Positions 1 through 64,000 of a DNA stretch of 64,000 nt are shown in pieces. A program made the translations under genes and the position numbers. The stretch covers positions 1-64,000 of the forward strand of contig JAGBLF010000012.1 of the NCBI GenBank assembly GCA_017635595.1. The letters run 5' to 3'. Below the pieces are notes generated by a model, which saw only the letters and a list, made by a program, of their open reading frames with translations, did not search any database and was not told where the DNA came from. The DNA is from Alphaproteobacteria bacterium (GTDB taxonomy: Bacteria > Pseudomonadota > Alphaproteobacteria > RF32 > CAG-239). How positions within the stretch are numbered: position 1 is the first letter of the stretch; each line of letters opens with the position of its first letter.

Positions 1-78
1 ACTATATTTACGATTTTTTATAACTCACGGCCTTCAAGCCGCAACAATCTCACCGCACCTCATCGGCCGGTGATGTGT

Positions 79-107
79 CTTATATGATATCCGTTTCCAA
101 TTGTCAA
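79..107 (-). promoter_or_regulatory. Strong sigma70 promoter reading out of the left edge
   Basis: On the minus strand TTGACA (107-102), a 17-base spacer and TATAAG (84-79) form a near-consensus promoter. It would start RNA near position 72 and run off the left edge. The expected transcript holds a small GC-rich hairpin (CGGC/GCCG, about 28-41). The gene it serves is outside the window. The remaining stretch 108-330 is very AT-rich and I see no gene in it. Confidence 0.6.
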
Positions 108-332
108 CACCTTTTTTCTAATTTTTTTTATTTTTTTTGCATTTTTTTATAACTGTTTGTTTTTCCGTTGTCATTTTTTGCAGATATTTTTATTTTTAGG
201 GCATTAAGTACATTTTAATACACTTTATATATAATATAGGGCGTGCGATTCGGAATCTGCCGGCGGCCGATTCTGTTCTTAAAATCGCGGTAAACAGATT
301 CGGATATTTACAAACAACAGAATCGAATTTAC

Positions 333-360
333 TTGATAATATTAATTTGTTTTGTATTAT
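333..360 (+). promoter_or_regulatory. Putative infC promoter
   Basis: TTGATA (333-338), a 16-base spacer and TATTAT (355-360) precede infC. The predicted start is about 367, giving a leader of only about 30 bases. Confidence 0.5.
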
Positions 361-402
361 AAAAGAGTCGTTTAATTTTTATAGGAGGTATAGATACGAC
401 AT

Positions 403-930
403 ATGGTCGACACACAACGCAACGAAGATGATGTGCTCATCAATGAAAATATTAAGGCTAAACAAGTTCGCCTTATTGATGCCAATAACGAAAACCGTGG
501 TATTGTTTCCATTCAGGAAGCTCTGGCTATTGCCGAAGAAGAAGGTCTAGATTTAATTGAAATTTCACCGCAAGCCGTGCCGCCGGTATGCAAGGTTTTA
601 GACTTCGGTAAATACCGGTACGAACAGCAAAAACGCAAAAACGAAGCCAAGAAAAATCAGAAAATTGTTGAAATTAAAGAGTTAAAAGTGCGTCCGGGTA
701 TCGAAGCACATGACTATGAAGTAAAAGTAAAACAAGCTAAAAAATTTTTAGAACAAGGAAATAAAGTTAAGTTTACGATGCGTTTCAAAGGGCGCGAACT
801 CAGTGCCAACGATATGGGAAAACAAGTCTTAAACCAATTTTTGGATGATTTGAGCGACATAAGTAAAGTCGATTCGGATATGAAACTTGAAGGTCGCCAG
901 ATGACAATGATTTTAGCCCCGCAAAAATAA
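403..930 (+). CDS. infC: Translation initiation factor IF-3
   Basis: IF-3 binds the 30S subunit and discriminates against non-cognate start codons. The 175-residue product has the usual length and both domains: the N-terminal domain with INENI and VRLIDANN near residue 14, and the C-terminal domain with VKVRP-like, MRFKGRE and PQK-type ends. The start is uncertain. AGGAGG at 383-388 sits 14 bases before the ATG at 403, which is long, but only 5 bases before an in-frame ATA at 394 that directly follows a TAG. Because infC uses AUU-type starts in many bacteria for autoregulation, ATA 394 may be the real start (three extra residues, M-R-H). It is a single gene here, with no thrS or rpmI beside it. 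Confidence 0.95.
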   Translation: MVDTQRNEDDVLINENIKAKQVRLIDANNENRGIVSIQEALAIAEEEGLDLIEISPQAVPPVCKVLDFGKYRYEQQKRKNEAKKNQKIVEIKELKVRPGIEAHDYEVKVKQAKKFLEQGNKVKFTMRFKGRELSANDMGKQVLNQFLDDLSDISKVDSDMKLEGRQMTMILAPQK

Positions 931-952
931 TCATTTATCTTGAAAAAACTTT

Positions 953-983
953 AACCCCGCTGTTTTGAGCAGCGGGGCTTTTA
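953..983 (+). terminator. infC terminator
   Basis: CCCCGCTG (955-962) and CAGCGGGG (970-977) form an 8-bp GC-rich stem with a 7-base loop followed by a T-rich tract. It lies between the convergent infC and gyrB genes and may act on both strands. Confidence 0.8.
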
Positions 984-1002
984 TTATACGAATCGAACCT
1001 TA

Positions 1003-3477
<2,475 letters not shown>

Positions 3478-3480
3478 TCA

Positions 3481-3509
3481 AATATAGCCCGAATCGCAAA
3501 TTTTACCAA
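3481..3509 (-). promoter_or_regulatory. Putative gyrB promoter
   Basis: On the minus strand TTGGTA (3509-3504), a 17-base spacer and TATATT (3486-3481) lie about 36 bases before the gyrB start. Confidence 0.5.
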
Positions 3510-3552
3510 GCATAAAATCAAAGTTATGAACGTAAAAAACAAGAAAAAACGG

Positions 3553-3598
3553 CATAAAAAAACAGTGCCTCTGATCACGAAGGACCAGAGACACTGTT
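3553..3598 (-). terminator. Terminator overlapping the end of the 3575-4081 gene
   Basis: The arms AACAGTGCCTCTG (3561-3573) and CAGAGACACTGTT (3586-3598) pair almost fully and are followed, on the minus strand, by a run of T. The upstream arm lies inside the last codons of the gene, so stop codon and terminator are merged. Confidence 0.8.
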
Positions 3599-4081
3599 AT
3601 ATTTTTTTTTATTTAGGCTGTATCCACCTACGATGAAGCCTATGGTGAAACCTAACAATAGGTACCAAACATGGTCACCGATCAGCAGCCATAGTGCACT
3701 GATTGCGCTGGCATCTCTGACTATATCCAGCCCTGTGGATACAATCTTATATCTTGTTTTTGACACCTCATATCTGTAAGCATACCAGAAGAAGCGCCAA
3801 AAAAGTGATGCATACGCTACGGCGAATGCGGTAGATACCCAGCTAGCAACAAAGAAGTCGCTAACAATAAGATATATCAGCGCTACCATCGAAGAAGCCA
3901 AACCACTCACCAAAGTAGCTCCGGCTTCATCCTCTCTGCGTGCAAGATACACACCGAAACTAACTGCAACAACTGCTACAGCATAGTTAATATACATGCC
4001 ACAAGCATAACCACCCGATACACAAAGCACCATTGGTACTAATGCAGCGATAAGAGCTGCGAAGATTGATTTCTTTTCCAT
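3575..4081 (-). CDS. Small multi-pass membrane protein, orphan
   Basis: I do not recognise this 168-residue protein. It has four to five hydrophobic segments (about residues 5-25, 32-47, 57-76, 78-98 and 125-150), a short basic loop after the second (ARRED), and no catalytic motif. There is no Shine-Dalgarno site; the start follows an A/T-rich leader ending in CTGACT. Its upstream region shares a peculiar design with the genes at 25208-25531 and 29425-29913: promoter TTGATT-N17-TATAAT, an inverted repeat right at the predicted RNA start, a T-run and an A-rich start region. The open frame, promoter and terminator support a real gene. A co-regulated set of small membrane proteins is inferred. 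Confidence 0.7.
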   Translation of the reverse strand: MEKKSIFAALIAALVPMVLCVSGGYACGMYINYAVAVVAVSFGVYLARREDEAGATLVSGLASSMVALIYLIVSDFFVASWVSTAFAVAYASLFWRFFWYAYRYEVSKTRYKIVSTGLDIVRDASAISALWLLIGDHVWYLLLGFTIGFIVGGYSLNKKKYNSVSGPS

Positions 4082-4121
4082 AGTCAGATTTATTTAGTTG
4101 ATTAATACTCAAAAAAAAGAA

Positions 4122-4192
4122 ACTACAAACTATGTCTTAAGCACCTATGGTAAAAAAACAATAATTTTACAAAGGTATACATAATTTGTAGT
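4122..4192 (-). promoter_or_regulatory. Leader inverted repeat, locus 1
   Basis: The arms ACTACAAACTATGT (4122-4135) and ACATAATTTGTAGT (4179-4192) are 14 bases each with one DNA mismatch, which becomes a G-U pair in the leader RNA. They enclose 43 bases with their own pairing (ACCT/AGGT around GTAAAA/TTTTAC). The first arm begins about 6 bases after the predicted RNA start and the second is followed by a T-run. It could be an RNA switch, an operator pair or a DNA-inversion site. Confidence 0.6.
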
Positions 4193-4204
4193 GGAATTAG
4201 ACAT

Positions 4205-4233
4205 ATTATAACTGCAATTTGTCAAAAAATCAA
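4205..4233 (-). promoter_or_regulatory. Promoter of the 3575-4081 gene
   Basis: On the minus strand TTGATT (4233-4228), a 17-base spacer and TATAAT (4210-4205). Spacing and -35 sequence match the promoters at 25658-25686 and 29274-29302. Confidence 0.65.
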
Positions 4234-4275
4234 TCTATTTTTTGAGAACACGCCGTGCACCTTGACCGACAGAAA

Positions 4276-4301
4276 CAAAAAAAGGAACTCTTTCAAGTTC
4301 C
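4276..4301 (-). terminator. nrdG terminator
   Basis: GGAACT (4284-4289) and AGTTCC (4296-4301) form a short stem with a 6-base loop, followed on the minus strand by seven T. Confidence 0.7.
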
Positions 4302-4311
4302 CTTTCCGGTT

Positions 4312-5019
4312 TTATTTGCGCATATCGAAAATTGCAAATTTTGACTTCAAATAAGCGGCTAACTTTTCATCTTTGAAAAATTTTTCACACGCGGATTCTT
4401 GCGTTGCCGTATCACTCGGAATCGGACGATATTTTTGAATATGATACTCTTTAACACCTAAGTCGGAAAGCGTATCGGCCAGCTGATAAATATCTTCTAT
4501 ATCGAGAAAACGCGGATCGCACGTTGTGCGGCACTCGAAATTAACACCTGATTTTATAACAATATCCAAGCTCTGCTTGATTTTTTCAACATCGCCGAAT
4601 CCGCCGGTTATCTTTTTATATTTATCGGTTTCAAACGGCGCTTTAATATCAAAACCTATCCACGAAAGCTTTGAGATAACTTTTTCTAAAGCTTCAGGAT
4701 TGTAACCGCCGGTATGCATACCGACCTCGAACCCCATATTGTGCACAATTTCCATAGCCTCAGCCAAATTTGCTTGCATCAAAGGCTCGCCGCCGGAAAA
4801 CACCACGCCGTCAACCACGCCTTTGCGATGCTCCAGCAAATGCAACAAATTATCCCACGAAGCATTGCCTTCGACCTTAAAATCTTGCAACGATTGGTTA
4901 TAACAAAACGGGCAACGCCACGGACAACCTTGCAAAAAAGCCACAACGGCGATTTTGTTCGGCCAGTCGACAATACTGAACTTTTCAATATCACCGATAT
5001 TAATTAAATTTTCTGCCAT
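4312..5019 (-). CDS. nrdG: Anaerobic ribonucleotide reductase activating enzyme, radical SAM
   Basis: This enzyme uses a 4Fe-4S cluster and S-adenosylmethionine to place a glycyl radical on the class III ribonucleotide reductase. The 235-residue protein has the radical-SAM cluster motif with spacing CX3CX2C near residues 32-39 (QGCPWRCPFC), a GGEP motif near residue 76, and the N-terminal SIVDWPNKI typical of the NrdG2-type activase. AAGGA lies about 8 bases before the start. It is the last gene after nrdD and its small glycyl-radical partner, with a terminator-like hairpin between that partner and nrdG that may lower its expression. Confidence 0.92.
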   Translation of the reverse strand: MAENLINIGDIEKFSIVDWPNKIAVVAFLQGCPWRCPFCYNQSLQDFKVEGNASWDNLLHLLEHRKGVVDGVVFSGGEPLMQANLAEAMEIVHNMGFEVGMHTGGYNPEALEKVISKLSWIGFDIKAPFETDKYKKITGGFGDVEKIKQSLDIVIKSGVNFECRTTCDPRFLDIEDIYQLADTLSDLGVKEYHIQKYRPIPSDTATQESACEKFFKDEKLAAYLKSKFAIFDMRK

Positions 5020-5036
5020 TTATCCGTCCTTACCTA

Positions 5037-5072
5037 TTAAAAAAGGCGATACTGAAAAACTCAATATCGCCT
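5037..5072 (-). terminator. Intra-operon terminator before nrdG
   Basis: AGGCGATA (5044-5051) and TATCGCCT (5065-5072) form an 8-bp perfect stem followed, on the minus strand, by six T. It lies between the glycyl-radical gene and nrdG, so partial read-through would give less activase than reductase. Confidence 0.75.
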
Positions 5073-5090
5073 GAACTTTACAGTTGTTGC

Positions 5091-5312
5091 TTATTCGGCT
5101 GCAGCCAATTCGCAACCGCAGTTACCCTCTAAAGACATGTGCATAACAGCCTTATCTTCAACAAAGCATTTACGAGAGTAATACTCTGATTTTTTGCCTC
5201 TGTTAAATTCGCTAACCGGACGATGATAGCCCATAACACGGGTCCATACTTCGCAAGGTTGTCTTTCGGCATCGGTTAATTTTACATCTTCAAAATTGAT
5301 TGTGTTTGTCAT
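5091..5312 (-). CDS. Separate glycyl-radical domain of class III ribonucleotide reductase
   Basis: This 73-residue protein matches the C-terminal glycyl-radical end of NrdD. It contains TRVMGYHRPVSEFNRGKKSE near residues 24-43, where the G of RVMGY is the expected radical site. In most class III reductases this segment is fused to the catalytic chain. Here the catalytic gene stops 47 bases upstream in another reading frame, and this gene has its own AGAGGA site about 9 bases before its ATG. It therefore looks like a subunit that docks in trans, comparable in principle to the GrcA/YfiD spare part of pyruvate formate-lyase. A recent frameshift is less likely given the dedicated ribosome site. 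Confidence 0.85.
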   Translation of the reverse strand: MTNTINFEDVKLTDAERQPCEVWTRVMGYHRPVSEFNRGKKSEYYSRKCFVEDKAVMHMSLEGNCGCELAAAE

Positions 5313-5359
5313 TATATAGTGTCCTCTAAGTTTATTTGTTATTCCATATTGTTCTTTTT

Positions 5360-7459
5360 TTAAGCAACGTTACTTGCTTTTAAGTTTTTTAATTTTGCGG
5401 CCTTCTTTTCCTCATCACAAAGCGGGCAGAACTTATGTTCACCGGCCAAATAGCCGTGCTTCGGACAAATAGAGAATGTCGGTGTTATAGTAATATATGG
5501 CAGACGATAGTTGGTCAGAACCTTTTTAATCAGTTCGCCGCATACCTTTGCCGAAGAAATTCTTTGGCTCATATACAAGTGCAATACGGTACCGCCGGTA
5601 TATTTAGATTGCAAAGATGCCTGCAATTCCAAAGCCTCAAACGGATCATCGGTATAGCCGACCGGCAGTTGTGAAGAGTTTGTATAATACGGATCTTCTT
5701 TGGTGCCGGCTTGAATGATGCCAGGGTAACGTTTTTTATCTTCACGGGCAAAACGATAGGTCGCACTTTCGGCCGGTGTGGCTTCAAGGTTATACATGTG
5801 GCCGGTTTCTTCTTGAATTTTAATTAATTTGGCACGGATATAGTCCAAGAATTTTTCGGCAAAAGCTTTACCCCACGGATCAGCCACTTCATGCTCGCCG
5901 TCAGTATAGTTCAAAATCATTTCATTAATACCGTTAACGCCGATGGTCGAGAAGTGATTACGAAGTGTTCCCAAATAACGTTTTGTGTACGGATACAGAC
6001 CATTGTCAATCAGGCGTTGAATAACTTTACGTTTAATTTCAAGCGATGTACGGGCAATATTGAGCAATTCATCTACACGGGCAAATAATCCGGCTTCATT
6101 GCCTTTGTATACATAACCCAAACGTGCGCAGTTAAACGTTACAACGCCGATAGAGCCTGTTTGCTCGGCTGAACCGAATAAGCCGTTACCTTTGGCCAAT
6201 AATTCACGCAAATCGAGTTGCAAACGGCAGCACATTGAACGAATTTGTCCCGGTTTTAATGTCGAATTGATAAAGTTTTGGAAATAAGGCATACCGTATT
6301 TGGCTGTCATTTCAAACAAGAGTTGAGATTTTTCATCATCCCACGGAAAATCCGGTGTCATATTGTATGTCGGAATCGGGAAGGTAAACGGACGGTCCAT
6401 AACATCGCCTTCCATCATAACTTCGATATAAGCACGGTTAATCATATCCATTTCTTTTTGGCAATCACCGTAAGTAAACGGCATTTCTTCCTGACCTTCG
6501 ATAATCGGCATAAAGCTGTCATCGTGACCGGCAATATGACCGCCGATACAAGGATGTTGATCTCTTAAATCTTCAGGGCATACCCAGTCAAACGTAAAGT
6601 TGGTAAACGGTGTTTGCGAACCCCAACGAGACGGAACATTCAAGTTATAAACCAGTTCCTGCATGCATTGTTTAACTTCTTTGTATGATAAGTTATCTTT
6701 TTTAACGTATGGTGCCAAATAGGTATCAACAGAAGAGAAAGCTTGCGCACCGGCCCATTCGTTTTGCAGTGTGCCCATAAAGTTTACCATTTGACCGGTG
6801 GCAGCGGATAAGTGCTTCGGCGGGTTAGCTTCGGCCTTACCGCGAACGCCGTTAAAGCCTTCTTTTAATAAGTTTTTCAAGGACCAACCGGCACAATATG
6901 CAGCCAACATATCCAAATCGTGAATGTGGATATCGCCGTTGCGGTGAGCTTCACCGACTTCGGACGGATAAACGTGACTCAACCAGTAGTTAGCTGTAAC
7001 TTTACCGGATACATTCAAAATCAAACCGCCGTTAGAGTAACCTTGGTTGGCATTGGCATTAACGCGCCAATCGAGTTTTTCCAAATATTCGTTAATCGAG
7101 CTTTCAACATCAACCATAACTTTTTTATCGGCACGCATACGATTACGTTGGTCACGGTACAAAATATAGGCTTTTGCCGTATTAACATAGTTAGAAGAAA
7201 TTAAGGCCTGTTCAACCACATCTTGAATTTGTTCAATCGACGGAACGGTTTCGGCAAATTTATAATTAATAACTTTCATTGCCTGTGCGGTAATGAGCAA
7301 CGCATCGGCTTCACCGAATTCATTGGTGGAAGCGGCTGCTTTTAAGATGGCATTATAAATTTTGCTGCTGTCAAAGTCAGCCAATGTTCCGTCTCTTTTG
7401 GTCACGGATTGAACCTTTGATTTTATGCTGTCAAGATGTTTGGTTTGCTCTTCGGCCAT
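5360..7459 (-). CDS. nrdD: Anaerobic (class III) ribonucleoside-triphosphate reductase, catalytic chain lacking the glycyl-radical end
   Basis: NrdD reduces ribonucleotides to deoxyribonucleotides without oxygen. The 699-residue chain has an N-terminal ATP-cone (VTKRDGTLADFD, residues 19-30, to about 105), the catalytic barrel with the MCCRLQLD cysteines near residues 410-411, and a C-terminal zinc site (CPKHGY...FCPLC). It ends soon after that site, where related proteins continue into a glycyl-radical domain; that domain is encoded by the next gene. AGGAGGA sits 5 bases before the ATG. The promoter upstream is overlapped by two NrdR-type boxes, so repression when dATP is plentiful is expected. 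Confidence 0.95.
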   Translation of the reverse strand: MAEEQTKHLDSIKSKVQSVTKRDGTLADFDSSKIYNAILKAAASTNEFGEADALLITAQAMKVINYKFAETVPSIEQIQDVVEQALISSNYVNTAKAYILYRDQRNRMRADKKVMVDVESSINEYLEKLDWRVNANANQGYSNGGLILNVSGKVTANYWLSHVYPSEVGEAHRNGDIHIHDLDMLAAYCAGWSLKNLLKEGFNGVRGKAEANPPKHLSAATGQMVNFMGTLQNEWAGAQAFSSVDTYLAPYVKKDNLSYKEVKQCMQELVYNLNVPSRWGSQTPFTNFTFDWVCPEDLRDQHPCIGGHIAGHDDSFMPIIEGQEEMPFTYGDCQKEMDMINRAYIEVMMEGDVMDRPFTFPIPTYNMTPDFPWDDEKSQLLFEMTAKYGMPYFQNFINSTLKPGQIRSMCCRLQLDLRELLAKGNGLFGSAEQTGSIGVVTFNCARLGYVYKGNEAGLFARVDELLNIARTSLEIKRKVIQRLIDNGLYPYTKRYLGTLRNHFSTIGVNGINEMILNYTDGEHEVADPWGKAFAEKFLDYIRAKLIKIQEETGHMYNLEATPAESATYRFAREDKKRYPGIIQAGTKEDPYYTNSSQLPVGYTDDPFEALELQASLQSKYTGGTVLHLYMSQRISSAKVCGELIKKVLTNYRLPYITITPTFSICPKHGYLAGEHKFCPLCDEEKKAAKLKNLKASNVA

Positions 7460-7521
7460 TTTTGTCCTCCTAAAATTGATTATTTATTTTGTGTCAAGAT
7501 TACATAACAGTATTTAATAAA

Positions 7522-7580
7522 CTATTAAAAAACATACAATATATAGTCAAGCTAAAAAAATAAATAACAACATATTGTGT
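7522..7580 (-). promoter_or_regulatory. nrdD promoter with paired NrdR boxes
   Basis: On the minus strand TTGACT (7550-7545), a 17-base spacer and TAATAG (7527-7522) form the promoter. Two sites resemble the NrdR consensus acaCwAtATaTwGtgt: 7534-7549 (13 of 16 matches) and 7565-7580 (14 of 16). Their centres are 31 bases apart, about three helical turns, as in known NrdR regulons. The first box covers the -35 region, so binding should repress. The stretch 7581-7930 holds no gene; it contains an inverted repeat CTTGTCGC/GCGACAAG (7615-7622, 7654-7661) of unknown role. Confidence 0.75.
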
Positions 7581-7954
7581 TAAACACTGAATTTTTACTG
7601 TTAAAGTCTGATGACTTGTCGCTTAAAAATCATTCTGCAAAAAATAAAAAAATGCGACAAGAAAAATTTTTTTGCCTTAGTGTAAAAATAACCGCAAATT
7701 GAAGTTATGAATTTCGTAAACTCTTAAAATTACGCTAAAAAATTTTTTAAGGATAAATGTGTATCGGTGGATAAAGTTATTAACAAAGTTTAATAGTACA
7801 AACGGATATTTCTTACACCGTAAAACAATATGTTATGTGTAATATTTTGATTATTCTTTTCTATATTTTTTAAAATACCCCGCTTATATGATTTTGTTAT
7901 CATAAAAATAGGAAAAAAACGAAATATTAATCGCCTTTGCGATTCTTATTTATT

Positions 7955-7996
7955 AAAACAGAAAATCTGCCTTTTTGCGGGCAGATTTTCTGTTTT
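7955..7996 (-). terminator. Terminator of the TolC-like lipoprotein gene
   Basis: Two perfectly complementary 17-base arms (7955-7971 and 7980-7996) with an 8-base loop. Their A- and T-rich ends provide the T-tract on either strand. Confidence 0.85.
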
Positions 7997-8014
7997 ACAC
8001 ATAATGATTGTTAT

Positions 8015-9916
8015 TTATTGCGGATCACGGATCGGCGCAAATACCTGAACACTGTCCAAATCCTCATCTTTACATTGATTGCCGCTGCAACTCTTCATTA
8101 CCGTAGCTGCTCGGCCTCTGTTCAAGCCGCGAACATTGATTGACGGTACATACGAATCGATAATCGTCAAATTAAAATTCAAATACGCAATATTGTTTTT
8201 ATTATCGATTGCATAAATTTTAATCGGATAACGTCCGCTATCTCCCGGCATTGCCAAACCTGTAAAGGTCCGATTTGCCGGATTATATTTTAAGAACTTC
8301 GGCAAAGGCGAATCATCAACTAAACCGGCTTTTGTCGAAAATTCACCCGGTTTCCATCCCATTTTGCTGAAAATTGCTTCCGGAACTAAAATATTGATGT
8401 GCTCGCCCGTATGGTAAGTTACGTCCGGCAACAGAATTGACGAAGACAAATCAACCGGCGGACGATGTGTCGGAATATCCATCAAATACGGACGATTACC
8501 CGGTGCAAAATCACCGTTGCGCCACTTTTCAAGTGTACTGCGCAAAGCCAACGCGATTTGCGACGGCGATTCGTTTAACATATAGTACGGGACGGCATCC
8601 AAGCCTATTGTAGCATACAAAGCGCCCAATGCATCCTGCATATCGACATACGCTAAAGATGCCTTGGTTTCATCGCCGATGGCACGAGCCGCTTCAAGCT
8701 GGCTCTTTTCAGCATGGCTCCCGTTGGCAGCCGTAGTATCTTCGGCAATATTTTCGGAAGCACCGGCAATTTCAAGTGCAATCTGATAATCTTCTACCGA
8801 TGAGGTATAGCGTGCCCAGGCAATATAAACCTGATTCAAAATTAATGATGTCATGCGTTGACGGCGTAAATCATTCAAAATCTTTTCACTTAAACCCTGA
8901 ACGCGCTGACCTTCATAAACCGACATCGAAACCTCCTTGGCGGCACTGCACCACTTTTGGTTATAGACGGTCGGATTGCTCTTATAATTGCTGCCGTTAT
9001 CATCGCGGAAATCATTAATAATGAGTTCCAAATCATCGGCATTGGTCAACAGATTATGAACCTTTAATTCCGGACGATTGGTCAGAGCCAACCACTCCAA
9101 ACGAGAAAGGTTTGATTTGATTTCCGGCAACGTGAAATTACCGTATTCTTTGCCGACAAGCGTAAACTGTGTTTGCGGATGCATACCCATTAACGAAGCT
9201 AAACGTTCATGAGCCGTTTCCATTTCACGCTTCAAGTTAGAAAGCTTTTTAACGGCCTCCATATATTTACGTTTGGTGACGAGCTGTTCCGTTTCAGGAT
9301 TTTTGCCTTGTTCAGCCAATTCTTTGGCTTTAACATTCATTTCATCGACATCAAGCGTAATGTGTTCGATGGTATCGTCGATAACCGGTAACAAACGTTG
9401 AGCCGTCAAGGCTTTCCAGTACAATACACGCGCCTCTTGTAAGATATTCTGAATTACCTTACGGCTTTCTTCGGTAGCAACATTTTGTTTTAACATCGGA
9501 TCAGACTTCATATAATATAATGTCGTCAAATCCAAAATATTCCAAGCCACTTTCAAATCCGGGCTGGTTTCGCTGTAATTGGTATTAACATAGCCGGCGT
9601 TCGAAACAATTTCAGGCAGTGCCGAATAAGCGGCCTTCCCCGATTTCTGCAGGCTCTCCTGATACCGCATCATCCGTCCGGTATAGTTATACTTAACGGC
9701 CAAAGCCATTGTCATATACATATCAAGCGGCTTTTCAATTTTAGTCGGCGAATTTGCATACATATTTTGCATATCGGCATCATAACGGATGGCATTATCC
9801 CAATCCGAATAATATGCCGCATCCGGTTGTTGCTGAACATCGGCATACTGCTTATTGCCTTTTGTACAAGAAACAACACTCATTGCACCAACTATCAAAC
9901 AAAGCAATTTTTTCAT
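8015..9916 (-). CDS. TolC-family outer-membrane efflux lipoprotein with a cadherin-like C-terminal domain
   Basis: The 633-residue protein has a lipoprotein signal (VVSC, cysteine 17), long helical stretches of the TolC/outer-membrane-efflux type (about residues 70-460, with heptad-like regions near 215-250), and a C-terminal segment (about 510-595) with the LPKFLKYNPANRTFTG pattern of putative-Ig/dystroglycan cadherin-like domains. TolC proteins form outer-membrane exit channels for type I secretion or efflux. No membrane-fusion protein or transporter is adjacent. The gene is divergent from virB8, so a link to type IV secretion is possible but unproven. AAGGA precedes the start by about 8 bases. 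Confidence 0.7.
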   Translation of the reverse strand: MKKLLCLIVGAMSVVSCTKGNKQYADVQQQPDAAYYSDWDNAIRYDADMQNMYANSPTKIEKPLDMYMTMALAVKYNYTGRMMRYQESLQKSGKAAYSALPEIVSNAGYVNTNYSETSPDLKVAWNILDLTTLYYMKSDPMLKQNVATEESRKVIQNILQEARVLYWKALTAQRLLPVIDDTIEHITLDVDEMNVKAKELAEQGKNPETEQLVTKRKYMEAVKKLSNLKREMETAHERLASLMGMHPQTQFTLVGKEYGNFTLPEIKSNLSRLEWLALTNRPELKVHNLLTNADDLELIINDFRDDNGSNYKSNPTVYNQKWCSAAKEVSMSVYEGQRVQGLSEKILNDLRRQRMTSLILNQVYIAWARYTSSVEDYQIALEIAGASENIAEDTTAANGSHAEKSQLEAARAIGDETKASLAYVDMQDALGALYATIGLDAVPYYMLNESPSQIALALRSTLEKWRNGDFAPGNRPYLMDIPTHRPPVDLSSSILLPDVTYHTGEHINILVPEAIFSKMGWKPGEFSTKAGLVDDSPLPKFLKYNPANRTFTGLAMPGDSGRYPIKIYAIDNKNNIAYLNFNLTIIDSYVPSINVRGLNRGRAATVMKSCSGNQCKDEDLDSVQVFAPIRDPQ

Positions 9917-10036
9917 GTTTGTGTCCTTTTTTATCGTCTATTATCTAAAGGTATAATAATCATTAAAAATTAACATTTTATTACACTTTTAAGATTATTA
10001 TGTGTTATAAATCAAAATATAGGATAAGAATCGGCT

Positions 10037-10810
10037 ATGGTTTCAATTTTAGGTACATTATTTAAGTATAAAGAAAAAGAATCTCCGGACCAATTAGGTT
10101 TTTTCCCGGAAAAAATTCACGTTGATGCTTTTCCGGAACGTCGCTATTTGTGGACTTCGCGCTTTCTGGTAATTATGACTTGTTTAAGTATTTGCTTTAA
10201 TATGTTCCTGTCATGCGTGCTTTATCTTATGCTACCCTGCTTTCATGTCAATCCGGAGTTATACCGCATTAATACCAATACAAACCAACTGGAATTAATG
10301 CAACGTGATGAAGTTGCCGTGTTTGCCAGCGAATTAATTGCCGAACAGTATTTACGCGACTATATCATGTTGCGTTACACCGTAACCGAAGATTATGCCG
10401 AATTAAAAGACAGATGGCGCAAAAATTCCATTTTATACTGGTATTCAACTGAATCAGTCTTTTCCGACTTTGAAAAACAAGATGCCAGTATTGTCGACAA
10501 CCAGTTCAAAACCATGGGCTTACAGCGTTATGTCGAAATTATATGGACCAAACACGTTTCCCGTTCTATGTGGATGATAGAATTCAAAACTTATGATATT
10601 ACCAATGATAACCCGCGTCCAAAGGTAGATATTTGGCGTGCTGTTGTCCGTGTCGGTTATGACAAAGGTCTGCGCTTTAAGCGCATTGAAGATCGCTTAC
10701 TTAACCCTTACGGTTTTTTGGTTTACAGTTATACGCTTTCTTATTTGGGAGATGCACACTTTGAAGAAGACGAAGTACCGGGTAACATCAAATACAATAT
10801 GATGATGTAA
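10037..10810 (+). CDS. virB8: VirB8-family type IV secretion protein
   Basis: VirB8 is an inner-membrane assembly factor of type IV secretion systems. The 257-residue protein has a cytoplasmic N-terminus, one membrane segment (about residues 42-66) and a periplasmic VirB8-like domain, including LRDYIMLRYTV, the following DYAELKDRW, and the C-terminal LNPYGFLVYSY, which corresponds to the NPLGFxVxSY signature of VirB8. It lies 45 kb from virB10-virB11, so the system is scattered. It is followed after 2 bases by a lipoprotein gene, suggesting one operon. Confidence 0.75.
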   Translation: MVSILGTLFKYKEKESPDQLGFFPEKIHVDAFPERRYLWTSRFLVIMTCLSICFNMFLSCVLYLMLPCFHVNPELYRINTNTNQLELMQRDEVAVFASELIAEQYLRDYIMLRYTVTEDYAELKDRWRKNSILYWYSTESVFSDFEKQDASIVDNQFKTMGLQRYVEIIWTKHVSRSMWMIEFKTYDITNDNPRPKVDIWRAVVRVGYDKGLRFKRIEDRLLNPYGFLVYSYTLSYLGDAHFEEDEVPGNIKYNMMM

Positions 10811-10812
10811 TA

Positions 10813-11562
10813 ATGAAAAAATTTATCTTCTCCTTCTCACTGATGCTTTGCGGTTGCCAATCAATTGCCGTACCGCCGGATTTCGAATATAATGAAATTC
10901 AAACATCGACTTTTAAACTGGCCTTGTGGCAAAAAATAACACAACCGAATCTGCCTTACAAATTTTATATTGAAGGTGACGGCGCCGCTTTTCGCGCCGA
11001 CGGCAGTGTCAGCTATAACCCGACACCGCGCGGCGTAATGCTGCGACAAATCGCTTACGGTGATACTTATCCAAACGTTATTTATTTGGCACGACCCTGC
11101 CAATATGTTCACGATACTTTGTGCGAACCGAAATATTGGTCAACGGCACGCTTTTCAGACGAAGTTATCCGGGCTGAATACGAAGCGATAAAAGCCGTCA
11201 GTACAACATATCCCGTCACACTTATCGGCTTTTCGGGCGGTGCACAGGTCGCCGGTTTATTAGCTGTCAAATATCCGGATGTCAAACTTCAAAAACTGGT
11301 GACCATTGCCGGAAACTTAGATGTCAAAAGTTGGACTGACTACCACCGGATCACCCCCTTGAGCTTATCTGATGACTTGGCAAAATACCGAATCGAATAT
11401 GCAAAGTTTAATCAAGTACATTATGTCGGCTTACAAGATGAAAATATTGTGCCTCAGATTACCGAAAACTTCGTCGCCGATAAAACGAAAATCAAATATA
11501 TAAAAAAGGCCTCCCATAACAGAGGATGGGAAGCCGCATATAATATGATTCGTGCCGAATAA
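10813..11562 (+). CDS. Lipoprotein with alpha/beta-hydrolase fold
   Basis: The 249-residue protein has a lipoprotein signal (LCGC, cysteine 15) and an alpha/beta-hydrolase core: the nucleophile elbow GFSGGA near residue 138, an acid candidate in GLQDENIVP, and a histidine in ASHNRGW near the end. An esterase or lipase in the periplasm or on the envelope is likely; the substrate is unknown. It starts 2 bases after virB8, so it is probably co-transcribed. Its stop codon directly abuts the stop of the convergent MarC-type gene, with no terminator between. Confidence 0.7.
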   Translation: MKKFIFSFSLMLCGCQSIAVPPDFEYNEIQTSTFKLALWQKITQPNLPYKFYIEGDGAAFRADGSVSYNPTPRGVMLRQIAYGDTYPNVIYLARPCQYVHDTLCEPKYWSTARFSDEVIRAEYEAIKAVSTTYPVTLIGFSGGAQVAGLLAVKYPDVKLQKLVTIAGNLDVKSWTDYHRITPLSLSDDLAKYRIEYAKFNQVHYVGLQDENIVPQITENFVADKTKIKYIKKASHNRGWEAAYNMIRAE

Positions 11563-12186
11563 TCAGCTTATGGTATGCATCATTTCATTGATAATTATCG
11601 TAATGTTTGAGGTGAACAATTTTACCGAAATCGATAATAAAATAATACCGAATGCTTTTTGAAAAATACAAATAATACCCGGAGACAATACCTTCTCGAG
11701 TTTACGCGATGATTTCAGGGCCGCATAAACAATGATAACGTTGGCGATAATGGCCAAGATAATATTAAAATCGGAATATTGCGAACGAATGGAAAGCAAT
11801 GTCGTAAACGAACCGGCACCGGCAATCAGCGGAAATACCACCGGCGTGAATGTCGCATCGTTATCGGCTACTCTGTCTGTACGAAAAATTTGGATATCCA
11901 AAACCATTTCCATCGCCAAAATAAAGACAATAATCGAACCGGCAACCGCAAATGACGACACATCTAAATTAAACAAACTTAAAAATGCTTTTCCCATATA
12001 CATAAAGCCGATAAACAGGCATAATGATATGATTGAGGCACGCGAAGCGCTGACCGTACGGCCGTTATGTTGCAAATTCAAAACGACCGGCAGTGTTCCT
12101 ATAATATCGATAATCGCGAATAAAACCACAAAAGCCCCAAAAAACTGCGTACTGTCATAAGTTTTGATAAAATCCCAAATTTCCAT
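11563..12186 (-). CDS. MarC-family integral membrane protein
   Basis: The 207-residue protein has six predicted membrane segments and the MarC/YhgN pattern: an N-terminal FVVLFAIIDIIGTLPVVL helix and a central FPLIAGAGSFTTLLS. The family's role is unsettled; transport of small metabolites has been proposed. The longest frame begins at 12258, but GGAG lies about 8 bases before the ATG at 12186, which fits the family's N-terminus. A hairpin with a T-run sits just upstream of that site. Confidence 0.85.
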   Translation of the reverse strand: MEIWDFIKTYDSTQFFGAFVVLFAIIDIIGTLPVVLNLQHNGRTVSASRASIISLCLFIGFMYMGKAFLSLFNLDVSSFAVAGSIIVFILAMEMVLDIQIFRTDRVADNDATFTPVVFPLIAGAGSFTTLLSIRSQYSDFNIILAIIANVIIVYAALKSSRKLEKVLSPGIICIFQKAFGIILLSISVKLFTSNITIIINEMMHTIS

Positions 12187-12199
12187 AAATTTTCTCCAT

Positions 12200-12258
12200 A
12201 AAAAAAGCCGACATTTAAAATTTGTCGCCGTTCTAGCAAACTTAGTTTTATTCGTCAA
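12200..12258 (-). promoter_or_regulatory. Promoter and hairpin before the MarC gene
   Basis: On the minus strand TTGACG (12258-12253), N17, TAGAAC (12235-12230). Directly downstream GGCGACA/TGTCGGC (12229-12223, 12213-12207) is followed by seven T, a terminator-like hairpin ending just before the ribosome site. Because RNA would start inside the stem, a classical attenuator is doubtful. Confidence 0.35.
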
Positions 12259-12314
12259 TACATTTCAACTGTTATTTTTTTATTATCCTCATTAAACTCT
12301 TTAGCAAAAAAGCA

Positions 12315-12344
12315 ACAAAAAAACGTCGGTTTAATACCGACGTT
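12315..12344 (-). terminator. Terminator of the 12344-13555 gene
   Basis: AACGTCGGT (12322-12330) and ACCGACGTT (12336-12344) form a 9-bp stem followed on the minus strand by a T-run. The stem begins at the stop codon. Confidence 0.8.
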
Positions 12345-13555
12345 TAAGAAATGTAAAAGCAGGAATCATACAGCCTTTTCATTGTAAAGTACTGTCTCAA
12401 AAACGAAGCATCGTGCAGTAGCTGCTGATTTTGGCTGCAAGCTTTTTCCAAACGGAGCATTTCATACTTAAAAGCATTCAGCCTTTTGTTCAGCTCATCA
12501 GCCACATCAAGCGCTTTAAGATCTTCCACAAATTCGACTGTAAAAAGACGTCCTTTCTTATACCGAATAAAATCCGGCAGAGAATTGTTTAAGTCGTCTT
12601 GCGGAAATTTTTCGATATACACATGCGCATAAAGCGGATTAGTGCCGTGCTGTACATCAATTAGGCAGCGTTCGGCCGTATCCAAATAGACAGGGCTGTG
12701 TGTCTGCGCCAAAATTTCCTCAATTTCATCACTTGCCTCATCGTCGTCATTGTTGAACCGCTCGGGTTTGCAACGCAGATTTTCAAGAAACTCTTGTTCT
12801 CTGGCCAAGCGATCGGCAATACATGCCGAGAGAAGGCGACCGGGGACATTCGGTGCAATACCGTCAACATCGTCCTGAAAATACGGTGTGCAGTAAACCA
12901 GTGCCAAAACCTCGTCTTCTTCGGATGAAAGTTCTGTTTCCGACGTATATGCTTTTTTAAGCGCCTCAATCACTTTTTTCACGCCTAATTTCGGCACATA
13001 ACAATCAACAAGTTCCCGAAAATTAAGATTGGCACTGATGCCGTAATCACAGCGTACATCCATCGTTTCCAACAACAACGAAAAATTGCGTCTCAGCAAA
13101 TCGGTCTTGTGTTCGACGTTTGTAAAGATAATGCCGTATTTATTATCCAAATCTGCTGTCAGGCTTGCAATATCAAGCCCTTTGATTTTGGCTAAACAAT
13201 AGGCATCGGTAACCGCTCCCATTCCAAAAGGTTTCATCAAATTCTGTCCGACGAGCGATGATACTTTTTCAACAAAATCATACTGCAAGGAAATCGGCCG
13301 ACAAAAGCGCAAATCTTCAATGGCATTTATGAGTTCTTCTTCCTGACTGTCAACTTCTTTAGCGACAAGCCAAAACAATTTAATGTCATCTTCGTTTCGG
13401 TCAAAAATAAAAAATGCATCGGCATCAATATCTTTAACCCATTTCTGTATTTGCTGATTTTTGAGATCGCAACGTTCCCGATAATAATTTCCAAAAATGC
13501 GTCGTCCCAGCCACGTCTTATGGTTCAGGTACTCTCTTAATTCTTTGATATCCAT
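12344..13555 (-). CDS. Orphan cytoplasmic protein, 403 residues
   Basis: I do not recognise this protein. It is soluble, acidic, without signal peptide or membrane segment. It has an acidic linker near residue 270 (NNDDDEASDEIEE) and a helical C-terminus (about 345-395) that could be a coiled coil. There is no Shine-Dalgarno site; the leader ends in ATATATT-ATG, like the other orphans here. A near-consensus promoter and a terminator flank it, so it forms its own transcription unit. A secreted effector is conceivable given the nearby secretion genes, but nothing in the sequence shows it. Confidence 0.65.
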   Translation of the reverse strand: MDIKELREYLNHKTWLGRRIFGNYYRERCDLKNQQIQKWVKDIDADAFFIFDRNEDDIKLFWLVAKEVDSQEEELINAIEDLRFCRPISLQYDFVEKVSSLVGQNLMKPFGMGAVTDAYCLAKIKGLDIASLTADLDNKYGIIFTNVEHKTDLLRRNFSLLLETMDVRCDYGISANLNFRELVDCYVPKLGVKKVIEALKKAYTSETELSSEEDEVLALVYCTPYFQDDVDGIAPNVPGRLLSACIADRLAREQEFLENLRCKPERFNNDDDEASDEIEEILAQTHSPVYLDTAERCLIDVQHGTNPLYAHVYIEKFPQDDLNNSLPDFIRYKKGRLFTVEFVEDLKALDVADELNKRLNAFKYEMLRLEKACSQNQQLLHDASFLRQYFTMKRLYDSCFYIS

Positions 13556-13584
13556 AATATATTAATTTTTAAGTTACTAGGAGT

Positions 13585-13613
13585 ATTAAAGCGCAACATC
13601 TTTATTTTGTCAA
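13585..13613 (-). promoter_or_regulatory. Promoter of the 12344-13555 gene
   Basis: On the minus strand TTGACA (13613-13608), N17, TTTAAT (13590-13585). Confidence 0.6.
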
Positions 13614-13629
13614 GTCCATAACAAAGCAA

Positions 13630-13664
13630 AAAAATACTCCGAAAACCAAAAGTTCTCAGAGTAC
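13630..13664 (-). terminator. hppA terminator
   Basis: An imperfect stem between about 13633-13646 and 13651-13664 (core ACTC/GAGT, AAAAC/GTTCT with wobbles) is followed on the minus strand by a T-run. Confidence 0.6.
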
Positions 13665-13687
13665 TTTTTATTTTAAGCAACTAAAAT

Positions 13688-16135
13688 CTAGCCAACTTTT
13701 TTAGCTTCAATTCTCATAGCATAGAATGAGCGCCATACGAAAATCAATCCGATAAGCAGAAATACAACGGCAATAGTTAAAGCTGCCTTCGGACTGGTTT
13801 CCGAAACTTTGGCTGACATTTCGGCGGCCAATAATCCGAACAAAGTCGTGAATTTGATAATCGGATTTAAGGCAACCGAAGCCGTATCCTTAAACGGATC
13901 TCCGACTGTATCGCCGACAACGGATGCCGCATGCAATTCAGTACCTTTTTCGTTCAAATCAACTTCAACGACCTTTTTGGCATTATCCCAAGCACCACCG
14001 CTGTTTGCCATAAACAATGCCTGATATAAACCGAAAACGGCAATGGAAATCAGATAGCTGGCAAACAATTCCGGTCCGAAGAAAGCAAAAGAAATTGCAA
14101 ATGAAAAGATGGCGATAAAGATATTTAACATACCCTTTTGTGCGTATTGTGTACATATCTTAACCACAATCTTCGAATCTTCAACTGAAGCTGCCTTTTT
14201 GGTATCGAGTTTAATGTGCTCTTTAATGTAGTTAACAGCACGATATGCACCGGTTGAAACGGCTTGGATTGCCGCACCGGAGAACCAATAAATAACGGCA
14301 CCGCCCAACAACAAGCCGATAAGTACACGTGCATCAATCAGATTTAATTCAAGATGCAACAATAAAATGATAGAGAAAATCATCGTCGTCGCGCCAATAA
14401 CCGCCGTACCGATTAATACCGGCTTAGACGTGGCTTTGAAAGTGTTACCGGCTGAATCGTTGGCTTCCAACAAATGTTTACCGTGTTCAAAATCCGGATC
14501 AAAACCATAATCCTTTTTGATTTCTTTTTTAATACCTCTGATATTTTCGATTTGCGACAATTCAAATACGGATTGAGCATTATCCGTCACCGGTCCGTAG
14601 CTGTCAACAGCTATAGTTATAGGCCCCATACCGAGCATACCGAATGCCACCAAACCAAATGCAAATACGGTCGGATAAATCATAATCTGACTCATATCGC
14701 CTTTAGAAGTTATATAAGCAACAGCCATCAAGCCGGCCATAACAACACCTTGCCAGAAACCAGAAAAATTACCGGCAACGATACCGGATAAAATATTCAA
14801 AGAAGCCCCGGCTTCACGGCTGGCATTAACAACTTCGTCCACATGCTGTGACTTTGAAGAAGTGAAAATTTTGGTAAATTCCGGAATAATGGCGGCTGCC
14901 AATGTTCCGCAACTGATAATAACCGATAATTCCCACCAAATATTCAAACCAAACTGCTCTGCCGGCAACATATGATATGAAATAAAGAATGTGACGGCTA
15001 TTGAAATCAGCGAAGTTAACCAAATTAAGCTGGTTAAAGGCTGTTCAAAATCAAACGAAGTAGAATTACCGTAGATTTTCTTAGAAAAGAAATTATTAAC
15101 GGCATATGAAAATACCGATGTCATAATCATAACAATGCGCATTACAAAAATCCAAGTAATCAGGCGAGCTCTCAATTCAGGTGCCCATAAATAAGTTGTT
15201 AAAGCACCATCAGCCGTCATGGTTACACCGGCAGCCAAAACAATAAAGCTGATTAAAGCAACGCCAGTTACGCCATAGGTTTCAAAGCCATCAGCCGTCG
15301 GGCCGCAGGAATCGCCGGCATTATCACCCGTACAATCAGCAATAACACCCGGATTACGCGCATCATCTTCATCAATTTTGAACATAATTTTCATCAAATC
15401 GGCACCGATATCGGCAATTTTGGTAAAAATACCGCCGCAAATGCGCAAAGCCGAAGCCCCCAAAGATTCACCTATGGCAAAACCGATAAAGCATGCACCG
15501 GCCGTATCTCTCGGGACAAACACCAAAATAATCATCATCATGATTAATTCAACGCAAATCAATAAAACGCCGATTGACATACCCGAACGAAGCGGTAAGT
15601 GCATAACCGGAAAAGCCTTTCCCTGTAATGAGGCAAACGAGGTTCTGGAGTTGGCATAGGTATTAATACGCATACCGAACCAAGCAACCAAATATGAGCC
15701 CATAATGCCTAAAACAGACCATAAAAGAATATATAAAACTTTTGACATAGGTGTATTATTTAAGCCTGCAAAGTAATAGACTATGCATGCACCGATAAAT
15801 ACTTCCAATACCAACAGCAATTTTGCCTGTTGTTTCATATAAGTCGTGCAAGTTGCGTAAATAGTTTCCGAAACGTCGAGCATGGCCTTATGTGCAGGCA
15901 TTTTTTTAATACTCAAAAATTCCCACAAACCGAATACCATTCCCAGCAAACAAATTAACATACCGACAAGCAATAATGAATCACCGGTCAAAGTAAGTCC
16001 GAAAAATCTGTATGTTGCCTGAGCCAAAGAAGGAATCACTAAATCCAATTCAGAAGCTGAAGCAACGTTAATTACAGAAAATAGCAGTGCTAAAGTTGTA
16101 AAGACAACTTTACAAATTTTTGTTCTGTTAAACAT
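13688..16135 (-). CDS. hppA: Membrane-bound proton/sodium-translocating pyrophosphatase
   Basis: HppA couples hydrolysis of pyrophosphate to ion pumping across the inner membrane. The 815-residue protein has about 16 membrane segments and the pyrophosphate-binding motifs in order: DIGADLMKIMFKIDEDDARN near residue 242 (the classical DVGADLVGKVE is altered) and GDNAGDSCGPTADGFETYG shortly after. GNTFKA has lysine at the position that marks potassium-independent enzymes, so that type is inferred; ion specificity cannot be read safely. An N-terminal signal-like segment ends near ASA. AAGGAAG precedes the ATG. It fits an energy-poor anaerobic metabolism. Confidence 0.93.
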   Translation of the reverse strand: MFNRTKICKVVFTTLALLFSVINVASASELDLVIPSLAQATYRFFGLTLTGDSLLLVGMLICLLGMVFGLWEFLSIKKMPAHKAMLDVSETIYATCTTYMKQQAKLLLVLEVFIGACIVYYFAGLNNTPMSKVLYILLWSVLGIMGSYLVAWFGMRINTYANSRTSFASLQGKAFPVMHLPLRSGMSIGVLLICVELIMMMIILVFVPRDTAGACFIGFAIGESLGASALRICGGIFTKIADIGADLMKIMFKIDEDDARNPGVIADCTGDNAGDSCGPTADGFETYGVTGVALISFIVLAAGVTMTADGALTTYLWAPELRARLITWIFVMRIVMIMTSVFSYAVNNFFSKKIYGNSTSFDFEQPLTSLIWLTSLISIAVTFFISYHMLPAEQFGLNIWWELSVIISCGTLAAAIIPEFTKIFTSSKSQHVDEVVNASREAGASLNILSGIVAGNFSGFWQGVVMAGLMAVAYITSKGDMSQIMIYPTVFAFGLVAFGMLGMGPITIAVDSYGPVTDNAQSVFELSQIENIRGIKKEIKKDYGFDPDFEHGKHLLEANDSAGNTFKATSKPVLIGTAVIGATTMIFSIILLLHLELNLIDARVLIGLLLGGAVIYWFSGAAIQAVSTGAYRAVNYIKEHIKLDTKKAASVEDSKIVVKICTQYAQKGMLNIFIAIFSFAISFAFFGPELFASYLISIAVFGLYQALFMANSGGAWDNAKKVVEVDLNEKGTELHAASVVGDTVGDPFKDTASVALNPIIKFTTLFGLLAAEMSAKVSETSPKAALTIAVVFLLIGLIFVWRSFYAMRIEAKKVG

Positions 16136-16269
16136 ATCTTCTTCCTTTATATAATGATTAAACTATGGCCGCGGTAAGTTTCCCCTTACTGACCGAGTAT
16201 TGTTATACTAAAGCATAATAATTAATATTGCACGTTAAATTTGCAAAATTCTGCAAGACGTGGATAAAC

Positions 16270-17037
16270 TCAATTTTGTTCGGGATCCACCACTAAATCC
16301 TCTTTATCCGCTTCCATATACGTTTTTCCGAAAACATCTTTAACTTCGATATCCGCGCCGGCAGACAGCAGCAATGATAAAACATCATTGCAGTTATAGG
16401 CTGCGGCATAAAATAAGGCCGTCCGACCGTTACGGTCTTTTTTATTAACATCGGCTCCGGCTTTAAGCAGAGCATCTATAATGTTTTTATTCCATTCATT
16501 GGTGCTGGCGTTCATCAACGGTGTGCCATACGGTGTTTCTCTGTCGACATCGACACCGTACTCGACTAAGAGTTTAACGATATCTTCGGCATATTCCATC
16601 TGCGACTTTATTTTTTCAATCAAATTATCACCGACGATTCTTGCCTGATTAACAGAATCCGGACTACCGTATATTTTAATTGTCTGTTTTTGTAACTCAT
16701 TGGCCATGGACGTTGCCACTAAAAGCGGTGTAATTCCGTCACGCTGCGATGGAGCATTAACATCGGCACCGGCTTCTAACAAAATTTTTGCCATCTCGAT
16801 ATTATCATTGTTTGCCAGTGTAAATACAAGCATGGTATCGCCTTCATCATCGCGCTGATTAACATCCAACCCTTCTGCCAACAGCTGCTTAAGTGAAACT
16901 TTATCATTCGAGCGTAAAATCCCCGCAACCGATTGTTGCTCTTTTACCTCACGTATCGGCTCTGCCGCGTAATCATCGATTTGAGCCTGAGCCGACCCGG
17001 AAAATAAAGTTATCAATAAAACTAAAATATATATCAT
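16270..17037 (-). CDS. Exported ankyrin-repeat protein
   Basis: The 255-residue product starts with a signal peptide (hydrophobic to SGSAQA, residues 3-18) and carries four to five ankyrin repeats with the GADVN turn: LAEGLDVNQRDDEGDT, LLEAGADVNAPSQRDG, LVEYGVDVDRETPYG, LLKAGADVNKKDRNGR and LLSAGADIEVKDVFGK. Ankyrin repeats bind proteins. A periplasmic or secreted location is inferred from the signal. Two adjacent ATGs exist (17040 and 17037); GAGG is 6 bases from the second, so 17037 is chosen over 17079. Partners are unknown. Confidence 0.8.
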   Translation of the reverse strand: MIYILVLLITLFSGSAQAQIDDYAAEPIREVKEQQSVAGILRSNDKVSLKQLLAEGLDVNQRDDEGDTMLVFTLANNDNIEMAKILLEAGADVNAPSQRDGITPLLVATSMANELQKQTIKIYGSPDSVNQARIVGDNLIEKIKSQMEYAEDIVKLLVEYGVDVDRETPYGTPLMNASTNEWNKNIIDALLKAGADVNKKDRNGRTALFYAAAYNCNDVLSLLLSAGADIEVKDVFGKTYMEADKEDLVVDPEQN

Positions 17038-17165
17038 CATAGTCCTCTTTAGATAATACGATTTAACAAAATGTAGCACGACCTATTAAATCTTTCAAGT
17101 CCTGATTGCGGAGATATTTAATTTTCGCAATCAATAATTATTTCTAAAATGAAAGGAATAACATC

Positions 17166-17366
17166 ATGAGAAAAATATCCGACACAAAAAGCTTCCATGT
17201 CAAAGTTTTAGAAAATGACAGAATGTTTGAAACCATACCCGAAGCAGATATCGGATTGGACGAGTATCTGGAAGATTACGCCTCCGAAACCGACTTGCCC
17301 GACAGTGACCGTATTATGATTTGTCAGCGCAAAGGAATGAATATGAAAAAATGCCTGAATCGTTAG
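17166..17366 (+). CDS. Small acidic orphan, possibly truncated
   Basis: The 66-residue frame has a GGA site 9 bases before its ATG and coding-like base use in its middle (acidic, EADIGLDEYLEDYASETDLP). I recognise no family. Near its end the +1 frame reads more naturally (NEYEKMPESLEKANKQ), and that frame runs into a duplicated tRNA end at 17379. The gene may be frameshifted, or cut by the event that made that repeat. Confidence 0.4.
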   Translation: MRKISDTKSFHVKVLENDRMFETIPEADIGLDEYLEDYASETDLPDSDRIMICQRKGMNMKKCLNR

Positions 17367-17378
17367 AAAAAGCCAATA

Positions 17379-17434
17379 AACAAGGTTGCTCGTTCAAGCC
17401 CTTTAAAATAAATATGGCGTACCCGGCGAGGCTT
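17379..17434. repeat. 56-bp direct repeat, copy A (tRNA-Arg 3' end)
   Basis: Identical over 56 bases to 17603-17658. It includes the last 20 bases of the tRNA-Arg gene (17415-17434) plus 36 bases beyond it. The copies are 224 bases apart, which resembles an attachment-site duplication. Between them lies a non-coding stretch rich in CTTCG/CGAAG words. Confidence 0.85.
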
Positions 17435-17602
17435 TCTTGCTCCGTAAGCTCACCCTTCGCTTCTCTCGGCTTCGCTAACTGCGCTTCGGTCACTCGTTTA
17501 CATTTTTTCGCTGCGCTTCGGTTACCCTTGCTTGCTCAAAAGCAAACTTCGCCCTTCGTCAAAAAACAAGCATTTCGGCTTGTTTTTTCTCCTCAGGCTC
17601 GC

Positions 17603-17658
17603 AACAAGGTTGCTCGTTCAAGCCCTTTAAAATAAATATGGCGTACCCGGCGAGGCTT
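17603..17658. repeat. 56-bp direct repeat, copy B (overlaps the intact tRNA-Arg)
   Basis: Second copy of the 17379-17434 repeat. Its outer part (about 17606-17622) also contains a near copy, in inverted orientation, of the tRNA T-arm: GGTTGCTCGTTCAAGCC against GGTTGCGAGTTCAAGCC in the tRNA. Confidence 0.85.
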
Positions 17659-17715
17659 GAACTCGCAACCTTCGGCGTCGGAGGCCGATACTCTATCCAA
17701 TTGAGCTACGGGTAC
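17639..17715 (-). tRNA. tRNA-Arg, anticodon CCG
   Basis: A full cloverleaf on the minus strand: acceptor GTACCCG/CGGGTAC, D-arm from TAGCTC, anticodon stem CGGC/GCCG around loop CTCCGAC (anticodon CCG, reading CGG), T-arm GCGAG-TTCAAGC-CTCGC, discriminator G and an encoded CCA. Length is 77 bases. Its 3' end is duplicated at 17415-17434. Confidence 0.93.
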
Positions 17716-17797
17716 GCATTAACCGCAAAAAAACATGCACAATACTTTGCGCAAATAACTTTTTTGCATTATTTTTTCGTTTTTTACATAATTTTAC

Positions 17798-17826
17798 TTG
17801 ACTTGTCAACTAAATGAATGTATTAA
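17798..17826 (+). promoter_or_regulatory. rpmB promoter
   Basis: TTGACT (17798-17803), N17, TATTAA (17821-17826), about 44 bases before rpmB. Confidence 0.6.
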
Positions 17827-17869
17827 CAAGCAACAATATTGTTAAAAATAACTTAAGGAATTAAATAAA

Positions 17870-18157
17870 ATGTCTAAAAAATGTGATATTACAGGCACCG
17901 GCGTTATGAGCGGTAACTTGGTTAGTCACGCTAACAACAAGACTCGTCGTCGTTTTATGCCTAACTTGCAAGTTGTATCTTTGTTTAGTGAAGCTTTGAA
18001 TAAAGTTTTCAAATTGAAAGTATGTTCTAAAACATTGCGTTCTATTGAACATAACGGCGGTTTGGACAGCTACTTAACTTCTACTTCCAACACAAAATTA
18101 ACTGAAGAAGCTAAGAAAATCAAAAAATCAATTGCAGCTAAACAAGCTAACGCTTAA
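17870..18157 (+). CDS. rpmB: 50S ribosomal protein L28
   Basis: The 95-residue protein matches bacterial L28 of the longer alphaproteobacterial type: CDITGTGVMSGN near the start, then NNKTRRRFMPNLQ and a basic end. An AAGGA site precedes the ATG by about 10 bases. It has its own promoter and terminator; rpmG is not adjacent. Confidence 0.95.
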   Translation: MSKKCDITGTGVMSGNLVSHANNKTRRRFMPNLQVVSLFSEALNKVFKLKVCSKTLRSIEHNGGLDSYLTSTSNTKLTEEAKKIKKSIAAKQANA

Positions 18158-18179
18158 TAATAATTAAAATGCAAGATAA

Positions 18180-18211
18180 AAGCCGCCGGATTGATCACCG
18201 GCGGCTTTTTA
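18180..18211 (+). terminator. rpmB terminator
   Basis: GCCGCCGG (18182-18189) and CCGGCGGC (18198-18205) form a perfect GC-rich stem followed by a T-run. Confidence 0.9.
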
Positions 18212-18232
18212 TTGCAGATATCGCTGCCTATA

Positions 18233-18270
18233 AAAAAATAATGAGCCTCAGACGGTTAAATCTGCGGCTC
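18233..18270 (-). terminator. Terminator overlapping the end of the 18256-18591 gene
   Basis: GAGCCTCAGA (18243-18252) and TCTGCGGCTC (18261-18270) pair with one bulge and are followed on the minus strand by a T-rich tract. The first arm in the RNA is within the last codons, as for the 3575 gene. Confidence 0.65.
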
Positions 18271-18591
18271 CGTAAAGTGGTCGAACATTATTATTCTTCT
18301 GGGTATATTGCGAAAGGCAATCAGCCAATTAACCGCAACCATAGCCATAGTATTGAATAAAAGAGTTTTAATGCTCATCCATAGTACAGGGGGAAGATAA
18401 GTGTAAAAATCTTTTGAGCATAATACCGCGCCGAGCAATATATCGCTCATAATTATAAGTATCTTCATCCATAAGGTCGTGAGGTCTATATATACATCAA
18501 AACGCTTCTTGCGTTTACCGAGCACATATGCATACCCCCAATTTATAGCGCAAACAAACGCGCTCAATGCTAAAATAATAGTCGTTTCCAT
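18256..18591 (-). CDS. Small membrane protein, orphan
   Basis: An unrecognised 111-residue protein with three hydrophobic segments (about 3-24, 40-60 and 65-92) and a basic loop GKRKKR. There is no Shine-Dalgarno site; the leader ends in TTAATAATT-ATG, like the other orphans in the window. A promoter and a terminator that overlaps the stop codon support a real single-gene unit. Function unknown. Confidence 0.6.
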   Translation of the reverse strand: METTIILALSAFVCAINWGYAYVLGKRKKRFDVYIDLTTLWMKILIIMSDILLGAVLCSKDFYTYLPPVLWMSIKTLLFNTMAMVAVNWLIAFRNIPRRIIMFDHFTEPQI

Positions 18592-18610
18592 AATTATTAA
18601 TGTTTGCTTG

Positions 18611-18640
18611 ATTGTATGTTATAACGGATTGTTTTGTCAA
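18611..18640 (-). promoter_or_regulatory. Promoter of the 18256-18591 gene
   Basis: On the minus strand TTGACA (18640-18635), N18, TACAAT (18616-18611). Confidence 0.55.
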
Positions 18641-18668
18641 ATAAAAAACGCCCTCCGAAGAGAGCGTT
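18641..18668 (-). terminator. pfkA terminator
   Basis: AACGCCCTC (18647-18655) and GAGAGCGTT (18660-18668) form a stem with one mismatch, followed on the minus strand by a T-run. Confidence 0.8.
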
Positions 18669-18688
18669 GTTCTTTCAGCGGATTGTAC

Positions 18689-19771
18689 TTATTGTTCTTC
18701 ACCGACATACATTCCGATTAAACGCGCCGCTTTAACATAAGGACTATTGGCATCCAAACCTGTCGTACCGGCAGCAACAACTTCATCTAAGGCAAATGAT
18801 TGAACTTTACCGTTGGTATAAGCAACCATTCTGTCGGTATGACCTTGTTGCAACAAGCGAATCGCTTCCGAACCTAAAATAACGGCCAAACTTCTGTCAA
18901 ATGATGTCGGCGTCCCCGAACGTTGAACATGTCCGAGTTTTGTTACACGAGTTTGGAACCCGCTGTAGTTAGAATTAATTAACTTGCTTAAATAATCGCC
19001 GATACCGCCGTTGATTTTTTCCCCGACCATATTTTTAGCGGCCGTTACGGCCTCGCCGGTTTCGGTTTTAACACCTTCGGAAACAACAATAAGAGCATGT
19101 GTTCTGCCCGATTTTTTAACAGATTCGAGCTTGTTGATAATGCCGGCCAATGAATATGGAATTTCCGGAACCAAACAAACATCTGCGAATCCGGCAACTG
19201 CAGCATGCATAGCCAAATGTCCGGCATCACGTCCCATAACTTCCAAAATCAGTGCACGGTGGTGCGAACGAGCTGTCGTAACCAAATCATCCAAAGCTTT
19301 TGTACAAGCCTCACATGCCGTATCAAAACCGACCGAATAATCAGTTAACGGGGTATCGTTATCAATAGTCTTCGGAATACCGACCATCTTAACGCCGGCA
19401 CTTTTGCAATAATTGCTGACAATATTCATACTGCCGTCACCGCCGACAACCACAACGGCATCCAGGCCGAGTTCGCGCACGCCTTCACCAAAACGAGCGG
19501 CAATTTCTTCTTGCGATTCCTTTTTAACACCGGTATTGAGTGAACCTAAATAAGAACCGGCCAATCTCGGCCACGGGGAATCCGAAAAATTATTTACCGT
19601 TAAAACCTCATACGATAACGGGCGATTCGTTAAGCCGTCAGTACCGTCATGAATACCGTAAACTTCCCAACCCAATTTGGCAGCTGCATTAACAACAGAC
19701 ATAATAACGGCATTAAGGCCGGCGCAATCTCCGCCGCTGGTTAAAATTCCTATCTTTTTGATTTCACTCAT
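18689..19771 (-). CDS. pfkA: 6-phosphofructokinase (ATP- or PPi-dependent)
   Basis: This enzyme phosphorylates fructose 6-phosphate in glycolysis. The 360-residue protein has the family motifs: GILTSGGDCAGLNA at the N-terminus, GGDGS near residue 110, PKTIDNDTP near 133 and MGRDAGH near 179. The donor is ambiguous. The glycine in GGDGS is typical of ATP enzymes, whereas the lysine in PKTIDND is typical of pyrophosphate enzymes; this combination occurs in the mixed group III. GGAG precedes the ATG by 7 bases. With hppA nearby, pyrophosphate economy is of interest. Confidence 0.9.
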   Translation of the reverse strand: MSEIKKIGILTSGGDCAGLNAVIMSVVNAAAKLGWEVYGIHDGTDGLTNRPLSYEVLTVNNFSDSPWPRLAGSYLGSLNTGVKKESQEEIAARFGEGVRELGLDAVVVVGGDGSMNIVSNYCKSAGVKMVGIPKTIDNDTPLTDYSVGFDTACEACTKALDDLVTTARSHHRALILEVMGRDAGHLAMHAAVAGFADVCLVPEIPYSLAGIINKLESVKKSGRTHALIVVSEGVKTETGEAVTAAKNMVGEKINGGIGDYLSKLINSNYSGFQTRVTKLGHVQRSGTPTSFDRSLAVILGSEAIRLLQQGHTDRMVAYTNGKVQSFALDEVVAAGTTGLDANSPYVKAARLIGMYVGEEQ

Positions 19772-19903
19772 TCAAATACTCCGTTTTTTTATTATTGCAT
19801 TTAATCATAAAATATTGTATACTCTTTACAACTTTGAACGAAAATTTCCACTAAAAAATAAAGTTTTGGACACTTTATTTTGTTGAAAGGACTAAATAAA
19901 TAT

Positions 19904-20113
19904 ATGACGAACGATAAAACAGCTAAATTGCAGCTATTGCTTTGCGAATTGAAGTTGGAACAAAGACATGTTAATACCGATATGAGCAAACTCTTAAAGC
20001 AAGGAAAGACAGTCGATTTCTTTCAAGCTCGTCGCTTAAGCACCTTAAAAACAGGTCTAGCTAAAAAAATCAATAAGGTGGAAGCAAGTATTGATCCTAA
20101 TATAATAGCATAA
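19904..20113 (+). CDS. DUF465 / YdcH-family small protein
   Basis: The 69-residue, mostly helical protein fits the YdcH/DUF465 pattern: LEQRHVNTDMSKL, then FFQARRLSTLKTGLAKKI, ending in DPNIIA, as is common in alphaproteobacteria. Function is unknown. A TTG at 19880 extends the frame, but the ATG at 19904, 12 bases after AAAGGA, fits the family's length. Confidence 0.75.
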   Translation: MTNDKTAKLQLLLCELKLEQRHVNTDMSKLLKQGKTVDFFQARRLSTLKTGLAKKINKVEASIDPNIIA

Positions 20114-20134
20114 TCCGAAAAGCAGATTTTTTAC

Positions 20135-20163
20135 TTGCAAAATTAAAAACTGTATGGTAGAAA
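20135..20163 (+). promoter_or_regulatory. rpsU promoter
   Basis: TTGCAA (20135-20140), N17, TAGAAA (20158-20163). Confidence 0.5.
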
Positions 20164-20211
20164 GTCTGCACTTTCGTTAACTTCAGATAAATTTAGAAAG
20201 GGGTGATTTAA

Positions 20212-20418
20212 GTGGTACAAGTTACAGTTATCGGAAATGACGTTAACCAATCTTTGAAAATCTTGAAAAAGAAAATGCAAAGAGAAGGCGTTTTCCGTGA
20301 AATGAAATTGCGCCGTTGCCATGAAAAGAATTGCGAAAAGAAAGCTCGTCGTAAAGCTGAAGCAGTTCGTCGTGCCCGCAAACAAATGCGCAAACGCTTA
20401 GACACTGAAGGTTTCTAG
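20212..20418 (+). CDS. rpsU: 30S ribosomal protein S21
   Basis: The 68-residue basic protein matches S21: the N-terminal [20 protein letters not shown] is followed by the conserved R-E-x-x-x-R region and a polybasic C-terminal helix. It starts at GTG behind AAGGGGTGA. It is a single gene with its own promoter and terminator. Confidence 0.93.
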
Positions 20419-20433
20419 TTTGATTTTTCAAAC

Positions 20434-20468
20434 AAAAAAAACGCTTACAAATTCGTAAGCGTTTTTTT
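20434..20468. terminator. Bidirectional terminator between rpsU and the 20495 gene
   Basis: ACGCTTAC (20441-20448) and GTAAGCGT (20455-20462) with A- and T-runs on both sides serve both convergent genes. Confidence 0.85.
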
Positions 20469-20494
20469 GTTTTGCGGTGTTACCGGAACTTAAA

Positions 20495-21142
20495 TCAATA
20501 AATTCCTCGCGGTAACCAAATCGGACGAGTCGCATAACGTGCGTTCTCATCAAGCGGTTTAGTCGTGCCGCTCTTAACATCAAAGACGACAAGATCTTTA
20601 TGACGGGGATCAAAAGCCCAATAGTTTTCATCCTTAAACCAATCTTGCACGCAGTGACCGTTATCCTCAAGCTCATGCAACATCGCCGAAAACTGCTCGA
20701 TGTACGGCATCATACGCAGAAAATGGCTCACCGACGGCATATAACATCTGAGTTTTTCGGTACCGACGCAGTCATAGAAATATTGCCAACGAATCCGCTC
20801 ATATTCTGATGTTCCGGCCTCGTTATCAAGCTCGGATACAGACTTTATTTGTCCGTTGTTCCACAATTTCAGCTCGTTGCAAGTCAATGTATCTGTGTGC
20901 CATCGACACCAGAATATACCGTCAACCTGTATGCCCCAAATATCTCCCAATCTGTTTTTCTTCAGTTTAAAATCGGCCTTTAGAGAATCGCCTTTCCTGT
21001 TAAGATAGGCAAACTGCACGGGGTGATCCGATCTCGATACTTCACTCGGATTTTGTGAAGCCGGCCATTGGACGCAAGCCGATGCGTGTTCTTTGCCAAT
21101 ACCTTGTTTTGACAAAGTGCGTAATAAACCTGTTCTTTTCAT
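20495..21142 (-). CDS. LPFLD-type orphan family, divergent member
   Basis: This 215-residue soluble protein is the most divergent of four paralogues in the window (also 23543-24250, 24383-25078 and 35809-36594). It keeps the order of shared blocks: PVQFAYLNRKG (residue 41), a spacer, DIWGIQVDGIFW (66), a middle helix with MPSVSHFLRMMPYI, then W...ENYWAFD and a C-terminal VVFDVKSG. The canonical LPFLD block is lost. There is no Shine-Dalgarno site; the leader ends in ACAATT-ATG. I do not recognise the family; no membrane or signal segment is seen. Confidence 0.6.
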   Translation of the reverse strand: MKRTGLLRTLSKQGIGKEHASACVQWPASQNPSEVSRSDHPVQFAYLNRKGDSLKADFKLKKNRLGDIWGIQVDGIFWCRWHTDTLTCNELKLWNNGQIKSVSELDNEAGTSEYERIRWQYFYDCVGTEKLRCYMPSVSHFLRMMPYIEQFSAMLHELEDNGHCVQDWFKDENYWAFDPRHKDLVVFDVKSGTTKPLDENARYATRPIWLPRGIY

Positions 21143-21169
21143 AATTGTATCAGAATTAATTTATACATT

Positions 21170-21213
21170 AAAAAAGCAGGAGGCACCGTTTCCCGTCAAA
21201 GGAAAGGTGCCTC
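21170..21213 (-). terminator. Terminator of the 21245-21601 gene
   Basis: GAGGCACC-type arms (21179-21193 and 21201-21213) pair with one bulge and are followed on the minus strand by TTTTTT. Confidence 0.8.
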
Positions 21214-21244
21214 ACCGCGATAACAGCATTCTCCAAGAAAGCTA

Positions 21245-21601
21245 TCAGAACACAAAGGTTTCCATTAACGCAGGTGAAAAGTGGGATACAAAATACTCCA
21301 CTTCCAGTTCATTGCGATTCAGGCGAACCGTTTCGTGAACATCCCCCTGCGTATCAAATTGCGCGTACCCCCTTTCACATTTTTTCGTGGCCGGATACGT
21401 GTTACGTTTGACCGGAAGAAGCAGCTCACTCTGAACAAACCTTCTTTTCATCACGTCAATAGCCTTTGGAGTTCCGCTCAGCAGAACGCCCAAACGGCAG
21501 GACTTTGAGCCTTCTTTGTCTATTTCAACAATAACGGCCCAAGCAAGCTTGTACTTGCGCGGAATTCCGAAGAATCGACGCAAAAAACCTAAACTAATCA
21601 T
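21245..21601 (-). CDS. Small orphan protein, 118 residues
   Basis: A basic, soluble, unrecognised protein; a central beta-rich stretch (LAWAVIVEIDKEG, CRLGVLLSG) is the only visible feature. It has a consensus promoter, no Shine-Dalgarno site (leader ends in TTATT-ATG) and its own terminator. It lies upstream of the 20495-21142 family gene in the same direction, but the terminator separates them. Confidence 0.55.
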   Translation of the reverse strand: MISLGFLRRFFGIPRKYKLAWAVIVEIDKEGSKSCRLGVLLSGTPKAIDVMKRRFVQSELLLPVKRNTYPATKKCERGYAQFDTQGDVHETVRLNRNELEVEYFVSHFSPALMETFVF

Positions 21602-21636
21602 AATAAATAGATAAATTAAAAATTTGTTTTGTGCCG

Positions 21637-21664
21637 ATTATATCATCGTTTTCCCTAATGTCAA
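21637..21664 (-). promoter_or_regulatory. Promoter of the 21245-21601 gene
   Basis: On the minus strand TTGACA (21664-21659), N16, TATAAT (21642-21637): both hexamers are perfect consensus. Confidence 0.75.
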
Positions 21665-21693
21665 TATTTTTGTCAAATCTATTTTAGACATTA

Positions 21694-21721
21694 TTGACAA
21701 AAGAAAATACTGTGTTATAAT
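21694..21721 (+). promoter_or_regulatory. Promoter of the 21747-23471 gene
   Basis: TTGACA (21694-21699), N16, TATAAT (21716-21721): perfect consensus hexamers, divergent from the promoter at 21637-21664. Confidence 0.8.
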
Positions 21722-21746
21722 TGTAATAATTGTAAGGAGAAAGAAT

Positions 21747-23471
21747 ATGGCAGAAAAGAAAAACAGCGGATTTATAGTCGATGATATGCGTGATTATGCG
21801 CTAATCACACTAATGAAGACCATTCGCCGCTTGGAACTTTTAGATGAAAAGCGGGACAATGAATCCGATATAGCAAAAATAAGACGATATATAAGCTTGT
21901 TTGTACACAAAGCTTTTAACGGTAAAACAAATGAAGATACTGCCAACACTGTTTTTGATAAATTTCCTGAGATTATGGAAATCTATGAAGAAAAAGACGA
22001 AAAAACAGCCAATGAAATGACCAGAGAATTGATGAAAAGTTGGCGTAAAGCCCTCTTGAGCTCGATTCCCGAATACAAAAAACTATCTGAAAATGACTGC
22101 GAAACTGTTATATTAAATGCCGAAAGAGTATACAATGAGGTATTCAAACCTTCGGTGGACAACCATAACAAATCTCGGCGTAATAAAGACAACCAAATAA
22201 ATCGTGAAGAATTTGTAAGCGCTGTCATGAACGGTGAAATAAATGAAGATATTGAGCGCATTGTTCTGTCTGCTAAAGAGAATGTCATTAAAAAATTGCA
22301 AGAACGCAAAAATAAAGCGACACAACAGCCTCTTTTTATTGAAGAAATCAACAGTATTGTTCCGGGACTGCAACTCAATTATTCTATTTCTCGCAACAGC
22401 GATGCGCTCAAACAAGCAAACCGCAAAGTAAGAAGTTATTTCAGTAAAGTCGATGCAGCAGCATACCGCAGAGATTATCCGAACGACTTCACGGCCAGAG
22501 CCGCTAAAGAGGGTTCTAAAGAAGATGCTCTGAAATATTTGGGTTATATGGCAGAAGCCGGATACAGACAAATTCATATTGGAGTACAACCATCACCAAA
22601 CGACAAAGAGTTAAATAATTTATTTGACAAGTTTGTCGCCATTATGAAAAAGAATTATCCGAAAAATACCGACGAAGTCATTAATAAAGCTTTCGGAATT
22701 AGAGGAAAAGCCGATAAAGAAGCGCAGTTTAAGGCCTTTGCAGATAAAAGTGCATCTTTTTATACACAAATGTTTGGCGGATTAGTGCAACTATACACAG
22801 ATACTATGAATAAAAATCCAACTAATGTCTTCCCGCGCACTGTTAAGCAATATATTGACGGAATGCAGAACGGCAGACAGGATGTTCATATATTCTCGAT
22901 GTTTGATTTAAGAAAAGATACCGGCAACGGTTCAATTAAGTCACAACAAAGCGGTGAGCAGTACAGTAATTTAGATCATAGCAACATCCCTGTTGCTGCC
23001 GCCATTCCGCTTTATATTAAGCTTCATCCCGAACTCGGCGGTGCACTTGACCCGAATAAACTGGAGTTGAAGCAACTTTTGGAATTAGCCGAGCGTGCTG
23101 CTCCGCTGATTAATCATCTCGGCAATCATCGTTTAGTAATCAGTAAAAATGTAAATAATGAATTAGAGGCAAACGGACAACTTGTACTGGGAGCTAAAAA
23201 GGACAGTTCCATCTTAGCGGTCAGTTATTCATTAGAGAACGTAAACAAGGCTCTTAAAGAAATTTTCGGTAATGATGCCGAAACTTGTAAGCGTTATATG
23301 GAAGCTTTTACCTCATATACAAAATCAAACAAACGAGGAGTTATTACAACTGATCTTGCACTGCCTGAAGCCCCGGAAGTTACTAAAGCTCGTAAAGAAA
23401 ACACAGCCGGAAAAGATATTTTAGGAAGTACACGGATTATAATTGAAAATGCTTTAAGCATTGAAAAATAA
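21747..23471 (+). CDS. Large orphan cytoplasmic protein, 574 residues
   Basis: Not recognised. It is soluble, charged and largely helical, with a lysine-rich helical N-terminal half (for example NVIKKLQERKNKATQQ near residue 205). The C-terminal half is more globular (YRQIHIGVQPSPNDKELNNL near 280; QYSNLDHSNIPVAAAIPLYI near 410). There is no signal peptide or membrane segment. Unlike the other orphans it has a good AAGGAG site 7 bases before the ATG; the longer frame from 21624 includes promoter sequence and is rejected. With VirB genes present, a secreted substrate is possible, but no known signal is visible. Confidence 0.75.
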   Translation: MAEKKNSGFIVDDMRDYALITLMKTIRRLELLDEKRDNESDIAKIRRYISLFVHKAFNGKTNEDTANTVFDKFPEIMEIYEEKDEKTANEMTRELMKSWRKALLSSIPEYKKLSENDCETVILNAERVYNEVFKPSVDNHNKSRRNKDNQINREEFVSAVMNGEINEDIERIVLSAKENVIKKLQERKNKATQQPLFIEEINSIVPGLQLNYSISRNSDALKQANRKVRSYFSKVDAAAYRRDYPNDFTARAAKEGSKEDALKYLGYMAEAGYRQIHIGVQPSPNDKELNNLFDKFVAIMKKNYPKNTDEVINKAFGIRGKADKEAQFKAFADKSASFYTQMFGGLVQLYTDTMNKNPTNVFPRTVKQYIDGMQNGRQDVHIFSMFDLRKDTGNGSIKSQQSGEQYSNLDHSNIPVAAAIPLYIKLHPELGGALDPNKLELKQLLELAERAAPLINHLGNHRLVISKNVNNELEANGQLVLGAKKDSSILAVSYSLENVNKALKEIFGNDAETCKRYMEAFTSYTKSNKRGVITTDLALPEAPEVTKARKENTAGKDILGSTRIIIENALSIEK

Positions 23472-23492
23472 TTTTATCTGTATAACAAAAAG

Positions 23493-23529
23493 AAAAAGGT
23501 CTCAATCCTATCGGATTTGAGACCTTTTT
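23493..23529. terminator. Bidirectional terminator
   Basis: AAAAAGGTCTCAATCC and GGATTTGAGACCTTTTT form a long stem with one mismatch between convergent genes. Confidence 0.9.
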
Positions 23530-23542
23530 CTTTTTTTCAAAA

Positions 23543-24250
23543 CTACTCAAACAGATGTTCATAAACGCCGGCGGTCAGTTTTTCCCAGTTGGGAAGCCCT
23601 TCTTCCGTAACAGGAACACCGCGCATACTGCAGTTGCATCTGATGATAAAACGCATGTGATACGGTGTATCCGATGACGAATCATATTCAGATATCACAC
23701 CGGTACTCATATCCACAACGTGCGGGTAGTCGCCTTTTTTGCATACATCTTCGGCAGCATACGGGTCATGTGACCAATTGTCGGCACTCAGCCCGTGGCT
23801 ACGGAAAATACGCATGGTTTCGTTGAGCAACTCGCGCTTGGTGTAGGCGTTCTGCATATCGTTCAGATACGGCACCGCGAAGCTTGGACGACCAAACGAT
23901 CCATCTCCGAAAATTTTTTCCGTCATCTCTTTCAAGGCGTTATTAACCCCTATCCAGCCGGTTTCGTGCGGTAGGTTGAAGTTATCGTCATTTTTGCTGA
24001 ATGGTACACCATCCACCTCGACCCCGAAAACTTTATCCAGACGCGTTGTGTCCAAAAACGGCAATGACAGCATTCGGTTCTTGGCGCCGAAGTAGACGAC
24101 GGGAAGCGGTGTAATCACCCAGTTTTCCTGTCTTAAAAATAACCGTGGGACATCAATTTTACCGGTTTGTGCAAGCTTGGCCGCGTACTCGAGAGCATCT
24201 GACTGCGTTACGCCCATCAGTGCTAATTGCTTGAATTTAGCTTCGTTCAT
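23543..24250 (-). CDS. LPFLD-type orphan family member
   Basis: A 235-residue soluble protein, one of four paralogues. Blocks in order: an N-terminal helix with GVTQSDALEYAAKL (residues 13-26), TPLPVVYFGAKNRML (47), LPFLDTTRLDKVFGVEVDG (63-81), VPYLNDMQNAYTKRELLNET (126-145), HGLSADNW (152) and a C-terminal VVDMSTGVI. The nearest relative here is 35809-36594. There is no Shine-Dalgarno site (leader ends in TATCATT-ATG). Its promoter spacer carries the palindrome AATTTAG-N6-CTAAATT. Function unknown; the fixed block order suggests one folded domain. Confidence 0.75.
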   Translation of the reverse strand: MNEAKFKQLALMGVTQSDALEYAAKLAQTGKIDVPRLFLRQENWVITPLPVVYFGAKNRMLSLPFLDTTRLDKVFGVEVDGVPFSKNDDNFNLPHETGWIGVNNALKEMTEKIFGDGSFGRPSFAVPYLNDMQNAYTKRELLNETMRIFRSHGLSADNWSHDPYAAEDVCKKGDYPHVVDMSTGVISEYDSSSDTPYHMRFIIRCNCSMRGVPVTEEGLPNWEKLTAGVYEHLFE

Positions 24251-24289
24251 AATGATATTGATTTAAGTTAATAATAAAATATTTCAGAT

Positions 24290-24318
24290 AATTTAGCATA
24301 GCCTAAATTTTTTGTCAA
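24290..24318 (-). promoter_or_regulatory. Promoter with palindromic spacer, 23543-24250 gene
   Basis: On the minus strand TTGACA (24318-24313), N17, TAAATT (24295-24290). AATTTAG (24290-24296) and CTAAATT (24303-24309) form an inverted repeat within it, so an operator is possible. Confidence 0.6.
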
Positions 24319-24337
24319 CATTTAATCATATAAAAAC

Positions 24338-24371
24338 TAAAAAGGGGATATGCTGCGGCATACCCCCTTTT
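24338..24371 (-). terminator. Terminator of the 24383-25078 gene
   Basis: GGGGATATGC (24344-24353) and GCATACCCCC (24359-24368) pair with one mismatch and are followed on the minus strand by a T-run. Confidence 0.85.
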
Positions 24372-24382
24372 TATCGGTAATT

Positions 24383-25078
24383 TTACAGATATGACATTGT
24401 CTGATCGGGTTCGTTTTCACCATAGAACCTGAAGTCATCTGCCAGTGAACATTCGCAATCTATCGGATAAACCGAGCGCATCACCGTCATCAGCAGACAA
24501 CTCTGCTCATCACTTTCGGGAGCCTCCACACGACGGCGTCTTGTTCGCGCATCATAAGTTCTGACACGGGAACGGTCGTTACTGTTAGCCCAGAAAATGT
24601 CAGCGGCAAACCAGTCAGCCACTTCTACACCATTACTACGCAAAATATCGGCTGTCTGTTCAAAACCGTTTCGCTGTTTGCGAAGTGCCTGCAGTTCAAA
24701 GACTTGCGGCATATCAAAACGTTGTTCGGTACATCCGTAGCAGCGATACAGCTCTGAAGCCTCTTCGCCGAAAAGCTGTTTCTCGGCACAGGCAAGTGAA
24801 TCAGTTATTTCTGCCTGGCGAACTTTTCCTAAGGCTGTAATACCGTAATACGTTCCGTCTATCTCTATCCCCCACACCTTATCCTTAAAATTCAAATCAA
24901 GGAACGGCAGGCAGATCATCCTGTTTTCTTGACCGAGATAAACAATTCGCAGCGGGGTCAGAATACGTTGCTGCCTCGCAAATTCAAACCAGTTTCGATA
25001 GCGGTGAGCATAGTTAATCAGCTCGTAGGGATTAACACCGGCTTCGAACATAGCCTCAAAATTTTTTATTTCTTTCAT
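24383..25078 (-). CDS. LPFLD-type orphan family member
   Basis: A 231-residue paralogue of the 23543 and 35809 genes. Shared blocks: GVNPYELINYAHRY near residue 13, TPLRIVYLGQENRMICLPFL (41-60), DKVWGIEIDG near 66, a middle FDMPQVFELQALRKQRN, ADILRSNGVEVADWF, and IFWANSNDRS. The longer frame from 25153 runs into the promoter; the ATG at 25078 gives an N-terminus that aligns with the relatives. There is no Shine-Dalgarno site. It is next to another member (132 bases away), but each has its own promoter and terminator. Confidence 0.75.
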   Translation of the reverse strand: MKEIKNFEAMFEAGVNPYELINYAHRYRNWFEFARQQRILTPLRIVYLGQENRMICLPFLDLNFKDKVWGIEIDGTYYGITALGKVRQAEITDSLACAEKQLFGEEASELYRCYGCTEQRFDMPQVFELQALRKQRNGFEQTADILRSNGVEVADWFAADIFWANSNDRSRVRTYDARTRRRRVEAPESDEQSCLLMTVMRSVYPIDCECSLADDFRFYGENEPDQTMSYL

Positions 25079-25118
25079 AAGTATAATTTGTATGTAACTA
25101 ATGTTATTGGTGTACAAC

Positions 25119-25146
25119 ATTATAGCACTGCTATTTTTTTTGTCAA
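25119..25146 (-). promoter_or_regulatory. Promoter with palindromic spacer, 24383-25078 gene
   Basis: On the minus strand TTGACA (25146-25141), N16, TATAAT (25124-25119). The 13-base palindrome ATAGCACTGCTAT (25122-25134) overlaps the -10 and spacer. Confidence 0.7.
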
Positions 25147-25155
25147 CACACAAAT

Positions 25156-25201
25156 AAGAAACCCCCGCCTTTCCTTTGTGAGGAAAAACAGGGGTTTCTT
25201 A
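25156..25201 (-). terminator. Terminator of the 25208-25531 gene
   Basis: GAAACCCC-type and GGGGTTTC-type arms with an inner TTTCCT/AGGAAA pairing form a long hairpin just after the stop codon. Confidence 0.7.
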
Positions 25202-25207
25202 TAGTTG

Positions 25208-25531
25208 TCATGCCTCTTTGGGCTTTTTACAAACAAACGCATCAATCAGGATCGTCACCCAAAAATAGTCCACCGCACACATACAGACTATTTTCTCCAT
25301 TGACCCGTCCTCTGTAAAAAAGAGCAAAATACTACTGACGAATCCCAATAATGCAGCACCAATCTCGTGTGCAACAAGAGGTTTTGCTTCCCCTTCTTCT
25401 ACAGTCGCATACATACCCATAGCCAGAAGAGCGCTCAAAATGCATGCAACAACGGTAATCCACACATTGCAGCAAACAGCTACAACAACTGCCAACAGCA
25501 CGAAAGGGATAAGATAATAAATTTTTTTCAT
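25208..25531 (-). CDS. Small membrane protein, orphan (leader-repeat class)
   Basis: A 107-residue protein with three to four hydrophobic segments (about 5-20, 23-42, 55-72 and 78-97) separated by an acidic loop (TVEEGEAKPL). No family is recognised. Its upstream region has the same design as the 3575-4081 and 29425-29913 genes: TTGATT-N17-TATAAT, an inverted repeat CTACAAATTATG/CATAATTTGTAG starting about 7 bases into the RNA, a T-run, and an SD-less start. The similar class of product at all three loci (short, hydrophobic) suggests co-regulation. Confidence 0.7.
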   Translation of the reverse strand: MKKIYYLIPFVLLAVVVAVCCNVWITVVACILSALLAMGMYATVEEGEAKPLVAHEIGAALLGFVSSILLFFTEDGSMEKIVCMCAVDYFWVTILIDAFVCKKPKEA

Positions 25532-25565
25532 AGTCGTATAGTTTTTATGTTAATAATCAGAAAAA

Positions 25566-25644
25566 CTACAAATTATGCTTTCATTATCTGCTTACCGCCG
25601 ACAACTATTAAGTAATTTACTAATACTTAAAACATAATTTGTAG
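25566..25644 (-). promoter_or_regulatory. Leader inverted repeat, locus 2
   Basis: CTACAAATTATG (25566-25577) and CATAATTTGTAG (25633-25644) are perfect 12-base arms around 55 bases. Inside, TTAAGTA/TACTTAA and TTGTC/GATAA could form two further helices, giving a three-way junction in RNA. A T-run follows the second arm. Confidence 0.6.
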
Positions 25645-25657
25645 ATGAATTACCATT

Positions 25658-25686
25658 ATTATACAGTATTATTCATATTTAATCAA
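25658..25686 (-). promoter_or_regulatory. Promoter of the 25208-25531 gene
   Basis: On the minus strand TTGATT (25686-25681), N17, TATAAT (25663-25658). Confidence 0.7.
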
Positions 25687-25701
25687 TAGAAATCCGACAC
25701 A

Positions 25702-25731
25702 CAAAAAGGCCCGCCTTTTAAGCGAGCCTTT
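25702..25731 (-). terminator. pnp terminator
   Basis: AAAGGCCCGC (25705-25714) and GCGAGCCTTT (25722-25731) pair with a wobble and are followed on the minus strand by T. It ends the truB-rpsO-pnp operon. Confidence 0.8.
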
Positions 25732-25751
25732 TACAATGTTTTTAGAAAAGG

Positions 25752-27872
25752 TTATTTTTCCAAATCTTCGCCGGTTTCCTGATTAACACGTTTTGCCGAC
25801 AACTTGATTTTGCCGCGGTTATCTGTGCCTAAGCATTTAACCCACATTTCATCGCCTTCTTTATAAAAGTCGGAAACAGAGGCAATACGTTCATTCTTAA
25901 CTTCGGAAATATGAACCAAACCTTCCGTTTGTCCCAAGAAGCGAACAAATGCACCGAAATCCATAATCTTGGTAATGGTTCCGTGATAAATTTTACCGGC
26001 TTCCGGTACGGCAACAATACCGTTAATGATTTCAATCGCTTTCTGACAATTTTCATTATTGTTGGAAGCAATCGTAACTACACCGTCATCGGTAATATCA
26101 ATTTTGGTATTGGTTTTTTCGATAATTTCACGAATAACTTTACCGCCGGTACCGATAACTTCACGGATTTTATCAGTCGGAATCTGCATGGTATGAATAC
26201 GCGGTGCCTTCGGAGAAATTTCCGGACGCGGTGCGGCAATAGCCTTGGCCATTTCGCCCAAAATGTGGATACGACCTTCGTGCGCTTGAGCCAAAGCATT
26301 TTTCATAATTTCTTTGGTAATGGAGGTAATTTTAATATCCATTTGCAAAGCGGTTACACCGTCTTTTGTACCGGCAACTTTGAAATCCATATCGCCCAAG
26401 TGGTCTTCATCGCCCAAAATATCGGTCAAAATAGCCACACGGCCGTCATCTTCTTTAATAAGACCCATAGCAATACCGGCAACCGGCTTTTTCATCGGCA
26501 CACCGGCATCCATCAAAGACAGACAGGTACCGCAAACGGTAGCCATTGAGGACGAACCGTTGGATTCCATAATATCCGAAACAACACGCAAAGTATAAGG
26601 GAAAGTTTCCTTATCTTTCGGCAACATCGGATGAATCGCGCGCCAAGCCAATTTACCGTGGCCGATTTCACGACGACCCGGCGTACCCAAACGACCGCAT
26701 TCACCAACTGAGAACGGCGGGAAGTTGTAATACAGCATAAAGTCTTGCTTGTATTCATTCAATAAACCGTCAACGATTTGCGCATCATCCGGTGTACCCA
26801 AAGTGGTTACAACCAAGGCCTGTGTTTCACCACGTGTAAACAAAGCAGAACCGTGTGCTTCCGGCAAAATACCTACTTCGCATTGAATAGGACGGACCGT
26901 TTTGGTATCACGACCGTTAATACGATGACCGGTTGTTAAAACTTTTTCACGCATGGTGTGGTGCATAACGTTTTCAATAGCATCGCAAACATAAGCGTTT
27001 TCAACTTCGTTTTCCGGATCGATAGAAGCTTTAACTTCTTCCGCCAACTGGCCTAAAACCGTTCCGCGTTCCAACTTATCGGTAATACCGAAAGCGGCAT
27101 TGTAACGATCACCGTAATTAGCGATAATACGCTTGCTCAAAGCCTCATATTCTTCAGGGAATGTCGGAACATCCCACTTTTCTTTACCGGCTTCAACGGC
27201 CAATTCTTTAATCATTTTAATAACCGGTTGGAAGCTTTCAAAACCGAACATAACCGCACCGAGCATGGTGTCTTCGGAAAGTTCTTGAGCTTCGGATTCA
27301 ACCATCAAAACGCCTTCTTCGGTACCGGCAACGGTCAATTCAAGCTCAGAAGCAGCCTGTTCTTCAATTGACGGGTTCAAAAGGTAAGCACCGTCTTTGT
27401 AGCCGACTTTAGCGGCGCCGATCGGGCCCATAAACGGAATACCCGAAACAGCCAATGCGGCTGAAGCGGCAACCATTGAAACAACGTCGGAATCATTCTT
27501 TTGGTCATGTGATAATACCGTGCAGATGATTTGAACTTCATTTTTGAAAGCATCCGGGAACAACGGACGAATCGGTCTGTCGATTAAGCGGGAGATTAAA
27601 ACTTCGCGCTCGGAAGGTTTGCCTTCTCTTTTAACGAAACCGCCCGGAATTTTACCGGTAGCATAATATTTTTCCTGATAGTTGACGGTTAAAGGAAAGA
27701 AATCCTGATCTGCCTTTACCTCTTTTGCGGCAACCACCGTTGCAACAACTACTGTTTCCCCATACGTTGCCACAACCGCACCGGTTGCCTGTCTGGCAAT
27801 CTTACCTGTTTCTAAAACTAATTTACGGCCGCCCCATTCCATCTCTTTGCGGCTAACTTTAAAATCTATCAT
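25752..27872 (-). CDS. pnp: Polynucleotide phosphorylase
   Basis: PNPase degrades RNA 3' to 5' using phosphate and works in the degradosome. The 706-residue protein has two RNase PH domains ([20 protein letters not shown] near residue 75; [20 protein letters not shown] near 390), a KH domain ([15 protein letters not shown] near 560) and an S1 domain ([18 protein letters not shown] near 627). AAAGGAAAG precedes the ATG at 27872; the frame from 27959 is too long. A hairpin in the rpsO-pnp gap may be the target of the usual RNase III/PNPase autoregulation. Confidence 0.97.
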
Positions 27873-27934
27873 ATATTCTTTCCTTTCTATATCTCTTTTC
27901 AATTCCTCACCCAGCCAAGCACCGGGATTTTTTA

Positions 27935-27963
27935 GGGGCTGCAAGACCCATTCCCGCAACCCC
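27935..27963 (-). promoter_or_regulatory. Hairpin in the rpsO-pnp gap
   Basis: GCAACCCC (27956-27963) and GGGGCTGC (27935-27942) pair fully in the minus-strand RNA with a G-U pair and a 13-base loop, followed by UAAAAAAU. It could be an rpsO terminator or the processing stem that controls pnp, as known in enterobacteria. Confidence 0.45.
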
Positions 27964-27980
27964 TTTTAATCGGTCAAAAA

Positions 27981-28250
27981 TTACTTACGTAATTCTAACT
28001 TCTTAATGATAGCTTGATATCTTTCTTCACTCATTTTCTTTAAGTGATCGAGCAAGTGACGACGACGGCTAACCATCTTCATCAAGCCCAAGCGAGAATG
28101 TAAGTCTTTTTTATGAACATTAAAGTGTTCAATCAAAGCATTAATTCTGTAAGTCCAAATAGCGATCTGAACTTCCGGACAACCGGTATCATTTTCAGAA
28201 GTACCGTATTTTGCTACGATTTCTTTTTTTACTTCATTACTAATCGACAT
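27981..28250 (-). CDS. rpsO: 30S ribosomal protein S15
   Basis: The 89-residue protein is a full-length S15: NDTGCPEVQIA, NALIEHFNVHKKDLHSRLGL, then RRRHLLDHLK and the C-terminal YQAIIKKLELRK. AAAGGA precedes the ATG. Its start overlaps the end of truB by 11 bases, so it is translationally linked within truB-rpsO-pnp. Confidence 0.96.
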   Translation of the reverse strand: MSISNEVKKEIVAKYGTSENDTGCPEVQIAIWTYRINALIEHFNVHKKDLHSRLGLMKMVSRRRHLLDHLKKMSEERYQAIIKKLELRK

Positions 28251-29172
28251 CTTTTATTTCCTTTTGTAAAATATTGTTAAACACGCGAATCGGCGAAAGT
28301 TTATGTTCGTCAACCCGCAACAGTGCAATCAAACAATTATGAAACATCGCCGCTGCCAAACTTCCGACCGACAAACCGGCGTAATTTTTAGGCGATAAGC
28401 CTTGTCCCACACTTAGTTTTCTTGCGTCTTCAGCCGAAACAGCGATCTCCGCGATGTCGCGCAGAGACGTTTCTAACGGCAGAAGTAACTTGCGTCGTTC
28501 TTCTACATACTCTATTTTTTCTAAAGAATCCAGTAAAATTTTTGATTTTAAATCAAAATTTCCGCATTTTGTACGTCTTAATTCGATTAAATGCCCTAAA
28601 GTACCGAGTTTTTCGGCCATATCTTTACCGAGTGTACGCACATAAGTTCCTTTAGAGCATTGAACCTTAAATTTTGCCGAATCGGTATATTCTGCCAACA
28701 ATTCCAGCCCGTAAATTTCGATTTGCCGCGCCGGCATTTCGACACTTTGCCCTTTGCGTGCCAATTTATAGGCGGGCTTGCCGCTGATTTTGATGGCTGA
28801 ATACATCGGCGGAACTTGGGTAATTTTGCCGATAAACTGCGGCAACACGGCAACAATTTCTTCATGTGTCGGAATTTTTGTCGCGCGGGCAATAATTTCG
28901 CCTTCGGTATCATCGGTTGATGTTTGCTCGCCCCATTTGACGATAAACTCGTATTCTTTATCGCCGTCGGTGACAAACGGCACCAGTTTGGTCGCCTCGC
29001 CGAAAGCTATCGGCAGCACGCCGGTGGCAAACGGATCGAGCGTGCCGGTATGTCCGTTTTTTTTGGCTTGCAGCAAATAACGGGTTTTGCCGACAACCTG
29101 TGTCGACCCCATATCTTTCGGCTTATCGATAATCAGCCAACCGTCTACGTCATCACCATGTTTATGTTTCAT
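28240..29172 (-). CDS. truB: tRNA pseudouridine-55 synthase
   Basis: TruB makes pseudouridine 55 in the T-loop of tRNAs. The 310-residue protein has the N-terminal GWLIIDKPKDMGSTQVV, the catalytic aspartate in GHTGTLDPFATGVLP (near residue 42), and YEFIVKWG. AAGG lies 4 bases before the ATG at 29172; the frame from 29235 lacks a site. It overlaps rpsO by 11 bases and is first in truB-rpsO-pnp; rbfA is not adjacent. Confidence 0.95.
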   Translation of the reverse strand: MKHKHGDDVDGWLIIDKPKDMGSTQVVGKTRYLLQAKKNGHTGTLDPFATGVLPIAFGEATKLVPFVTDGDKEYEFIVKWGEQTSTDDTEGEIIARATKIPTHEEIVAVLPQFIGKITQVPPMYSAIKISGKPAYKLARKGQSVEMPARQIEIYGLELLAEYTDSAKFKVQCSKGTYVRTLGKDMAEKLGTLGHLIELRRTKCGNFDLKSKILLDSLEKIEYVEERRKLLLPLETSLRDIAEIAVSAEDARKLSVGQGLSPKNYAGLSVGSLAAAMFHNCLIALLRVDEHKLSPIRVFNNILQKEIKDVD

Positions 29173-29246
29173 TTTACCTTTTTCCTTTGTTTTTCTTCTA
29201 AATTTTATCAAGAACTTTGTCAAACAAAAAAACAAAATACCTCAGG

Positions 29247-29264
29247 CGGAAAAGGCCTTTTCCG
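29247..29264. repeat. 18-bp perfect palindrome
   Basis: CGGAAAAGGCCTTTTCCG lies between the divergent truB and 29425 genes, followed by A-runs on the plus strand. It is not oriented as a terminator for either gene; an operator is possible. Confidence 0.5.
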
Positions 29265-29273
29265 AAAAAAAAC

Positions 29274-29302
29274 TTGATTTTGTCCGATTTAAAAGATATA
29301 CT
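29274..29302 (+). promoter_or_regulatory. Promoter of the 29425-30330 pair
   Basis: TTGATT (29274-29279), N17, TATACT (29297-29302). Confidence 0.65.
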
Positions 29303-29315
29303 ATACATAACTTAC

Positions 29316-29390
29316 AATACGAATTATGAATGACATTTATAAATTATCTTATAAATTCACACCTTTCGAGGTTGTTTCATAATTCGTATT
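29316..29390 (+). promoter_or_regulatory. Leader inverted repeat, locus 3
   Basis: AATACGAATTATGAA (29316-29330) and TTCATAATTCGTATT (29376-29390) are perfect 15-base arms around 45 bases. The inside holds TTTATAA/TTATAAA and ACCT-UUCG-AGGT, so a three-way junction is possible. The first arm begins about 7 bases after the predicted RNA start; a T-run follows. Confidence 0.65.
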
Positions 29391-29424
29391 TTTTATTGAT
29401 GTTAAACTAAAAAAAAAGAAAAAT

Positions 29425-29913
29425 ATGAGTACAATGAGCTTTTCAGGGGCGCAATTCATCGCCTTACAGGCAGGTATGAACATGCAAGAAGATGCCAGTT
29501 TGGTTCACGAGAATCACTGGCTGGGTTTAACCTTAGCTCTGATAGCCTCCGGTATTTATACACTGGGAGGGTTGCTTTTCAGATTTGAGGGAGAACCGTT
29601 CTTAACATTTATCGTCACAGTTATGTTGTTGATGGTAAATGTTATTCAGTGGGCATCCTGCTTGCAAAACATGATGGCTTACAAGTTGAAGACTAAAGTG
29701 CAGGCTTCGGTCTGTGCTATAGCCGTTGCGCTCATAACATTTCTTCCGGCTGTTTTCTTCGTTTTGCAAGATATTACCGATAGAAATAACACTCTCATGG
29801 TAATTTTTGCTATTGTATTGGTTGTCATAGGTGTATTCTCGGTAGTCCTACCGGTATCACACTTATTGATTATCAGGCACAAATGCCGTGTATGGGGCCG
29901 GCGTCTTGCTTAG
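29425..29913 (+). CDS. Small membrane protein, orphan (leader-repeat class)
   Basis: An unrecognised 162-residue protein with four hydrophobic segments (about 33-53, 58-80, 92-112 and 122-148) and a basic tail (RHKCRVWGRRLA). It shares the leader design of the 3575 and 25208 genes and starts without a Shine-Dalgarno site after an A-rich stretch. The next gene follows after 45 bases and is probably in the same transcript. Confidence 0.7.
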   Translation: MSTMSFSGAQFIALQAGMNMQEDASLVHENHWLGLTLALIASGIYTLGGLLFRFEGEPFLTFIVTVMLLMVNVIQWASCLQNMMAYKLKTKVQASVCAIAVALITFLPAVFFVLQDITDRNNTLMVIFAIVLVVIGVFSVVLPVSHLLIIRHKCRVWGRRLA

Positions 29914-29958
29914 GTTCCACTGCTTAAAATTTAATATTAACAACTAAAAAAAACAATT

Positions 29959-30330
29959 ATGAAAGACTTCGGAAATTACAACAAAATAGAAAAGTCTGTA
30001 GCAGGTTCAACTGCAGATAATCCCATGCCCGAGAAGAAGAACACATTTCTTTCCATCGTGTTTGGTATTTTCCTGACATGTATTATTGCATATTTCATTG
30101 CTCCATTCTTGTTCCCTGTGGAGGAGGAGATTGTCCCTAGGTTTTCCAGGGTAATTGAAGAAAAATCTCCCTCTGTCGAGGACGGCAAAGAAGTCGTATA
30201 TGTGAGTGTCAGTGATTATACCGTATCCGATAATAACGTCGGATATTGTATAAAAAGAACCGTCTATGCCGACGGTACTGAATCTATTGACACTCTGTAC
30301 AGATCAACAGATTCAAATTCTAACTGGTAA
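29959..30330 (+). CDS. Single-pass membrane protein, orphan
   Basis: A 123-residue protein with one membrane segment (about 29-51) and a soluble C-terminal part containing VVYVSVSDYTVSDNN and a serine-rich end. The start region (ATTAACAACTAAA, then CAATT-ATG) resembles the leaders of the other SD-less genes. It is the second gene after 29425-29913, with a terminator following. Function unknown. Confidence 0.65.
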   Translation: MKDFGNYNKIEKSVAGSTADNPMPEKKNTFLSIVFGIFLTCIIAYFIAPFLFPVEEEIVPRFSRVIEEKSPSVEDGKEVVYVSVSDYTVSDNNVGYCIKRTVYADGTESIDTLYRSTDSNSNW

Positions 30331-30346
30331 CAGGTGTGAGAAAAAT

Positions 30347-30388
30347 AGCGTGCGTTTTCCTTAACCGGAGAACACACGCTGTTTTTTT
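30347..30388 (+). terminator. Terminator of the 29425-30330 pair
   Basis: AGCGTGCGTTTTCC (30347-30360) and GGAGAACACACGCT (30367-30380) pair with two mismatches, followed by GTTTTTTT. Confidence 0.85.
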
Positions 30389-30389
30389 A

Positions 30390-30642
30390 TGTCATTCCCC
30401 GCTTGACGGGGAATCTCTTGCGACATGAGACGTTCCCCTCTTGAGATGCCCGATCAGGTCGGGCATGACAGTAAAACATAAACGTCATTCTTGACCGGCG
30501 AAGCCGTGTCGAGAATCTCTACCGTTTTTGATTCGGCCGAGATCCTCGCTTGCGCAAGGATGACAGTAAAAAGTAAAAAACGCAAAGGGGACTGTACTAT
30601 TTTAAAACGTCATTCTTGACCGGCGAAGCCGTGTCGAGAATC
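30390..30642. repeat. Cluster of palindromic intergenic repeats
   Basis: About 250 gene-free bases hold nested palindromic modules framed by TCATTC, GAATCTC and ATGACAG words. They include a 37-base unit present twice without change (30481-30517 and 30606-30642), CCCCG...CGGGG, GCCCGA...TCGGGC and CTTGCGCAAG. This is the style of scattered short palindromic repeats in alphaproteobacterial genomes. No coding frame is supported. Confidence 0.75.
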
Positions 30643-30651
30643 CCGGCTGAT

Positions 30652-31224
30652 TTAAAATGATGAATTTTCACCTTGCCATTGTTGCAATATTTCGGCCTGC
30701 TTTTTATTTAACCGGCACTGGACATATTGTCCGTCTTTCTCAAATTCACAGCGATACCCGAACATCATCTCGGCAATTTTGATTTGCCTGCCGGAATCCG
30801 TTACCATGCAACGCTTACCGAATTTGAGCAAAACGGCATTCTCATAAACATATATCCGGCAACTGAAACCGCGAAAAAGCATTTTGCCGATATACACAAT
30901 CCGGCACTTAAAATCATGTCTTGCCGCACCGTACTTTTGACATTCGTCGGCAAACACAGCCGGTAAATTTTGTTTTATATCTTTTGCAAAAACATGCCAC
31001 AAAATATTGCCGATAATAAGTGCCGAAATCACCCACAAGCCAACAAAAACAGCGACCGGAAATTTTTCTTTCATCACGGCAAAACCGATTATCCCGATAA
31101 CGTTTAAGGCAAACACAATGTATATGCGCAACATATATGTCCGCTCTATTTCCAGCCCTTTGGTTGCCGCATACGAGCGCTTTATATCTTGTTTGATAAA
31201 ATCTATATATTTGCGCCAATCCAT
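30652..31224 (-). CDS. Membrane-anchored orphan downstream of ligA
   Basis: A 190-residue protein with two membrane segments (about 30-52 and 55-77) and a cytoplasmic C-terminal half rich in beta strands (CRIYVYENAVLLKFGKRC). Its ATG lies just after the ligA stop, so it is probably co-translated with ligA. I do not recognise the family, and no link to DNA ligation is implied. It ends in the palindromic repeat cluster. Confidence 0.65.
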   Translation of the reverse strand: MDWRKYIDFIKQDIKRSYAATKGLEIERTYMLRIYIVFALNVIGIIGFAVMKEKFPVAVFVGLWVISALIIGNILWHVFAKDIKQNLPAVFADECQKYGAARHDFKCRIVYIGKMLFRGFSCRIYVYENAVLLKFGKRCMVTDSGRQIKIAEMMFGYRCEFEKDGQYVQCRLNKKQAEILQQWQGENSSF

Positions 31225-31225
31225 G

Positions 31226-33322
<2,097 letters not shown>

Positions 33323-33470
33323 TTATGCTCAATATAAAAGATATCGAAGAAAAGTCAAAAAAATTACGGACATTTGCGCAATATTTTGCTTGTTATTTAA
33401 CATAAATTTCATCCAACAGTCTTGTATTTTGTCTATTATTTTGGTATACTGCCGAAAACGGAGTATTGCC

Positions 33471-35534
33471 ATGAGTGAAGATTTGGAACAAGAAACATCA
33501 ACCATTAACGAATCAGAAGTTCCTATTGCGGAAAATGATATACCGGAACAAACCGTAGCAGTGCCTGCATATGATGGAACAGCTAAGGACATGATAGTCA
33601 GTTCTTCTCAAGATGCCTTTAATAACTTTGTCAGTAGCAATTATACACTTGAGCAAAAAGAGGCAATCTATCGACAAATAGAAAAGGCAAAAGAAGAAAA
33701 CAACGGTACGTTTACGGCAACATGGAACGGAAGAGAAAATGATGAATTTGATAAGATAAAAGTAACATACTGTGACGGAAAAATGACAAGATTTGAGATG
33801 CATAACCGAGATAAAACGGAAGCATCTCAACTTGATAGGCATATAGAATACAAAGAAAAAAAACACTCCGCCTCACTTGAAAAGCACGAAACGATTAAAG
33901 TTGGCAGTGAAACTCAGGTAAAGCACGCAGATATTAAAGGTCATGATGATAATAGATTCAGAGGAAAAGAATATTTTTCTTCAAGAGAATCAGAAACCGA
34001 TATCAATTTAAAATCTCCTTCGCATAAATCTTCCAAATCAAAAGAAAGCCATATGGTCTATGGAGATAGAGACGGCAGTTTGGCTTTAAAAGATAAAACA
34101 TCAGCACGTTCTTTGGAACTTGGCGAAACAAATGAATTTACGGCTACTGGCTCAACACATCATATCAAATATGATAGTGAAGGTCGTGAAATCAAAACAA
34201 AAAATACACAAACCAGTATGCAACTTGGTCACACCAACCAGTTTACGACCGAAAGGACGACAAACACCACTGAATACACAGATAAGGGTGATGTTGCCAA
34301 AACAAAAACCGCTCAAACGAATGTAGCCGTCGGAGAAGAAAACGGATTTAACAGCACGACCCACGCCGAGCGTAATATCAGAGATGATGAAGGCAGTGTG
34401 ATTGCAACACGCGTTACGGACAATTCTTTGACAATTGATGAGCGTGGCTTAAATGAACAATACCGGTCAACGAAGACCGTTACAAATGAAGATGGAACAC
34501 AAATTGCGCAGACAACATCTCTCGGCGTGGAATTTGACGGTACGACCGTGACCGGTGCTGCAGGTTTGGCAAAGAAAGAAATTGCTTCTGATGGTGCTGT
34601 CGTTGAAGAATACAGTCGGGACTTAGCTTTATCGGCTGGTCGAGTGACAGGTGTCCAGGTTGATATTACTAACCGTGATACTGAACACGAATCTCATATA
34701 ACTATCGGCGCAAAAGCAGGAGCCGGAGCCTTAGGGGCAACGTATGATTATGCATATAAAGATGATAAAAAAGAGATTCGCACTCAAATGCGCGCCGATT
34801 ACGATTTAGCCATGCGCCAAGCTGAAGCGACAGTAAACCTTACTAAAAAACAAAACACTGCAGAAGGAGCAAAAGAAAAATCCTTTTCAGCCGGTGCTCA
34901 CATTGACGGCGCACATGTCGATATAGCGCTCAATAATCAATCAAAATTAACCGACAATGATGGGAATGTTTTAGCACAAAATAACACCCATGCCGGTGTG
35001 TATGTTGCGGCTAATCAAACAACTTTGAATTATAGCCGAACCCAAGTAAATGAAAACGGAACGAAAACGCACACTTTAGATGCCGGTTATACAATTGCTG
35101 ACGGAAAAGCCGAAGGGCAATACAAAACATCTCACCACGAAAAAGATGCAGCTGGTAATGCGACCATCGATAACTCTACCGAGTTCGCCGTTGCCGGTAG
35201 TGATAAAGGCTTCACTGCTGAAACCAGACAACAACGCGGTGACCATGTTGTTGAAAATAATGCCCACGCCGACATCAGCGGATTGCCAGATGCAGGTATT
35301 TCTCATACAGTAACCGATAAAGGAGAAGTGGCCAAACAGATGCAACTGGATACGGATAGGGCCTATGCTATTCTTGGCGATTTAGCAACCAAAGGAATTG
35401 AACAAATTACCGGTATGACACAACAAACCGAGAATGCGCTTGTACAAACACGGCAATCTGCATCCGAGATAAAGACAAATGTTAGGCAAATATCGAATGC
35501 CATGTTGTGGCAAAAGAAAATCAATACAATGTAA
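33471..35534 (+). CDS. Cytoplasmic beta-repeat orphan, 687 residues
   Basis: Not recognised. After an acidic N-terminus, residues about 195-360 consist of roughly 35-residue imperfect repeats, each with a [LVI][GD]xxNxF-type start, a TTEYxDxG turn and a TxxTxxxL end (LGETNEFTATGS, LGHTNQFTTERT and VGEENGFNSTTH are successive starts). More degenerate strands follow to about 600, then a helical C-terminus (ENALVQTRQSASEIKTNVRQ). It has no signal peptide. GGAG precedes the ATG at 33471; the frame from 33390 adds a hydrophobic stretch but no ribosome site. An adhesin-like or effector repeat protein is possible. Confidence 0.7.
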   Translation: MSEDLEQETSTINESEVPIAENDIPEQTVAVPAYDGTAKDMIVSSSQDAFNNFVSSNYTLEQKEAIYRQIEKAKEENNGTFTATWNGRENDEFDKIKVTYCDGKMTRFEMHNRDKTEASQLDRHIEYKEKKHSASLEKHETIKVGSETQVKHADIKGHDDNRFRGKEYFSSRESETDINLKSPSHKSSKSKESHMVYGDRDGSLALKDKTSARSLELGETNEFTATGSTHHIKYDSEGREIKTKNTQTSMQLGHTNQFTTERTTNTTEYTDKGDVAKTKTAQTNVAVGEENGFNSTTHAERNIRDDEGSVIATRVTDNSLTIDERGLNEQYRSTKTVTNEDGTQIAQTTSLGVEFDGTTVTGAAGLAKKEIASDGAVVEEYSRDLALSAGRVTGVQVDITNRDTEHESHITIGAKAGAGALGATYDYAYKDDKKEIRTQMRADYDLAMRQAEATVNLTKKQNTAEGAKEKSFSAGAHIDGAHVDIALNNQSKLTDNDGNVLAQNNTHAGVYVAANQTTLNYSRTQVNENGTKTHTLDAGYTIADGKAEGQYKTSHHEKDAAGNATIDNSTEFAVAGSDKGFTAETRQQRGDHVVENNAHADISGLPDAGISHTVTDKGEVAKQMQLDTDRAYAILGDLATKGIEQITGMTQQTENALVQTRQSASEIKTNVRQISNAMLWQKKINTM

Positions 35535-35596
35535 AAAAAAAGACGGATTTTCGTCATTTCTACAGCGTTTTCATATTCTGTGAGTTGTGCAATCTC

Positions 35597-35648
35597 TTGA
35601 TTTTTGCTCCTTTACTTATTGACGTAAAGCTGCTAAGCCAAAAATCAA
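35597..35648. other. Structured intergenic region
   Basis: In the 274-base gap before the 35809 gene, TTGATTTTTG (35597-35606) and CAAAAATCAA (35639-35648) are perfect arms around an inner CTTTAC/GTAAAG hairpin. A second GCTTTAC follows at about 35652 and could compete. A small RNA or a terminator for the preceding gene is possible; nothing more can be shown. Confidence 0.35.
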
Positions 35649-35735
35649 AAAGCTTTACCGACTTTGACGCATAAAATTCTTTTTTTGATTTTAAATCTAC
35701 ACGATGTCAGGCACCAAGCGTTTCAAACTATCCTC

Positions 35736-35764
35736 TTGACACTTGCGCACAAATTTGTTATTTT
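35736..35764 (+). promoter_or_regulatory. Promoter of the 35809-36594 gene
   Basis: TTGACA (35736-35741), N17, TATTTT (35759-35764). Confidence 0.6.
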
Positions 35765-35808
35765 GCTCACAATTTTCCCTGATTATTTTAACTTAAATTT
35801 TGTGTATT

Positions 35809-36594
35809 ATGAATGAGTTATTTGAAAGTTTACGCAATGTCGGTTTTTCGCAAAATGATGCTCTCGCGTATGCTCTGTGGCTTGAGAAACAATCTGCAAA
35901 AATGCCTCTAAAGCTTGAAAATTGGTGGCCGACACCTCTGCCGATTGGCTATTTAGGCAAAAACAATCAGCTGGTGCGCCTGCCGTTTTTAGACACCAAT
36001 CACAAAGATCAGGTGTTTGGTATTATGGTCGGTGATATGTGTTTGGGTATACGGCTTTTAGGTCGAAACTGCGGCGGTGATATGTATCACATGGCGTTTA
36101 TCGGCTTAAACAATGAATTGAAGAATTTTCGCAACAGATTGTATCCGCCATACAAGTCTTTCGGCATATTTTCAAGCGAAAGCGTTTATGCACGTGATTT
36201 GTTTGTGCCAAACCTTAATCAAATGCAGCAGGCATATTTGCATAAAGATGCCTTTGATGCCACTGTTGCACTGCTCGAGATGCATGCAATAGGTTGCGGT
36301 ATCAGATGGAGAGAGAATTGCTTTCTTTGCCGCGATGATAAAGTTGGTACAGAAATGCAGGAATATCATCTGGCAGTTGACTTTCAACGCGGCGTGGTTG
36401 AAAAATGGGACCCCAAAGTGAAGGACAAGTTTTTTGTACGCGCGGCCTTGCCGATCAATGAGTGTGATCCGCCCTATCCTATTGACAACAGCGGCTGCTT
36501 TGATTGGACCATATGGCGTGAAGAATGTGAACCGTGCTTAGATGAAGATCCGCAGGCTGTTCATTCCAGAATGTTTGACATCTTCATGAAATGA
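35809..36594 (+). CDS. LPFLD-type orphan family member
   Basis: A 261-residue paralogue of the genes at 20495, 23543 and 24383. Blocks: GFSQNDALAYALWLEKQ near residue 12, TPLPIGYLGKNNQLVRLPFL (41-60), DQVFGIMVGD, VPNLNQMQQAYLHKDAFDAT, IRWRENCFLCRDDK and a C-terminal LAVDFQRGVVEKWD. The tail is cysteine-rich (CDPPYPIDNSGC, EECEPC). The ATG at 35809 is chosen over 35800 by alignment with the relatives. No Shine-Dalgarno site. A perfect terminator follows directly. Confidence 0.75.
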   Translation: MNELFESLRNVGFSQNDALAYALWLEKQSAKMPLKLENWWPTPLPIGYLGKNNQLVRLPFLDTNHKDQVFGIMVGDMCLGIRLLGRNCGGDMYHMAFIGLNNELKNFRNRLYPPYKSFGIFSSESVYARDLFVPNLNQMQQAYLHKDAFDATVALLEMHAIGCGIRWRENCFLCRDDKVGTEMQEYHLAVDFQRGVVEKWDPKVKDKFFVRAALPINECDPPYPIDNSGCFDWTIWREECEPCLDEDPQAVHSRMFDIFMK

Positions 36595-36635
36595 AACGAA
36601 AAGACCACCTGTTTTTACTGGTGGTCTTTTCGTTT
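36594..36635. terminator. Bidirectional terminator, 16-bp stem
   Basis: AAACGAAAAGACCACC (36594-36609) and GGTGGTCTTTTCGTTT (36620-36635) are perfectly complementary, between convergent genes. Confidence 0.92.
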
Positions 36636-36647
36636 GTATAACGATAA

Positions 36648-37757
36648 TTATACATTGAATAAGAAGTTCATCAAATCACCGTCCTGAACCAAATAATCTT
36701 TACCCTCCGAACGGATTTTTCCGGCATCGCGACATCCCTGTTCACCACCGAATTTAACATAGTCATCGTACGAAATTGTTTCGGCGCGAATAAAACCGCG
36801 TTCAAAATCCGAGTGAATAATGCCGGCACATTGCGGCGCTTTCATTCCTTTAACGAATGTCCATGCGCGTACTTCTTTCGGGCCGGCGGTAAAATAGGTT
36901 TGCAAGCCAAGCAAATTATAGCCGGCATGAATAATTTTTGCCAGTCCGGTTTCTTCCAAACCTAAGGCATCCAAAAAATCTTTCTTTTCTTCGGCTGATT
37001 CCAATTGAGCAACTTCTGATTCGATTTCAGCGGAAATAATCACACTTTCCGCCCCTTCCGCCTTAGCCATTTCGGCCACCGCCTCAGAATATTTATTACC
37101 GGTTGCCGCCGAATCTTCGTCAACATTACACACATACAAAACCGGTTTAGAGGTTAAGAGTTGCAACATTTTATAGCACTTATAAGCTTCTTTATCGGCC
37201 TTATCCGGCGCTGCGGTAATCGCAGGCTTGCCCTGATTTAGAGCGGCTATAATCGGCTCAATAACGCGTACGCTGACAGCAGCATCTTTATCGCCGGCAC
37301 GGGCTTTTTTCTGCAGTTGGTCAATACGTTTTTGCAACGATTCCAAATCGGCAATCATTAGTTCGGTTTTAACGATATCGGCATCACGAACCGGATCGAC
37401 ACTGCCTTCAACGTGGGTGATATTATCATCTTCAAAACAACGTAAAACGTGGATAACGGCATCGGTTTCACGAATATTGGCTAAAAATTGGTTACCCAGA
37501 CCTTCACCCTTTGAGGCTCCCTTTACCAAACCGGCAATATCCACAAATTCAAGCTGTGTCGGCACAATATTTTTAGGATTTACCATTTCAACCAATTTAT
37601 CCAAACGCTTATCCGGAACGGCAACACGACCGGTGTTCGGCTCAATCGTGCAAAACGGAAAATTGGCAGCCTGTGCCGCAATCGTTTGTGTTAAAGCGTT
37701 GAACAAGGTCGATTTACCGACATTCGGCAACCCGACAATACCACAGTTAAATCCCAT
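36648..37757 (-). CDS. ychF: Ribosome-associated nucleotide-binding protein YchF/OLA1
   Basis: YchF binds ATP (rather than GTP) and the ribosome and is linked to stress responses. The 369-residue protein has the P-loop GLPNVGKSTLFNAL (residues 8-21), the switch region DIAGLVKGASKGEGLGN, a helical insert, and the C-terminal TGS domain (LQTYFTAGPKEVRAWTF near 280; HSDFERGFIRAE near 310). CGGAG precedes the ATG. Family length is usual. Confidence 0.96.
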   Translation of the reverse strand: MGFNCGIVGLPNVGKSTLFNALTQTIAAQAANFPFCTIEPNTGRVAVPDKRLDKLVEMVNPKNIVPTQLEFVDIAGLVKGASKGEGLGNQFLANIRETDAVIHVLRCFEDDNITHVEGSVDPVRDADIVKTELMIADLESLQKRIDQLQKKARAGDKDAAVSVRVIEPIIAALNQGKPAITAAPDKADKEAYKCYKMLQLLTSKPVLYVCNVDEDSAATGNKYSEAVAEMAKAEGAESVIISAEIESEVAQLESAEEKKDFLDALGLEETGLAKIIHAGYNLLGLQTYFTAGPKEVRAWTFVKGMKAPQCAGIIHSDFERGFIRAETISYDDYVKFGGEQGCRDAGKIRSEGKDYLVQDGDLMNFLFNV

Positions 37758-37865
37758 ATTAAAACTCCGCTAATTATTATAAAGTCGGATTTGTTATAGA
37801 CAATTCTTCAGCTGTTTGCAAGCACTATTTACAGCTCATATATTTTCGCACCCTCATAAAAAAAC

Positions 37866-37895
37866 AACCCCGGATACCGCAAAAGTATCGGGGTT
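37866..37895. terminator. Terminator between ychF and the 37920 gene
   Basis: AACCCCGGATAC (37866-37877) and GTATCGGGGTT (37885-37895) pair with one bulge and have A- or T-runs on both sides. On the minus strand it terminates the 37920-38198 gene. Confidence 0.8.
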
Positions 37896-37919
37896 ATTTT
37901 TGTGACTGCCGTAATGGTT

Positions 37920-38198
37920 TCAGCCGAAGTTTCGCATATACCAGCGTACCAGAGCATTGTGCCGAATTATTGAGGGGCCGCTCACCGAAGACAAAATATC
38001 ACCGTCACATGGGGCTACCCAAATTTCATCGCCGCAACGCAGGGCCATTACATCTTCGTTATATCCCTTGAATTCTGCCTCAAATACTCTCGTACGGTTG
38101 CGATAACGCACATTCATTGTAATGTTTCCCGATGTTGTCTGTTGAGGTGTGCTCAAGACAACAGCCTTAAAATAAGGCGCACCAGAATCAATTTCCAT
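37920..38198 (-). CDS. Small orphan protein, 92 residues
   Basis: A beta-rich soluble protein (MNVRYRNRTRVFEAEFKGY, then VMALRCGDEIWVAPCDGD). No family is recognised. It has a good promoter, no Shine-Dalgarno site (leader ends in GCGATT-ATG) and its own terminator, as in the other orphans. Confidence 0.55.
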   Translation of the reverse strand: MEIDSGAPYFKAVVLSTPQQTTSGNITMNVRYRNRTRVFEAEFKGYNEDVMALRCGDEIWVAPCDGDILSSVSGPSIIRHNALVRWYMRNFG

Positions 38199-38224
38199 AA
38201 TCGCTACATTTTAAATGGTTTATA

Positions 38225-38253
38225 ATTATAGTAAATCTGCTTGCAATGTATCA
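38225..38253 (-). promoter_or_regulatory. Promoter of the 37920-38198 gene
   Basis: On the minus strand TGATAC (38253-38248), N17, TATAAT (38230-38225). Confidence 0.5.
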
Positions 38254-38277
38254 TTTACGTTGTTCTCTGTCAACAGC

Positions 38278-38308
38278 AAAAAGGCCGAACTTTTACGTCC
38301 GGCCTTTT
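38278..38308 (-). terminator. ptsN terminator
   Basis: AAGGCCGAAC and GTCCGGCCTT form a stem with one mismatch, followed on the minus strand by T-run. Confidence 0.8.
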
Positions 38309-38326
38309 CTGACAAGTCAAATCTTA

Positions 38327-38770
38327 TTATCCGTGCAAAGCGACATAAATCTCATGGGCGCTTTTAGCATGGCGAATCGCATTACAGGTGTTTTCGTTTT
38401 TCATGGTTCGCGAAAATGCCGATAATGTGCGTAAATGGTCATCCCCGCTGTTTTCCGGAGAAACCATAACGGCCAGCAAATCAACAGGCTTCGAATCCAT
38501 CGCATCATAATCGATAGCCTTATTTAAGCGCACAAAGACCGTGACGATTTTATCCAGTCCTTGGATGCGGGCATGCGGAAAAGCAACACCGTTGCCATAC
38601 CCGGTCGAACCGAGATTTTCTCTTTCCAACATAGCCTCGAATACCGCATTTTTATCAAAATGCTTTTTTTGCGCAATAAATGAGGATATTCCCTCAAGTA
38701 ACTGTCTTTTACTATCCGCAGTATAATCGGCTAACACCATATCTTCCGATAAAACATCAGATATTTCCAT
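38327..38770 (-). CDS. ptsN: Nitrogen-regulatory PTS protein EIIA-Ntr
   Basis: PtsN is the phospho-acceptor at the end of the nitrogen phosphotransferase chain and regulates potassium and nitrogen functions. The 147-residue protein carries the phosphorylatable histidine in FPHARIQGL (near residue 66) and the family pattern LLAVMVSPE. It follows hpf after 26 bases, as in many rpoN-hpf-ptsN clusters; rpoN is absent here. Confidence 0.93.
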   Translation of the reverse strand: MEISDVLSEDMVLADYTADSKRQLLEGISSFIAQKKHFDKNAVFEAMLERENLGSTGYGNGVAFPHARIQGLDKIVTVFVRLNKAIDYDAMDSKPVDLLAVMVSPENSGDDHLRTLSAFSRTMKNENTCNAIRHAKSAHEIYVALHG

Positions 38771-38796
38771 TTGATATACCTTTTTTGCTGTTAATA

Positions 38797-39357
38797 TTAT
38801 TCTGCCGGTTCAACCCAACCGATATTGCCGTCTTTGCGGCGATATACCATGCTGATACGGTTGTTGGCACTGTTGCGGAACATCAAAGCACATTCATCCG
38901 AAAAATCCATATACATAACGGCTTCGCTGACCGTGCATACTTTGATGTTGGCATCGGTCTCAGCAATTGTCAACGGAGCAGATTCATCAATACTCATTTC
39001 ATCTTCGGTTACGGTCAAAGGAAATACAGCTTCATGAGCCATTTCGACGATACCTGTTTTACCTTTATGGTCATTCAATTTTGTTTTTTGACGACGAAGA
39101 CGTGTTGCAATATGTGCATTGGCATCTTCAAATGCCGTATAAGGGTCGGCAGCTGTTCCCGAACCTTTTAATACAATATTTTTAGCAGGATGAACGGTAA
39201 CCTCAGCGCGGAAATTTTCACCGTCTTTAGAAAAATAAACATTGCAGCCGATCGGTGCGCTGAAATATTTGCTGACCGAAGCCTCAACGCCTTCTTCAAC
39301 GCGTTTACGCAATCTGTCACTGATATCTACTTGTTTTCCTGATAATGTAATATTCAT
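38797..39357 (-). CDS. hpf: Long-form ribosome hibernation promoting factor
   Basis: HPF binds resting ribosomes; the long form also pairs them into 100S dimers. The 186-residue protein has the N-terminal S30AE domain (DISDRLRKRVEEGVEASVSK, then FRAEVTVHP) and the C-terminal dimer domain (SEAVMYMDFSDECALMFRNS, then VYRRKDGNIGWVEP). AGAGG lies 6 bases before the ATG. A small hairpin ACGGCA/TGCCGT (39384-39398) lies in its leader. Confidence 0.94.
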   Translation of the reverse strand: MNITLSGKQVDISDRLRKRVEEGVEASVSKYFSAPIGCNVYFSKDGENFRAEVTVHPAKNIVLKGSGTAADPYTAFEDANAHIATRLRRQKTKLNDHKGKTGIVEMAHEAVFPLTVTEDEMSIDESAPLTIAETDANIKVCTVSEAVMYMDFSDECALMFRNSANNRISMVYRRKDGNIGWVEPAE

Positions 39358-39535
39358 ATTTTACCTCTTTTTGTTAATTATAGACGGCACCATGCCGTTT
39401 TGTGTTTGTGTTATAGTATAATACTTTTAAGTAAAAGTAAATAGATAATGCTTTTTTACTCTATCTAAAAATCACTCATTACCTTTCATAACTGCAATTT
39501 ATATAGGATAATTTTTCGGCACTTTCAACAAATAT

Positions 39536-39892
39536 TTACTCTTCTTTGACAGATGCCTCATTGCCGTTTTCACATTTATAGACATCTTCATCAATTTGTC
39601 GCCACTGTGCCTGCATTTTTTCGGCAGGTTTCCACCATATATCACTTATCTTACTATTTCCAAAAGACACTATATACACCGGTATAAATCCGATATTAGT
39701 TACAGTATCAACAGCCAAAACCAGTGGGAATGTTGCAACTTTTAAGATTTTATTGGGTACAGTATTATTATGTTCGGCAATGATATGTGTTTCATCCCAC
39801 TGCTCGGTTTCAGCATTGTAGCAAAAATGTTTATGTTCAACTGTTGAGCAGGCGCCAAGTATAAGGACGGATAAAAGCATCATAAGCCGCAT
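39536..39892 (-). CDS. Small lipoprotein downstream of lptB
   Basis: A 118-residue protein with a lipoprotein signal (LGAC, cysteine 15), a semi-hydrophobic stretch (FPLVLAVDTVTNIGFIPVYI, about 54-73) and an acidic end. The hydrophobic stretch recalls YidQ/YceK-type lipoproteins, but that is weak. It starts 14 bases after the lptB stop and may belong to the LPS export operon. Confidence 0.65.
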   Translation of the reverse strand: MRLMMLLSVLILGACSTVEHKHFCYNAETEQWDETHIIAEHNNTVPNKILKVATFPLVLAVDTVTNIGFIPVYIVSFGNSKISDIWWKPAEKMQAQWRQIDEDVYKCENGNEASVKEE

Positions 39893-39906
39893 CGGATAAT
39901 ATCCTC

Positions 39907-40653
39907 TTACAGCGTAAAATTGTCGCCCAAATAGACTTCGCGAACTTCCTTGCTGGCAACAATTTCATCCGGCGTTCCCTCCATTAATACCATGCCGGAG
40001 TGCAAAATATAGGCTCGATCGATAATATCCAAAGTTTCGCGAACATTATGGTCGGTAATCAAAACGCCCAGTCCGCGATTTTTAAGTTGCGAAACCAACG
40101 TACGAATCTCGTTAACGGCTATCGGATCGATACCTGCAAGCGGTTCATCCAGCAAAATAAAACTCGGTTTGCAAGCTAAAGCCCTTGCAATTTCCAAACG
40201 GCGACGTTCGCCGCCGGATAAGGCCAAAGCCGGTGATTTTCGCAAATGCGCAATCGAAAATTCATTTAAAAGTTCTTCAAGCGTATTTTCACGTTGGCTT
40301 TCATCATCCATCACTATTTGCAAAATGCCTTTAATATTGTCTTCAACGCTCAACGTTCTGAATATGGAAGATTCTTGCGGCAGGTACCCTATGCCCATTT
40401 TAGCACGCTTATACATCGGCATATCGGTAATATCTTGTCCGTTGATATAAACATCGCCGTAATCCGGTGTAATCAAGCCGGTTACGCAGTAAAAACACGT
40501 TGTTTTACCGGCACCGTTCGGCCCTAACAGACCGACGGCTTCACCTTTTTTCACATGCAACGAAACATTTTTTAAAACCGTGCGTTTTTTGTACTTTTTA
40601 CCGATATTAAAAATTTCCAAAACATCGGTATCATTTTTTTGTCTCACTGCCAT
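39907..40653 (-). CDS. lptB: LPS export ABC transporter ATPase
   Basis: LptB powers extraction of lipopolysaccharide from the inner membrane. The 248-residue protein has Walker A (GPNGAGKTTC near residue 41), the signature LSGGERRR (near 145), Walker B (FILLDEPLAGID) and a switch histidine (ITDHN). It overlaps the end of the LptC/LptA gene. The order kdsD-lptC/A-lptB matches LPS clusters; LptF/G are not in the window. Confidence 0.95.
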   Translation of the reverse strand: MAVRQKNDTDVLEIFNIGKKYKKRTVLKNVSLHVKKGEAVGLLGPNGAGKTTCFYCVTGLITPDYGDVYINGQDITDMPMYKRAKMGIGYLPQESSIFRTLSVEDNIKGILQIVMDDESQRENTLEELLNEFSIAHLRKSPALALSGGERRRLEIARALACKPSFILLDEPLAGIDPIAVNEIRTLVSQLKNRGLGVLITDHNVRETLDIIDRAYILHSGMVLMEGTPDEIVASKEVREVYLGDNFTL

Positions 40654-41896
40654 CTTTATTTTTCCTTTTGTTATAAAAAATGCCGCTGATTCGACCTCCG
40701 GTCTTTTTACCGCCTTTAATACGGCTTATTGAGGTTTTCAAATCGGTTTCGGCATGTTCACCGATTATAAAATTGCCGTTTTGTTCAATCCGCACATTTT
40801 CCAACAATTCGACCGTCTCCGTTTGCGGATTATATATGCCCCGGTTACCGCTTGCCGAACCTTTAGGTGTGGTTACGGTAACGTTTTGCATAGCCTCGGC
40901 TTTTATCAATTCTTGTTTTTTACCTTTTGTAAAATAAGCAATAAGGCGTTTTGACGTCAACGTATCTTTTTTACGTCTGATAGATACGAGTTTCTTTTGG
41001 CCGAATAATTCAAGCTTACCCGATTGCGAATCGTAATACCCTTCATCTCCGTAGGCTTTTTCGGCTGCCGTCGTGATCACAACATTACCGTAGGCTTCAA
41101 CTCGCTTCAATTCTTTACGTGCCGAATCACTAAAAAAAGCAATAATTTTATCGGCACGAACGACGTTATCATTTTGCTTCAGGGTAGCATTTTCCAGAGA
41201 TTCCGTTTTGTTTTCATATTGAAATACTTTGGTTTGTTTATCTGCTGTTAAAGTACCTTTGGGCGAGATGATTTCATTATGTCCTATTAATGTCAGTATG
41301 CCGTTTTTTTTATCATAGGCAAATTCGGCTGCATTCATTGTTCCCCAATCGCCGACGGCTTTTACCGGTTTGTTGCCGTAGCCGGATTCTTTATTAAAAT
41401 CATACACGGCATACTCGGTCATGACGGTTGTTTTTTCGTGCACAACCGCTTTGACATTTGTCTCTAATTCCAAAATATTTTCATGCTGCGTAAAATACCC
41501 CGAATCGGCGCTGACGGCGATTTCTCCCTCATCCGTCGGTATGGTCCCGAGCGGATTTAGAAATTTTACTTTTTGCGACCCCGGTTCTACTTCATCAACA
41601 CTATCGGCTATTACCGTGTTAACACGATTTTTATTATCTACGGCACTGAATACGGTTTCTTCAATATGTAATTTTTCCAATTCGTTTTTACGCGGCATGG
41701 TTATATTGTCTTGCAAATCGACACTTTTTTTGATATTCGGTACGACAATCATCACACCGAAAAGTGCGGCAGCTATGCACGGAAAGCCCAACTTAACAAA
41801 GCGTGACCATTTAGAAACCGTTGGAGTTTCTTCCGGTTTATGCTCAAGCCGGGCATCTCCGTCAAAAAAAGAATCTATTTTGCTTGTTTCTAGCAT
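40631..41896 (-). CDS. LptC-LptA fusion protein for LPS transport
   Basis: The 421-residue protein joins two parts of the LPS bridge. The N-terminal part is LptC-like: one membrane anchor (residues 35-52), then a periplasmic domain ending near FLNPLG...ISADSG-type strands. The C-terminal part is an OstA/LptA domain, with GDEGYYDSQSGKLELFG, then GNRGIYNPQTETVELLENVR and GEHAETDLKTSISRIKG. LptC and LptA are normally two proteins. The ATG at 41896 lies 4 bases after the kdsD stop, with GGAG 12 bases away; the longer frame from 41974 overlaps kdsD and is rejected. It overlaps lptB downstream. Confidence 0.85.
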   Translation of the reverse strand: MLETSKIDSFFDGDARLEHKPEETPTVSKWSRFVKLGFPCIAAALFGVMIVVPNIKKSVDLQDNITMPRKNELEKLHIEETVFSAVDNKNRVNTVIADSVDEVEPGSQKVKFLNPLGTIPTDEGEIAVSADSGYFTQHENILELETNVKAVVHEKTTVMTEYAVYDFNKESGYGNKPVKAVGDWGTMNAAEFAYDKKNGILTLIGHNEIISPKGTLTADKQTKVFQYENKTESLENATLKQNDNVVRADKIIAFFSDSARKELKRVEAYGNVVITTAAEKAYGDEGYYDSQSGKLELFGQKKLVSIRRKKDTLTSKRLIAYFTKGKKQELIKAEAMQNVTVTTPKGSASGNRGIYNPQTETVELLENVRIEQNGNFIIGEHAETDLKTSISRIKGGKKTGGRISGIFYNKRKNKDGSETKK

Positions 41897-41900
41897 CGGA

Positions 41901-42869
41901 CTAGCTGACTCCGGCGCGTAAACAGTCGTGAATATGGATAATCCCGACCGGTTTATTATTTTCATCGACAACAAACATGTTGGTAATACCGCGACCGGTG
42001 TTGTTCATAATATTAACAGCTTCGGCAATAAGTGTACTCTCTTTGGTTGTACGTGGGTTTTTAGTCATTACGTCAACAACTTTTTCTGCTGTCAAATGCG
42101 GTGACATCCAGCGGCGTAAATCACCATCGGTAATCATTCCTATTAATTTACCGGCTTCATCCAAAATGCCGACACAACCCAATCTTTTAGATGTCATAAC
42201 CAGTAGAGCATCTTCCATCAAAGCTTTATCGCTGACAAGCGGCATTTCATCACCGGTATGCATAACATCGGAAACGTGACGCAAAATTGAGCCGAGTTTA
42301 CCGCCCGGATGGCGAATTTTAAAGTCTTCTTCAGTAAAGCCGCGACGAACCATTAAAGCGGCGGCCAAAACATCACCCATAACCAAAGTCGCTGTGGTTG
42401 AAGACATAGGTGCCAAGCCTATCGGACAGGCTTCGCGATTGGTCGGCAGATGCAAAACAAAATCACTGCTTTGTGCCAGTGTGCTGTCCGGATTCTTGGT
42501 AATTCCGATAAGCGGAATGGAAAATCGGCGGCAGTAAAAAATGATGTCACAAAGTTCTTTTGATTCGCCGCTGTTAGAAATGGCGATAACCGTATCACCT
42601 TGTGTAATCATACCCAAATCGCCGTGACTGGCTTCGCCCGGATGCAAGAAAAATGCCGGTGTGCCTGTCGATGCCATGGTCGCGGCAATTTTGCAGGCGA
42701 TATGTCCGGATTTTCCCATACCGGTTACGATAACGCGGCCTTTGGTTTTTTGCAAAATATCCAAAACTTCGGTTAAAGTTGCATCCAAAGAATCTTCCAT
42801 AGCCTTAAGAGCTTCGATTTCTCTGTCGATGGTTTGTTTTGCAACTTTAATATCGTTATTTTCTATCAT
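41901..42869 (-). CDS. kdsD: Arabinose-5-phosphate isomerase (KpsF/GutQ family)
   Basis: KdsD converts ribulose 5-phosphate to arabinose 5-phosphate, the precursor of Kdo for LPS. The 322-residue protein has a SIS domain (VTGMGKSGHIACKIAATMAS near residue 48; HPGEASHGDLGM; ISNSGES) and two CBS domains (about 205-320), with HPGGKLG between. GGGAG lies 6 bases before the ATG. The downstream lptC/A-lptB genes fit an LPS operon. Confidence 0.95.
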   Translation of the reverse strand: MIENNDIKVAKQTIDREIEALKAMEDSLDATLTEVLDILQKTKGRVIVTGMGKSGHIACKIAATMASTGTPAFFLHPGEASHGDLGMITQGDTVIAISNSGESKELCDIIFYCRRFSIPLIGITKNPDSTLAQSSDFVLHLPTNREACPIGLAPMSSTTATLVMGDVLAAALMVRRGFTEEDFKIRHPGGKLGSILRHVSDVMHTGDEMPLVSDKALMEDALLVMTSKRLGCVGILDEAGKLIGMITDGDLRRWMSPHLTAEKVVDVMTKNPRTTKESTLIAEAVNIMNNTGRGITNMFVVDENNKPVGIIHIHDCLRAGVS

Positions 42870-42956
42870 TATAATCTCCCGAAATGTTTATGCTTTTGAT
42901 AATAAAATTATTTTGACATTAAGCAAGGATTATTTAAGGCTTATACTCTTATCCGC

Positions 42957-43412
42957 CTACGCTTTTTGTTCCCAAACACCTTTTTCCGTTTGCTGCCAGT
43001 AATATACTTCGTTACCGGCATCCCTAAATTTTTTCCACAAATTTCTGGCCTGAGCCAAGGCTTCTCCGGAATTTCCGTCAAAAATATTAAACACACGTTC
43101 ATATTCAGCAGCTTTTGCCGCATCTGTTTCGGCCCCGTCGACCAAAAACAAAAATGCCGCCTCATTCGGATTATCATCTTCATCGGTCAGCCAAATCGGC
43201 TGTTGAGCGGCAAAGCCGTCTTTTTTGCTGCCGTGCGGCAAAAAGCTGTCATCACTGAAGGTCCACAGTTCGGTATTAATAAAATCTACACGTTCCGGTG
43301 TACCGATTTTAACAACAATGTGTTTTTCGGTCGAATACGCTTTAAGCAAAAGTTTAGGCAAAACTTCTTCCAACGTTTGTTTTTGCAAATGGTAGAAATC
43401 TACACGGCTCAT
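42957..43412 (-). CDS. holC: DNA polymerase III chi subunit
   Basis: HolC links the clamp loader to single-strand-binding protein. The 151-residue protein shows the family N-terminus (SRVDFYHLQKQTLEEVLPKL), the central INTELWTFSDDSFLPHG (residues 46-62) and PIWLTDEDDNPNEA. It begins 3 bases after the degP stop, so it is the last gene of hflK-hflC-degP-holC. Confidence 0.92.
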   Translation of the reverse strand: MSRVDFYHLQKQTLEEVLPKLLLKAYSTEKHIVVKIGTPERVDFINTELWTFSDDSFLPHGSKKDGFAAQQPIWLTDEDDNPNEAAFLFLVDGAETDAAKAAEYERVFNIFDGNSGEALAQARNLWKKFRDAGNEVYYWQQTEKGVWEQKA

Positions 43413-43415
43413 TAT

Positions 43416-44735
43416 CTATGGTTCCAAGTTTAAGACGATTGTATCAATATTGTCGGCACCGGCAATTTGCATTTCTAATTTTCCTGTTGGTAAAGCTTCT
43501 TTGATTTTAACATTCAAATCCTCGACACCAAAGACTTTTTTGCCGTTTATAACGACAAAACGATTGCCGACTTCTATGCCTTTTCGCGCCGCATCGGAAT
43601 CTTTATCCACTTGTGTAATCACAAAATAGCGGTCATTCTCATCAAAGTAGGCTTTAAGGTGCAACTGCGGAAAATCAACGGCATTTTGCACTTTATATTT
43701 ATCAAGGCCCAGCCTTTCCAAGCTGCGGATTTGCTCTTCTTCCGACAATTTTTCTTCCGTTTTTTCGGATTTATCATCATTTAGAGCATCTTCTGCCGGC
43801 ATTTCGGAAACCGTAACTTCCAAGTTCAAAGTTTCGGTATCACGCAAAACCGTCATCGGTAAAACTGTTTCAGGCTTTAATTTTGAAACACCGAGCGAAA
43901 ACAAGCGCGGGTTATTTAACGGTATTTCACCGACGGCCTCCAAAATATCGCCGACTTTCAAACCGGCCCGAGATGCCGGAGAATTTTCGGCCATCGCCGA
44001 AACCACAAGTTTTTTCTCGGCATTATGTGCTTGAAATTTCTGTACCCCGATACCAAGCCATCCGCGAACAACTTTTCCGTTTTTCTTTAATTGCGAAACG
44101 ACCCATTTTACCTGATTAGCCGGTGTTGCAAAACCAACCCCTATATCCTGACCGTTTGTAGAAAAAATGGCCGTATTCATACCGACAATTTCGCCGTTCA
44201 TATTAAATAGCGGGCCACCGGAATTACCCTGATTTATCGAAGCATCGGTCTGCAAAAAGTCATCATACGGACCTTTTTCGATGTCCCGTTCTTTGGCAGA
44301 AATAATACCTATAGACACGCTGTTACCAAGTCCGAAAGGATTACCTATGGCAAAGACGGTGTTGCCCACTCTGACAGAATCGGAATCGGCAAATGATGCC
44401 GGTTCAAATCCGTTCGGATGTAAAACCTTAACCAAAGCTATGTCCGTTTTGATATCCGAACCGACCAACTCGGTTTCATACTCCGTATCATCGGCCGTTA
44501 TCACTGTGATTTTATCGGCATTTTCGGTAACATGGGCATTTGTGACGACATAGCCGTCGGCACCGACGATAATACCCGCGCCCAATGCCTGAGTATCTGC
44601 GGTATCGGCAACAATACTAACCACCGAAGAGTTGACATCTTCAATAACATCTTCAAGAGTTTTTTCGGCAACCTGTGCCTGAACCGGCAAAACGGTAACG
44701 GCAAACAGCGCGGCATATTTCCATACTTTTACCAT
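43416..44735 (-). CDS. degP: Periplasmic serine protease of the DegP/HtrA family
   Basis: Members degrade misfolded envelope proteins. The 439-residue protein has a signal peptide (to PVQA, residue 20), the catalytic histidine (VTNAHV), aspartate (KTDIALVKV) and serine (QGNSGGPLF), and two PDZ domains (about 225-310 and 345-430). The ribosome site GAGG is 13 bases from the ATG, longer than usual. It follows hflC after 4 bases, a common alphaproteobacterial order. Confidence 0.94.
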   Translation of the reverse strand: MVKVWKYAALFAVTVLPVQAQVAEKTLEDVIEDVNSSVVSIVADTADTQALGAGIIVGADGYVVTNAHVTENADKITVITADDTEYETELVGSDIKTDIALVKVLHPNGFEPASFADSDSVRVGNTVFAIGNPFGLGNSVSIGIISAKERDIEKGPYDDFLQTDASINQGNSGGPLFNMNGEIVGMNTAIFSTNGQDIGVGFATPANQVKWVVSQLKKNGKVVRGWLGIGVQKFQAHNAEKKLVVSAMAENSPASRAGLKVGDILEAVGEIPLNNPRLFSLGVSKLKPETVLPMTVLRDTETLNLEVTVSEMPAEDALNDDKSEKTEEKLSEEEQIRSLERLGLDKYKVQNAVDFPQLHLKAYFDENDRYFVITQVDKDSDAARKGIEVGNRFVVINGKKVFGVEDLNVKIKEALPTGKLEMQIAGADNIDTIVLNLEP

Positions 44736-44739
44736 AAAA

Positions 44740-45618
44740 TCAGTTATTCCTCATTGTCTTGTTAAAATACTTGAAGAAATCGGAATCCGGCGATAAAACC
44801 AGTGACGTTTCATCATTCGATAATGATTTTTTATAAGCATCGAGTGAACGATAGAATTCATAAAATTCGACATCTTGCCCGACAATTTTATTCCATAATT
44901 CGACAGCTTCTTTATCGCCCTGACCGCGAGTAATTTGCGCATTTTTCTCAGCCTCTGCCACGATAATTGTCGCTTCTTTATCGGCGGTTGCCCGAATATT
45001 TCTGGCTTGCTGCTGACCTTTGGCTCGAAATTCTTTAGCGTCGCGTTGGCGCTCGGTTTTCATACGATCGTTAATAGCCTGCATAACCTCACGCGGCAAA
45101 TCGGCACGGCGGATACGCACATCAGCCACACTCACACCGATAGCTTCGGCATCTTTTTTGACAATAGCACTGATGTCATGCATAATTTGCGTGCGCTGCT
45201 GAGATAAAAGTTCGGTAAGCGTTACACGGCCGAGAACCTTACGTAAGGATGAATTAACAATTTCCGCTAACTTACTGCGGGCTTGATCCTCGGTACGAAC
45301 CGTTTGATAAAATTGCAGCGGATTGATAATTCTGTAACGGGTAAAGCTATCAACATCCAAACGCTTTTTATCGTTCAAAACGACTTCCTGCGCCGGCGGG
45401 TCTAAGTTTAACAGGCGTGAATCATAAAAGATGACGTTTTGAACAAACGGGACCTTAAATTTCAACCCCGGTTCATTAATCACACGAATCGGTTCGCCGA
45501 ATTGTAAAACGATTGCTTGCTCGGGTTGATAAACTATATACGCCGAGCTGAACAACAATATCAGCACTGCACCGGCAATAATGGCAAAAACTTGAATGAT
45601 ACCTATTTTATTAGTCAT
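44740..45618 (-). CDS. hflC: HflC, SPFH/band-7 regulator of FtsH
   Basis: HflC forms with HflK a cage around the membrane protease FtsH. The 292-residue protein has an N-terminal membrane anchor (about 5-27), the SPFH domain with YQPEQAIVLQFGEP, and a helical C-terminus (VAEAEKNAQITRGQGDKEAV). AAGGAG lies before the ATG at 45618; the frame from 45645 overlaps hflK. It follows hflK after 4 bases. Confidence 0.94.
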   Translation of the reverse strand: MTNKIGIIQVFAIIAGAVLILLFSSAYIVYQPEQAIVLQFGEPIRVINEPGLKFKVPFVQNVIFYDSRLLNLDPPAQEVVLNDKKRLDVDSFTRYRIINPLQFYQTVRTEDQARSKLAEIVNSSLRKVLGRVTLTELLSQQRTQIMHDISAIVKKDAEAIGVSVADVRIRRADLPREVMQAINDRMKTERQRDAKEFRAKGQQQARNIRATADKEATIIVAEAEKNAQITRGQGDKEAVELWNKIVGQDVEFYEFYRSLDAYKKSLSNDETSLVLSPDSDFFKYFNKTMRNN

Positions 45619-45622
45619 TTTC

Positions 45623-46657
45623 TTACTCCTTCGGTGCTTGTGCATTTAATGATAATACCGGTAACAGATTACCTTTTTGTGACGGATCGATAATCACCTT
45701 GTGCGCACGACTTAACACGCTTTCTATCGAATCCAAATACATTTTACGAATCGTTACCTCTTTACCGTTTTTATAGGCTTCATAAACCGAAGCAAAACGT
45801 TTTGCCTCACCTTCAGCTTTATTAATGGTTGCCGATTTATATGCTTCGGCATCTTGGGCAATTTGTGCGGCCTGACCTTTTGCATTAGGAATGACCTCAT
45901 TACGATACGCTTCAGCCTCGTTTTTAAAACGTTCCATATCAGCCTTAGCACGCTGAACTTCGTTAAATGCATCGACAACCTCTCTCGGCGGGTCGGCTTT
46001 TTGCAGTTTTACACGAACAATGACGATTCCGGCATTAAACTCATCCAAAACGCGCTGCAATTCATCTTTGGTTTCATCTTCGACCTTGCCGCGATCACCG
46101 GTAATAATCGGTTGCATTTCGGATTGACCGACAATTTCGCGCAAAACGGATTGCGCCGCGACACTCACGGTTTCTTCCGGACTGCGCATACTGAATAAAA
46201 AGTTTTTGGCATCTTTAATTTTCCAAACCACGGTCAAATTAATATCAACGATATTTTCATCACCGGTCAACATGTGGCTTTCGGTAAACGCATTGTTACG
46301 AAAATCGCGGCTGTCTCCCGAGCCTAAATTAATACTTCTTTCTTGAGTAACGTTGACTTTTATAACATCTTCAATCGGGGTTGGCAGATGATAATGCAAA
46401 CCGGCATCGGTTGTTTCCAAATATTTACCGAAGCGCAAAACCACGCCGGCCTCACTCGGTTGCACCTGATAAAAACCGCTGCATATCCACAATACAACAA
46501 CCAGTATAAAACCATATTTTGCATAACCGGTCCAATTATCTTGCGGATCACCCAATTTAAACCGTTTCAACGAGCGTTTTAACGGTATTTCTTCGACACT
46601 TGCCCAATTATCATTGTCAGTGCCGTTACCATCCCACGGATTAGAATTTTTTACCAT
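45623..46657 (-). CDS. hflK: HflK, SPFH/band-7 regulator of FtsH
   Basis: The 344-residue protein has a proline- and asparagine-rich cytoplasmic head (NSNPWDGNGTD), a membrane anchor (about 52-70), the SPFH domain (VQPSEAGVVLRFGKYLET) and a coiled C-terminal region. AAAGGA precedes the ATG at 46657. It is the first gene of the hflK-hflC-degP-holC operon. Confidence 0.95.
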   Translation of the reverse strand: MVKNSNPWDGNGTDNDNWASVEEIPLKRSLKRFKLGDPQDNWTGYAKYGFILVVVLWICSGFYQVQPSEAGVVLRFGKYLETTDAGLHYHLPTPIEDVIKVNVTQERSINLGSGDSRDFRNNAFTESHMLTGDENIVDINLTVVWKIKDAKNFLFSMRSPEETVSVAAQSVLREIVGQSEMQPIITGDRGKVEDETKDELQRVLDEFNAGIVIVRVKLQKADPPREVVDAFNEVQRAKADMERFKNEAEAYRNEVIPNAKGQAAQIAQDAEAYKSATINKAEGEAKRFASVYEAYKNGKEVTIRKMYLDSIESVLSRAHKVIIDPSQKGNLLPVLSLNAQAPKE

Positions 46658-46702
46658 TTTCTTTCCTTTTATGTTATTTTTGCTTGCTTTAAGATAATCC
46701 AT

Positions 46703-46730
46703 ATATTAGATAAAAACAATCAAGTATCAA
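46703..46730 (-). promoter_or_regulatory. hflK promoter
   Basis: On the minus strand TTGATA (46730-46725), N16, TAATAT (46708-46703), in the gap divergent to mrp. Confidence 0.5.
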
Positions 46731-46754
46731 ATTATATCCACATCGAGGTACATT

Positions 46755-47753
46755 ATGACAGAACAAGAAATCTTACAAACGGTTGCGACTTATTACCCGC
46801 AAGCAAATATTAAGCAAATTAAAATTTTAGGTTCACGCATTATCATTGAGATTCAGAATTTAGCGGAAACGCCGGAAATTACCGCGAAGCTGAAGCATGA
46901 ACTGAAAAACGCTTATCCGCAATATAAAGTTTCTGTTATTTTTGTTGAAGAAAAAAAAGTTAATTTAAGCACGGATGCCATTGAAAAATGGCACATAAAC
47001 GGCGTTAAAAAAATTATCGGCGTTGCATCCGGAAAGGGCGGTGTCGGCAAATCGACCACTGCGGTTAATTTAGCTTTAGCGCTGTCTAATCAAGGTAAAA
47101 AAGTAGCCTTAGTTGATGCCGATATTTATGGTCCGTCCGTACCGACAATGCTTGGTTATGAAGGCGAACCTTTATATTCGATTGACGGTAAATATTTTGC
47201 CCCATTTGAGAGATATGGTATTGAATCAACATCGGTCGGTGCGTTGATTGACCGAGATACACCGCTAATTTGGCGTGGTGCCAAGGCCTGCGGTGCCATC
47301 GAGCAATTAATGACCGAAACACAATGGAATAACATTGATGTGATGGTTATCGATATGCCGCCGGGAACGGGCGATATTCAAATCACATTATCACAAAGGG
47401 TTGATTTTGCCGGTATCGTTATTGTATCGACACCTCAGGACATTGCGTTGATTGATGCGGTTAAGGGTGTTAATATGTTTGAAAAAATCGGCACGCCGAT
47501 ATTAGGTATTGTCGAAAATATGAGTTATTTTATTTGCCCGCATTGCGGCGAACGCAGTGATATTTTCGGGCACAACGGCGCTAAAGAAACTGCCGAAAGA
47601 ATGGGCGAAGTCTTTTTAGGTGAAATTCCGCTTGAAATGGCCATCCGCACGTCTTCCGACAGCGGTTTACCGATTGTTGCGACGGAACCGGACAGCCCTT
47701 ATGCCAAAGCCTACAATGAAATTGCCGCTAAAATAATTCAGCGAATCGGCTAG
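46755..47753 (+). CDS. mrp: Mrp/ApbC iron-sulfur cluster carrier ATPase
   Basis: Mrp proteins carry iron-sulfur clusters to target proteins. The 332-residue protein has an N-terminal DUF59-like domain (to about 85), a deviant Walker A (GVASGKGGVGKSTTAVN, near residue 90), VIDMPPGTGD, and the cluster-binding CPHC near 258. GAGG lies 6 bases before the ATG. It is divergent from hflK. Confidence 0.95.
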   Translation: MTEQEILQTVATYYPQANIKQIKILGSRIIIEIQNLAETPEITAKLKHELKNAYPQYKVSVIFVEEKKVNLSTDAIEKWHINGVKKIIGVASGKGGVGKSTTAVNLALALSNQGKKVALVDADIYGPSVPTMLGYEGEPLYSIDGKYFAPFERYGIESTSVGALIDRDTPLIWRGAKACGAIEQLMTETQWNNIDVMVIDMPPGTGDIQITLSQRVDFAGIVIVSTPQDIALIDAVKGVNMFEKIGTPILGIVENMSYFICPHCGERSDIFGHNGAKETAERMGEVFLGEIPLEMAIRTSSDSGLPIVATEPDSPYAKAYNEIAAKIIQRIG

Positions 47754-47786
47754 TTTCCGGTCTCACAAATTTCATCTGCTTTTATC

Positions 47787-47830
47787 TTGACTCAAATGCG
47801 GATTACCGTTATTTTATCCGCAAATTGAGT
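47787..47830 (+). promoter_or_regulatory. Promoter embedded in an inverted repeat
   Basis: TTGACT (47787-47792), N17, TATTTT (47810-47815) precede the 47889 gene. ACTCAAATGCGGAT (47790-47803) and ATCCGCAAATTGAGT (47816-47830) form an inverted repeat with one bulge that covers the promoter, so an operator is likely. Confidence 0.55.
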
Positions 47831-47888
47831 TATTATTACTATTATTGATTCCGGAAGAATTAAGTTTAACCTCTAAATAATTATGTGT

Positions 47889-48452
47889 ATGAAAAAACAA
47901 ATTTTCGGGAAAATTGCGGTCATTATCGCTATGATTTGCTTGACCTTTATTTGTGCAGCACTATCCATTCATTATGATGTCTTTCACTTCAGATTTGATG
48001 ACAATCCGATTGAATGGTTAGACATACTGCCGATATTAGGTGCTTGCGTTTTTGTCGGCATTGTCGGATTAGGTATTGCCTGTCTGGCTGATCCGAGAGC
48101 AGCCGTTATTTTTATCATGCCTTTGGAAATCTGGGATTATATTTCAGAAAAATACGGAAAGTGGCAACATTTAATCAATGCGTTTCTGCTTGCCTTGTGC
48201 TTTGCCTTTATTGCGTATGCCGTCAATCTGGTGGCAATTTTAGAGCATCTTTCCGGTGAAGCTTATCGGCAAGAACCGACTTTGGGCGGATTTCTGGCAG
48301 TTCTCTATGCTTGGATAATCGTCTTCGGAACGCTTATTTTATTCGGTTGGCTCAGCGGTTTAATTGAGGCTTTCGGTGCTTTTTTCAAAAAACTCGCGGA
48401 AATGGAAGAGCAGCGTAAAGCAAGCCAAAAGAAAAAACACAACGTTAAATAA
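47889..48452 (+). CDS. Membrane protein, orphan, 187 residues
   Basis: Four hydrophobic segments (about 6-26, 46-68, 95-117 and 132-155) and a lysine-rich C-terminal tail (EEQRKASQKKKHNVK). No family is recognised. Two starts are possible (47883 and 47889); neither has a Shine-Dalgarno site, and the leader ends in AATAATT-ATG. It has a repeat-embedded promoter and its own terminator. Confidence 0.65.
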   Translation: MKKQIFGKIAVIIAMICLTFICAALSIHYDVFHFRFDDNPIEWLDILPILGACVFVGIVGLGIACLADPRAAVIFIMPLEIWDYISEKYGKWQHLINAFLLALCFAFIAYAVNLVAILEHLSGEAYRQEPTLGGFLAVLYAWIIVFGTLILFGWLSGLIEAFGAFFKKLAEMEEQRKASQKKKHNVK

Positions 48453-48481
48453 ACGTTTTGAAAAAATCTGATTCTTAATCA

Positions 48482-48511
48482 AAACGCCTGAATTTAAAAG
48501 TTCAGGCGTTT
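48482..48511. terminator. Bidirectional terminator
   Basis: AAACGCCTGAA (48482-48492) and TTCAGGCGTTT (48501-48511) are perfect arms between convergent genes. Confidence 0.85.
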
Positions 48512-48515
48512 CGGT

Positions 48516-49241
48516 TTATTTAGCATCTTTTTCTTTGACCGGATAGTCTTGCGCATGGAAAAATTGTTTGCGCTCTTTGCGACTCATTGACCAGATATTG
48601 CCCAACCCGTTTATCGGCTGAACTTCATATTTGGAGGTAAAGTCAAAATCGCGCGAAAAGAAAATCGATGTTGTTTTGGTATAATTATTCATCGGACAAA
48701 AACCATAAAAATCAACCTGTAACAAGTTGGCTTCTTTTAAGGCTTTAACGGCATTAAAATATTCCAAACTGGTATTAATCCGGTCGCTGTCATCTAAAAT
48801 TACCATACCGCCGGCAGCCAAAGCTTTTACGGCATTTGCAGCACATTCGGCACGGCGTTTACCGTCAACGATAATCACATCATATTTTTCGTTATCGGCA
48901 AAAATCGTATCTTCATAACCCTGCTTCTCATCACAATAACGCATTTGCCAATTCGGCGCACTGAACTCTTTTCGGAACTTTTCGAACCACTCCGGTTTAT
49001 CTTCGATACTGACAACTTTTTGGGCGCGTTTTGCCCAATACATCGATGAATAACCGGTTCCGAATTCAAAAATCTTTTTTTGGCTGTAATCAAATTGCGA
49101 CAAATATTCTATGGCCGGATAAGTATACCATGGGATCGGATTACCGTCACGATCTACACATACCTTTTCATTCATACTGCGTTCAATGGCAAAATCTTTT
49201 TGCCACATTTCGATAAACTGTTGAAATCTTTCGCTATACAT
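48516..49241 (-). CDS. Class I SAM-dependent methyltransferase-like protein
   Basis: The 241-residue protein has the Rossmann motif I as IFEFGTGYSSMYWAKRA (near residue 59), an acidic end of strand 2 (VVSIEDKPEWFEKF), and motif IV-like VIIVDGKRRAE followed by GGMVILDDSD. It resembles families that modify small molecules or glycans; the substrate is unknown. CGGAG lies before the ATG at 49241; the frame from 49367 has no site. Confidence 0.75.
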   Translation of the reverse strand: MYSERFQQFIEMWQKDFAIERSMNEKVCVDRDGNPIPWYTYPAIEYLSQFDYSQKKIFEFGTGYSSMYWAKRAQKVVSIEDKPEWFEKFRKEFSAPNWQMRYCDEKQGYEDTIFADNEKYDVIIVDGKRRAECAANAVKALAAGGMVILDDSDRINTSLEYFNAVKALKEANLLQVDFYGFCPMNNYTKTTSIFFSRDFDFTSKYEVQPINGLGNIWSMSRKERKQFFHAQDYPVKEKDAK

Positions 49242-49377
49242 ATCAATTCTCCGTGGCTTTGTCTCTAGCATAAATTCTTTTAAAAGCCAAGACTTTTCGT
49301 TTTCGCCGGAATATTTATTGATTTTTAAGAAGAAGCATACTATATTTTTATTATAAATGAACAACATGGAGGAATGA

Positions 49378-50112
49378 ATGTTTGAAACAAAAGAGATTGC
49401 ACAAAGCGCTTCGGTTGAAATGATTGACGAAGGCTTACGCAGTTATATGATTAAAGTATTCAACTATATGGGACTGGGATTATGCGTTACGGCATTATCC
49501 GCTTATTTGGTTGCCAATACCCCGCTAATCGGCTTGATGTACAATATTGATCAGGCAACACGCACGGTTTCTTTATCCGGCCTCGGTTATCTGATTATAT
49601 TTGCCCCGTTATTGATGATTTTTGCCTTTCAGGCCGTTATCACACGCGGCAGCGTATTTGCTACTCAGGCTATGTTCTGGGCATTTTCGGCAATTATGGG
49701 AATGTCGCTATCGAATATCTTAATGGCATACACTGCCGGTAGTATCGCTCGCGTATTTTTGATTACTGCGGCAACATTCGGCACCATGAGCTTAATAGGC
49801 TACACCACTAAAAAAGATTTGACTTCAATCGGCAGCTTTTTACGTATGGGTGTATGGGGGTTAATTATTGCCTCAATTGTTAATATCTTTATGCACAGCG
49901 CACCGTTGATGTATGCGATTTCATATATCTCGGTAGCCGTATTTACAGGATTAACCGCTTATGACGTACAAAATATCAAGAATATGTATTATCACGTCAG
50001 TGTCAGCGGGGAATTTGCTAAAAAGGCGGCAGTAGCCGGTGCTTTAAGTTTGTATATTGATTTTATCAATATTTTTATTTCATTGATGAATCTTATGGGC
50101 AATCGCCGCTAA
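49378..50112 (+). CDS. Bax inhibitor-1 / YccA-family membrane protein
   Basis: The 244-residue protein has seven membrane segments and family features: the N-terminal cytoplasmic segment with LRSYMIKVFNYMGLGL, an internal TKKDLTSIGSFLRMGVWGLI, and the C-terminal ALSLYIDFINIFISLM. In E. coli YccA interacts with FtsH; hflK/hflC are nearby but not adjacent. GGAGGA lies just before the ATG. Confidence 0.92.
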   Translation: MFETKEIAQSASVEMIDEGLRSYMIKVFNYMGLGLCVTALSAYLVANTPLIGLMYNIDQATRTVSLSGLGYLIIFAPLLMIFAFQAVITRGSVFATQAMFWAFSAIMGMSLSNILMAYTAGSIARVFLITAATFGTMSLIGYTTKKDLTSIGSFLRMGVWGLIIASIVNIFMHSAPLMYAISYISVAVFTGLTAYDVQNIKNMYYHVSVSGEFAKKAAVAGALSLYIDFINIFISLMNLMGNRR

Positions 50113-50131
50113 AAATATAACCCTTAAAGAA

Positions 50132-50159
50132 AACGCCGATACAATTGTCGGCGTTTTTT
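50132..50159 (+). terminator. Terminator of the Bax-inhibitor-like gene
   Basis: AACGCCGA (50132-50139) and TCGGCGTT (50148-50155) followed by a T-run. Confidence 0.88.
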
Positions 50160-50239
50160 ATTCTTTAAATTTAAAGAGTTGACGATATTTTCTAAAAATA
50201 GAGCAAATAACTTAATGATAGGCACGGGCGAGGTATTCA

Positions 50240-50396
50240 TTGCCGGATGGGCGCTGATGGCATCCGTAATATTCGAACTGCCGAAACCGTAGTTATTGTC
50301 GGGACTGCCCCAAAAGTTTGTATTAACCTGATAGGGAATTATTGTATTGACTTTCCAAATATACAAATTATTATAATTACAACTTTGAGGAGACAT
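50240..50396 (-). pseudogene. Fragment of a lysozyme-type gene
   Basis: A 53-base stretch (50269-50321) is identical to 51775-51827 inside the lysozyme gene and, on the same strand, codes for the same NFWGSPDNNYGFGSSNI segment. No start, catalytic part or ribosome site accompanies it. It looks like a remnant of a duplicated copy, with the lipoprotein gene at 50400 between the remnant and the intact gene. Confidence 0.6.
50269..50321. repeat. 53-bp direct repeat, copy 1
   Basis: Identical to 51775-51827, 1506 bases away and in the same orientation; recombination between them would delete the lipoprotein and most of the lysozyme gene. Confidence 0.85.
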
Positions 50397-50399
50397 AAT

Positions 50400-50915
50400 A
50401 TGAAAAAAGTTGTTTTTATTATGGGACTGATTTTAATATTAGGTGCTTGTTCAGCAACAAAAGAAGTAAACCCAGCACAGCCGAAAGAAAATAACGATGT
50501 TGCCGTACAAAAAACAGATGCTCAAGAACAAAAATTCGTTAATCCGATTTTTTATCAACCTTTAGAACCGTTAAGCCAAATATCGACATGGACCTATTTA
50601 ACACCAACATCTATTAAAAGCATGACACCTTTAGATAAGAATAAGATTGCTATGACAGGACAGTGTGAATTACTCGAAAATCAAGAAAACTTTATAAAAT
50701 TGCTGTGTAATACAAGTTGGCAGATGCTTGAGAGAGGGAGCATGGTTACCAATACATCTGAAGATATTTATACATACGAAATAAAAGAAATATTTTCTGA
50801 TACATGCATAAAAGTGGAACAAGTCATATACGAAATAACAGAAAGGGGAAATGAAAAGCTATCAATCTCTTATTATTGCATTTCCCCTTCTGCTTCTCAC
50901 TTAGAATCTGATTGA
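50400..50915 (+). CDS. Lipoprotein, 171 residues, next to lysozyme
   Basis: A lipoprotein signal (LGAC, cysteine 17) is followed by a charged linker and a small domain with two cysteines (TGQCELLENQENFIKLLCNT). The longer frame from 50247 is part of the pseudogene region; GAGGAG lies 7 bases before the ATG at 50400. Its 3' end overlaps the convergent lysozyme gene by 15 bases. An immunity or inhibitor role toward the lysozyme is possible but only suggested by position. Confidence 0.7.
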   Translation: MKKVVFIMGLILILGACSATKEVNPAQPKENNDVAVQKTDAQEQKFVNPIFYQPLEPLSQISTWTYLTPTSIKSMTPLDKNKIAMTGQCELLENQENFIKLLCNTSWQMLERGSMVTNTSEDIYTYEIKEIFSDTCIKVEQVIYEITERGNEKLSISYYCISPSASHLESD

Positions 50916-52025
50916 GCGCACCATTTTCTTAGCCCAATCATTACGTTTTTTCCCGACATCTTTACGATTAACATTGTCAACGATACCATTGATATTACGT
51001 CCATGGATTGCACTATATAAATTCGGCCAATTTTGTTGGTTTAAGTTTCCAGTGTTATATTGAATATCCAGCAACACTTCTTTCAACGGTAGCGGAAAAC
51101 TATCAAAATCAGAAAATTCTCCGCGCACATGTGCTAAATCATTATTCATATGACTTTGAGCTAAGCCGCGTGCTTCGGCGTCAGATATTCGAATGTTTGT
51201 TTTATTTTCAAAAAAATTAGCTTGCATATTGCGATTAACATAATTCCCATTAGCATCTTTTTCATCACTAAGTTGCCGCATACGATTGTATGCTTCCCAT
51301 TTTTGTGCCTCTGTTGCCGCAATATCATTGACTGTTGCATTTAACTGCTTAAAAACATTCCAATCATTAACATTAGCACCACCACCTATTGTTATCAAGC
51401 CTTTGGTATCAAGATACGGATGATACATAACACCTTCTTGCTCTTTAATATTTTCCCACATTCTGGCATATAAGTCTTCATCAGAAATATTTGTCTGTGG
51501 ATATAAATAAGTCGGATTCATTCTATTATAATTCATCGCATCGGATGCAACCGGATAATTATCGGTATAATCCGTTGTAAATGCTTGATTATCATTTAAA
51601 TAGGATTGCGGCTGCAAACTTGTATGTAACGAATTTTGCAAAGCACTATTCGTTGGTAACTGTGATATACCGGAAGAACCCTGCTGTAGTAAATTATCAG
51701 CTTGAATGGATGAACCATTATAACTAAATCCTTGATTATTAAGCGAGTTTATAACCGAATCAATATTCTGACTGATATTCGAACTGCCGAAACCGTAGTT
51801 ATTGTCGGGACTGCCCCAAAAGTTTGTGGTATACTGCGGATAATTTTCGGTTATACCTTGATTATTATAGTAATCCATAATTTGATTTTCACGATTGTTT
51901 CGTGCCGTTTGATACTCTACCTCGTCTCGCACACTGAAACCTCTATAATCAACGCCATAGCTGTCTATTCCACCGTTATTTGTTTCATACCCTAAAGGCG
52001 ATTTATGTTTTTTCCATATATCCAT
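50901..52025 (-). CDS. T4-type lysozyme (GH24) with a long N-terminal extension
   Basis: The 374-residue protein has a glutamine- and asparagine-rich N-terminus of about 180 residues without a signal peptide, then a lysozyme/muramidase domain. It contains the catalytic glutamate in KEQEGVMYHPYLDTKGLITI (about residues 200-220), GGGANV, and the C-terminal LPLKEVLLDIQYNTGNL. A strong AGGAGG site precedes the ATG. The missing signal peptide means release needs another route, such as the secretion system; that is inference. Its N-terminal repeat region is duplicated at 50269-50321. Confidence 0.8.
   Translation of the reverse strand: MDIWKKHKSPLGYETNNGGIDSYGVDYRGFSVRDEVEYQTARNNRENQIMDYYNNQGITENYPQYTTNFWGSPDNNYGFGSSNISQNIDSVINSLNNQGFSYNGSSIQADNLLQQGSSGISQLPTNSALQNSLHTSLQPQSYLNDNQAFTTDYTDNYPVASDAMNYNRMNPTYLYPQTNISDEDLYARMWENIKEQEGVMYHPYLDTKGLITIGGGANVNDWNVFKQLNATVNDIAATEAQKWEAYNRMRQLSDEKDANGNYVNRNMQANFFENKTNIRISDAEARGLAQSHMNNDLAHVRGEFSDFDSFPLPLKEVLLDIQYNTGNLNQQNWPNLYSAIHGRNINGIVDNVNRKDVGKKRNDWAKKMVRSIRF
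51775..51827. repeat. 53-bp direct repeat, copy 2
   Basis: Copy within the lysozyme gene, coding for the asparagine- and glycine-rich segment. Confidence 0.85.
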
Positions 52026-52056
52026 TTTTTCCTCCTGTTAATTTTGATTTATTCAT
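52003..52056 (-). CDS. Possible 17-residue leader peptide overlapping the lysozyme start
   Basis: The frame MNKSKLTGGKNGYMEKT begins at the ATG 52056 behind AAAGGA (7 bases away) and ends 23 bases inside the lysozyme gene in another frame. The lysozyme's own AGGAGG site lies within it. Translational coupling is possible; the frame may also be chance. Confidence 0.25.
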   Translation of the reverse strand: MNKSKLTGGKNGYMEKT

Positions 52057-52184
52057 AAGATTTATCCTTTCATGAAAACATTTAAATTATTACAAAATGG
52101 ATACTGATTATTTTGCCTCCTTTCATCTTAATATGGTTTAAAATGTAACTCTGTGCAAATGAATGCCGCTCCATTTCAGGATAA

Positions 52185-52213
52185 ACTTTATCGCAGAAAA
52201 TAATGAATGTCAA
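52185..52213 (-). promoter_or_regulatory. Lysozyme gene promoter
   Basis: On the minus strand TTGACA (52213-52208), N17, TAAAGT (52190-52185). The leader of about 150 bases (52026-52178) shows a second AAAGGAGG-like site near 52115. The stretch 52214-52420 shows no gene. Confidence 0.6.
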
Positions 52214-52421
52214 GTTTAAAAATGATATAATTCTTATTAATTGTCATATTTACAATATTTTTATTATTCATTATTTACCAAAAGCCAACTTATTTTAAAA
52301 TTTTCTATCGGATTAAAACCGTCATGCTCCGCTAAACAGAAATATCTCAAGCCATGTCATACTGATGGCAGACCGGCTAATCCGATTACAAAAAACATTC
52401 CATACATGAATCGTTTTTTTG

Positions 52422-52450
52422 TTGACTTATCAAAAATATGTCGTTATAAA
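52422..52450 (+). promoter_or_regulatory. rpmH promoter
   Basis: TTGACT (52422-52427), N17, TATAAA (52445-52450). Confidence 0.65.
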
Positions 52451-52522
52451 GGCAGAGAAAAAATACCGAGAGTCTGCAATAAGGCAGGCTTTAAATAATA
52501 ATAACTAACCGGAGATTTTAAA

Positions 52523-52657
52523 ATGAAAAGAACATATCAACCAAGTAAATTAGTACGTGCACGTCGTCACGGTTTCAGAACTCGTATGGCTACCGTCGGC
52601 GGTCGTAAGGTTTTATCTGCTCGCAGAGCCAGAGGTCGTAAAAGAATTTCTGCTTAA
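52523..52657 (+). CDS. rpmH: 50S ribosomal protein L34
   Basis: The 44-residue basic protein is the standard L34 ([20 protein letters not shown] at the start, [10 protein letters not shown] at the end). A CGGAG site precedes the ATG. It begins the conserved rpmH-rnpA-yidD-yidC cluster. Confidence 0.97.
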
Positions 52658-52667
52658 TGATTAACTT

Positions 52668-53060
52668 ATGAGCAAATTTTTAATCTTAAAAAAGAGAAAA
52701 GATTTTTTAAGAGCCGCTAAGGACGAAACCGTCGTTTTCAAAAACGTCATCGTTCAGGCGGCTCGACCTTTACCCGGCACTGCAGAGCATCCGGCGCGAA
52801 TCGGTTTTACAGCAACAAAACGCTTAGGTAAAGCCTATATCCGTAATCGAACCAAACGCCGTTTGCGTGCTGTTGTACGCGAGATTTATGAGAGCCTTGC
52901 TCTGCCGAACATCGACTATGTTTTGGTCGGGCGCTTTGATACATACTGTTGTCCGTTTGCCGATTTGCACAGCGATATCATCCGTGCTTTCAAAAAGGTG
53001 AACAAAACCTTATTATCCGTACAGAACGATAATGAAAAAAATAATCCTGCTGTTGATTAA
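52668..53060 (+). CDS. rnpA: Ribonuclease P protein component
   Basis: RnpA supports the RNase P RNA in maturing tRNA 5' ends. The 130-residue protein has the family signature [17 protein letters not shown] (near residue 55) and an N-terminal LKKRKDF. It follows rpmH after 10 bases and overlaps yidD. Confidence 0.95.
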
Positions 53061-53262
53061 ATTCTACCAAATTTTTATCTCACCGCTTTGCCCCGGCGTT
53101 TGTCGCTATCGACCGACATGCTCACAATATATGCTTGAAGCTATACAGATTCACGGTATTTTTAAAGGTGCTTGGCTCGGTTGTAAAAGATTACTGAGAT
53201 GTCATCCGTGGGGCGGTTCCGGCTATGATCCGGTTCCTCCGAAAGAAGAAAAGCATAACTGA
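53032..53262 (+). CDS. yidD: Membrane protein insertion efficiency factor YidD
   Basis: The 76-residue protein shows the family core: an N-terminal amphipathic helix, then [18 protein letters not shown] and [16 protein letters not shown]. It overlaps rnpA by 29 bases. It helps YidC insert membrane proteins. Confidence 0.96.
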
Positions 53263-53268
53263 GGATAA

Positions 53269-53314
53269 TTGCTTGATTTTATTTTGATTTTATAATACAA
53301 ACATACTGTTTGTA
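53269..53314 (+). promoter_or_regulatory. yidC promoter with a palindrome at the start site
   Basis: TTGCTT (53269-53274), N16, TATAAT (53291-53296). The palindrome TACAAAC-N5-GTTTGTA (53296-53314) covers the predicted RNA start. Confidence 0.5.
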
Positions 53315-53333
53315 ATAAAGGAGCCGTGTTTTT

Positions 53334-55052
53334 ATGACTGAAGATTTAAAAAGTTTTTATATTGCCATTGTTTTATCTGCATTGGTTGTTGTCGGCGTAA
53401 ATTATTTTATGCCGCAAGCGGAAGAAGAACAAACTATAGCGCAGGAAGTTGCCGATATCCCAACACCGGTGGTTGATGATACGCAAAATTCAGAAGTCGT
53501 CCGGCAAAATAATATCGTTACCGATGAACAATCCACAAAAAAGGAACTTACCGAGGTTTCTTTTGAAGATGTTAGTACCGTTTTAGCCAAAGATGCCCGC
53601 TTACCGGTTGAAAATGACGTTTTATCCGGCAGTATCCGTTTAAAGGGTGCCCGCTTTGACCATCTTCTGCTGACAAAATACAAACAAACTCTGGATGAAG
53701 ACAGCTCGTATGTAGAATTATTCAAACCGGCAAAAACGCAAAATTATTTCTTTAGCGAATATGGTTGGCTGTCTGCTGACAGTAAGGTTAATGTACCGAA
53801 TTCCAATTCGGTATGGTCGGTTATCGGTAACCAAAGATTAACAGCTGATAATCCGGTCAAATTGGAATGGCATAACGGTCAGGGATTAAAATTTATTCAG
53901 GACATCTCGGTTGATGAAAACTACCTGTTTACCGTCAAGCAAACCGTCGAAAACAACAGCGGCACCGAAATTACTTTATTACCGTACGGCTTATTGAGCA
54001 AAAACCTCGATAAAGAAAGTATTGCTCGCAGTGTCGTCCACGAAGGCTTCACCGGTGTTTTCGATGGTAAACTGCAAGAGATAAAATTCAGTTCCATGGA
54101 TGAAAAAGGAAAAAGTTTTGAAACGACAGGAGGTTGGATTTCGCTTACCGATAAATATTGGTTAGGCTCGTTTATTTTCAGCGACACATATCAGGCAAAA
54201 GTTAATGTTCGGCAAATAAAAGAAGGTACTTTCCAATTAGACTTCAAAGGTATGCCGATGACGGTTCAATCCGGAAGTTCGGTATCCGTCACTTCTAAAA
54301 TTTTTGCCGGTGCCAAAGAAATCAAACTATTGGATACGTATGCCAAAGATATCAATAAATTCGACTTAAACGTCGATTTCGGATGGTACTATTTCTTAAC
54401 AAAACCATTCTTTTACGCGTTAGACTTTTTATACGGTTTTTTGGGTAACATGGGTTGGGCAATTTTGCTGTTTGCGGCCATTTTGCGTTTATGTATGTTC
54501 CCTATTGCCAACAAATCGTATGTTAATATGTCAAAAATGAAAAAAATTCAGCCTAAAGTTATGGCTTTGCAGGCGCTCTATAAAGATGACAAAGCCACAA
54601 TGCAGCGCGCCACAATGGAACTGTACAAGAGAGAAAAAGTTAATCCGGCTGCCGGATGTTTGCCAATGTTTATCCAAATTCCGATATTCTTCTCATTATA
54701 TAAAGTTTTGAATATTGCCATTGAGCTTCGTCATGCACCGTTCATCGGCTGGGTAAAAGACTTATCGGCTCCGGACCCGCTGACGATTTCAGTTTGGTCA
54801 CACATACCGTTACCATCAATGCTCGATGTCGGCGTATGGCCGCTGATTTACGGTTTGACAATGCTTATTCAAAACAGATTAAATCCGCAACCGGCCAATA
54901 AAGATCAGGCCAGAATGTTTATGCTGTTGCCGATTGTGTTCACGATTATGTTTGCGCATTTTGCCGTCGGTCTGGTTATTTACTGGATTTTGAACAATGT
55001 CTTATCTTTAATCCAGCAAAAAATCATCATGTATAAAAACGGTGTCAAATGA
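53334..55052 (+). CDS. yidC: Membrane protein insertase YidC
   Basis: YidC inserts membrane proteins with or without the Sec channel. The 572-residue protein has an N-terminal anchor (6-26), a large periplasmic domain (about 70-345) and five C-terminal membrane segments including GWAILLFAAILRLCMFPI, with the KMKKIQPKVMALQ loop, the GCLPMFIQIPIFFSLYKVLN region and a final LVIYWILNNVLSLIQQ. AAAGGAG lies before the ATG. Confidence 0.97.
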   Translation: MTEDLKSFYIAIVLSALVVVGVNYFMPQAEEEQTIAQEVADIPTPVVDDTQNSEVVRQNNIVTDEQSTKKELTEVSFEDVSTVLAKDARLPVENDVLSGSIRLKGARFDHLLLTKYKQTLDEDSSYVELFKPAKTQNYFFSEYGWLSADSKVNVPNSNSVWSVIGNQRLTADNPVKLEWHNGQGLKFIQDISVDENYLFTVKQTVENNSGTEITLLPYGLLSKNLDKESIARSVVHEGFTGVFDGKLQEIKFSSMDEKGKSFETTGGWISLTDKYWLGSFIFSDTYQAKVNVRQIKEGTFQLDFKGMPMTVQSGSSVSVTSKIFAGAKEIKLLDTYAKDINKFDLNVDFGWYYFLTKPFFYALDFLYGFLGNMGWAILLFAAILRLCMFPIANKSYVNMSKMKKIQPKVMALQALYKDDKATMQRATMELYKREKVNPAAGCLPMFIQIPIFFSLYKVLNIAIELRHAPFIGWVKDLSAPDPLTISVWSHIPLPSMLDVGVWPLIYGLTMLIQNRLNPQPANKDQARMFMLLPIVFTIMFAHFAVGLVIYWILNNVLSLIQQKIIMYKNGVK

Positions 55053-55687
55053 GTGATAAGTTTACCACACAACAAATAGCTGAAGCCAATGCGCAGTTTT
55101 TGCGCCCGATTAACTTTATGCTGAGTGTGGCACAACTTTCTCAATTACCGGATGCCGACCGTGATGAAATAGCTTTTGCCGGTCGGTCGAATGTCGGTAA
55201 ATCGAGCTTAATCAATGCGCTGTTTAACCAAAAAAAGCTGGCTAAAACATCATCGACACCGGGAAGAACTCAACAGCTCAATTTCTTTGATTTTGACGGT
55301 AAATTGTACTTGGTTGATTTACCGGGGTACGGTTATGCCCAAGCACCCGAAAAATTGGTGCGCCAGTGGCAGGAAATCTTAAAAGCATATTTGCGCGGAC
55401 GTCCGAATTTGCGCCGTGTTTTTCTGCTTATTGATTCACGCCACGGTATTAAAAAAGAAGATGCGGAAATTATGAAAATGCTTGACGTGGCTGCCGTACC
55501 GTATCAAATTGTACTGACAAAAGCCGATAAGATTTCATCGGCAGAGCTTGATAAAGTCGTCACAACCGTTTCGGAAGAGCTGAAAAAACATGCCGCCGCA
55601 CTGGTCGATATTATTATAACCAGTTCGGAAAAGAAAATCGGCTTGGATATTTGCAAAGCCGAAATTTGTTCATTGATAGATAATTAA
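55049..55687 (+). CDS. engB: Ribosome biogenesis GTPase EngB/YsxC
   Basis: The 212-residue GTPase has G1 GRSNVGKSS (near residue 47), G3 DLPGYGYA, G4 TKAD and an N-terminal ELPDADR-like stretch. It acts in 50S assembly and cell division. It overlaps the yidC stop by 4 bases (ATGA). Confidence 0.95.
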   Translation: MSDKFTTQQIAEANAQFLRPINFMLSVAQLSQLPDADRDEIAFAGRSNVGKSSLINALFNQKKLAKTSSTPGRTQQLNFFDFDGKLYLVDLPGYGYAQAPEKLVRQWQEILKAYLRGRPNLRRVFLLIDSRHGIKKEDAEIMKMLDVAAVPYQIVLTKADKISSAELDKVVTTVSEELKKHAAALVDIIITSSEKKIGLDICKAEICSLIDN

Positions 55688-55705
55688 TTTTTACTTAAGC
55701 CATTC

Positions 55706-55731
55706 AAAAAAAGGGAGAAAAAGTCCCCCTT
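55706..55731 (-). terminator. Terminator of the virB operon
   Basis: TCCCCCTT (55724-55731) and AAGGGAGA (55711-55718) pair with a wobble in the minus-strand RNA and are followed by seven U. It ends the leftward virB10-virB11 transcript. Confidence 0.75.
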
Positions 55732-55761
55732 ATAAAAACATTCTGATTACAATAAAACCTT

Positions 55762-56736
55762 CTACGTCACTTCGGTAATGGCACGTTGGTTGCCCATACG
55801 CTGAATTTGCACCACATGCAATTTACGCTGCATTTCATCGAGCGTTTGTTCAACGTTGACCGCACCGTTTGTCGAAGCCATAATACGTTTAATAAATTGC
55901 AAATACGCTTCTTGCGCACTCTCGGCGTGGATGGTGGCAAAGCAGTTATCGTGACCGGAACCCATAAGCTGCCAAATACCGCTGGCATTACTGGTTGAAA
56001 TCTCGCCGCCGATAATGGCATCAGGTGTGAAACGTACGACCAAATCGATAATACCCGAATAATCAATTTTATTGGTTTGGTCGGTACGTGACATCACGAG
56101 GTGAACACGGTTTGGATGCGGAACAATCAACTCACGAGTATCTTCAACCGTAATAATTCGTTTATGAATATCCAAAATTTTCAGCAAATTATTTAAAAAA
56201 GTGGTTTTACCGGTTGCTGTTGCGCCGCTGACCAAAATGTGTTCGCCTCGCTTTATGTACAGAAGCAAACGTTCATAAGCATCATCCGGAACCTTAATAT
56301 CTTTAAGCGGATTCAGCTTCATCAAGGCATGCCCCTGCCTCATTCCGTAATCTTCAAGACCAAATGCCACATCATCAGAGTGAAGACGAATTGCCATAGC
56401 GATACCACCGGTCAAATCCTCCTCATCATACATAACATTTCGTCCGCAGATTGCGGAAAAACGGTGATCCCCCGGAATCGTCGCATAAACGAACGGAGAA
56501 CCTTGTAACGGATCAAAACTCAATTCATAGGTATTTGCTATGATGTACAAAAGATCCGTTAAATATTGTTTTGATAACTTTTCATCTTTATACATAACCC
56601 ACGGATAGGCGCGTTTTCCACGCATACGGAGCCAAATCTGACCTGAGCGATTTACAGCAACTTCTTCAAGATTATCTTGATTGTACCAATACGACAAAGG
56701 TCTTAAAACTGATTCAAGTACTGAAAAATCACTCAT
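55762..56736 (-). CDS. virB11: VirB11-type ATPase of type IV secretion
   Basis: VirB11 is the hexameric cytoplasmic ATPase that drives substrate and pilus steps. The 324-residue protein has an N-terminal domain, then Walker A (SGATATGKTTFLNN near residue 170), the Asp box (ITVEDTRELIVPHPN), Walker B (PDAIIGGEIS) and the His box (GSGHDNCFATIHAESA). These identify VirB11 rather than the PilT-like DotB. AGGAG lies 7 bases before the ATG, and it starts 9 bases after virB10. Confidence 0.94.
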   Translation of the reverse strand: MSDFSVLESVLRPLSYWYNQDNLEEVAVNRSGQIWLRMRGKRAYPWVMYKDEKLSKQYLTDLLYIIANTYELSFDPLQGSPFVYATIPGDHRFSAICGRNVMYDEEDLTGGIAMAIRLHSDDVAFGLEDYGMRQGHALMKLNPLKDIKVPDDAYERLLLYIKRGEHILVSGATATGKTTFLNNLLKILDIHKRIITVEDTRELIVPHPNRVHLVMSRTDQTNKIDYSGIIDLVVRFTPDAIIGGEISTSNASGIWQLMGSGHDNCFATIHAESAQEAYLQFIKRIMASTNGAVNVEQTLDEMQRKLHVVQIQRMGNQRAITEVT

Positions 56737-56745
56737 TTTTATCTC

Positions 56746-59700
56746 CTAAATAAAATCCGGAACTTCATTATTGCCGTTGCCACTGCCATCGGTACTGTTA
56801 GTCGATGCCGGTGCGGAAGACTGTTGCGGATTGTTCGGTGCAATGTAACCACCGGAACTTCTATTGCCCGGTCGTTGCTTATTTGGTTGAGCCGGCTTTA
56901 CATTCTCCTGATAATTACCGCTATAAGAGACATTATCGCCGTGGCTTCGACTGCCGCCACCAGGTTTTTCATTTGCAGTCAAACCACCTGTATCCGGACC
57001 ACCGCTGTTTTCTTCATCACGTTTTTGATCTCTGTCAATGCTGTTCAGCCATAAATCTTGTCCCGGATAAATAATGATTCTTGTACCGGCCGGCATATAT
57101 GTAACAGGTTGAATTTTAGATTTTTTATCCATAATTTCTTCAACAATTTTGTTTATTTGATCTTGGAAATTCTGGCGGGCATCAGCAGCTGCCTGAGCAC
57201 GTGCATCTTCCGTTGAACTACCGTTGTTTGAAGTTGAGGTAGATCCTGAAGCCATCATATAAGCAATTGCGTTTTCAACACCACTGGCTACTATCGGCAT
57301 AGTATATTTCTTAAGCAACTGTTCATCCAAATAGGCCAGAGCACCCATACGACCTTGGGCATCGGCAGTTTGGGCTGCAAATTGCCATTGAGAACCGTCC
57401 GGTCTGATTAAACGTTTCCACTCGATCTGCATTTTGATGGCACCGCCGGACGTACCGCCGGTACCGACTTCCCCGCCAAGAGAACCGATAACTCTTGAAC
57501 CTGCCGGAATGATAATATTACGTCCTTCTTCTGAGAAAACATTTCTCTCTACAATCGCCGTAATAGGTACACCATCAGAGAAACCGCCGCTGTCCGAACC
57601 GTAAACCGAACGGGCCAATACGGCCGGAATAGGTTTATCTTCTAAAATCATCTCGCTCATATCGACACGCCAAGATGATATCTGTCGCGAAGTTCCCCAA
57701 CCATCTTCCTCATAACCGGTGAAGCTGGATGGTTTAATATTTGAAGTTGCCACAACTCCATACTGGATATTCTGGCGTCTTTGTGCCTGTCTTTGAGTTA
57801 ACACACGCATTTTAACAGGGTCATATCTCTCACCTTGTCCGTAACCGCCGCCCGGTCCCAAATTGGTCGGAGAATCGCCGATGCCGTATGCATTACCTTT
57901 ACCAAAGGCATTTTCCGGAATAAACATTTCGCTGGAAGAAGCATTTTGAATCTCTTCAATACCAATCGGATTGTAGTTCACATCAACAATCATCCCGTCC
58001 GGTGTACGATATCCGAGGATATTGCCGTCTTTATCGCGGACGCTGTCATCTTCGTAAATATCGCCGATAATATCACCATCCGGATTTAGCGCGATACCGA
58101 CAATTTTGTTACTGAATTTTTGTTTTTTATAACCGCTGCCGCTTTCTTGCACTTTAGATGTCGCATCTTCATTATCTTGAATTTCAACTTTACGCTGATC
58201 GCTCCAATCCCTCTCTCTGGGCGTTTCCGGTTTCGGCTGGGTTTCTGCTTCTTCTTGCCTTACCGTATAATATTGGTATTGTGTCGCTACAGCAATTTCA
58301 TCCCCTTCTGAATTACGGATAATACCGGCCTCAGCCAAATAACCTACATTTTGTCCGTCATTATTAATAACATTGCCGTCTAATTGCAATTCACCGACAA
58401 CATCATCATTTTTGTCACGCACGATATAATCACGGTTACCACGCGCCACAACTTGTTTTTTGCGGTCTAAAACAAAGCCGCGATCAAGACTGCCTAATTT
58501 GCTGCCGGCCATACTTAACACAGTGCCGTCTTTAGTTAAATAGCCATAGGTCGTAAAGTCTTCATCGTAGACATAAAAGTCATATAAAGCATAGCCGACC
58601 TGCATATCATCTTTTTGGACACTACCGTCAAAAAGAACTTGTCCGACAAAATCTCCGGCTTGATTATAAACTTTGCCGTCATTTTGAACCATACCTAAGA
58701 AGTGATTATCTATACCATAGGCCACATGATATTTCATAATCTGGCCCAGAGCTTTTTTAGACTTGGAAACAACATTGCCATCCGGTTGAACATAACCTAT
58801 AATCTGATTTTGATGTCCGATGACATTGCCATTGGCGAGAATATGGCCAAGGATTTCGTTGTTAAAACCGATAACCGATTCATTTTCGATAACACCGTAT
58901 AATGTATGATTTTCAGCATCTTTAATAACACCCCGACGATCAATACAACCGAGAGATTTACCGTCATAGGTTATACCGCGGCCGCTGTTAATTGTCCCGA
59001 CAAATTTACCGTCAAAATCCGTTAAGCCGTGGTTAAATACGGCATAACCAATATAACTGCCGACATCCGAGATGGCCTGACCGTTCGGCAGCAAGCGACC
59101 GACAATAACACCACGATTATTAACAACGTCGCCGTGCCCGTTGACAACGCCGATCGGGCTGCATTTATCATTGATAACCGTCGTAAACGGAATAAGTCGA
59201 CCGATAACAACTTGGTTATTATCGACAACATACTCATTTGCAACAACGTGCCCTGCTTCTTGCCCGGATAAATTAAACAATTTACCTTCACTATCAGTAT
59301 ATCCGAGCAAATCACCGCCGATATTCAAAGCTATCATTTTTTGACCGCTAAAACCTTTTATCGGTGTCATGTCGGACGTCAGCCTCTGCGGACTTGATAC
59401 TACATAATGTCCGGGAATGATTTTATAAGAAATTTCGCCTTTCTCATTAACCAAAACATTGCTTTCGGTCGGCATACCCAACGAATAACCGGTAAAGCTC
59501 AAATTATATAAAGAATCTATAAGGCTGCCGATGTACCCGTCCTTACCTGCCAGTATACCTGTTTGTGTCAGTTTAACATCCGACACCCCGCGGTATAGCT
59601 TACCGTTTGGGGCAACATAAGAATACAACAGACCTTCAAGGCTGTATGCCGGAGCCATTGCAAAGCTTCCGCCGACAACTTTACCATCAGCATTAAACAG

Positions 59701-60960
59701 ATAACCGAACGGCGAAACTTTTTGGGCCTCAGTGCCCACTTTAATACTCGTATCTATATTAGCAACGCCTAAAGCATTATTATTAGCATCATATGCCAGT
59801 AAATCTTTAGTTGTACCACCAACCAGCATACCGTTTGTATCATAAGCATATTGACCGCGCATTGTGCCTATCATACTGCCGCGTAACGATATTACCGAAC
59901 CGTTCTTTATGGCTTGACCGATTAATTGCGCCTGCGTATCAAAAACAGGACCGGTTTCGATTATTTCACCGATTTTCTTATTTTCCTGATCATACACATA
60001 TTTTTTAGCCCCTATACGACCGATAACACCGGCACCGTTAGAAATTGTACCGTCCGGAAAAATTCGGCCGATATACCGACCGTTTCGATCGCCGGCTGTT
60101 GCCGAGATACTGACGGCAAAACCGATAATTTCGTTATTTTCATCAACAATATTGCCATCCGGACGATAATGTCCTATAACCATATCGTTGCGCACGACCT
60201 CACCGTTGAATGTGACCAGACCGATATAATTACCGACCAAATTAAAAGCATAACCGGTCTGTACAATACCGCCTATAATGTTCCCGTTTTGATCATACGC
60301 ATAGCCGTTTGCATGAATATTGCCGATACTTTTACCTTCAAAATCTATCACATTGCCGGTCGGAGCAACACTGCCGATAAATTGTCCGGTCAGCGACACA
60401 ATCATTTTAGATGCCATTAAACGGCCGTCCAGGACATATTCTTCACCGGAGCGCTTATACGCATAGCCGTTTGCCGACACAAAACCGATTTCCTGTCCTT
60501 CCAAGTTGGTATATAAACCGGCGCCGTTGACACGGCCGACAGTCTCGCCGCTTGCAGAGTACACAATACCAGGATATAAGACCGAACCTATAACAGATGA
60601 TGAACTATCGACAACTAAACCGCTTGGTAATGCTTTTCCAAGTTCTTTGCCGCTTACGGCTCTGACAATACCGTCATTAAATATTTTACCCAAAAACCGA
60701 TTATCATTACCTATGGCTATACCCTGCGGAACAGCTCCGCCTATAACTTCACCCTGTCCGTTTAAAATCAGGCTGTCGGCCGTAATTGTGCCTATATTCT
60801 GCCCGGAAGCATTAATAACCATACCGGTTGGAATAACCTGACCGATAATATTGCCATTGAAATCAACAGCTGTAATTTCAGCCGCCCACACATTAAACGG
60901 AATAACCATATACGCCGTTAAAAATACTATAAAAGTATATATTTTAGTGCGGATTTTCAT
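56746..60960 (-). CDS. virB10: VirB10/TrbI-family channel protein with about 1000 residues of 17-residue repeats
   Basis: VirB10 spans the envelope and forms the secretion channel's core. The 1404-residue protein starts with a signal or anchor (hydrophobic 8-25, ending VWA), then residues 30-1000 are tandem 17-residue repeats of consensus [IL]GxVxxxGxVxDxxGxx (for example IGTITADSLILNGQGEV, then LGKALPSGLVVDSSSSV). A proline- and glutamate-rich insert interrupts them near 890-945. The C-terminal 400 residues hold the TrbI domain: KPIPAVLARSVYGSD, GVPITAIVERNVFSEEGRN, then IIPAGSRVIGSLGGE, and GTRIIIYPGQDLW. CGGAGG lies 5 bases before the ATG at 60960, which shares a base with the preceding stop (TGATG). 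Confidence 0.9.
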   Translation of the reverse strand: MKIRTKIYTFIVFLTAYMVIPFNVWAAEITAVDFNGNIIGQVIPTGMVINASGQNIGTITADSLILNGQGEVIGGAVPQGIAIGNDNRFLGKIFNDGIVRAVSGKELGKALPSGLVVDSSSSVIGSVLYPGIVYSASGETVGRVNGAGLYTNLEGQEIGFVSANGYAYKRSGEEYVLDGRLMASKMIVSLTGQFIGSVAPTGNVIDFEGKSIGNIHANGYAYDQNGNIIGGIVQTGYAFNLVGNYIGLVTFNGEVVRNDMVIGHYRPDGNIVDENNEIIGFAVSISATAGDRNGRYIGRIFPDGTISNGAGVIGRIGAKKYVYDQENKKIGEIIETGPVFDTQAQLIGQAIKNGSVISLRGSMIGTMRGQYAYDTNGMLVGGTTKDLLAYDANNNALGVANIDTSIKVGTEAQKVSPFGYLFNADGKVVGGSFAMAPAYSLEGLLYSYVAPNGKLYRGVSDVKLTQTGILAGKDGYIGSLIDSLYNLSFTGYSLGMPTESNVLVNEKGEISYKIIPGHYVVSSPQRLTSDMTPIKGFSGQKMIALNIGGDLLGYTDSEGKLFNLSGQEAGHVVANEYVVDNNQVVIGRLIPFTTVINDKCSPIGVVNGHGDVVNNRGVIVGRLLPNGQAISDVGSYIGYAVFNHGLTDFDGKFVGTINSGRGITYDGKSLGCIDRRGVIKDAENHTLYGVIENESVIGFNNEILGHILANGNVIGHQNQIIGYVQPDGNVVSKSKKALGQIMKYHVAYGIDNHFLGMVQNDGKVYNQAGDFVGQVLFDGSVQKDDMQVGYALYDFYVYDEDFTTYGYLTKDGTVLSMAGSKLGSLDRGFVLDRKKQVVARGNRDYIVRDKNDDVVGELQLDGNVINNDGQNVGYLAEAGIIRNSEGDEIAVATQYQYYTVRQEEAETQPKPETPRERDWSDQRKVEIQDNEDATSKVQESGSGYKKQKFSNKIVGIALNPDGDIIGDIYEDDSVRDKDGNILGYRTPDGMIVDVNYNPIGIEEIQNASSSEMFIPENAFGKGNAYGIGDSPTNLGPGGGYGQGERYDPVKMRVLTQRQAQRRQNIQYGVVATSNIKPSSFTGYEEDGWGTSRQISSWRVDMSEMILEDKPIPAVLARSVYGSDSGGFSDGVPITAIVERNVFSEEGRNIIIPAGSRVIGSLGGEVGTGGTSGGAIKMQIEWKRLIRPDGSQWQFAAQTADAQGRMGALAYLDEQLLKKYTMPIVASGVENAIAYMMASGSTSTSNNGSSTEDARAQAAADARQNFQDQINKIVEEIMDKKSKIQPVTYMPAGTRIIIYPGQDLWLNSIDRDQKRDEENSGGPDTGGLTANEKPGGGSRSHGDNVSYSGNYQENVKPAQPNKQRPGNRSSGGYIAPNNPQQSSAPASTNSTDGSGNGNNEVPDFI

Positions 60961-63900
60961 CAATTCCTCCGATTTCTAGCAACTTCAGGCAGGCTGTAAC
61001 CTGCAACATTTTTATCCAAATCTATATATGTACCATTGCTCTTAATAAAGCCGATTTCATTATTTTCATCTATGACAACGCGTCCTAATGCGGAAATTCT
61101 GCCGACATAAGCACCGGAATTAGATAGAACCGGATTTCCGATACTGAACGTATGCCCCAAGATATTCTTTTGATTATCAACAGCCAACCCGTCGGTTAAT
61201 ATTTGCCCGACCAAATTTCCGTCTTTTACGACCGTACCGTCAAACTGTATTAAACCTTGTATTGTATCATTATTACCGATTACAATATCTCCGCCGACAA
61301 CTTCACCTAAGAAGACACCGGTCGAGCTGATGACTTTTCCGTCAGCCAACACGCGGCCGGAAATCAAATGCTTTGTATCCATAAATTGTCCTGTCGGTAA
61401 AACCGTGCCTATTATCTGCCCTTGGAAGTTAATAACAGCCCCCGTTTGCAACGGCAGATAATTATTAGCATTACCGCCGCCAGGCAACAAAACTGCAACA
61501 GCTGCACCGCTTGGACTTATAACATAACCGCGATCATTTGAAAAACCGACAACATTGCCGTATACGTCAACCATAACTTTCTGCGGCAAGACTTCGCCTA
61601 TTATTTTCCGATCTTTCAAAACAACGCCGTCCGGCGCGACATGTCCGGTAATATCTCCCATATTGAATTTAATACCATTACCGTTATCAACATTATCAAG
61701 TTGAACAACTTCACCTGTTGAAACAACATAACCTAAATATGTACCATCATAACCTCGGACAGCCCCTTGTTGAACGACACCTCCTATTTGATGGCCGCTT
61801 TCATCAAACATTTGACCTTTGGTATTAACTTTACCGATAATTGATCCTTTGAAATCGATAACCGACAAATCATAATTGACAATGCCTAAATTTCGTCCGT
61901 CCGCACCGACCACCTGCAACGGACGGATAAATTTAGCAACTGAACCGTTATACAAACCGACATCACCGCCGTTAAATCTGTCGATAACCACACCGGAACT
62001 GTCATAAACAACACCATCAGGGAACATATGTCCTAAAATATTACCGTCGGCATCAGCTAAAATATTTACCTCCGGTATGGCATAACCGATAATATTTTGA
62101 TTTTGATCGGCTAACAATTTGTCAAAAATCAAGTGTGCTCCATTGATGCCTTTGGCATTTAAATTACCCTGTTGATCAAATGAACCTATAAATTTACCAT
62201 CAAAACTCAAAGCATATTTGGCTTTTGAAGCCGAACCGATATAGGCCATGTTCTTATTATAGACATCGCCGTATACATTAGAACAACCGATAACATTGCC
62301 TCTGTTGTCACGCAACAGTCCGCCGGCTTCGAGTGACCCGAGCGAACGCCATGTGTTTGGCGACACAACTTTGCGCTGATTGACCAAATGTCCTTTAATG
62401 CGCGGTTCATTTATATCCAAAACCGTTCCGTCAGGATTGAGACAACCTATTTCTCTGCCGCTTGTATCCCGAACATAGCCGTCAGCCGATGCCTCACCGA
62501 CATAGTTACATTCATTATCATAGACACTGCCGGTTTCTATAACGTGTCCTTTATATTTACCGGTACTATCCCAAACCGTTCCGTCGGCATAAACCTGATA
62601 ATCCGTTTCGACACCGTCTTGACGAATAATACCGTCTTTATCCAATTTACTGGTGAAATCGCATCCCCAGTTTACAATATATCCCGGATTAACACCTCTG
62701 GCCAATATTTTAGCTCCGGCTATATCCGTAACCAAGTCATCCGGGCGCATTCTACCGACAACTTTTCCTTGGTTTATGACCTCTCCGCGATTATTGATGG
62801 TTCCCAAAATAGAACCGCTCGGTGTAATCGGCAGCAAATTCTTATTAAACCGACCGCCTATTACTTTTTGACCAAAAGAGTGAATATTACCCTGTGCATC
62901 CGAAATACCGATAATATTACCGTTTTTATCCCGGACTATGCCCTTTTCATCAACATAACCGATAATATTACCATCTTTATCATATACAACACGGACCTTT
63001 TTACCGCTGCGATGACCGATGATATTTCCGTTTAAGTCGACGACATCGCCATTTTCATTAACGTGGCCTATTAAATTACCGTTTTCGTCATAAACATTGC
63101 CATCTTTATCTATATAGCCGATGACATTGCCGTTTTCATCTACAGCCAATTCCATCATCGCACCGGCCGTACCTATAACCGGACCGTCTGCCGATGAATA
63201 TTGGACAATATTGCCGTTTTCATCAACATGGCCGATAATCTTACCGTTTTCATCGATGACATTGCCATTAGCATCGATTCGACCGATAATATTACCGTTT
63301 TCGTCTACGGCCACGCGATTTTTATCTTCATAACCGATGACATTGCCGTTAAAATCAACAACATTGCCGTTTTCGTCAACATGACCGATTAATTTGCCGT
63401 TTTTATCATAAACATTGCCTTCGGCATCTACATAACCGATTAAATTACCGTTGGCATCAACTGCCGCATGCAGCGCATCGGTAAAGCCGATAATCTTACC
63501 GTTTTCATCAACAACATTGCCGTTTTTATCAACTTTACCGATAACACGGCCATTTTCATCGATGACATTGCCGTTTTCATCAATATAGCCGATTACTTTT
63601 CCGTTGGCATCGACGGCAACACGACGATTGCTGACGTGACCGATAACATTGCCGTCTTTATCAACAACATTACCGTTTTCATCAACATGGCCGATTAATT
63701 TTCCGTCTTTATCATAAACATTACCGTTTTCATCGGCATAACCTATTAAATTGCCGTCTTTGTCATAGACCGCCTTTAATTGACCGACGTGACCGATAAC
63801 ATTGCCGTCTTTATCAACAACATTACCGTTTTCATCAACATGACCGATTAATTTTCCGTCTTTATCATAGACTTTGCCGGTTTCATCGGCATAACCTATT

Positions 63901-64000
63901 AAGTTACCGTCTTTATCATAGACCGCCTTTAATTGACCGACGTGACCGATAACATTGCCGTCTTTATCAACAACATTGCCGTTTTTATCAACATGGCCGA
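57960..64000. repeat. 51-bp tandem coding repeats, 6 kb
   Basis: Two adjacent genes are built mostly from 51-base (17-codon) units. Units in the VirB10 gene are strongly diverged; those toward the right edge are nearly identical. From about 63630 to the edge they form a 153-base higher-order unit (three repeats), seen where GACGTGACCGATAAC recurs at 63633, 63786 and 63939. This indicates recent expansion and is a risk for assembly. Confidence 0.85.
60960..64000 (-). CDS. Giant repeat protein before virB10, partial
   Basis: The frame is open from the right edge, so the start is outside the window; more than 1000 residues are visible. It consists of 17-residue repeats with consensus IGHVDENGNVVDKDGNV, very regular near the edge and diverging toward the stop. 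Unlike the next gene it has no TrbI domain; it ends in ARNRRN. It is joined to virB10 by TGATG. The repeats look like a beta-solenoid. It may form an extended or surface part of the secretion apparatus. A possible GTG at 63314 is not a real start, because the frame continues upstream. Confidence 0.8.
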   Translation of the reverse strand, partial: GHVDKNGNVVDKDGNVIGHVGQLKAVYDKDGNLIGYADETGKVYDKDGKLIGHVDENGNVVDKDGNVIGHVGQLKAVYDKDGNLIGYADENGNVYDKDGKLIGHVDENGNVVDKDGNVIGHVSNRRVAVDANGKVIGYIDENGNVIDENGRVIGKVDKNGNVVDENGKIIGFTDALHAAVDANGNLIGYVDAEGNVYDKNGKLIGHVDENGNVVDFNGNVIGYEDKNRVAVDENGNIIGRIDANGNVIDENGKIIGHVDENGNIVQYSSADGPVIGTAGAMMELAVDENGNVIGYIDKDGNVYDENGNLIGHVNENGDVVDLNGNIIGHRSGKKVRVVYDKDGNIIGYVDEKGIVRDKNGNIIGISDAQGNIHSFGQKVIGGRFNKNLLPITPSGSILGTINNRGEVINQGKVVGRMRPDDLVTDIAGAKILARGVNPGYIVNWGCDFTSKLDKDGIIRQDGVETDYQVYADGTVWDSTGKYKGHVIETGSVYDNECNYVGEASADGYVRDTSGREIGCLNPDGTVLDINEPRIKGHLVNQRKVVSPNTWRSLGSLEAGGLLRDNRGNVIGCSNVYGDVYNKNMAYIGSASKAKYALSFDGKFIGSFDQQGNLNAKGINGAHLIFDKLLADQNQNIIGYAIPEVNILADADGNILGHMFPDGVVYDSSGVVIDRFNGGDVGLYNGSVAKFIRPLQVVGADGRNLGIVNYDLSVIDFKGSIIGKVNTKGQMFDESGHQIGGVVQQGAVRGYDGTYLGYVVSTGEVVQLDNVDNGNGIKFNMGDITGHVAPDGVVLKDRKIIGEVLPQKVMVDVYGNVVGFSNDRGYVISPSGAAVAVLLPGGGNANNYLPLQTGAVINFQGQIIGTVLPTGQFMDTKHLISGRVLADGKVISSTGVFLGEVVGGDIVIGNNDTIQGLIQFDGTVVKDGNLVGQILTDGLAVDNQKNILGHTFSIGNPVLSNSGAYVGRISALGRVVIDENNEIGFIKSNGTYIDLDKNVAGYSLPEVARNRRN

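Follow-up and report, generated by a model that had tools for sequence, protein, structure and literature searches.

The three inverted repeats that precede small membrane-protein genes in the window (the whole stretch of DNA analysed here, 64,000 nt) belong to one family of 5′ leaders that is built around a covarying RNA stem and probably controls translation by strand exchange. It would be an RNA family with no match in Rfam that stands before about 25 unrelated gene groups within one bacterial family (uncultured Alphaproteobacteria, in part from the stomachs of ruminants), and the element hidden in the proposed switch would be an SD-less start, not a ribosome-binding site.

At each of the three loci reported in the initial annotation, a promoter, an inverted repeat, a U-run and an ATG lacking an SD were recovered in the stated order. 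At locus 1 (minus strand), the promoter TTGATT-N17-TATAAT (4205..4233) is followed by the 5′ arm of the repeat stem (P1), a putative start-region mimic with the inner end ATTATG plus T (4179..4192), by an inside of type C (4136..4178), by the 3′ arm with its U-run (4111..4135), whose anti-start pairing is weak, and by an A-rich, SD-less start region (4079..4103); the gene (3575..4081) encodes a predicted multi-pass membrane protein of 168 aa with no Pfam family. Locus 2 (minus strand) has the same promoter sequence (25658..25686), a 5′ arm (25633..25644), an inside of type B that is predicted to form a three-way junction with a GUUGUC/GAUAAU hairpin (25578..25632), a 3′ arm with U-run and weak anti-start pairing (25561..25577), an A-rich, SD-less start region (25529..25553) and a gene for a predicted multi-pass membrane protein of 107 aa, again with no Pfam family (25208..25531). 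Locus 3 (plus strand) comprises the promoter TTGATT-N17-TATACT (29274..29302), the 5′ arm (29316..29330), the P2 (29331..29359) and P3 (29361..29372) hairpins of a predicted type A three-way junction, the 3′ arm with U-run as predicted anti-start strand (29376..29394), an A-rich, SD-less start region (29403..29427) and a gene for a predicted multi-pass membrane protein of 162 aa with no Pfam match above cut-off (29425..29913). The arms measure 14 nt enclosing 43 nt, 12 nt enclosing 55 nt (16 nt enclosing 47 nt with an inner extension) and 15 nt enclosing 45 nt at loci 1, 2 and 3, and they pair fully in RNA as claimed, with the sole mismatch (locus 1) becoming a G-U pair. The stem ends 40, 34 and 34 nt upstream of the ATG, and there is no SD at any of the three.

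A scan for repeats of at least 11 bp with 30-70 nt inside, combined with TTTT and a promoter, gave exactly these three leaders in the window, and the combination of repeat, T-run and promoter did not occur in 100 second-order Markov windows. Repeats with a T-run numbered 5 in the real window against a mean of 0.76 (maximum 3) in the 100 Markov windows; the promoter pattern TTGATT-N17-TATAMT alone is commoner, with 12 matches in the 1.5-Mb genome.

Searching the window against Rfam 15 at gathering score returned tRNA only and nothing on the leaders, and when 19 leader loci were compared with Rfam at E ≤ 5, no match, even a weak one, overlapped a leader. Covariance models detected the leader in 14 of 26 genomes of the genus at E ≤ 1e-3 (20 of 26 at E ≤ 2; model search R2 covered 23 of the 26) and in 6 of 126 other genomes of the family at E ≤ 0.5, two of these six looking spurious, and they detected it in none of a sample of 239 further genomes of the class. 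The search for further copies that the initial annotation had proposed succeeded in relatives but added none in the source genome, where the three copies found at E ≤ 2 all lie inside one 25-kb stretch. Exact matches to the arm pattern, T-run included, were present in 13 stretches of named genomes (6 Alphaproteobacteria or proteobacterium records and 7 Bacteroidota) and in 3 stretches of viral contigs; the 10 Bacteroidota and viral stretches have no matching outer stem or promoter layout and were judged by eye to be chance. A pattern whose orientation was direct rather than inverted, of use only as a negative control, was seen in 0 of 56. The leader adjoins truB in 4 of 24 genomes with a truB match (420 nt read by eye), with a fifth (G005) carrying it about 1.5 kb farther away. 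Of the 23 genomes with enough sequence, 2 have a leader next to the radical-SAM gene that adjoins locus 1; the leaders are therefore not tied to either place.

We tabulated 37 leaders, among them the weak matches G012 (E 1.9), G017 (0.066) and G024 (0.048), and used 30 in tests of gene starts, excluding G005c, G023d, G021, G005d, G020C, G009 and G014 on the grounds of no usable SD-less start nearby or a degenerate leader. Limits of P1 and gene starts were chosen by hand. Model matches left untabulated were simple short hairpins (L147, L167), copies of the CCTAGGGA type with no gene (L149, L152, L173, L174) or chance-like by eye (L153, L170, L175). R1 matches L014, L015, L016, L025 and L031 and R2 matches L112, L121, L122, L128, L133 and L134 were left out as well, since inspection by eye pointed to chance or to simple hairpins. 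Also left out were R2 loci L117, L119, L120 and L129 and weak R3 matches without loci, five fetched stretches excepted.

The P1 stem covaries as RNA in relatives. Twenty-two copies, which lean to paired ones as matches of P1-containing models, were aligned with MAFFT blind to structure; in this alignment 91.6% of P1 cells are paired against 77.3% in shuffles, and 41 cells are double-changed against 13.5 (sd 3.1), with 0 of 500 shuffles reaching 41. The sequence of the outer half varies by locus with pairing mostly kept, G-U included, and the inner pairs AUUAUG/CAUAAU hardly change. A -10-like box (at least 5/6) stands ahead of 31 of 37 leaders, compared with 20% of random places, and in 24 of 37 the distance from the best box to the end of the 5′-arm AUG is 24-26 nt; from this promoter position, we infer that the RNA 5′ end falls just before the 5′ arm. 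Together with fold z-scores of -5.0, -4.8 and -5.1 for window leaders 1, 2 and 3, the covariation and promoter position strongly support the leader RNA that the initial annotation had offered as one form of a shared regulator. Further copies and covariation in relatives, whose absence that annotation had named as refuting, both turned out to favour the leader. P1 is hardly formed in the native fold (probability ≤ 0.03) at 5 of 30 loci (G002c, G005b, G022, G007b and G024).

Insides were described initially as unrelated, which holds among the three window loci, but each has a similar inside in relatives elsewhere; the hairpin of the type C inside, for instance, has ACC/GGT at locus 1 and GCC/GGC in its G002 counterpart. 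They fall into several types (three-way junction or hairpins) with no single conserved ligand-binding core, and a partly conserved stretch, UGANAUUUA, lies 3′ of the 5′ arm.

The 30 leader-associated genes form 25 sequence groups. A hydrophobic segment is present in 29 of the 30, and nearly all are predicted to encode membrane or secreted proteins; the window products carry 5, 4 and 4 hydrophobic segments by a simple hydropathy scan, in keeping with their earlier description as short multi-pass membrane proteins, and a scan of named genomes returned no relatives of the locus 3 protein. A common leader on so many unrelated orphan membrane genes suggests a common purpose despite the lack of sequence grouping, and the leader offers a direct handle for finding more of them. 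Their starts are SD-less, with A at -3 in 25 of 30 and an A-rich stretch from -14 to -8, and thereby resemble the Kozak-like or A-rich SD-less starts of Bacteroidota (PMC6847099); here, by contrast, the host belongs to the Alphaproteobacteria and the other window genes mostly have SD-like sequence by eye. The 5′ arm is like these starts in having A at -3 and U at both -2 and -1, although its hexamer is partly imposed by the selection of copies.

Across the family, the 3′ arm fits the start of its own gene better than the starts of other genes. The duplex of 3′ arm and own start averages -13.43 kcal/mol against -10.32 kcal/mol with swapped starts (30 loci, z -6.1, p 2e-5); this test was first run with windows overlapping by a few bases and was rerun without overlap. 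In 23 of 30 loci, the gene's own start pairs better than the others do on average, and the difference survives every leave-one-out. The match persists in a 17-locus non-redundant subset (p 2.4e-4), in the 22 loci with a model match at E < 1e-3 (p 2e-5), and when swaps are confined to hand-assigned P1 types (p 5e-4) or to genomes (p 0.004), and it is lost in controls that replace the 3′ arm by the inside (p 0.44) or the 5′ arm (p 0.85). At the 251 sites where the arms disagree, the start equals the complement of the 3′ arm at 96 and the 5′ arm at 64 (swapped means 82 and 78; p 0.011). At 12 of 22 loci the start region outpairs all windows across the 400 nt of gene that follow it, where 0.65 would be expected if all windows were alike, part of this excess being composition since starts are more A-rich than genes. 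The pairing is clear at window locus 3 and weak at loci 1 and 2, where 22 of 34 and 6 of 34 gene windows, respectively, pair with the 3′ arm as well as or better than the start; it is also weak at G025, G020B, G016b, G007b, G024 and G012. The antisense tendency was absent from the initial annotation. A general match of the bases before CAUAAU to codons 2-4 was not supported (extra match of 7 nt, p 0.14); the 7 nt just before CAUAAU match the 5′ arm (p 6e-4).

The 3′ arm and U-run are complementary both to their own 5′ arm and, in most members examined, to the A-rich SD-less start; in the strand-exchange model, the start would be free (ON) with P1 formed and covered by the 3′ arm (OFF) with P1 opened. 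The bias between the two pairings would come from the variable inside, with a ligand, a protein or a 30S subunit on the decoy AUG as candidate actors. The model would also account for two oddities: the AUUAUG at the end of the 5′ arm would be an imitation of a start region, and the terminator-like U-run would be there as complement to the A-rich bases that precede the start. Predicted mean strengths of the two helices are similar (P1 -15.2, 3′ arm with start -13.4), and with the 5′ arm blocked the start is predicted to become less accessible at 26 of 30 loci, with 18.2 pairs between 3′ arm and start against 13.2 with swapped starts and a free fraction of 0.25 for own against 0.33 for swapped starts; because swapped starts are covered too, the effect is partly one of general A/U-richness. 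A more speculative extension, which we entertain only tentatively, is a portable regulon of RNA start decoys across the lineage with no shared protein site: each leader would carry both a duplicate of an SD-less gene start and the antisense to it, adapted to whichever orphan membrane gene lies behind, and the initiation state (30S or a start-binding factor on the decoy) would decide production of fast-turning-over membrane proteins.

The same U-run could be read as part of a transcription attenuator or small RNA, with P1 acting as terminator and giving a short RNA unless its disruption lets polymerase reach the gene. TTTT does lie at or just past the P1 end in 31 of 37 leaders, and downstream of L149, L152, L173 and L174, which have no gene nearby, inspection by eye shows a separate hairpin that resembles a terminator. 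We nevertheless regard this as unlikely: with its A+U-rich stem and 35-92 nt inside, P1 is unlike a textbook terminator; a terminator scan of loci 2 and 3, weak as it covered loops of 3-8 only, found no site of short-loop G+C-rich stem and U-run; and the antisense of an A-rich start would likewise look like a U-run. Erm/cat-type translation attenuators place an upstream AUG and alternative helices before the regulated start, and the leader resembles them in both features. Ribosomes on a real upstream frame that starts at the 5′-arm AUG might open P1 and alter access to the start, in line with the likeness of the 5′ arm (its hexamer partly selected) to the genes' own SD-less starts, but the leader, unlike those attenuators, has no conserved leader peptide: such a peptide was rejected with frames that vary in length between 1 codon and 60 or more, and in 4 of 30 a stop directly follows the 5′-arm start, which makes this account decidedly improbable. 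Ribosomes on this AUG are a possible trigger of the strand-exchange model itself. Little probability also attaches to a passive 5′ structure that protects the mRNA end or insulates the start, the match between 3′ arm and start then reflecting shared A/U-rich composition; P1 does lie near the expected mRNA 5′ end, and the weak alternative pairing at loci 1 and 2 and the partial cover of swapped starts agree with it, but the match falls significantly when starts are swapped among loci, within genome or within P1 type. The other form of regulator in the initial annotation, a DNA element recognised by a single protein as paired operators or as an inversion site, is largely refuted despite an arm sequence common to the three window copies, since arms vary by locus yet mostly stay paired (G-U included), the promoter lies outside the repeat, and insides form types and keep one orientation (the same in 10 of 10 comparisons with relatives, inverted in none), so that neither operator nor inversion site fits.

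Strand exchange as favoured here has a counterpart in the add adenine riboswitch of Vibrio vulnificus, a strand-exchange translational riboswitch (PMC10907184). Like such riboswitches, the leader lies 5′ of the gene, uses a P1 strand as switching sequence and is predicted to cover or free the start region by mutually exclusive helices; unlike them, it has insides of several types with no ligand or single aptamer core known, would hide an SD-less A-rich start that its 5′ arm imitates, and places one design before 25 product sequence groups. Of the features that define strand-exchange riboswitches, the leaders have a covarying P1 in the 5′ UTR, with the transcript start placed from the promoter, and a strand complementary to the start that is evident at family level and weak at window loci 1 and 2. 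A ribosomal S15 leader (RF00114) lies nearby at the rpsO/truB junction, below gathering score, and is a separate element on the strand opposite to the leader family copy.

The leader layout consists of promoter, 5' arm, inside, 3' arm, U-run and an ATG lacking a Shine-Dalgarno (SD) sequence, with the arms pairing as stem P1. A scan for its promoter, inverted repeat and U-run gave exactly three matches in the window, in front of the genes at 3575-4081 (minus strand; locus 1), 25208-25531 (minus strand; locus 2) and 29425-29913 (plus strand; locus 3), each present as the initial annotation had described it. No full design with promoter was found in 100 second-order Markov windows. Positions 4111-29394 hold every leader copy found in the 1.5 Mb genome (3), within one 25 kb stretch; a relative (G002) carries counterparts of loci 1 and 3 at the corresponding positions. 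A single arm-like TACAAATTATA (25082-25092, minus strand) lies without a partner arm immediately before the probable start of the gene at 24383-25087.

Searches were run against a genus sample of 26 genomes and a family sample of 152, of which 126 lie outside the genus. The exact arm-pair pattern matched in 4 of the 26 genus genomes and the backward pattern, used as a control, gave no match. A covariance model built from 6 copies (R1) matched in 12 of 26 genus genomes at E ≤ 1 and in 8 of 152 family genomes at E ≤ 0.1, every one within the genus; a type A model (R2, after the inside of locus 3) revealed copies with other arm sequences. The model built from 22 copies (R3) reached 20 of the 26 genus genomes at E ≤ 2, where chance matches are to be expected; at E ≤ 1e-3 it gave 26 matches in 14 genus genomes, of which 22 are the copies it was trained on and one is a simple hairpin. 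At E ≤ 0.5 it matched in 23 of 152 family genomes; the 126 genomes outside the genus account for 6 of these, of which the G063 match looks like chance and that in G148 like a simple hairpin. No leader match was obtained at E ≤ 0.01 under stricter filters in a sample of 239 other genomes of the class.

Behind 30 copies the ATG (picked by hand) lies 30-164 nt downstream, within 56 nt in 25. An SD-like four-letter word at -16 to -4 was absent in 29 of these 30 genes. The 30 have an A-rich stretch at -14 to -8 in common; position -3 is A in 25 and G in 5, and position -1 is T in all of them, as in the SD-less starts of Flavobacterium (PMC6847099). Other window genes mostly carry an SD-like sequence when read by eye; nine more are SD-less with mostly ..ATTATG-like starts (12344-13555, 18256-18591, 20495-21142, 21245-21601, 23543-24250, 24383-25087, 35809-36594, 37920-38198 and 47883-48452), and none of the nine had a Pfam match at E ≤ 0.01. 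In this genome there appears to be a separate class of orphan genes whose starts are Bacteroidota-like, and the leader stands before only part of them.

The 30 products (median 121.5 aa, one cut by a contig end) fell into 25 groups by BLASTP (E ≤ 1e-3); by a simple hydropathy count, 29 contain at least one hydrophobic segment and 20 at least two. A word-limited search of 5.8 billion proteins (E ≤ 1e-3) gave, apart from self-matches, 1 relative for the locus 1 protein, 0 for that of locus 2 and 4 for that of locus 3. Between the locus 1 protein and its G002 counterpart identity is 35%, against 93-99.7% for four flanking proteins, which suggests very fast evolution or allele replacement. Beside truB, a leader is present in the window's own genome, G002, G016 and G023, with differing proteins behind it, and absent in 20 of 24 genomes. 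The rpsO/truB junction (~28194-28317, minus strand) also weakly matches the ribosomal S15 leader (RF00114, 32 bits; gathering 39.5), as in three relatives. At three loci (L011, L019 and L020) the gene lies 114-164 nt from the leader, and possible extra hairpins were seen by eye in the gap, where L011 (G005) and L019 (G023) are near-identical.

Together, the 3' arm and U-run resemble an antisense of the A-rich SD-less start. Across 30 loci, its duplex with its own start averaged -13.43 kcal/mol versus -10.32 with others' starts (p 2e-5). This preference held in a non-redundant subset, after weak matches were removed, when starts were swapped solely among loci of one P1 type or of one genome, and in all leave-one-outs; it was not seen when the inside or 5' arm was substituted as a control. 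At sites where the two arms disagree, the start follows the 3' arm (p 0.011). With the 5' arm blocked, 18.2 pairs between 3' arm and start were predicted for own starts versus 13.2 for swapped ones, and the free start fraction was 0.25 versus 0.33. The pairing is strong in G019b, G022, G019, G016, G002c and G023a-c (relatives' genomes, letters marking copies) and shows little or no own-start preference in G025, G020B, G016b, G007b, G024, G012 and window loci 1 and 2, so that within the window locus 3 alone is clear for the second pairing. P1 and the alternative helix have about equal predicted strength on average.

From this pairing evidence we propose, favouring it by a little over the other readings together, that the leaders act by translational strand exchange: with P1 formed the gene would be ON and with the start covered OFF, a direction suggested by geometry. 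There are three rival readings: the U-run may act in termination, the leader may carry a decoy reading frame, or it may be a passive structure at the 5' end. Strand exchange would follow the logic of the strand-exchange riboswitches in a review (PMC10907184); the single conserved core characteristic of a riboswitch class was, in contrast, sought in the leaders and not found. None of the leaders searched reached a family in Rfam 15, and no description of the element was found among titles and abstract openings of open-licence papers.

The initial annotation had proposed seeking further copies in the genome and covariation in relatives; copies beyond the three were found in relatives, with none added in the window's own genome at E ≤ 2, and covariation was found as well. 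In a MAFFT alignment of 22 copies compared with 500 shuffles, 91.6% of P1 cells were paired versus 77.3% (reached by 0/500), 41 cells had changed on both sides versus 13.5 (sd 3.1; 0/500), and 7 pairs carried double changes versus 5.6 (18/500); slid partners were 35-49% paired. The outer pairs vary (TACRA/UYGUA, AAGG/CCUU, ACAGAAUU/AAUUCUGU, AAGUC/GACUU), the outermost three columns being unpaired in 6 or 7 copies, and the inner AUUAUG/CAUAAU is nearly fixed, a hexamer partly imposed by the selection of copies. This speaks strongly for an RNA rather than a DNA element; the operator or inversion site offered earlier as an option is not supported, as the outer arms vary yet mostly pair and the insides keep one orientation in 10/10 comparisons.

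Single-strand folding gave z ≤ -3.8 in 12 of 15 leaders tried, the exceptions being G025 (-1.9), G020B (-0.8) and the degenerate G021 (+1.0). For type A (8 copies) the predicted fold is a three-way junction in which each helix has one double-changed pair; 6/500 shuffles reached its covariation score and 120/500 its number of double-changed pairs, so P2 and P3 taken by themselves are modestly supported. Type B (locus 2) occurs also in G025 and G020, and type C (locus 1) in G002. A factor could make contact at a partly conserved UGANAUUUA 3' of the 5' arm.

The A seven bases 5' of the 5'-arm AUG is fixed (37/37). In 31 of 37 copies, versus 20% at random places, the end of this AUG is preceded at 20-39 nt by a -10-like box (at least 5/6 matches), with the best box at 24-26 nt in 24, so the RNA should begin just before the 5' arm. 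Four very similar leader-like elements (L149, L152, L173 and L174) with CCTAGGGA/TCCCTAGG ends and a promoter-like box have a separate terminator-like hairpin (by eye) and no gene nearby; they may represent a small RNA that stands by itself, or else a repeated element. A similar sequence (AATTCCGCGGATATTG...) follows leaders L135 and L035, in G005 and G023, where a small ORF does not appear until ~+292.
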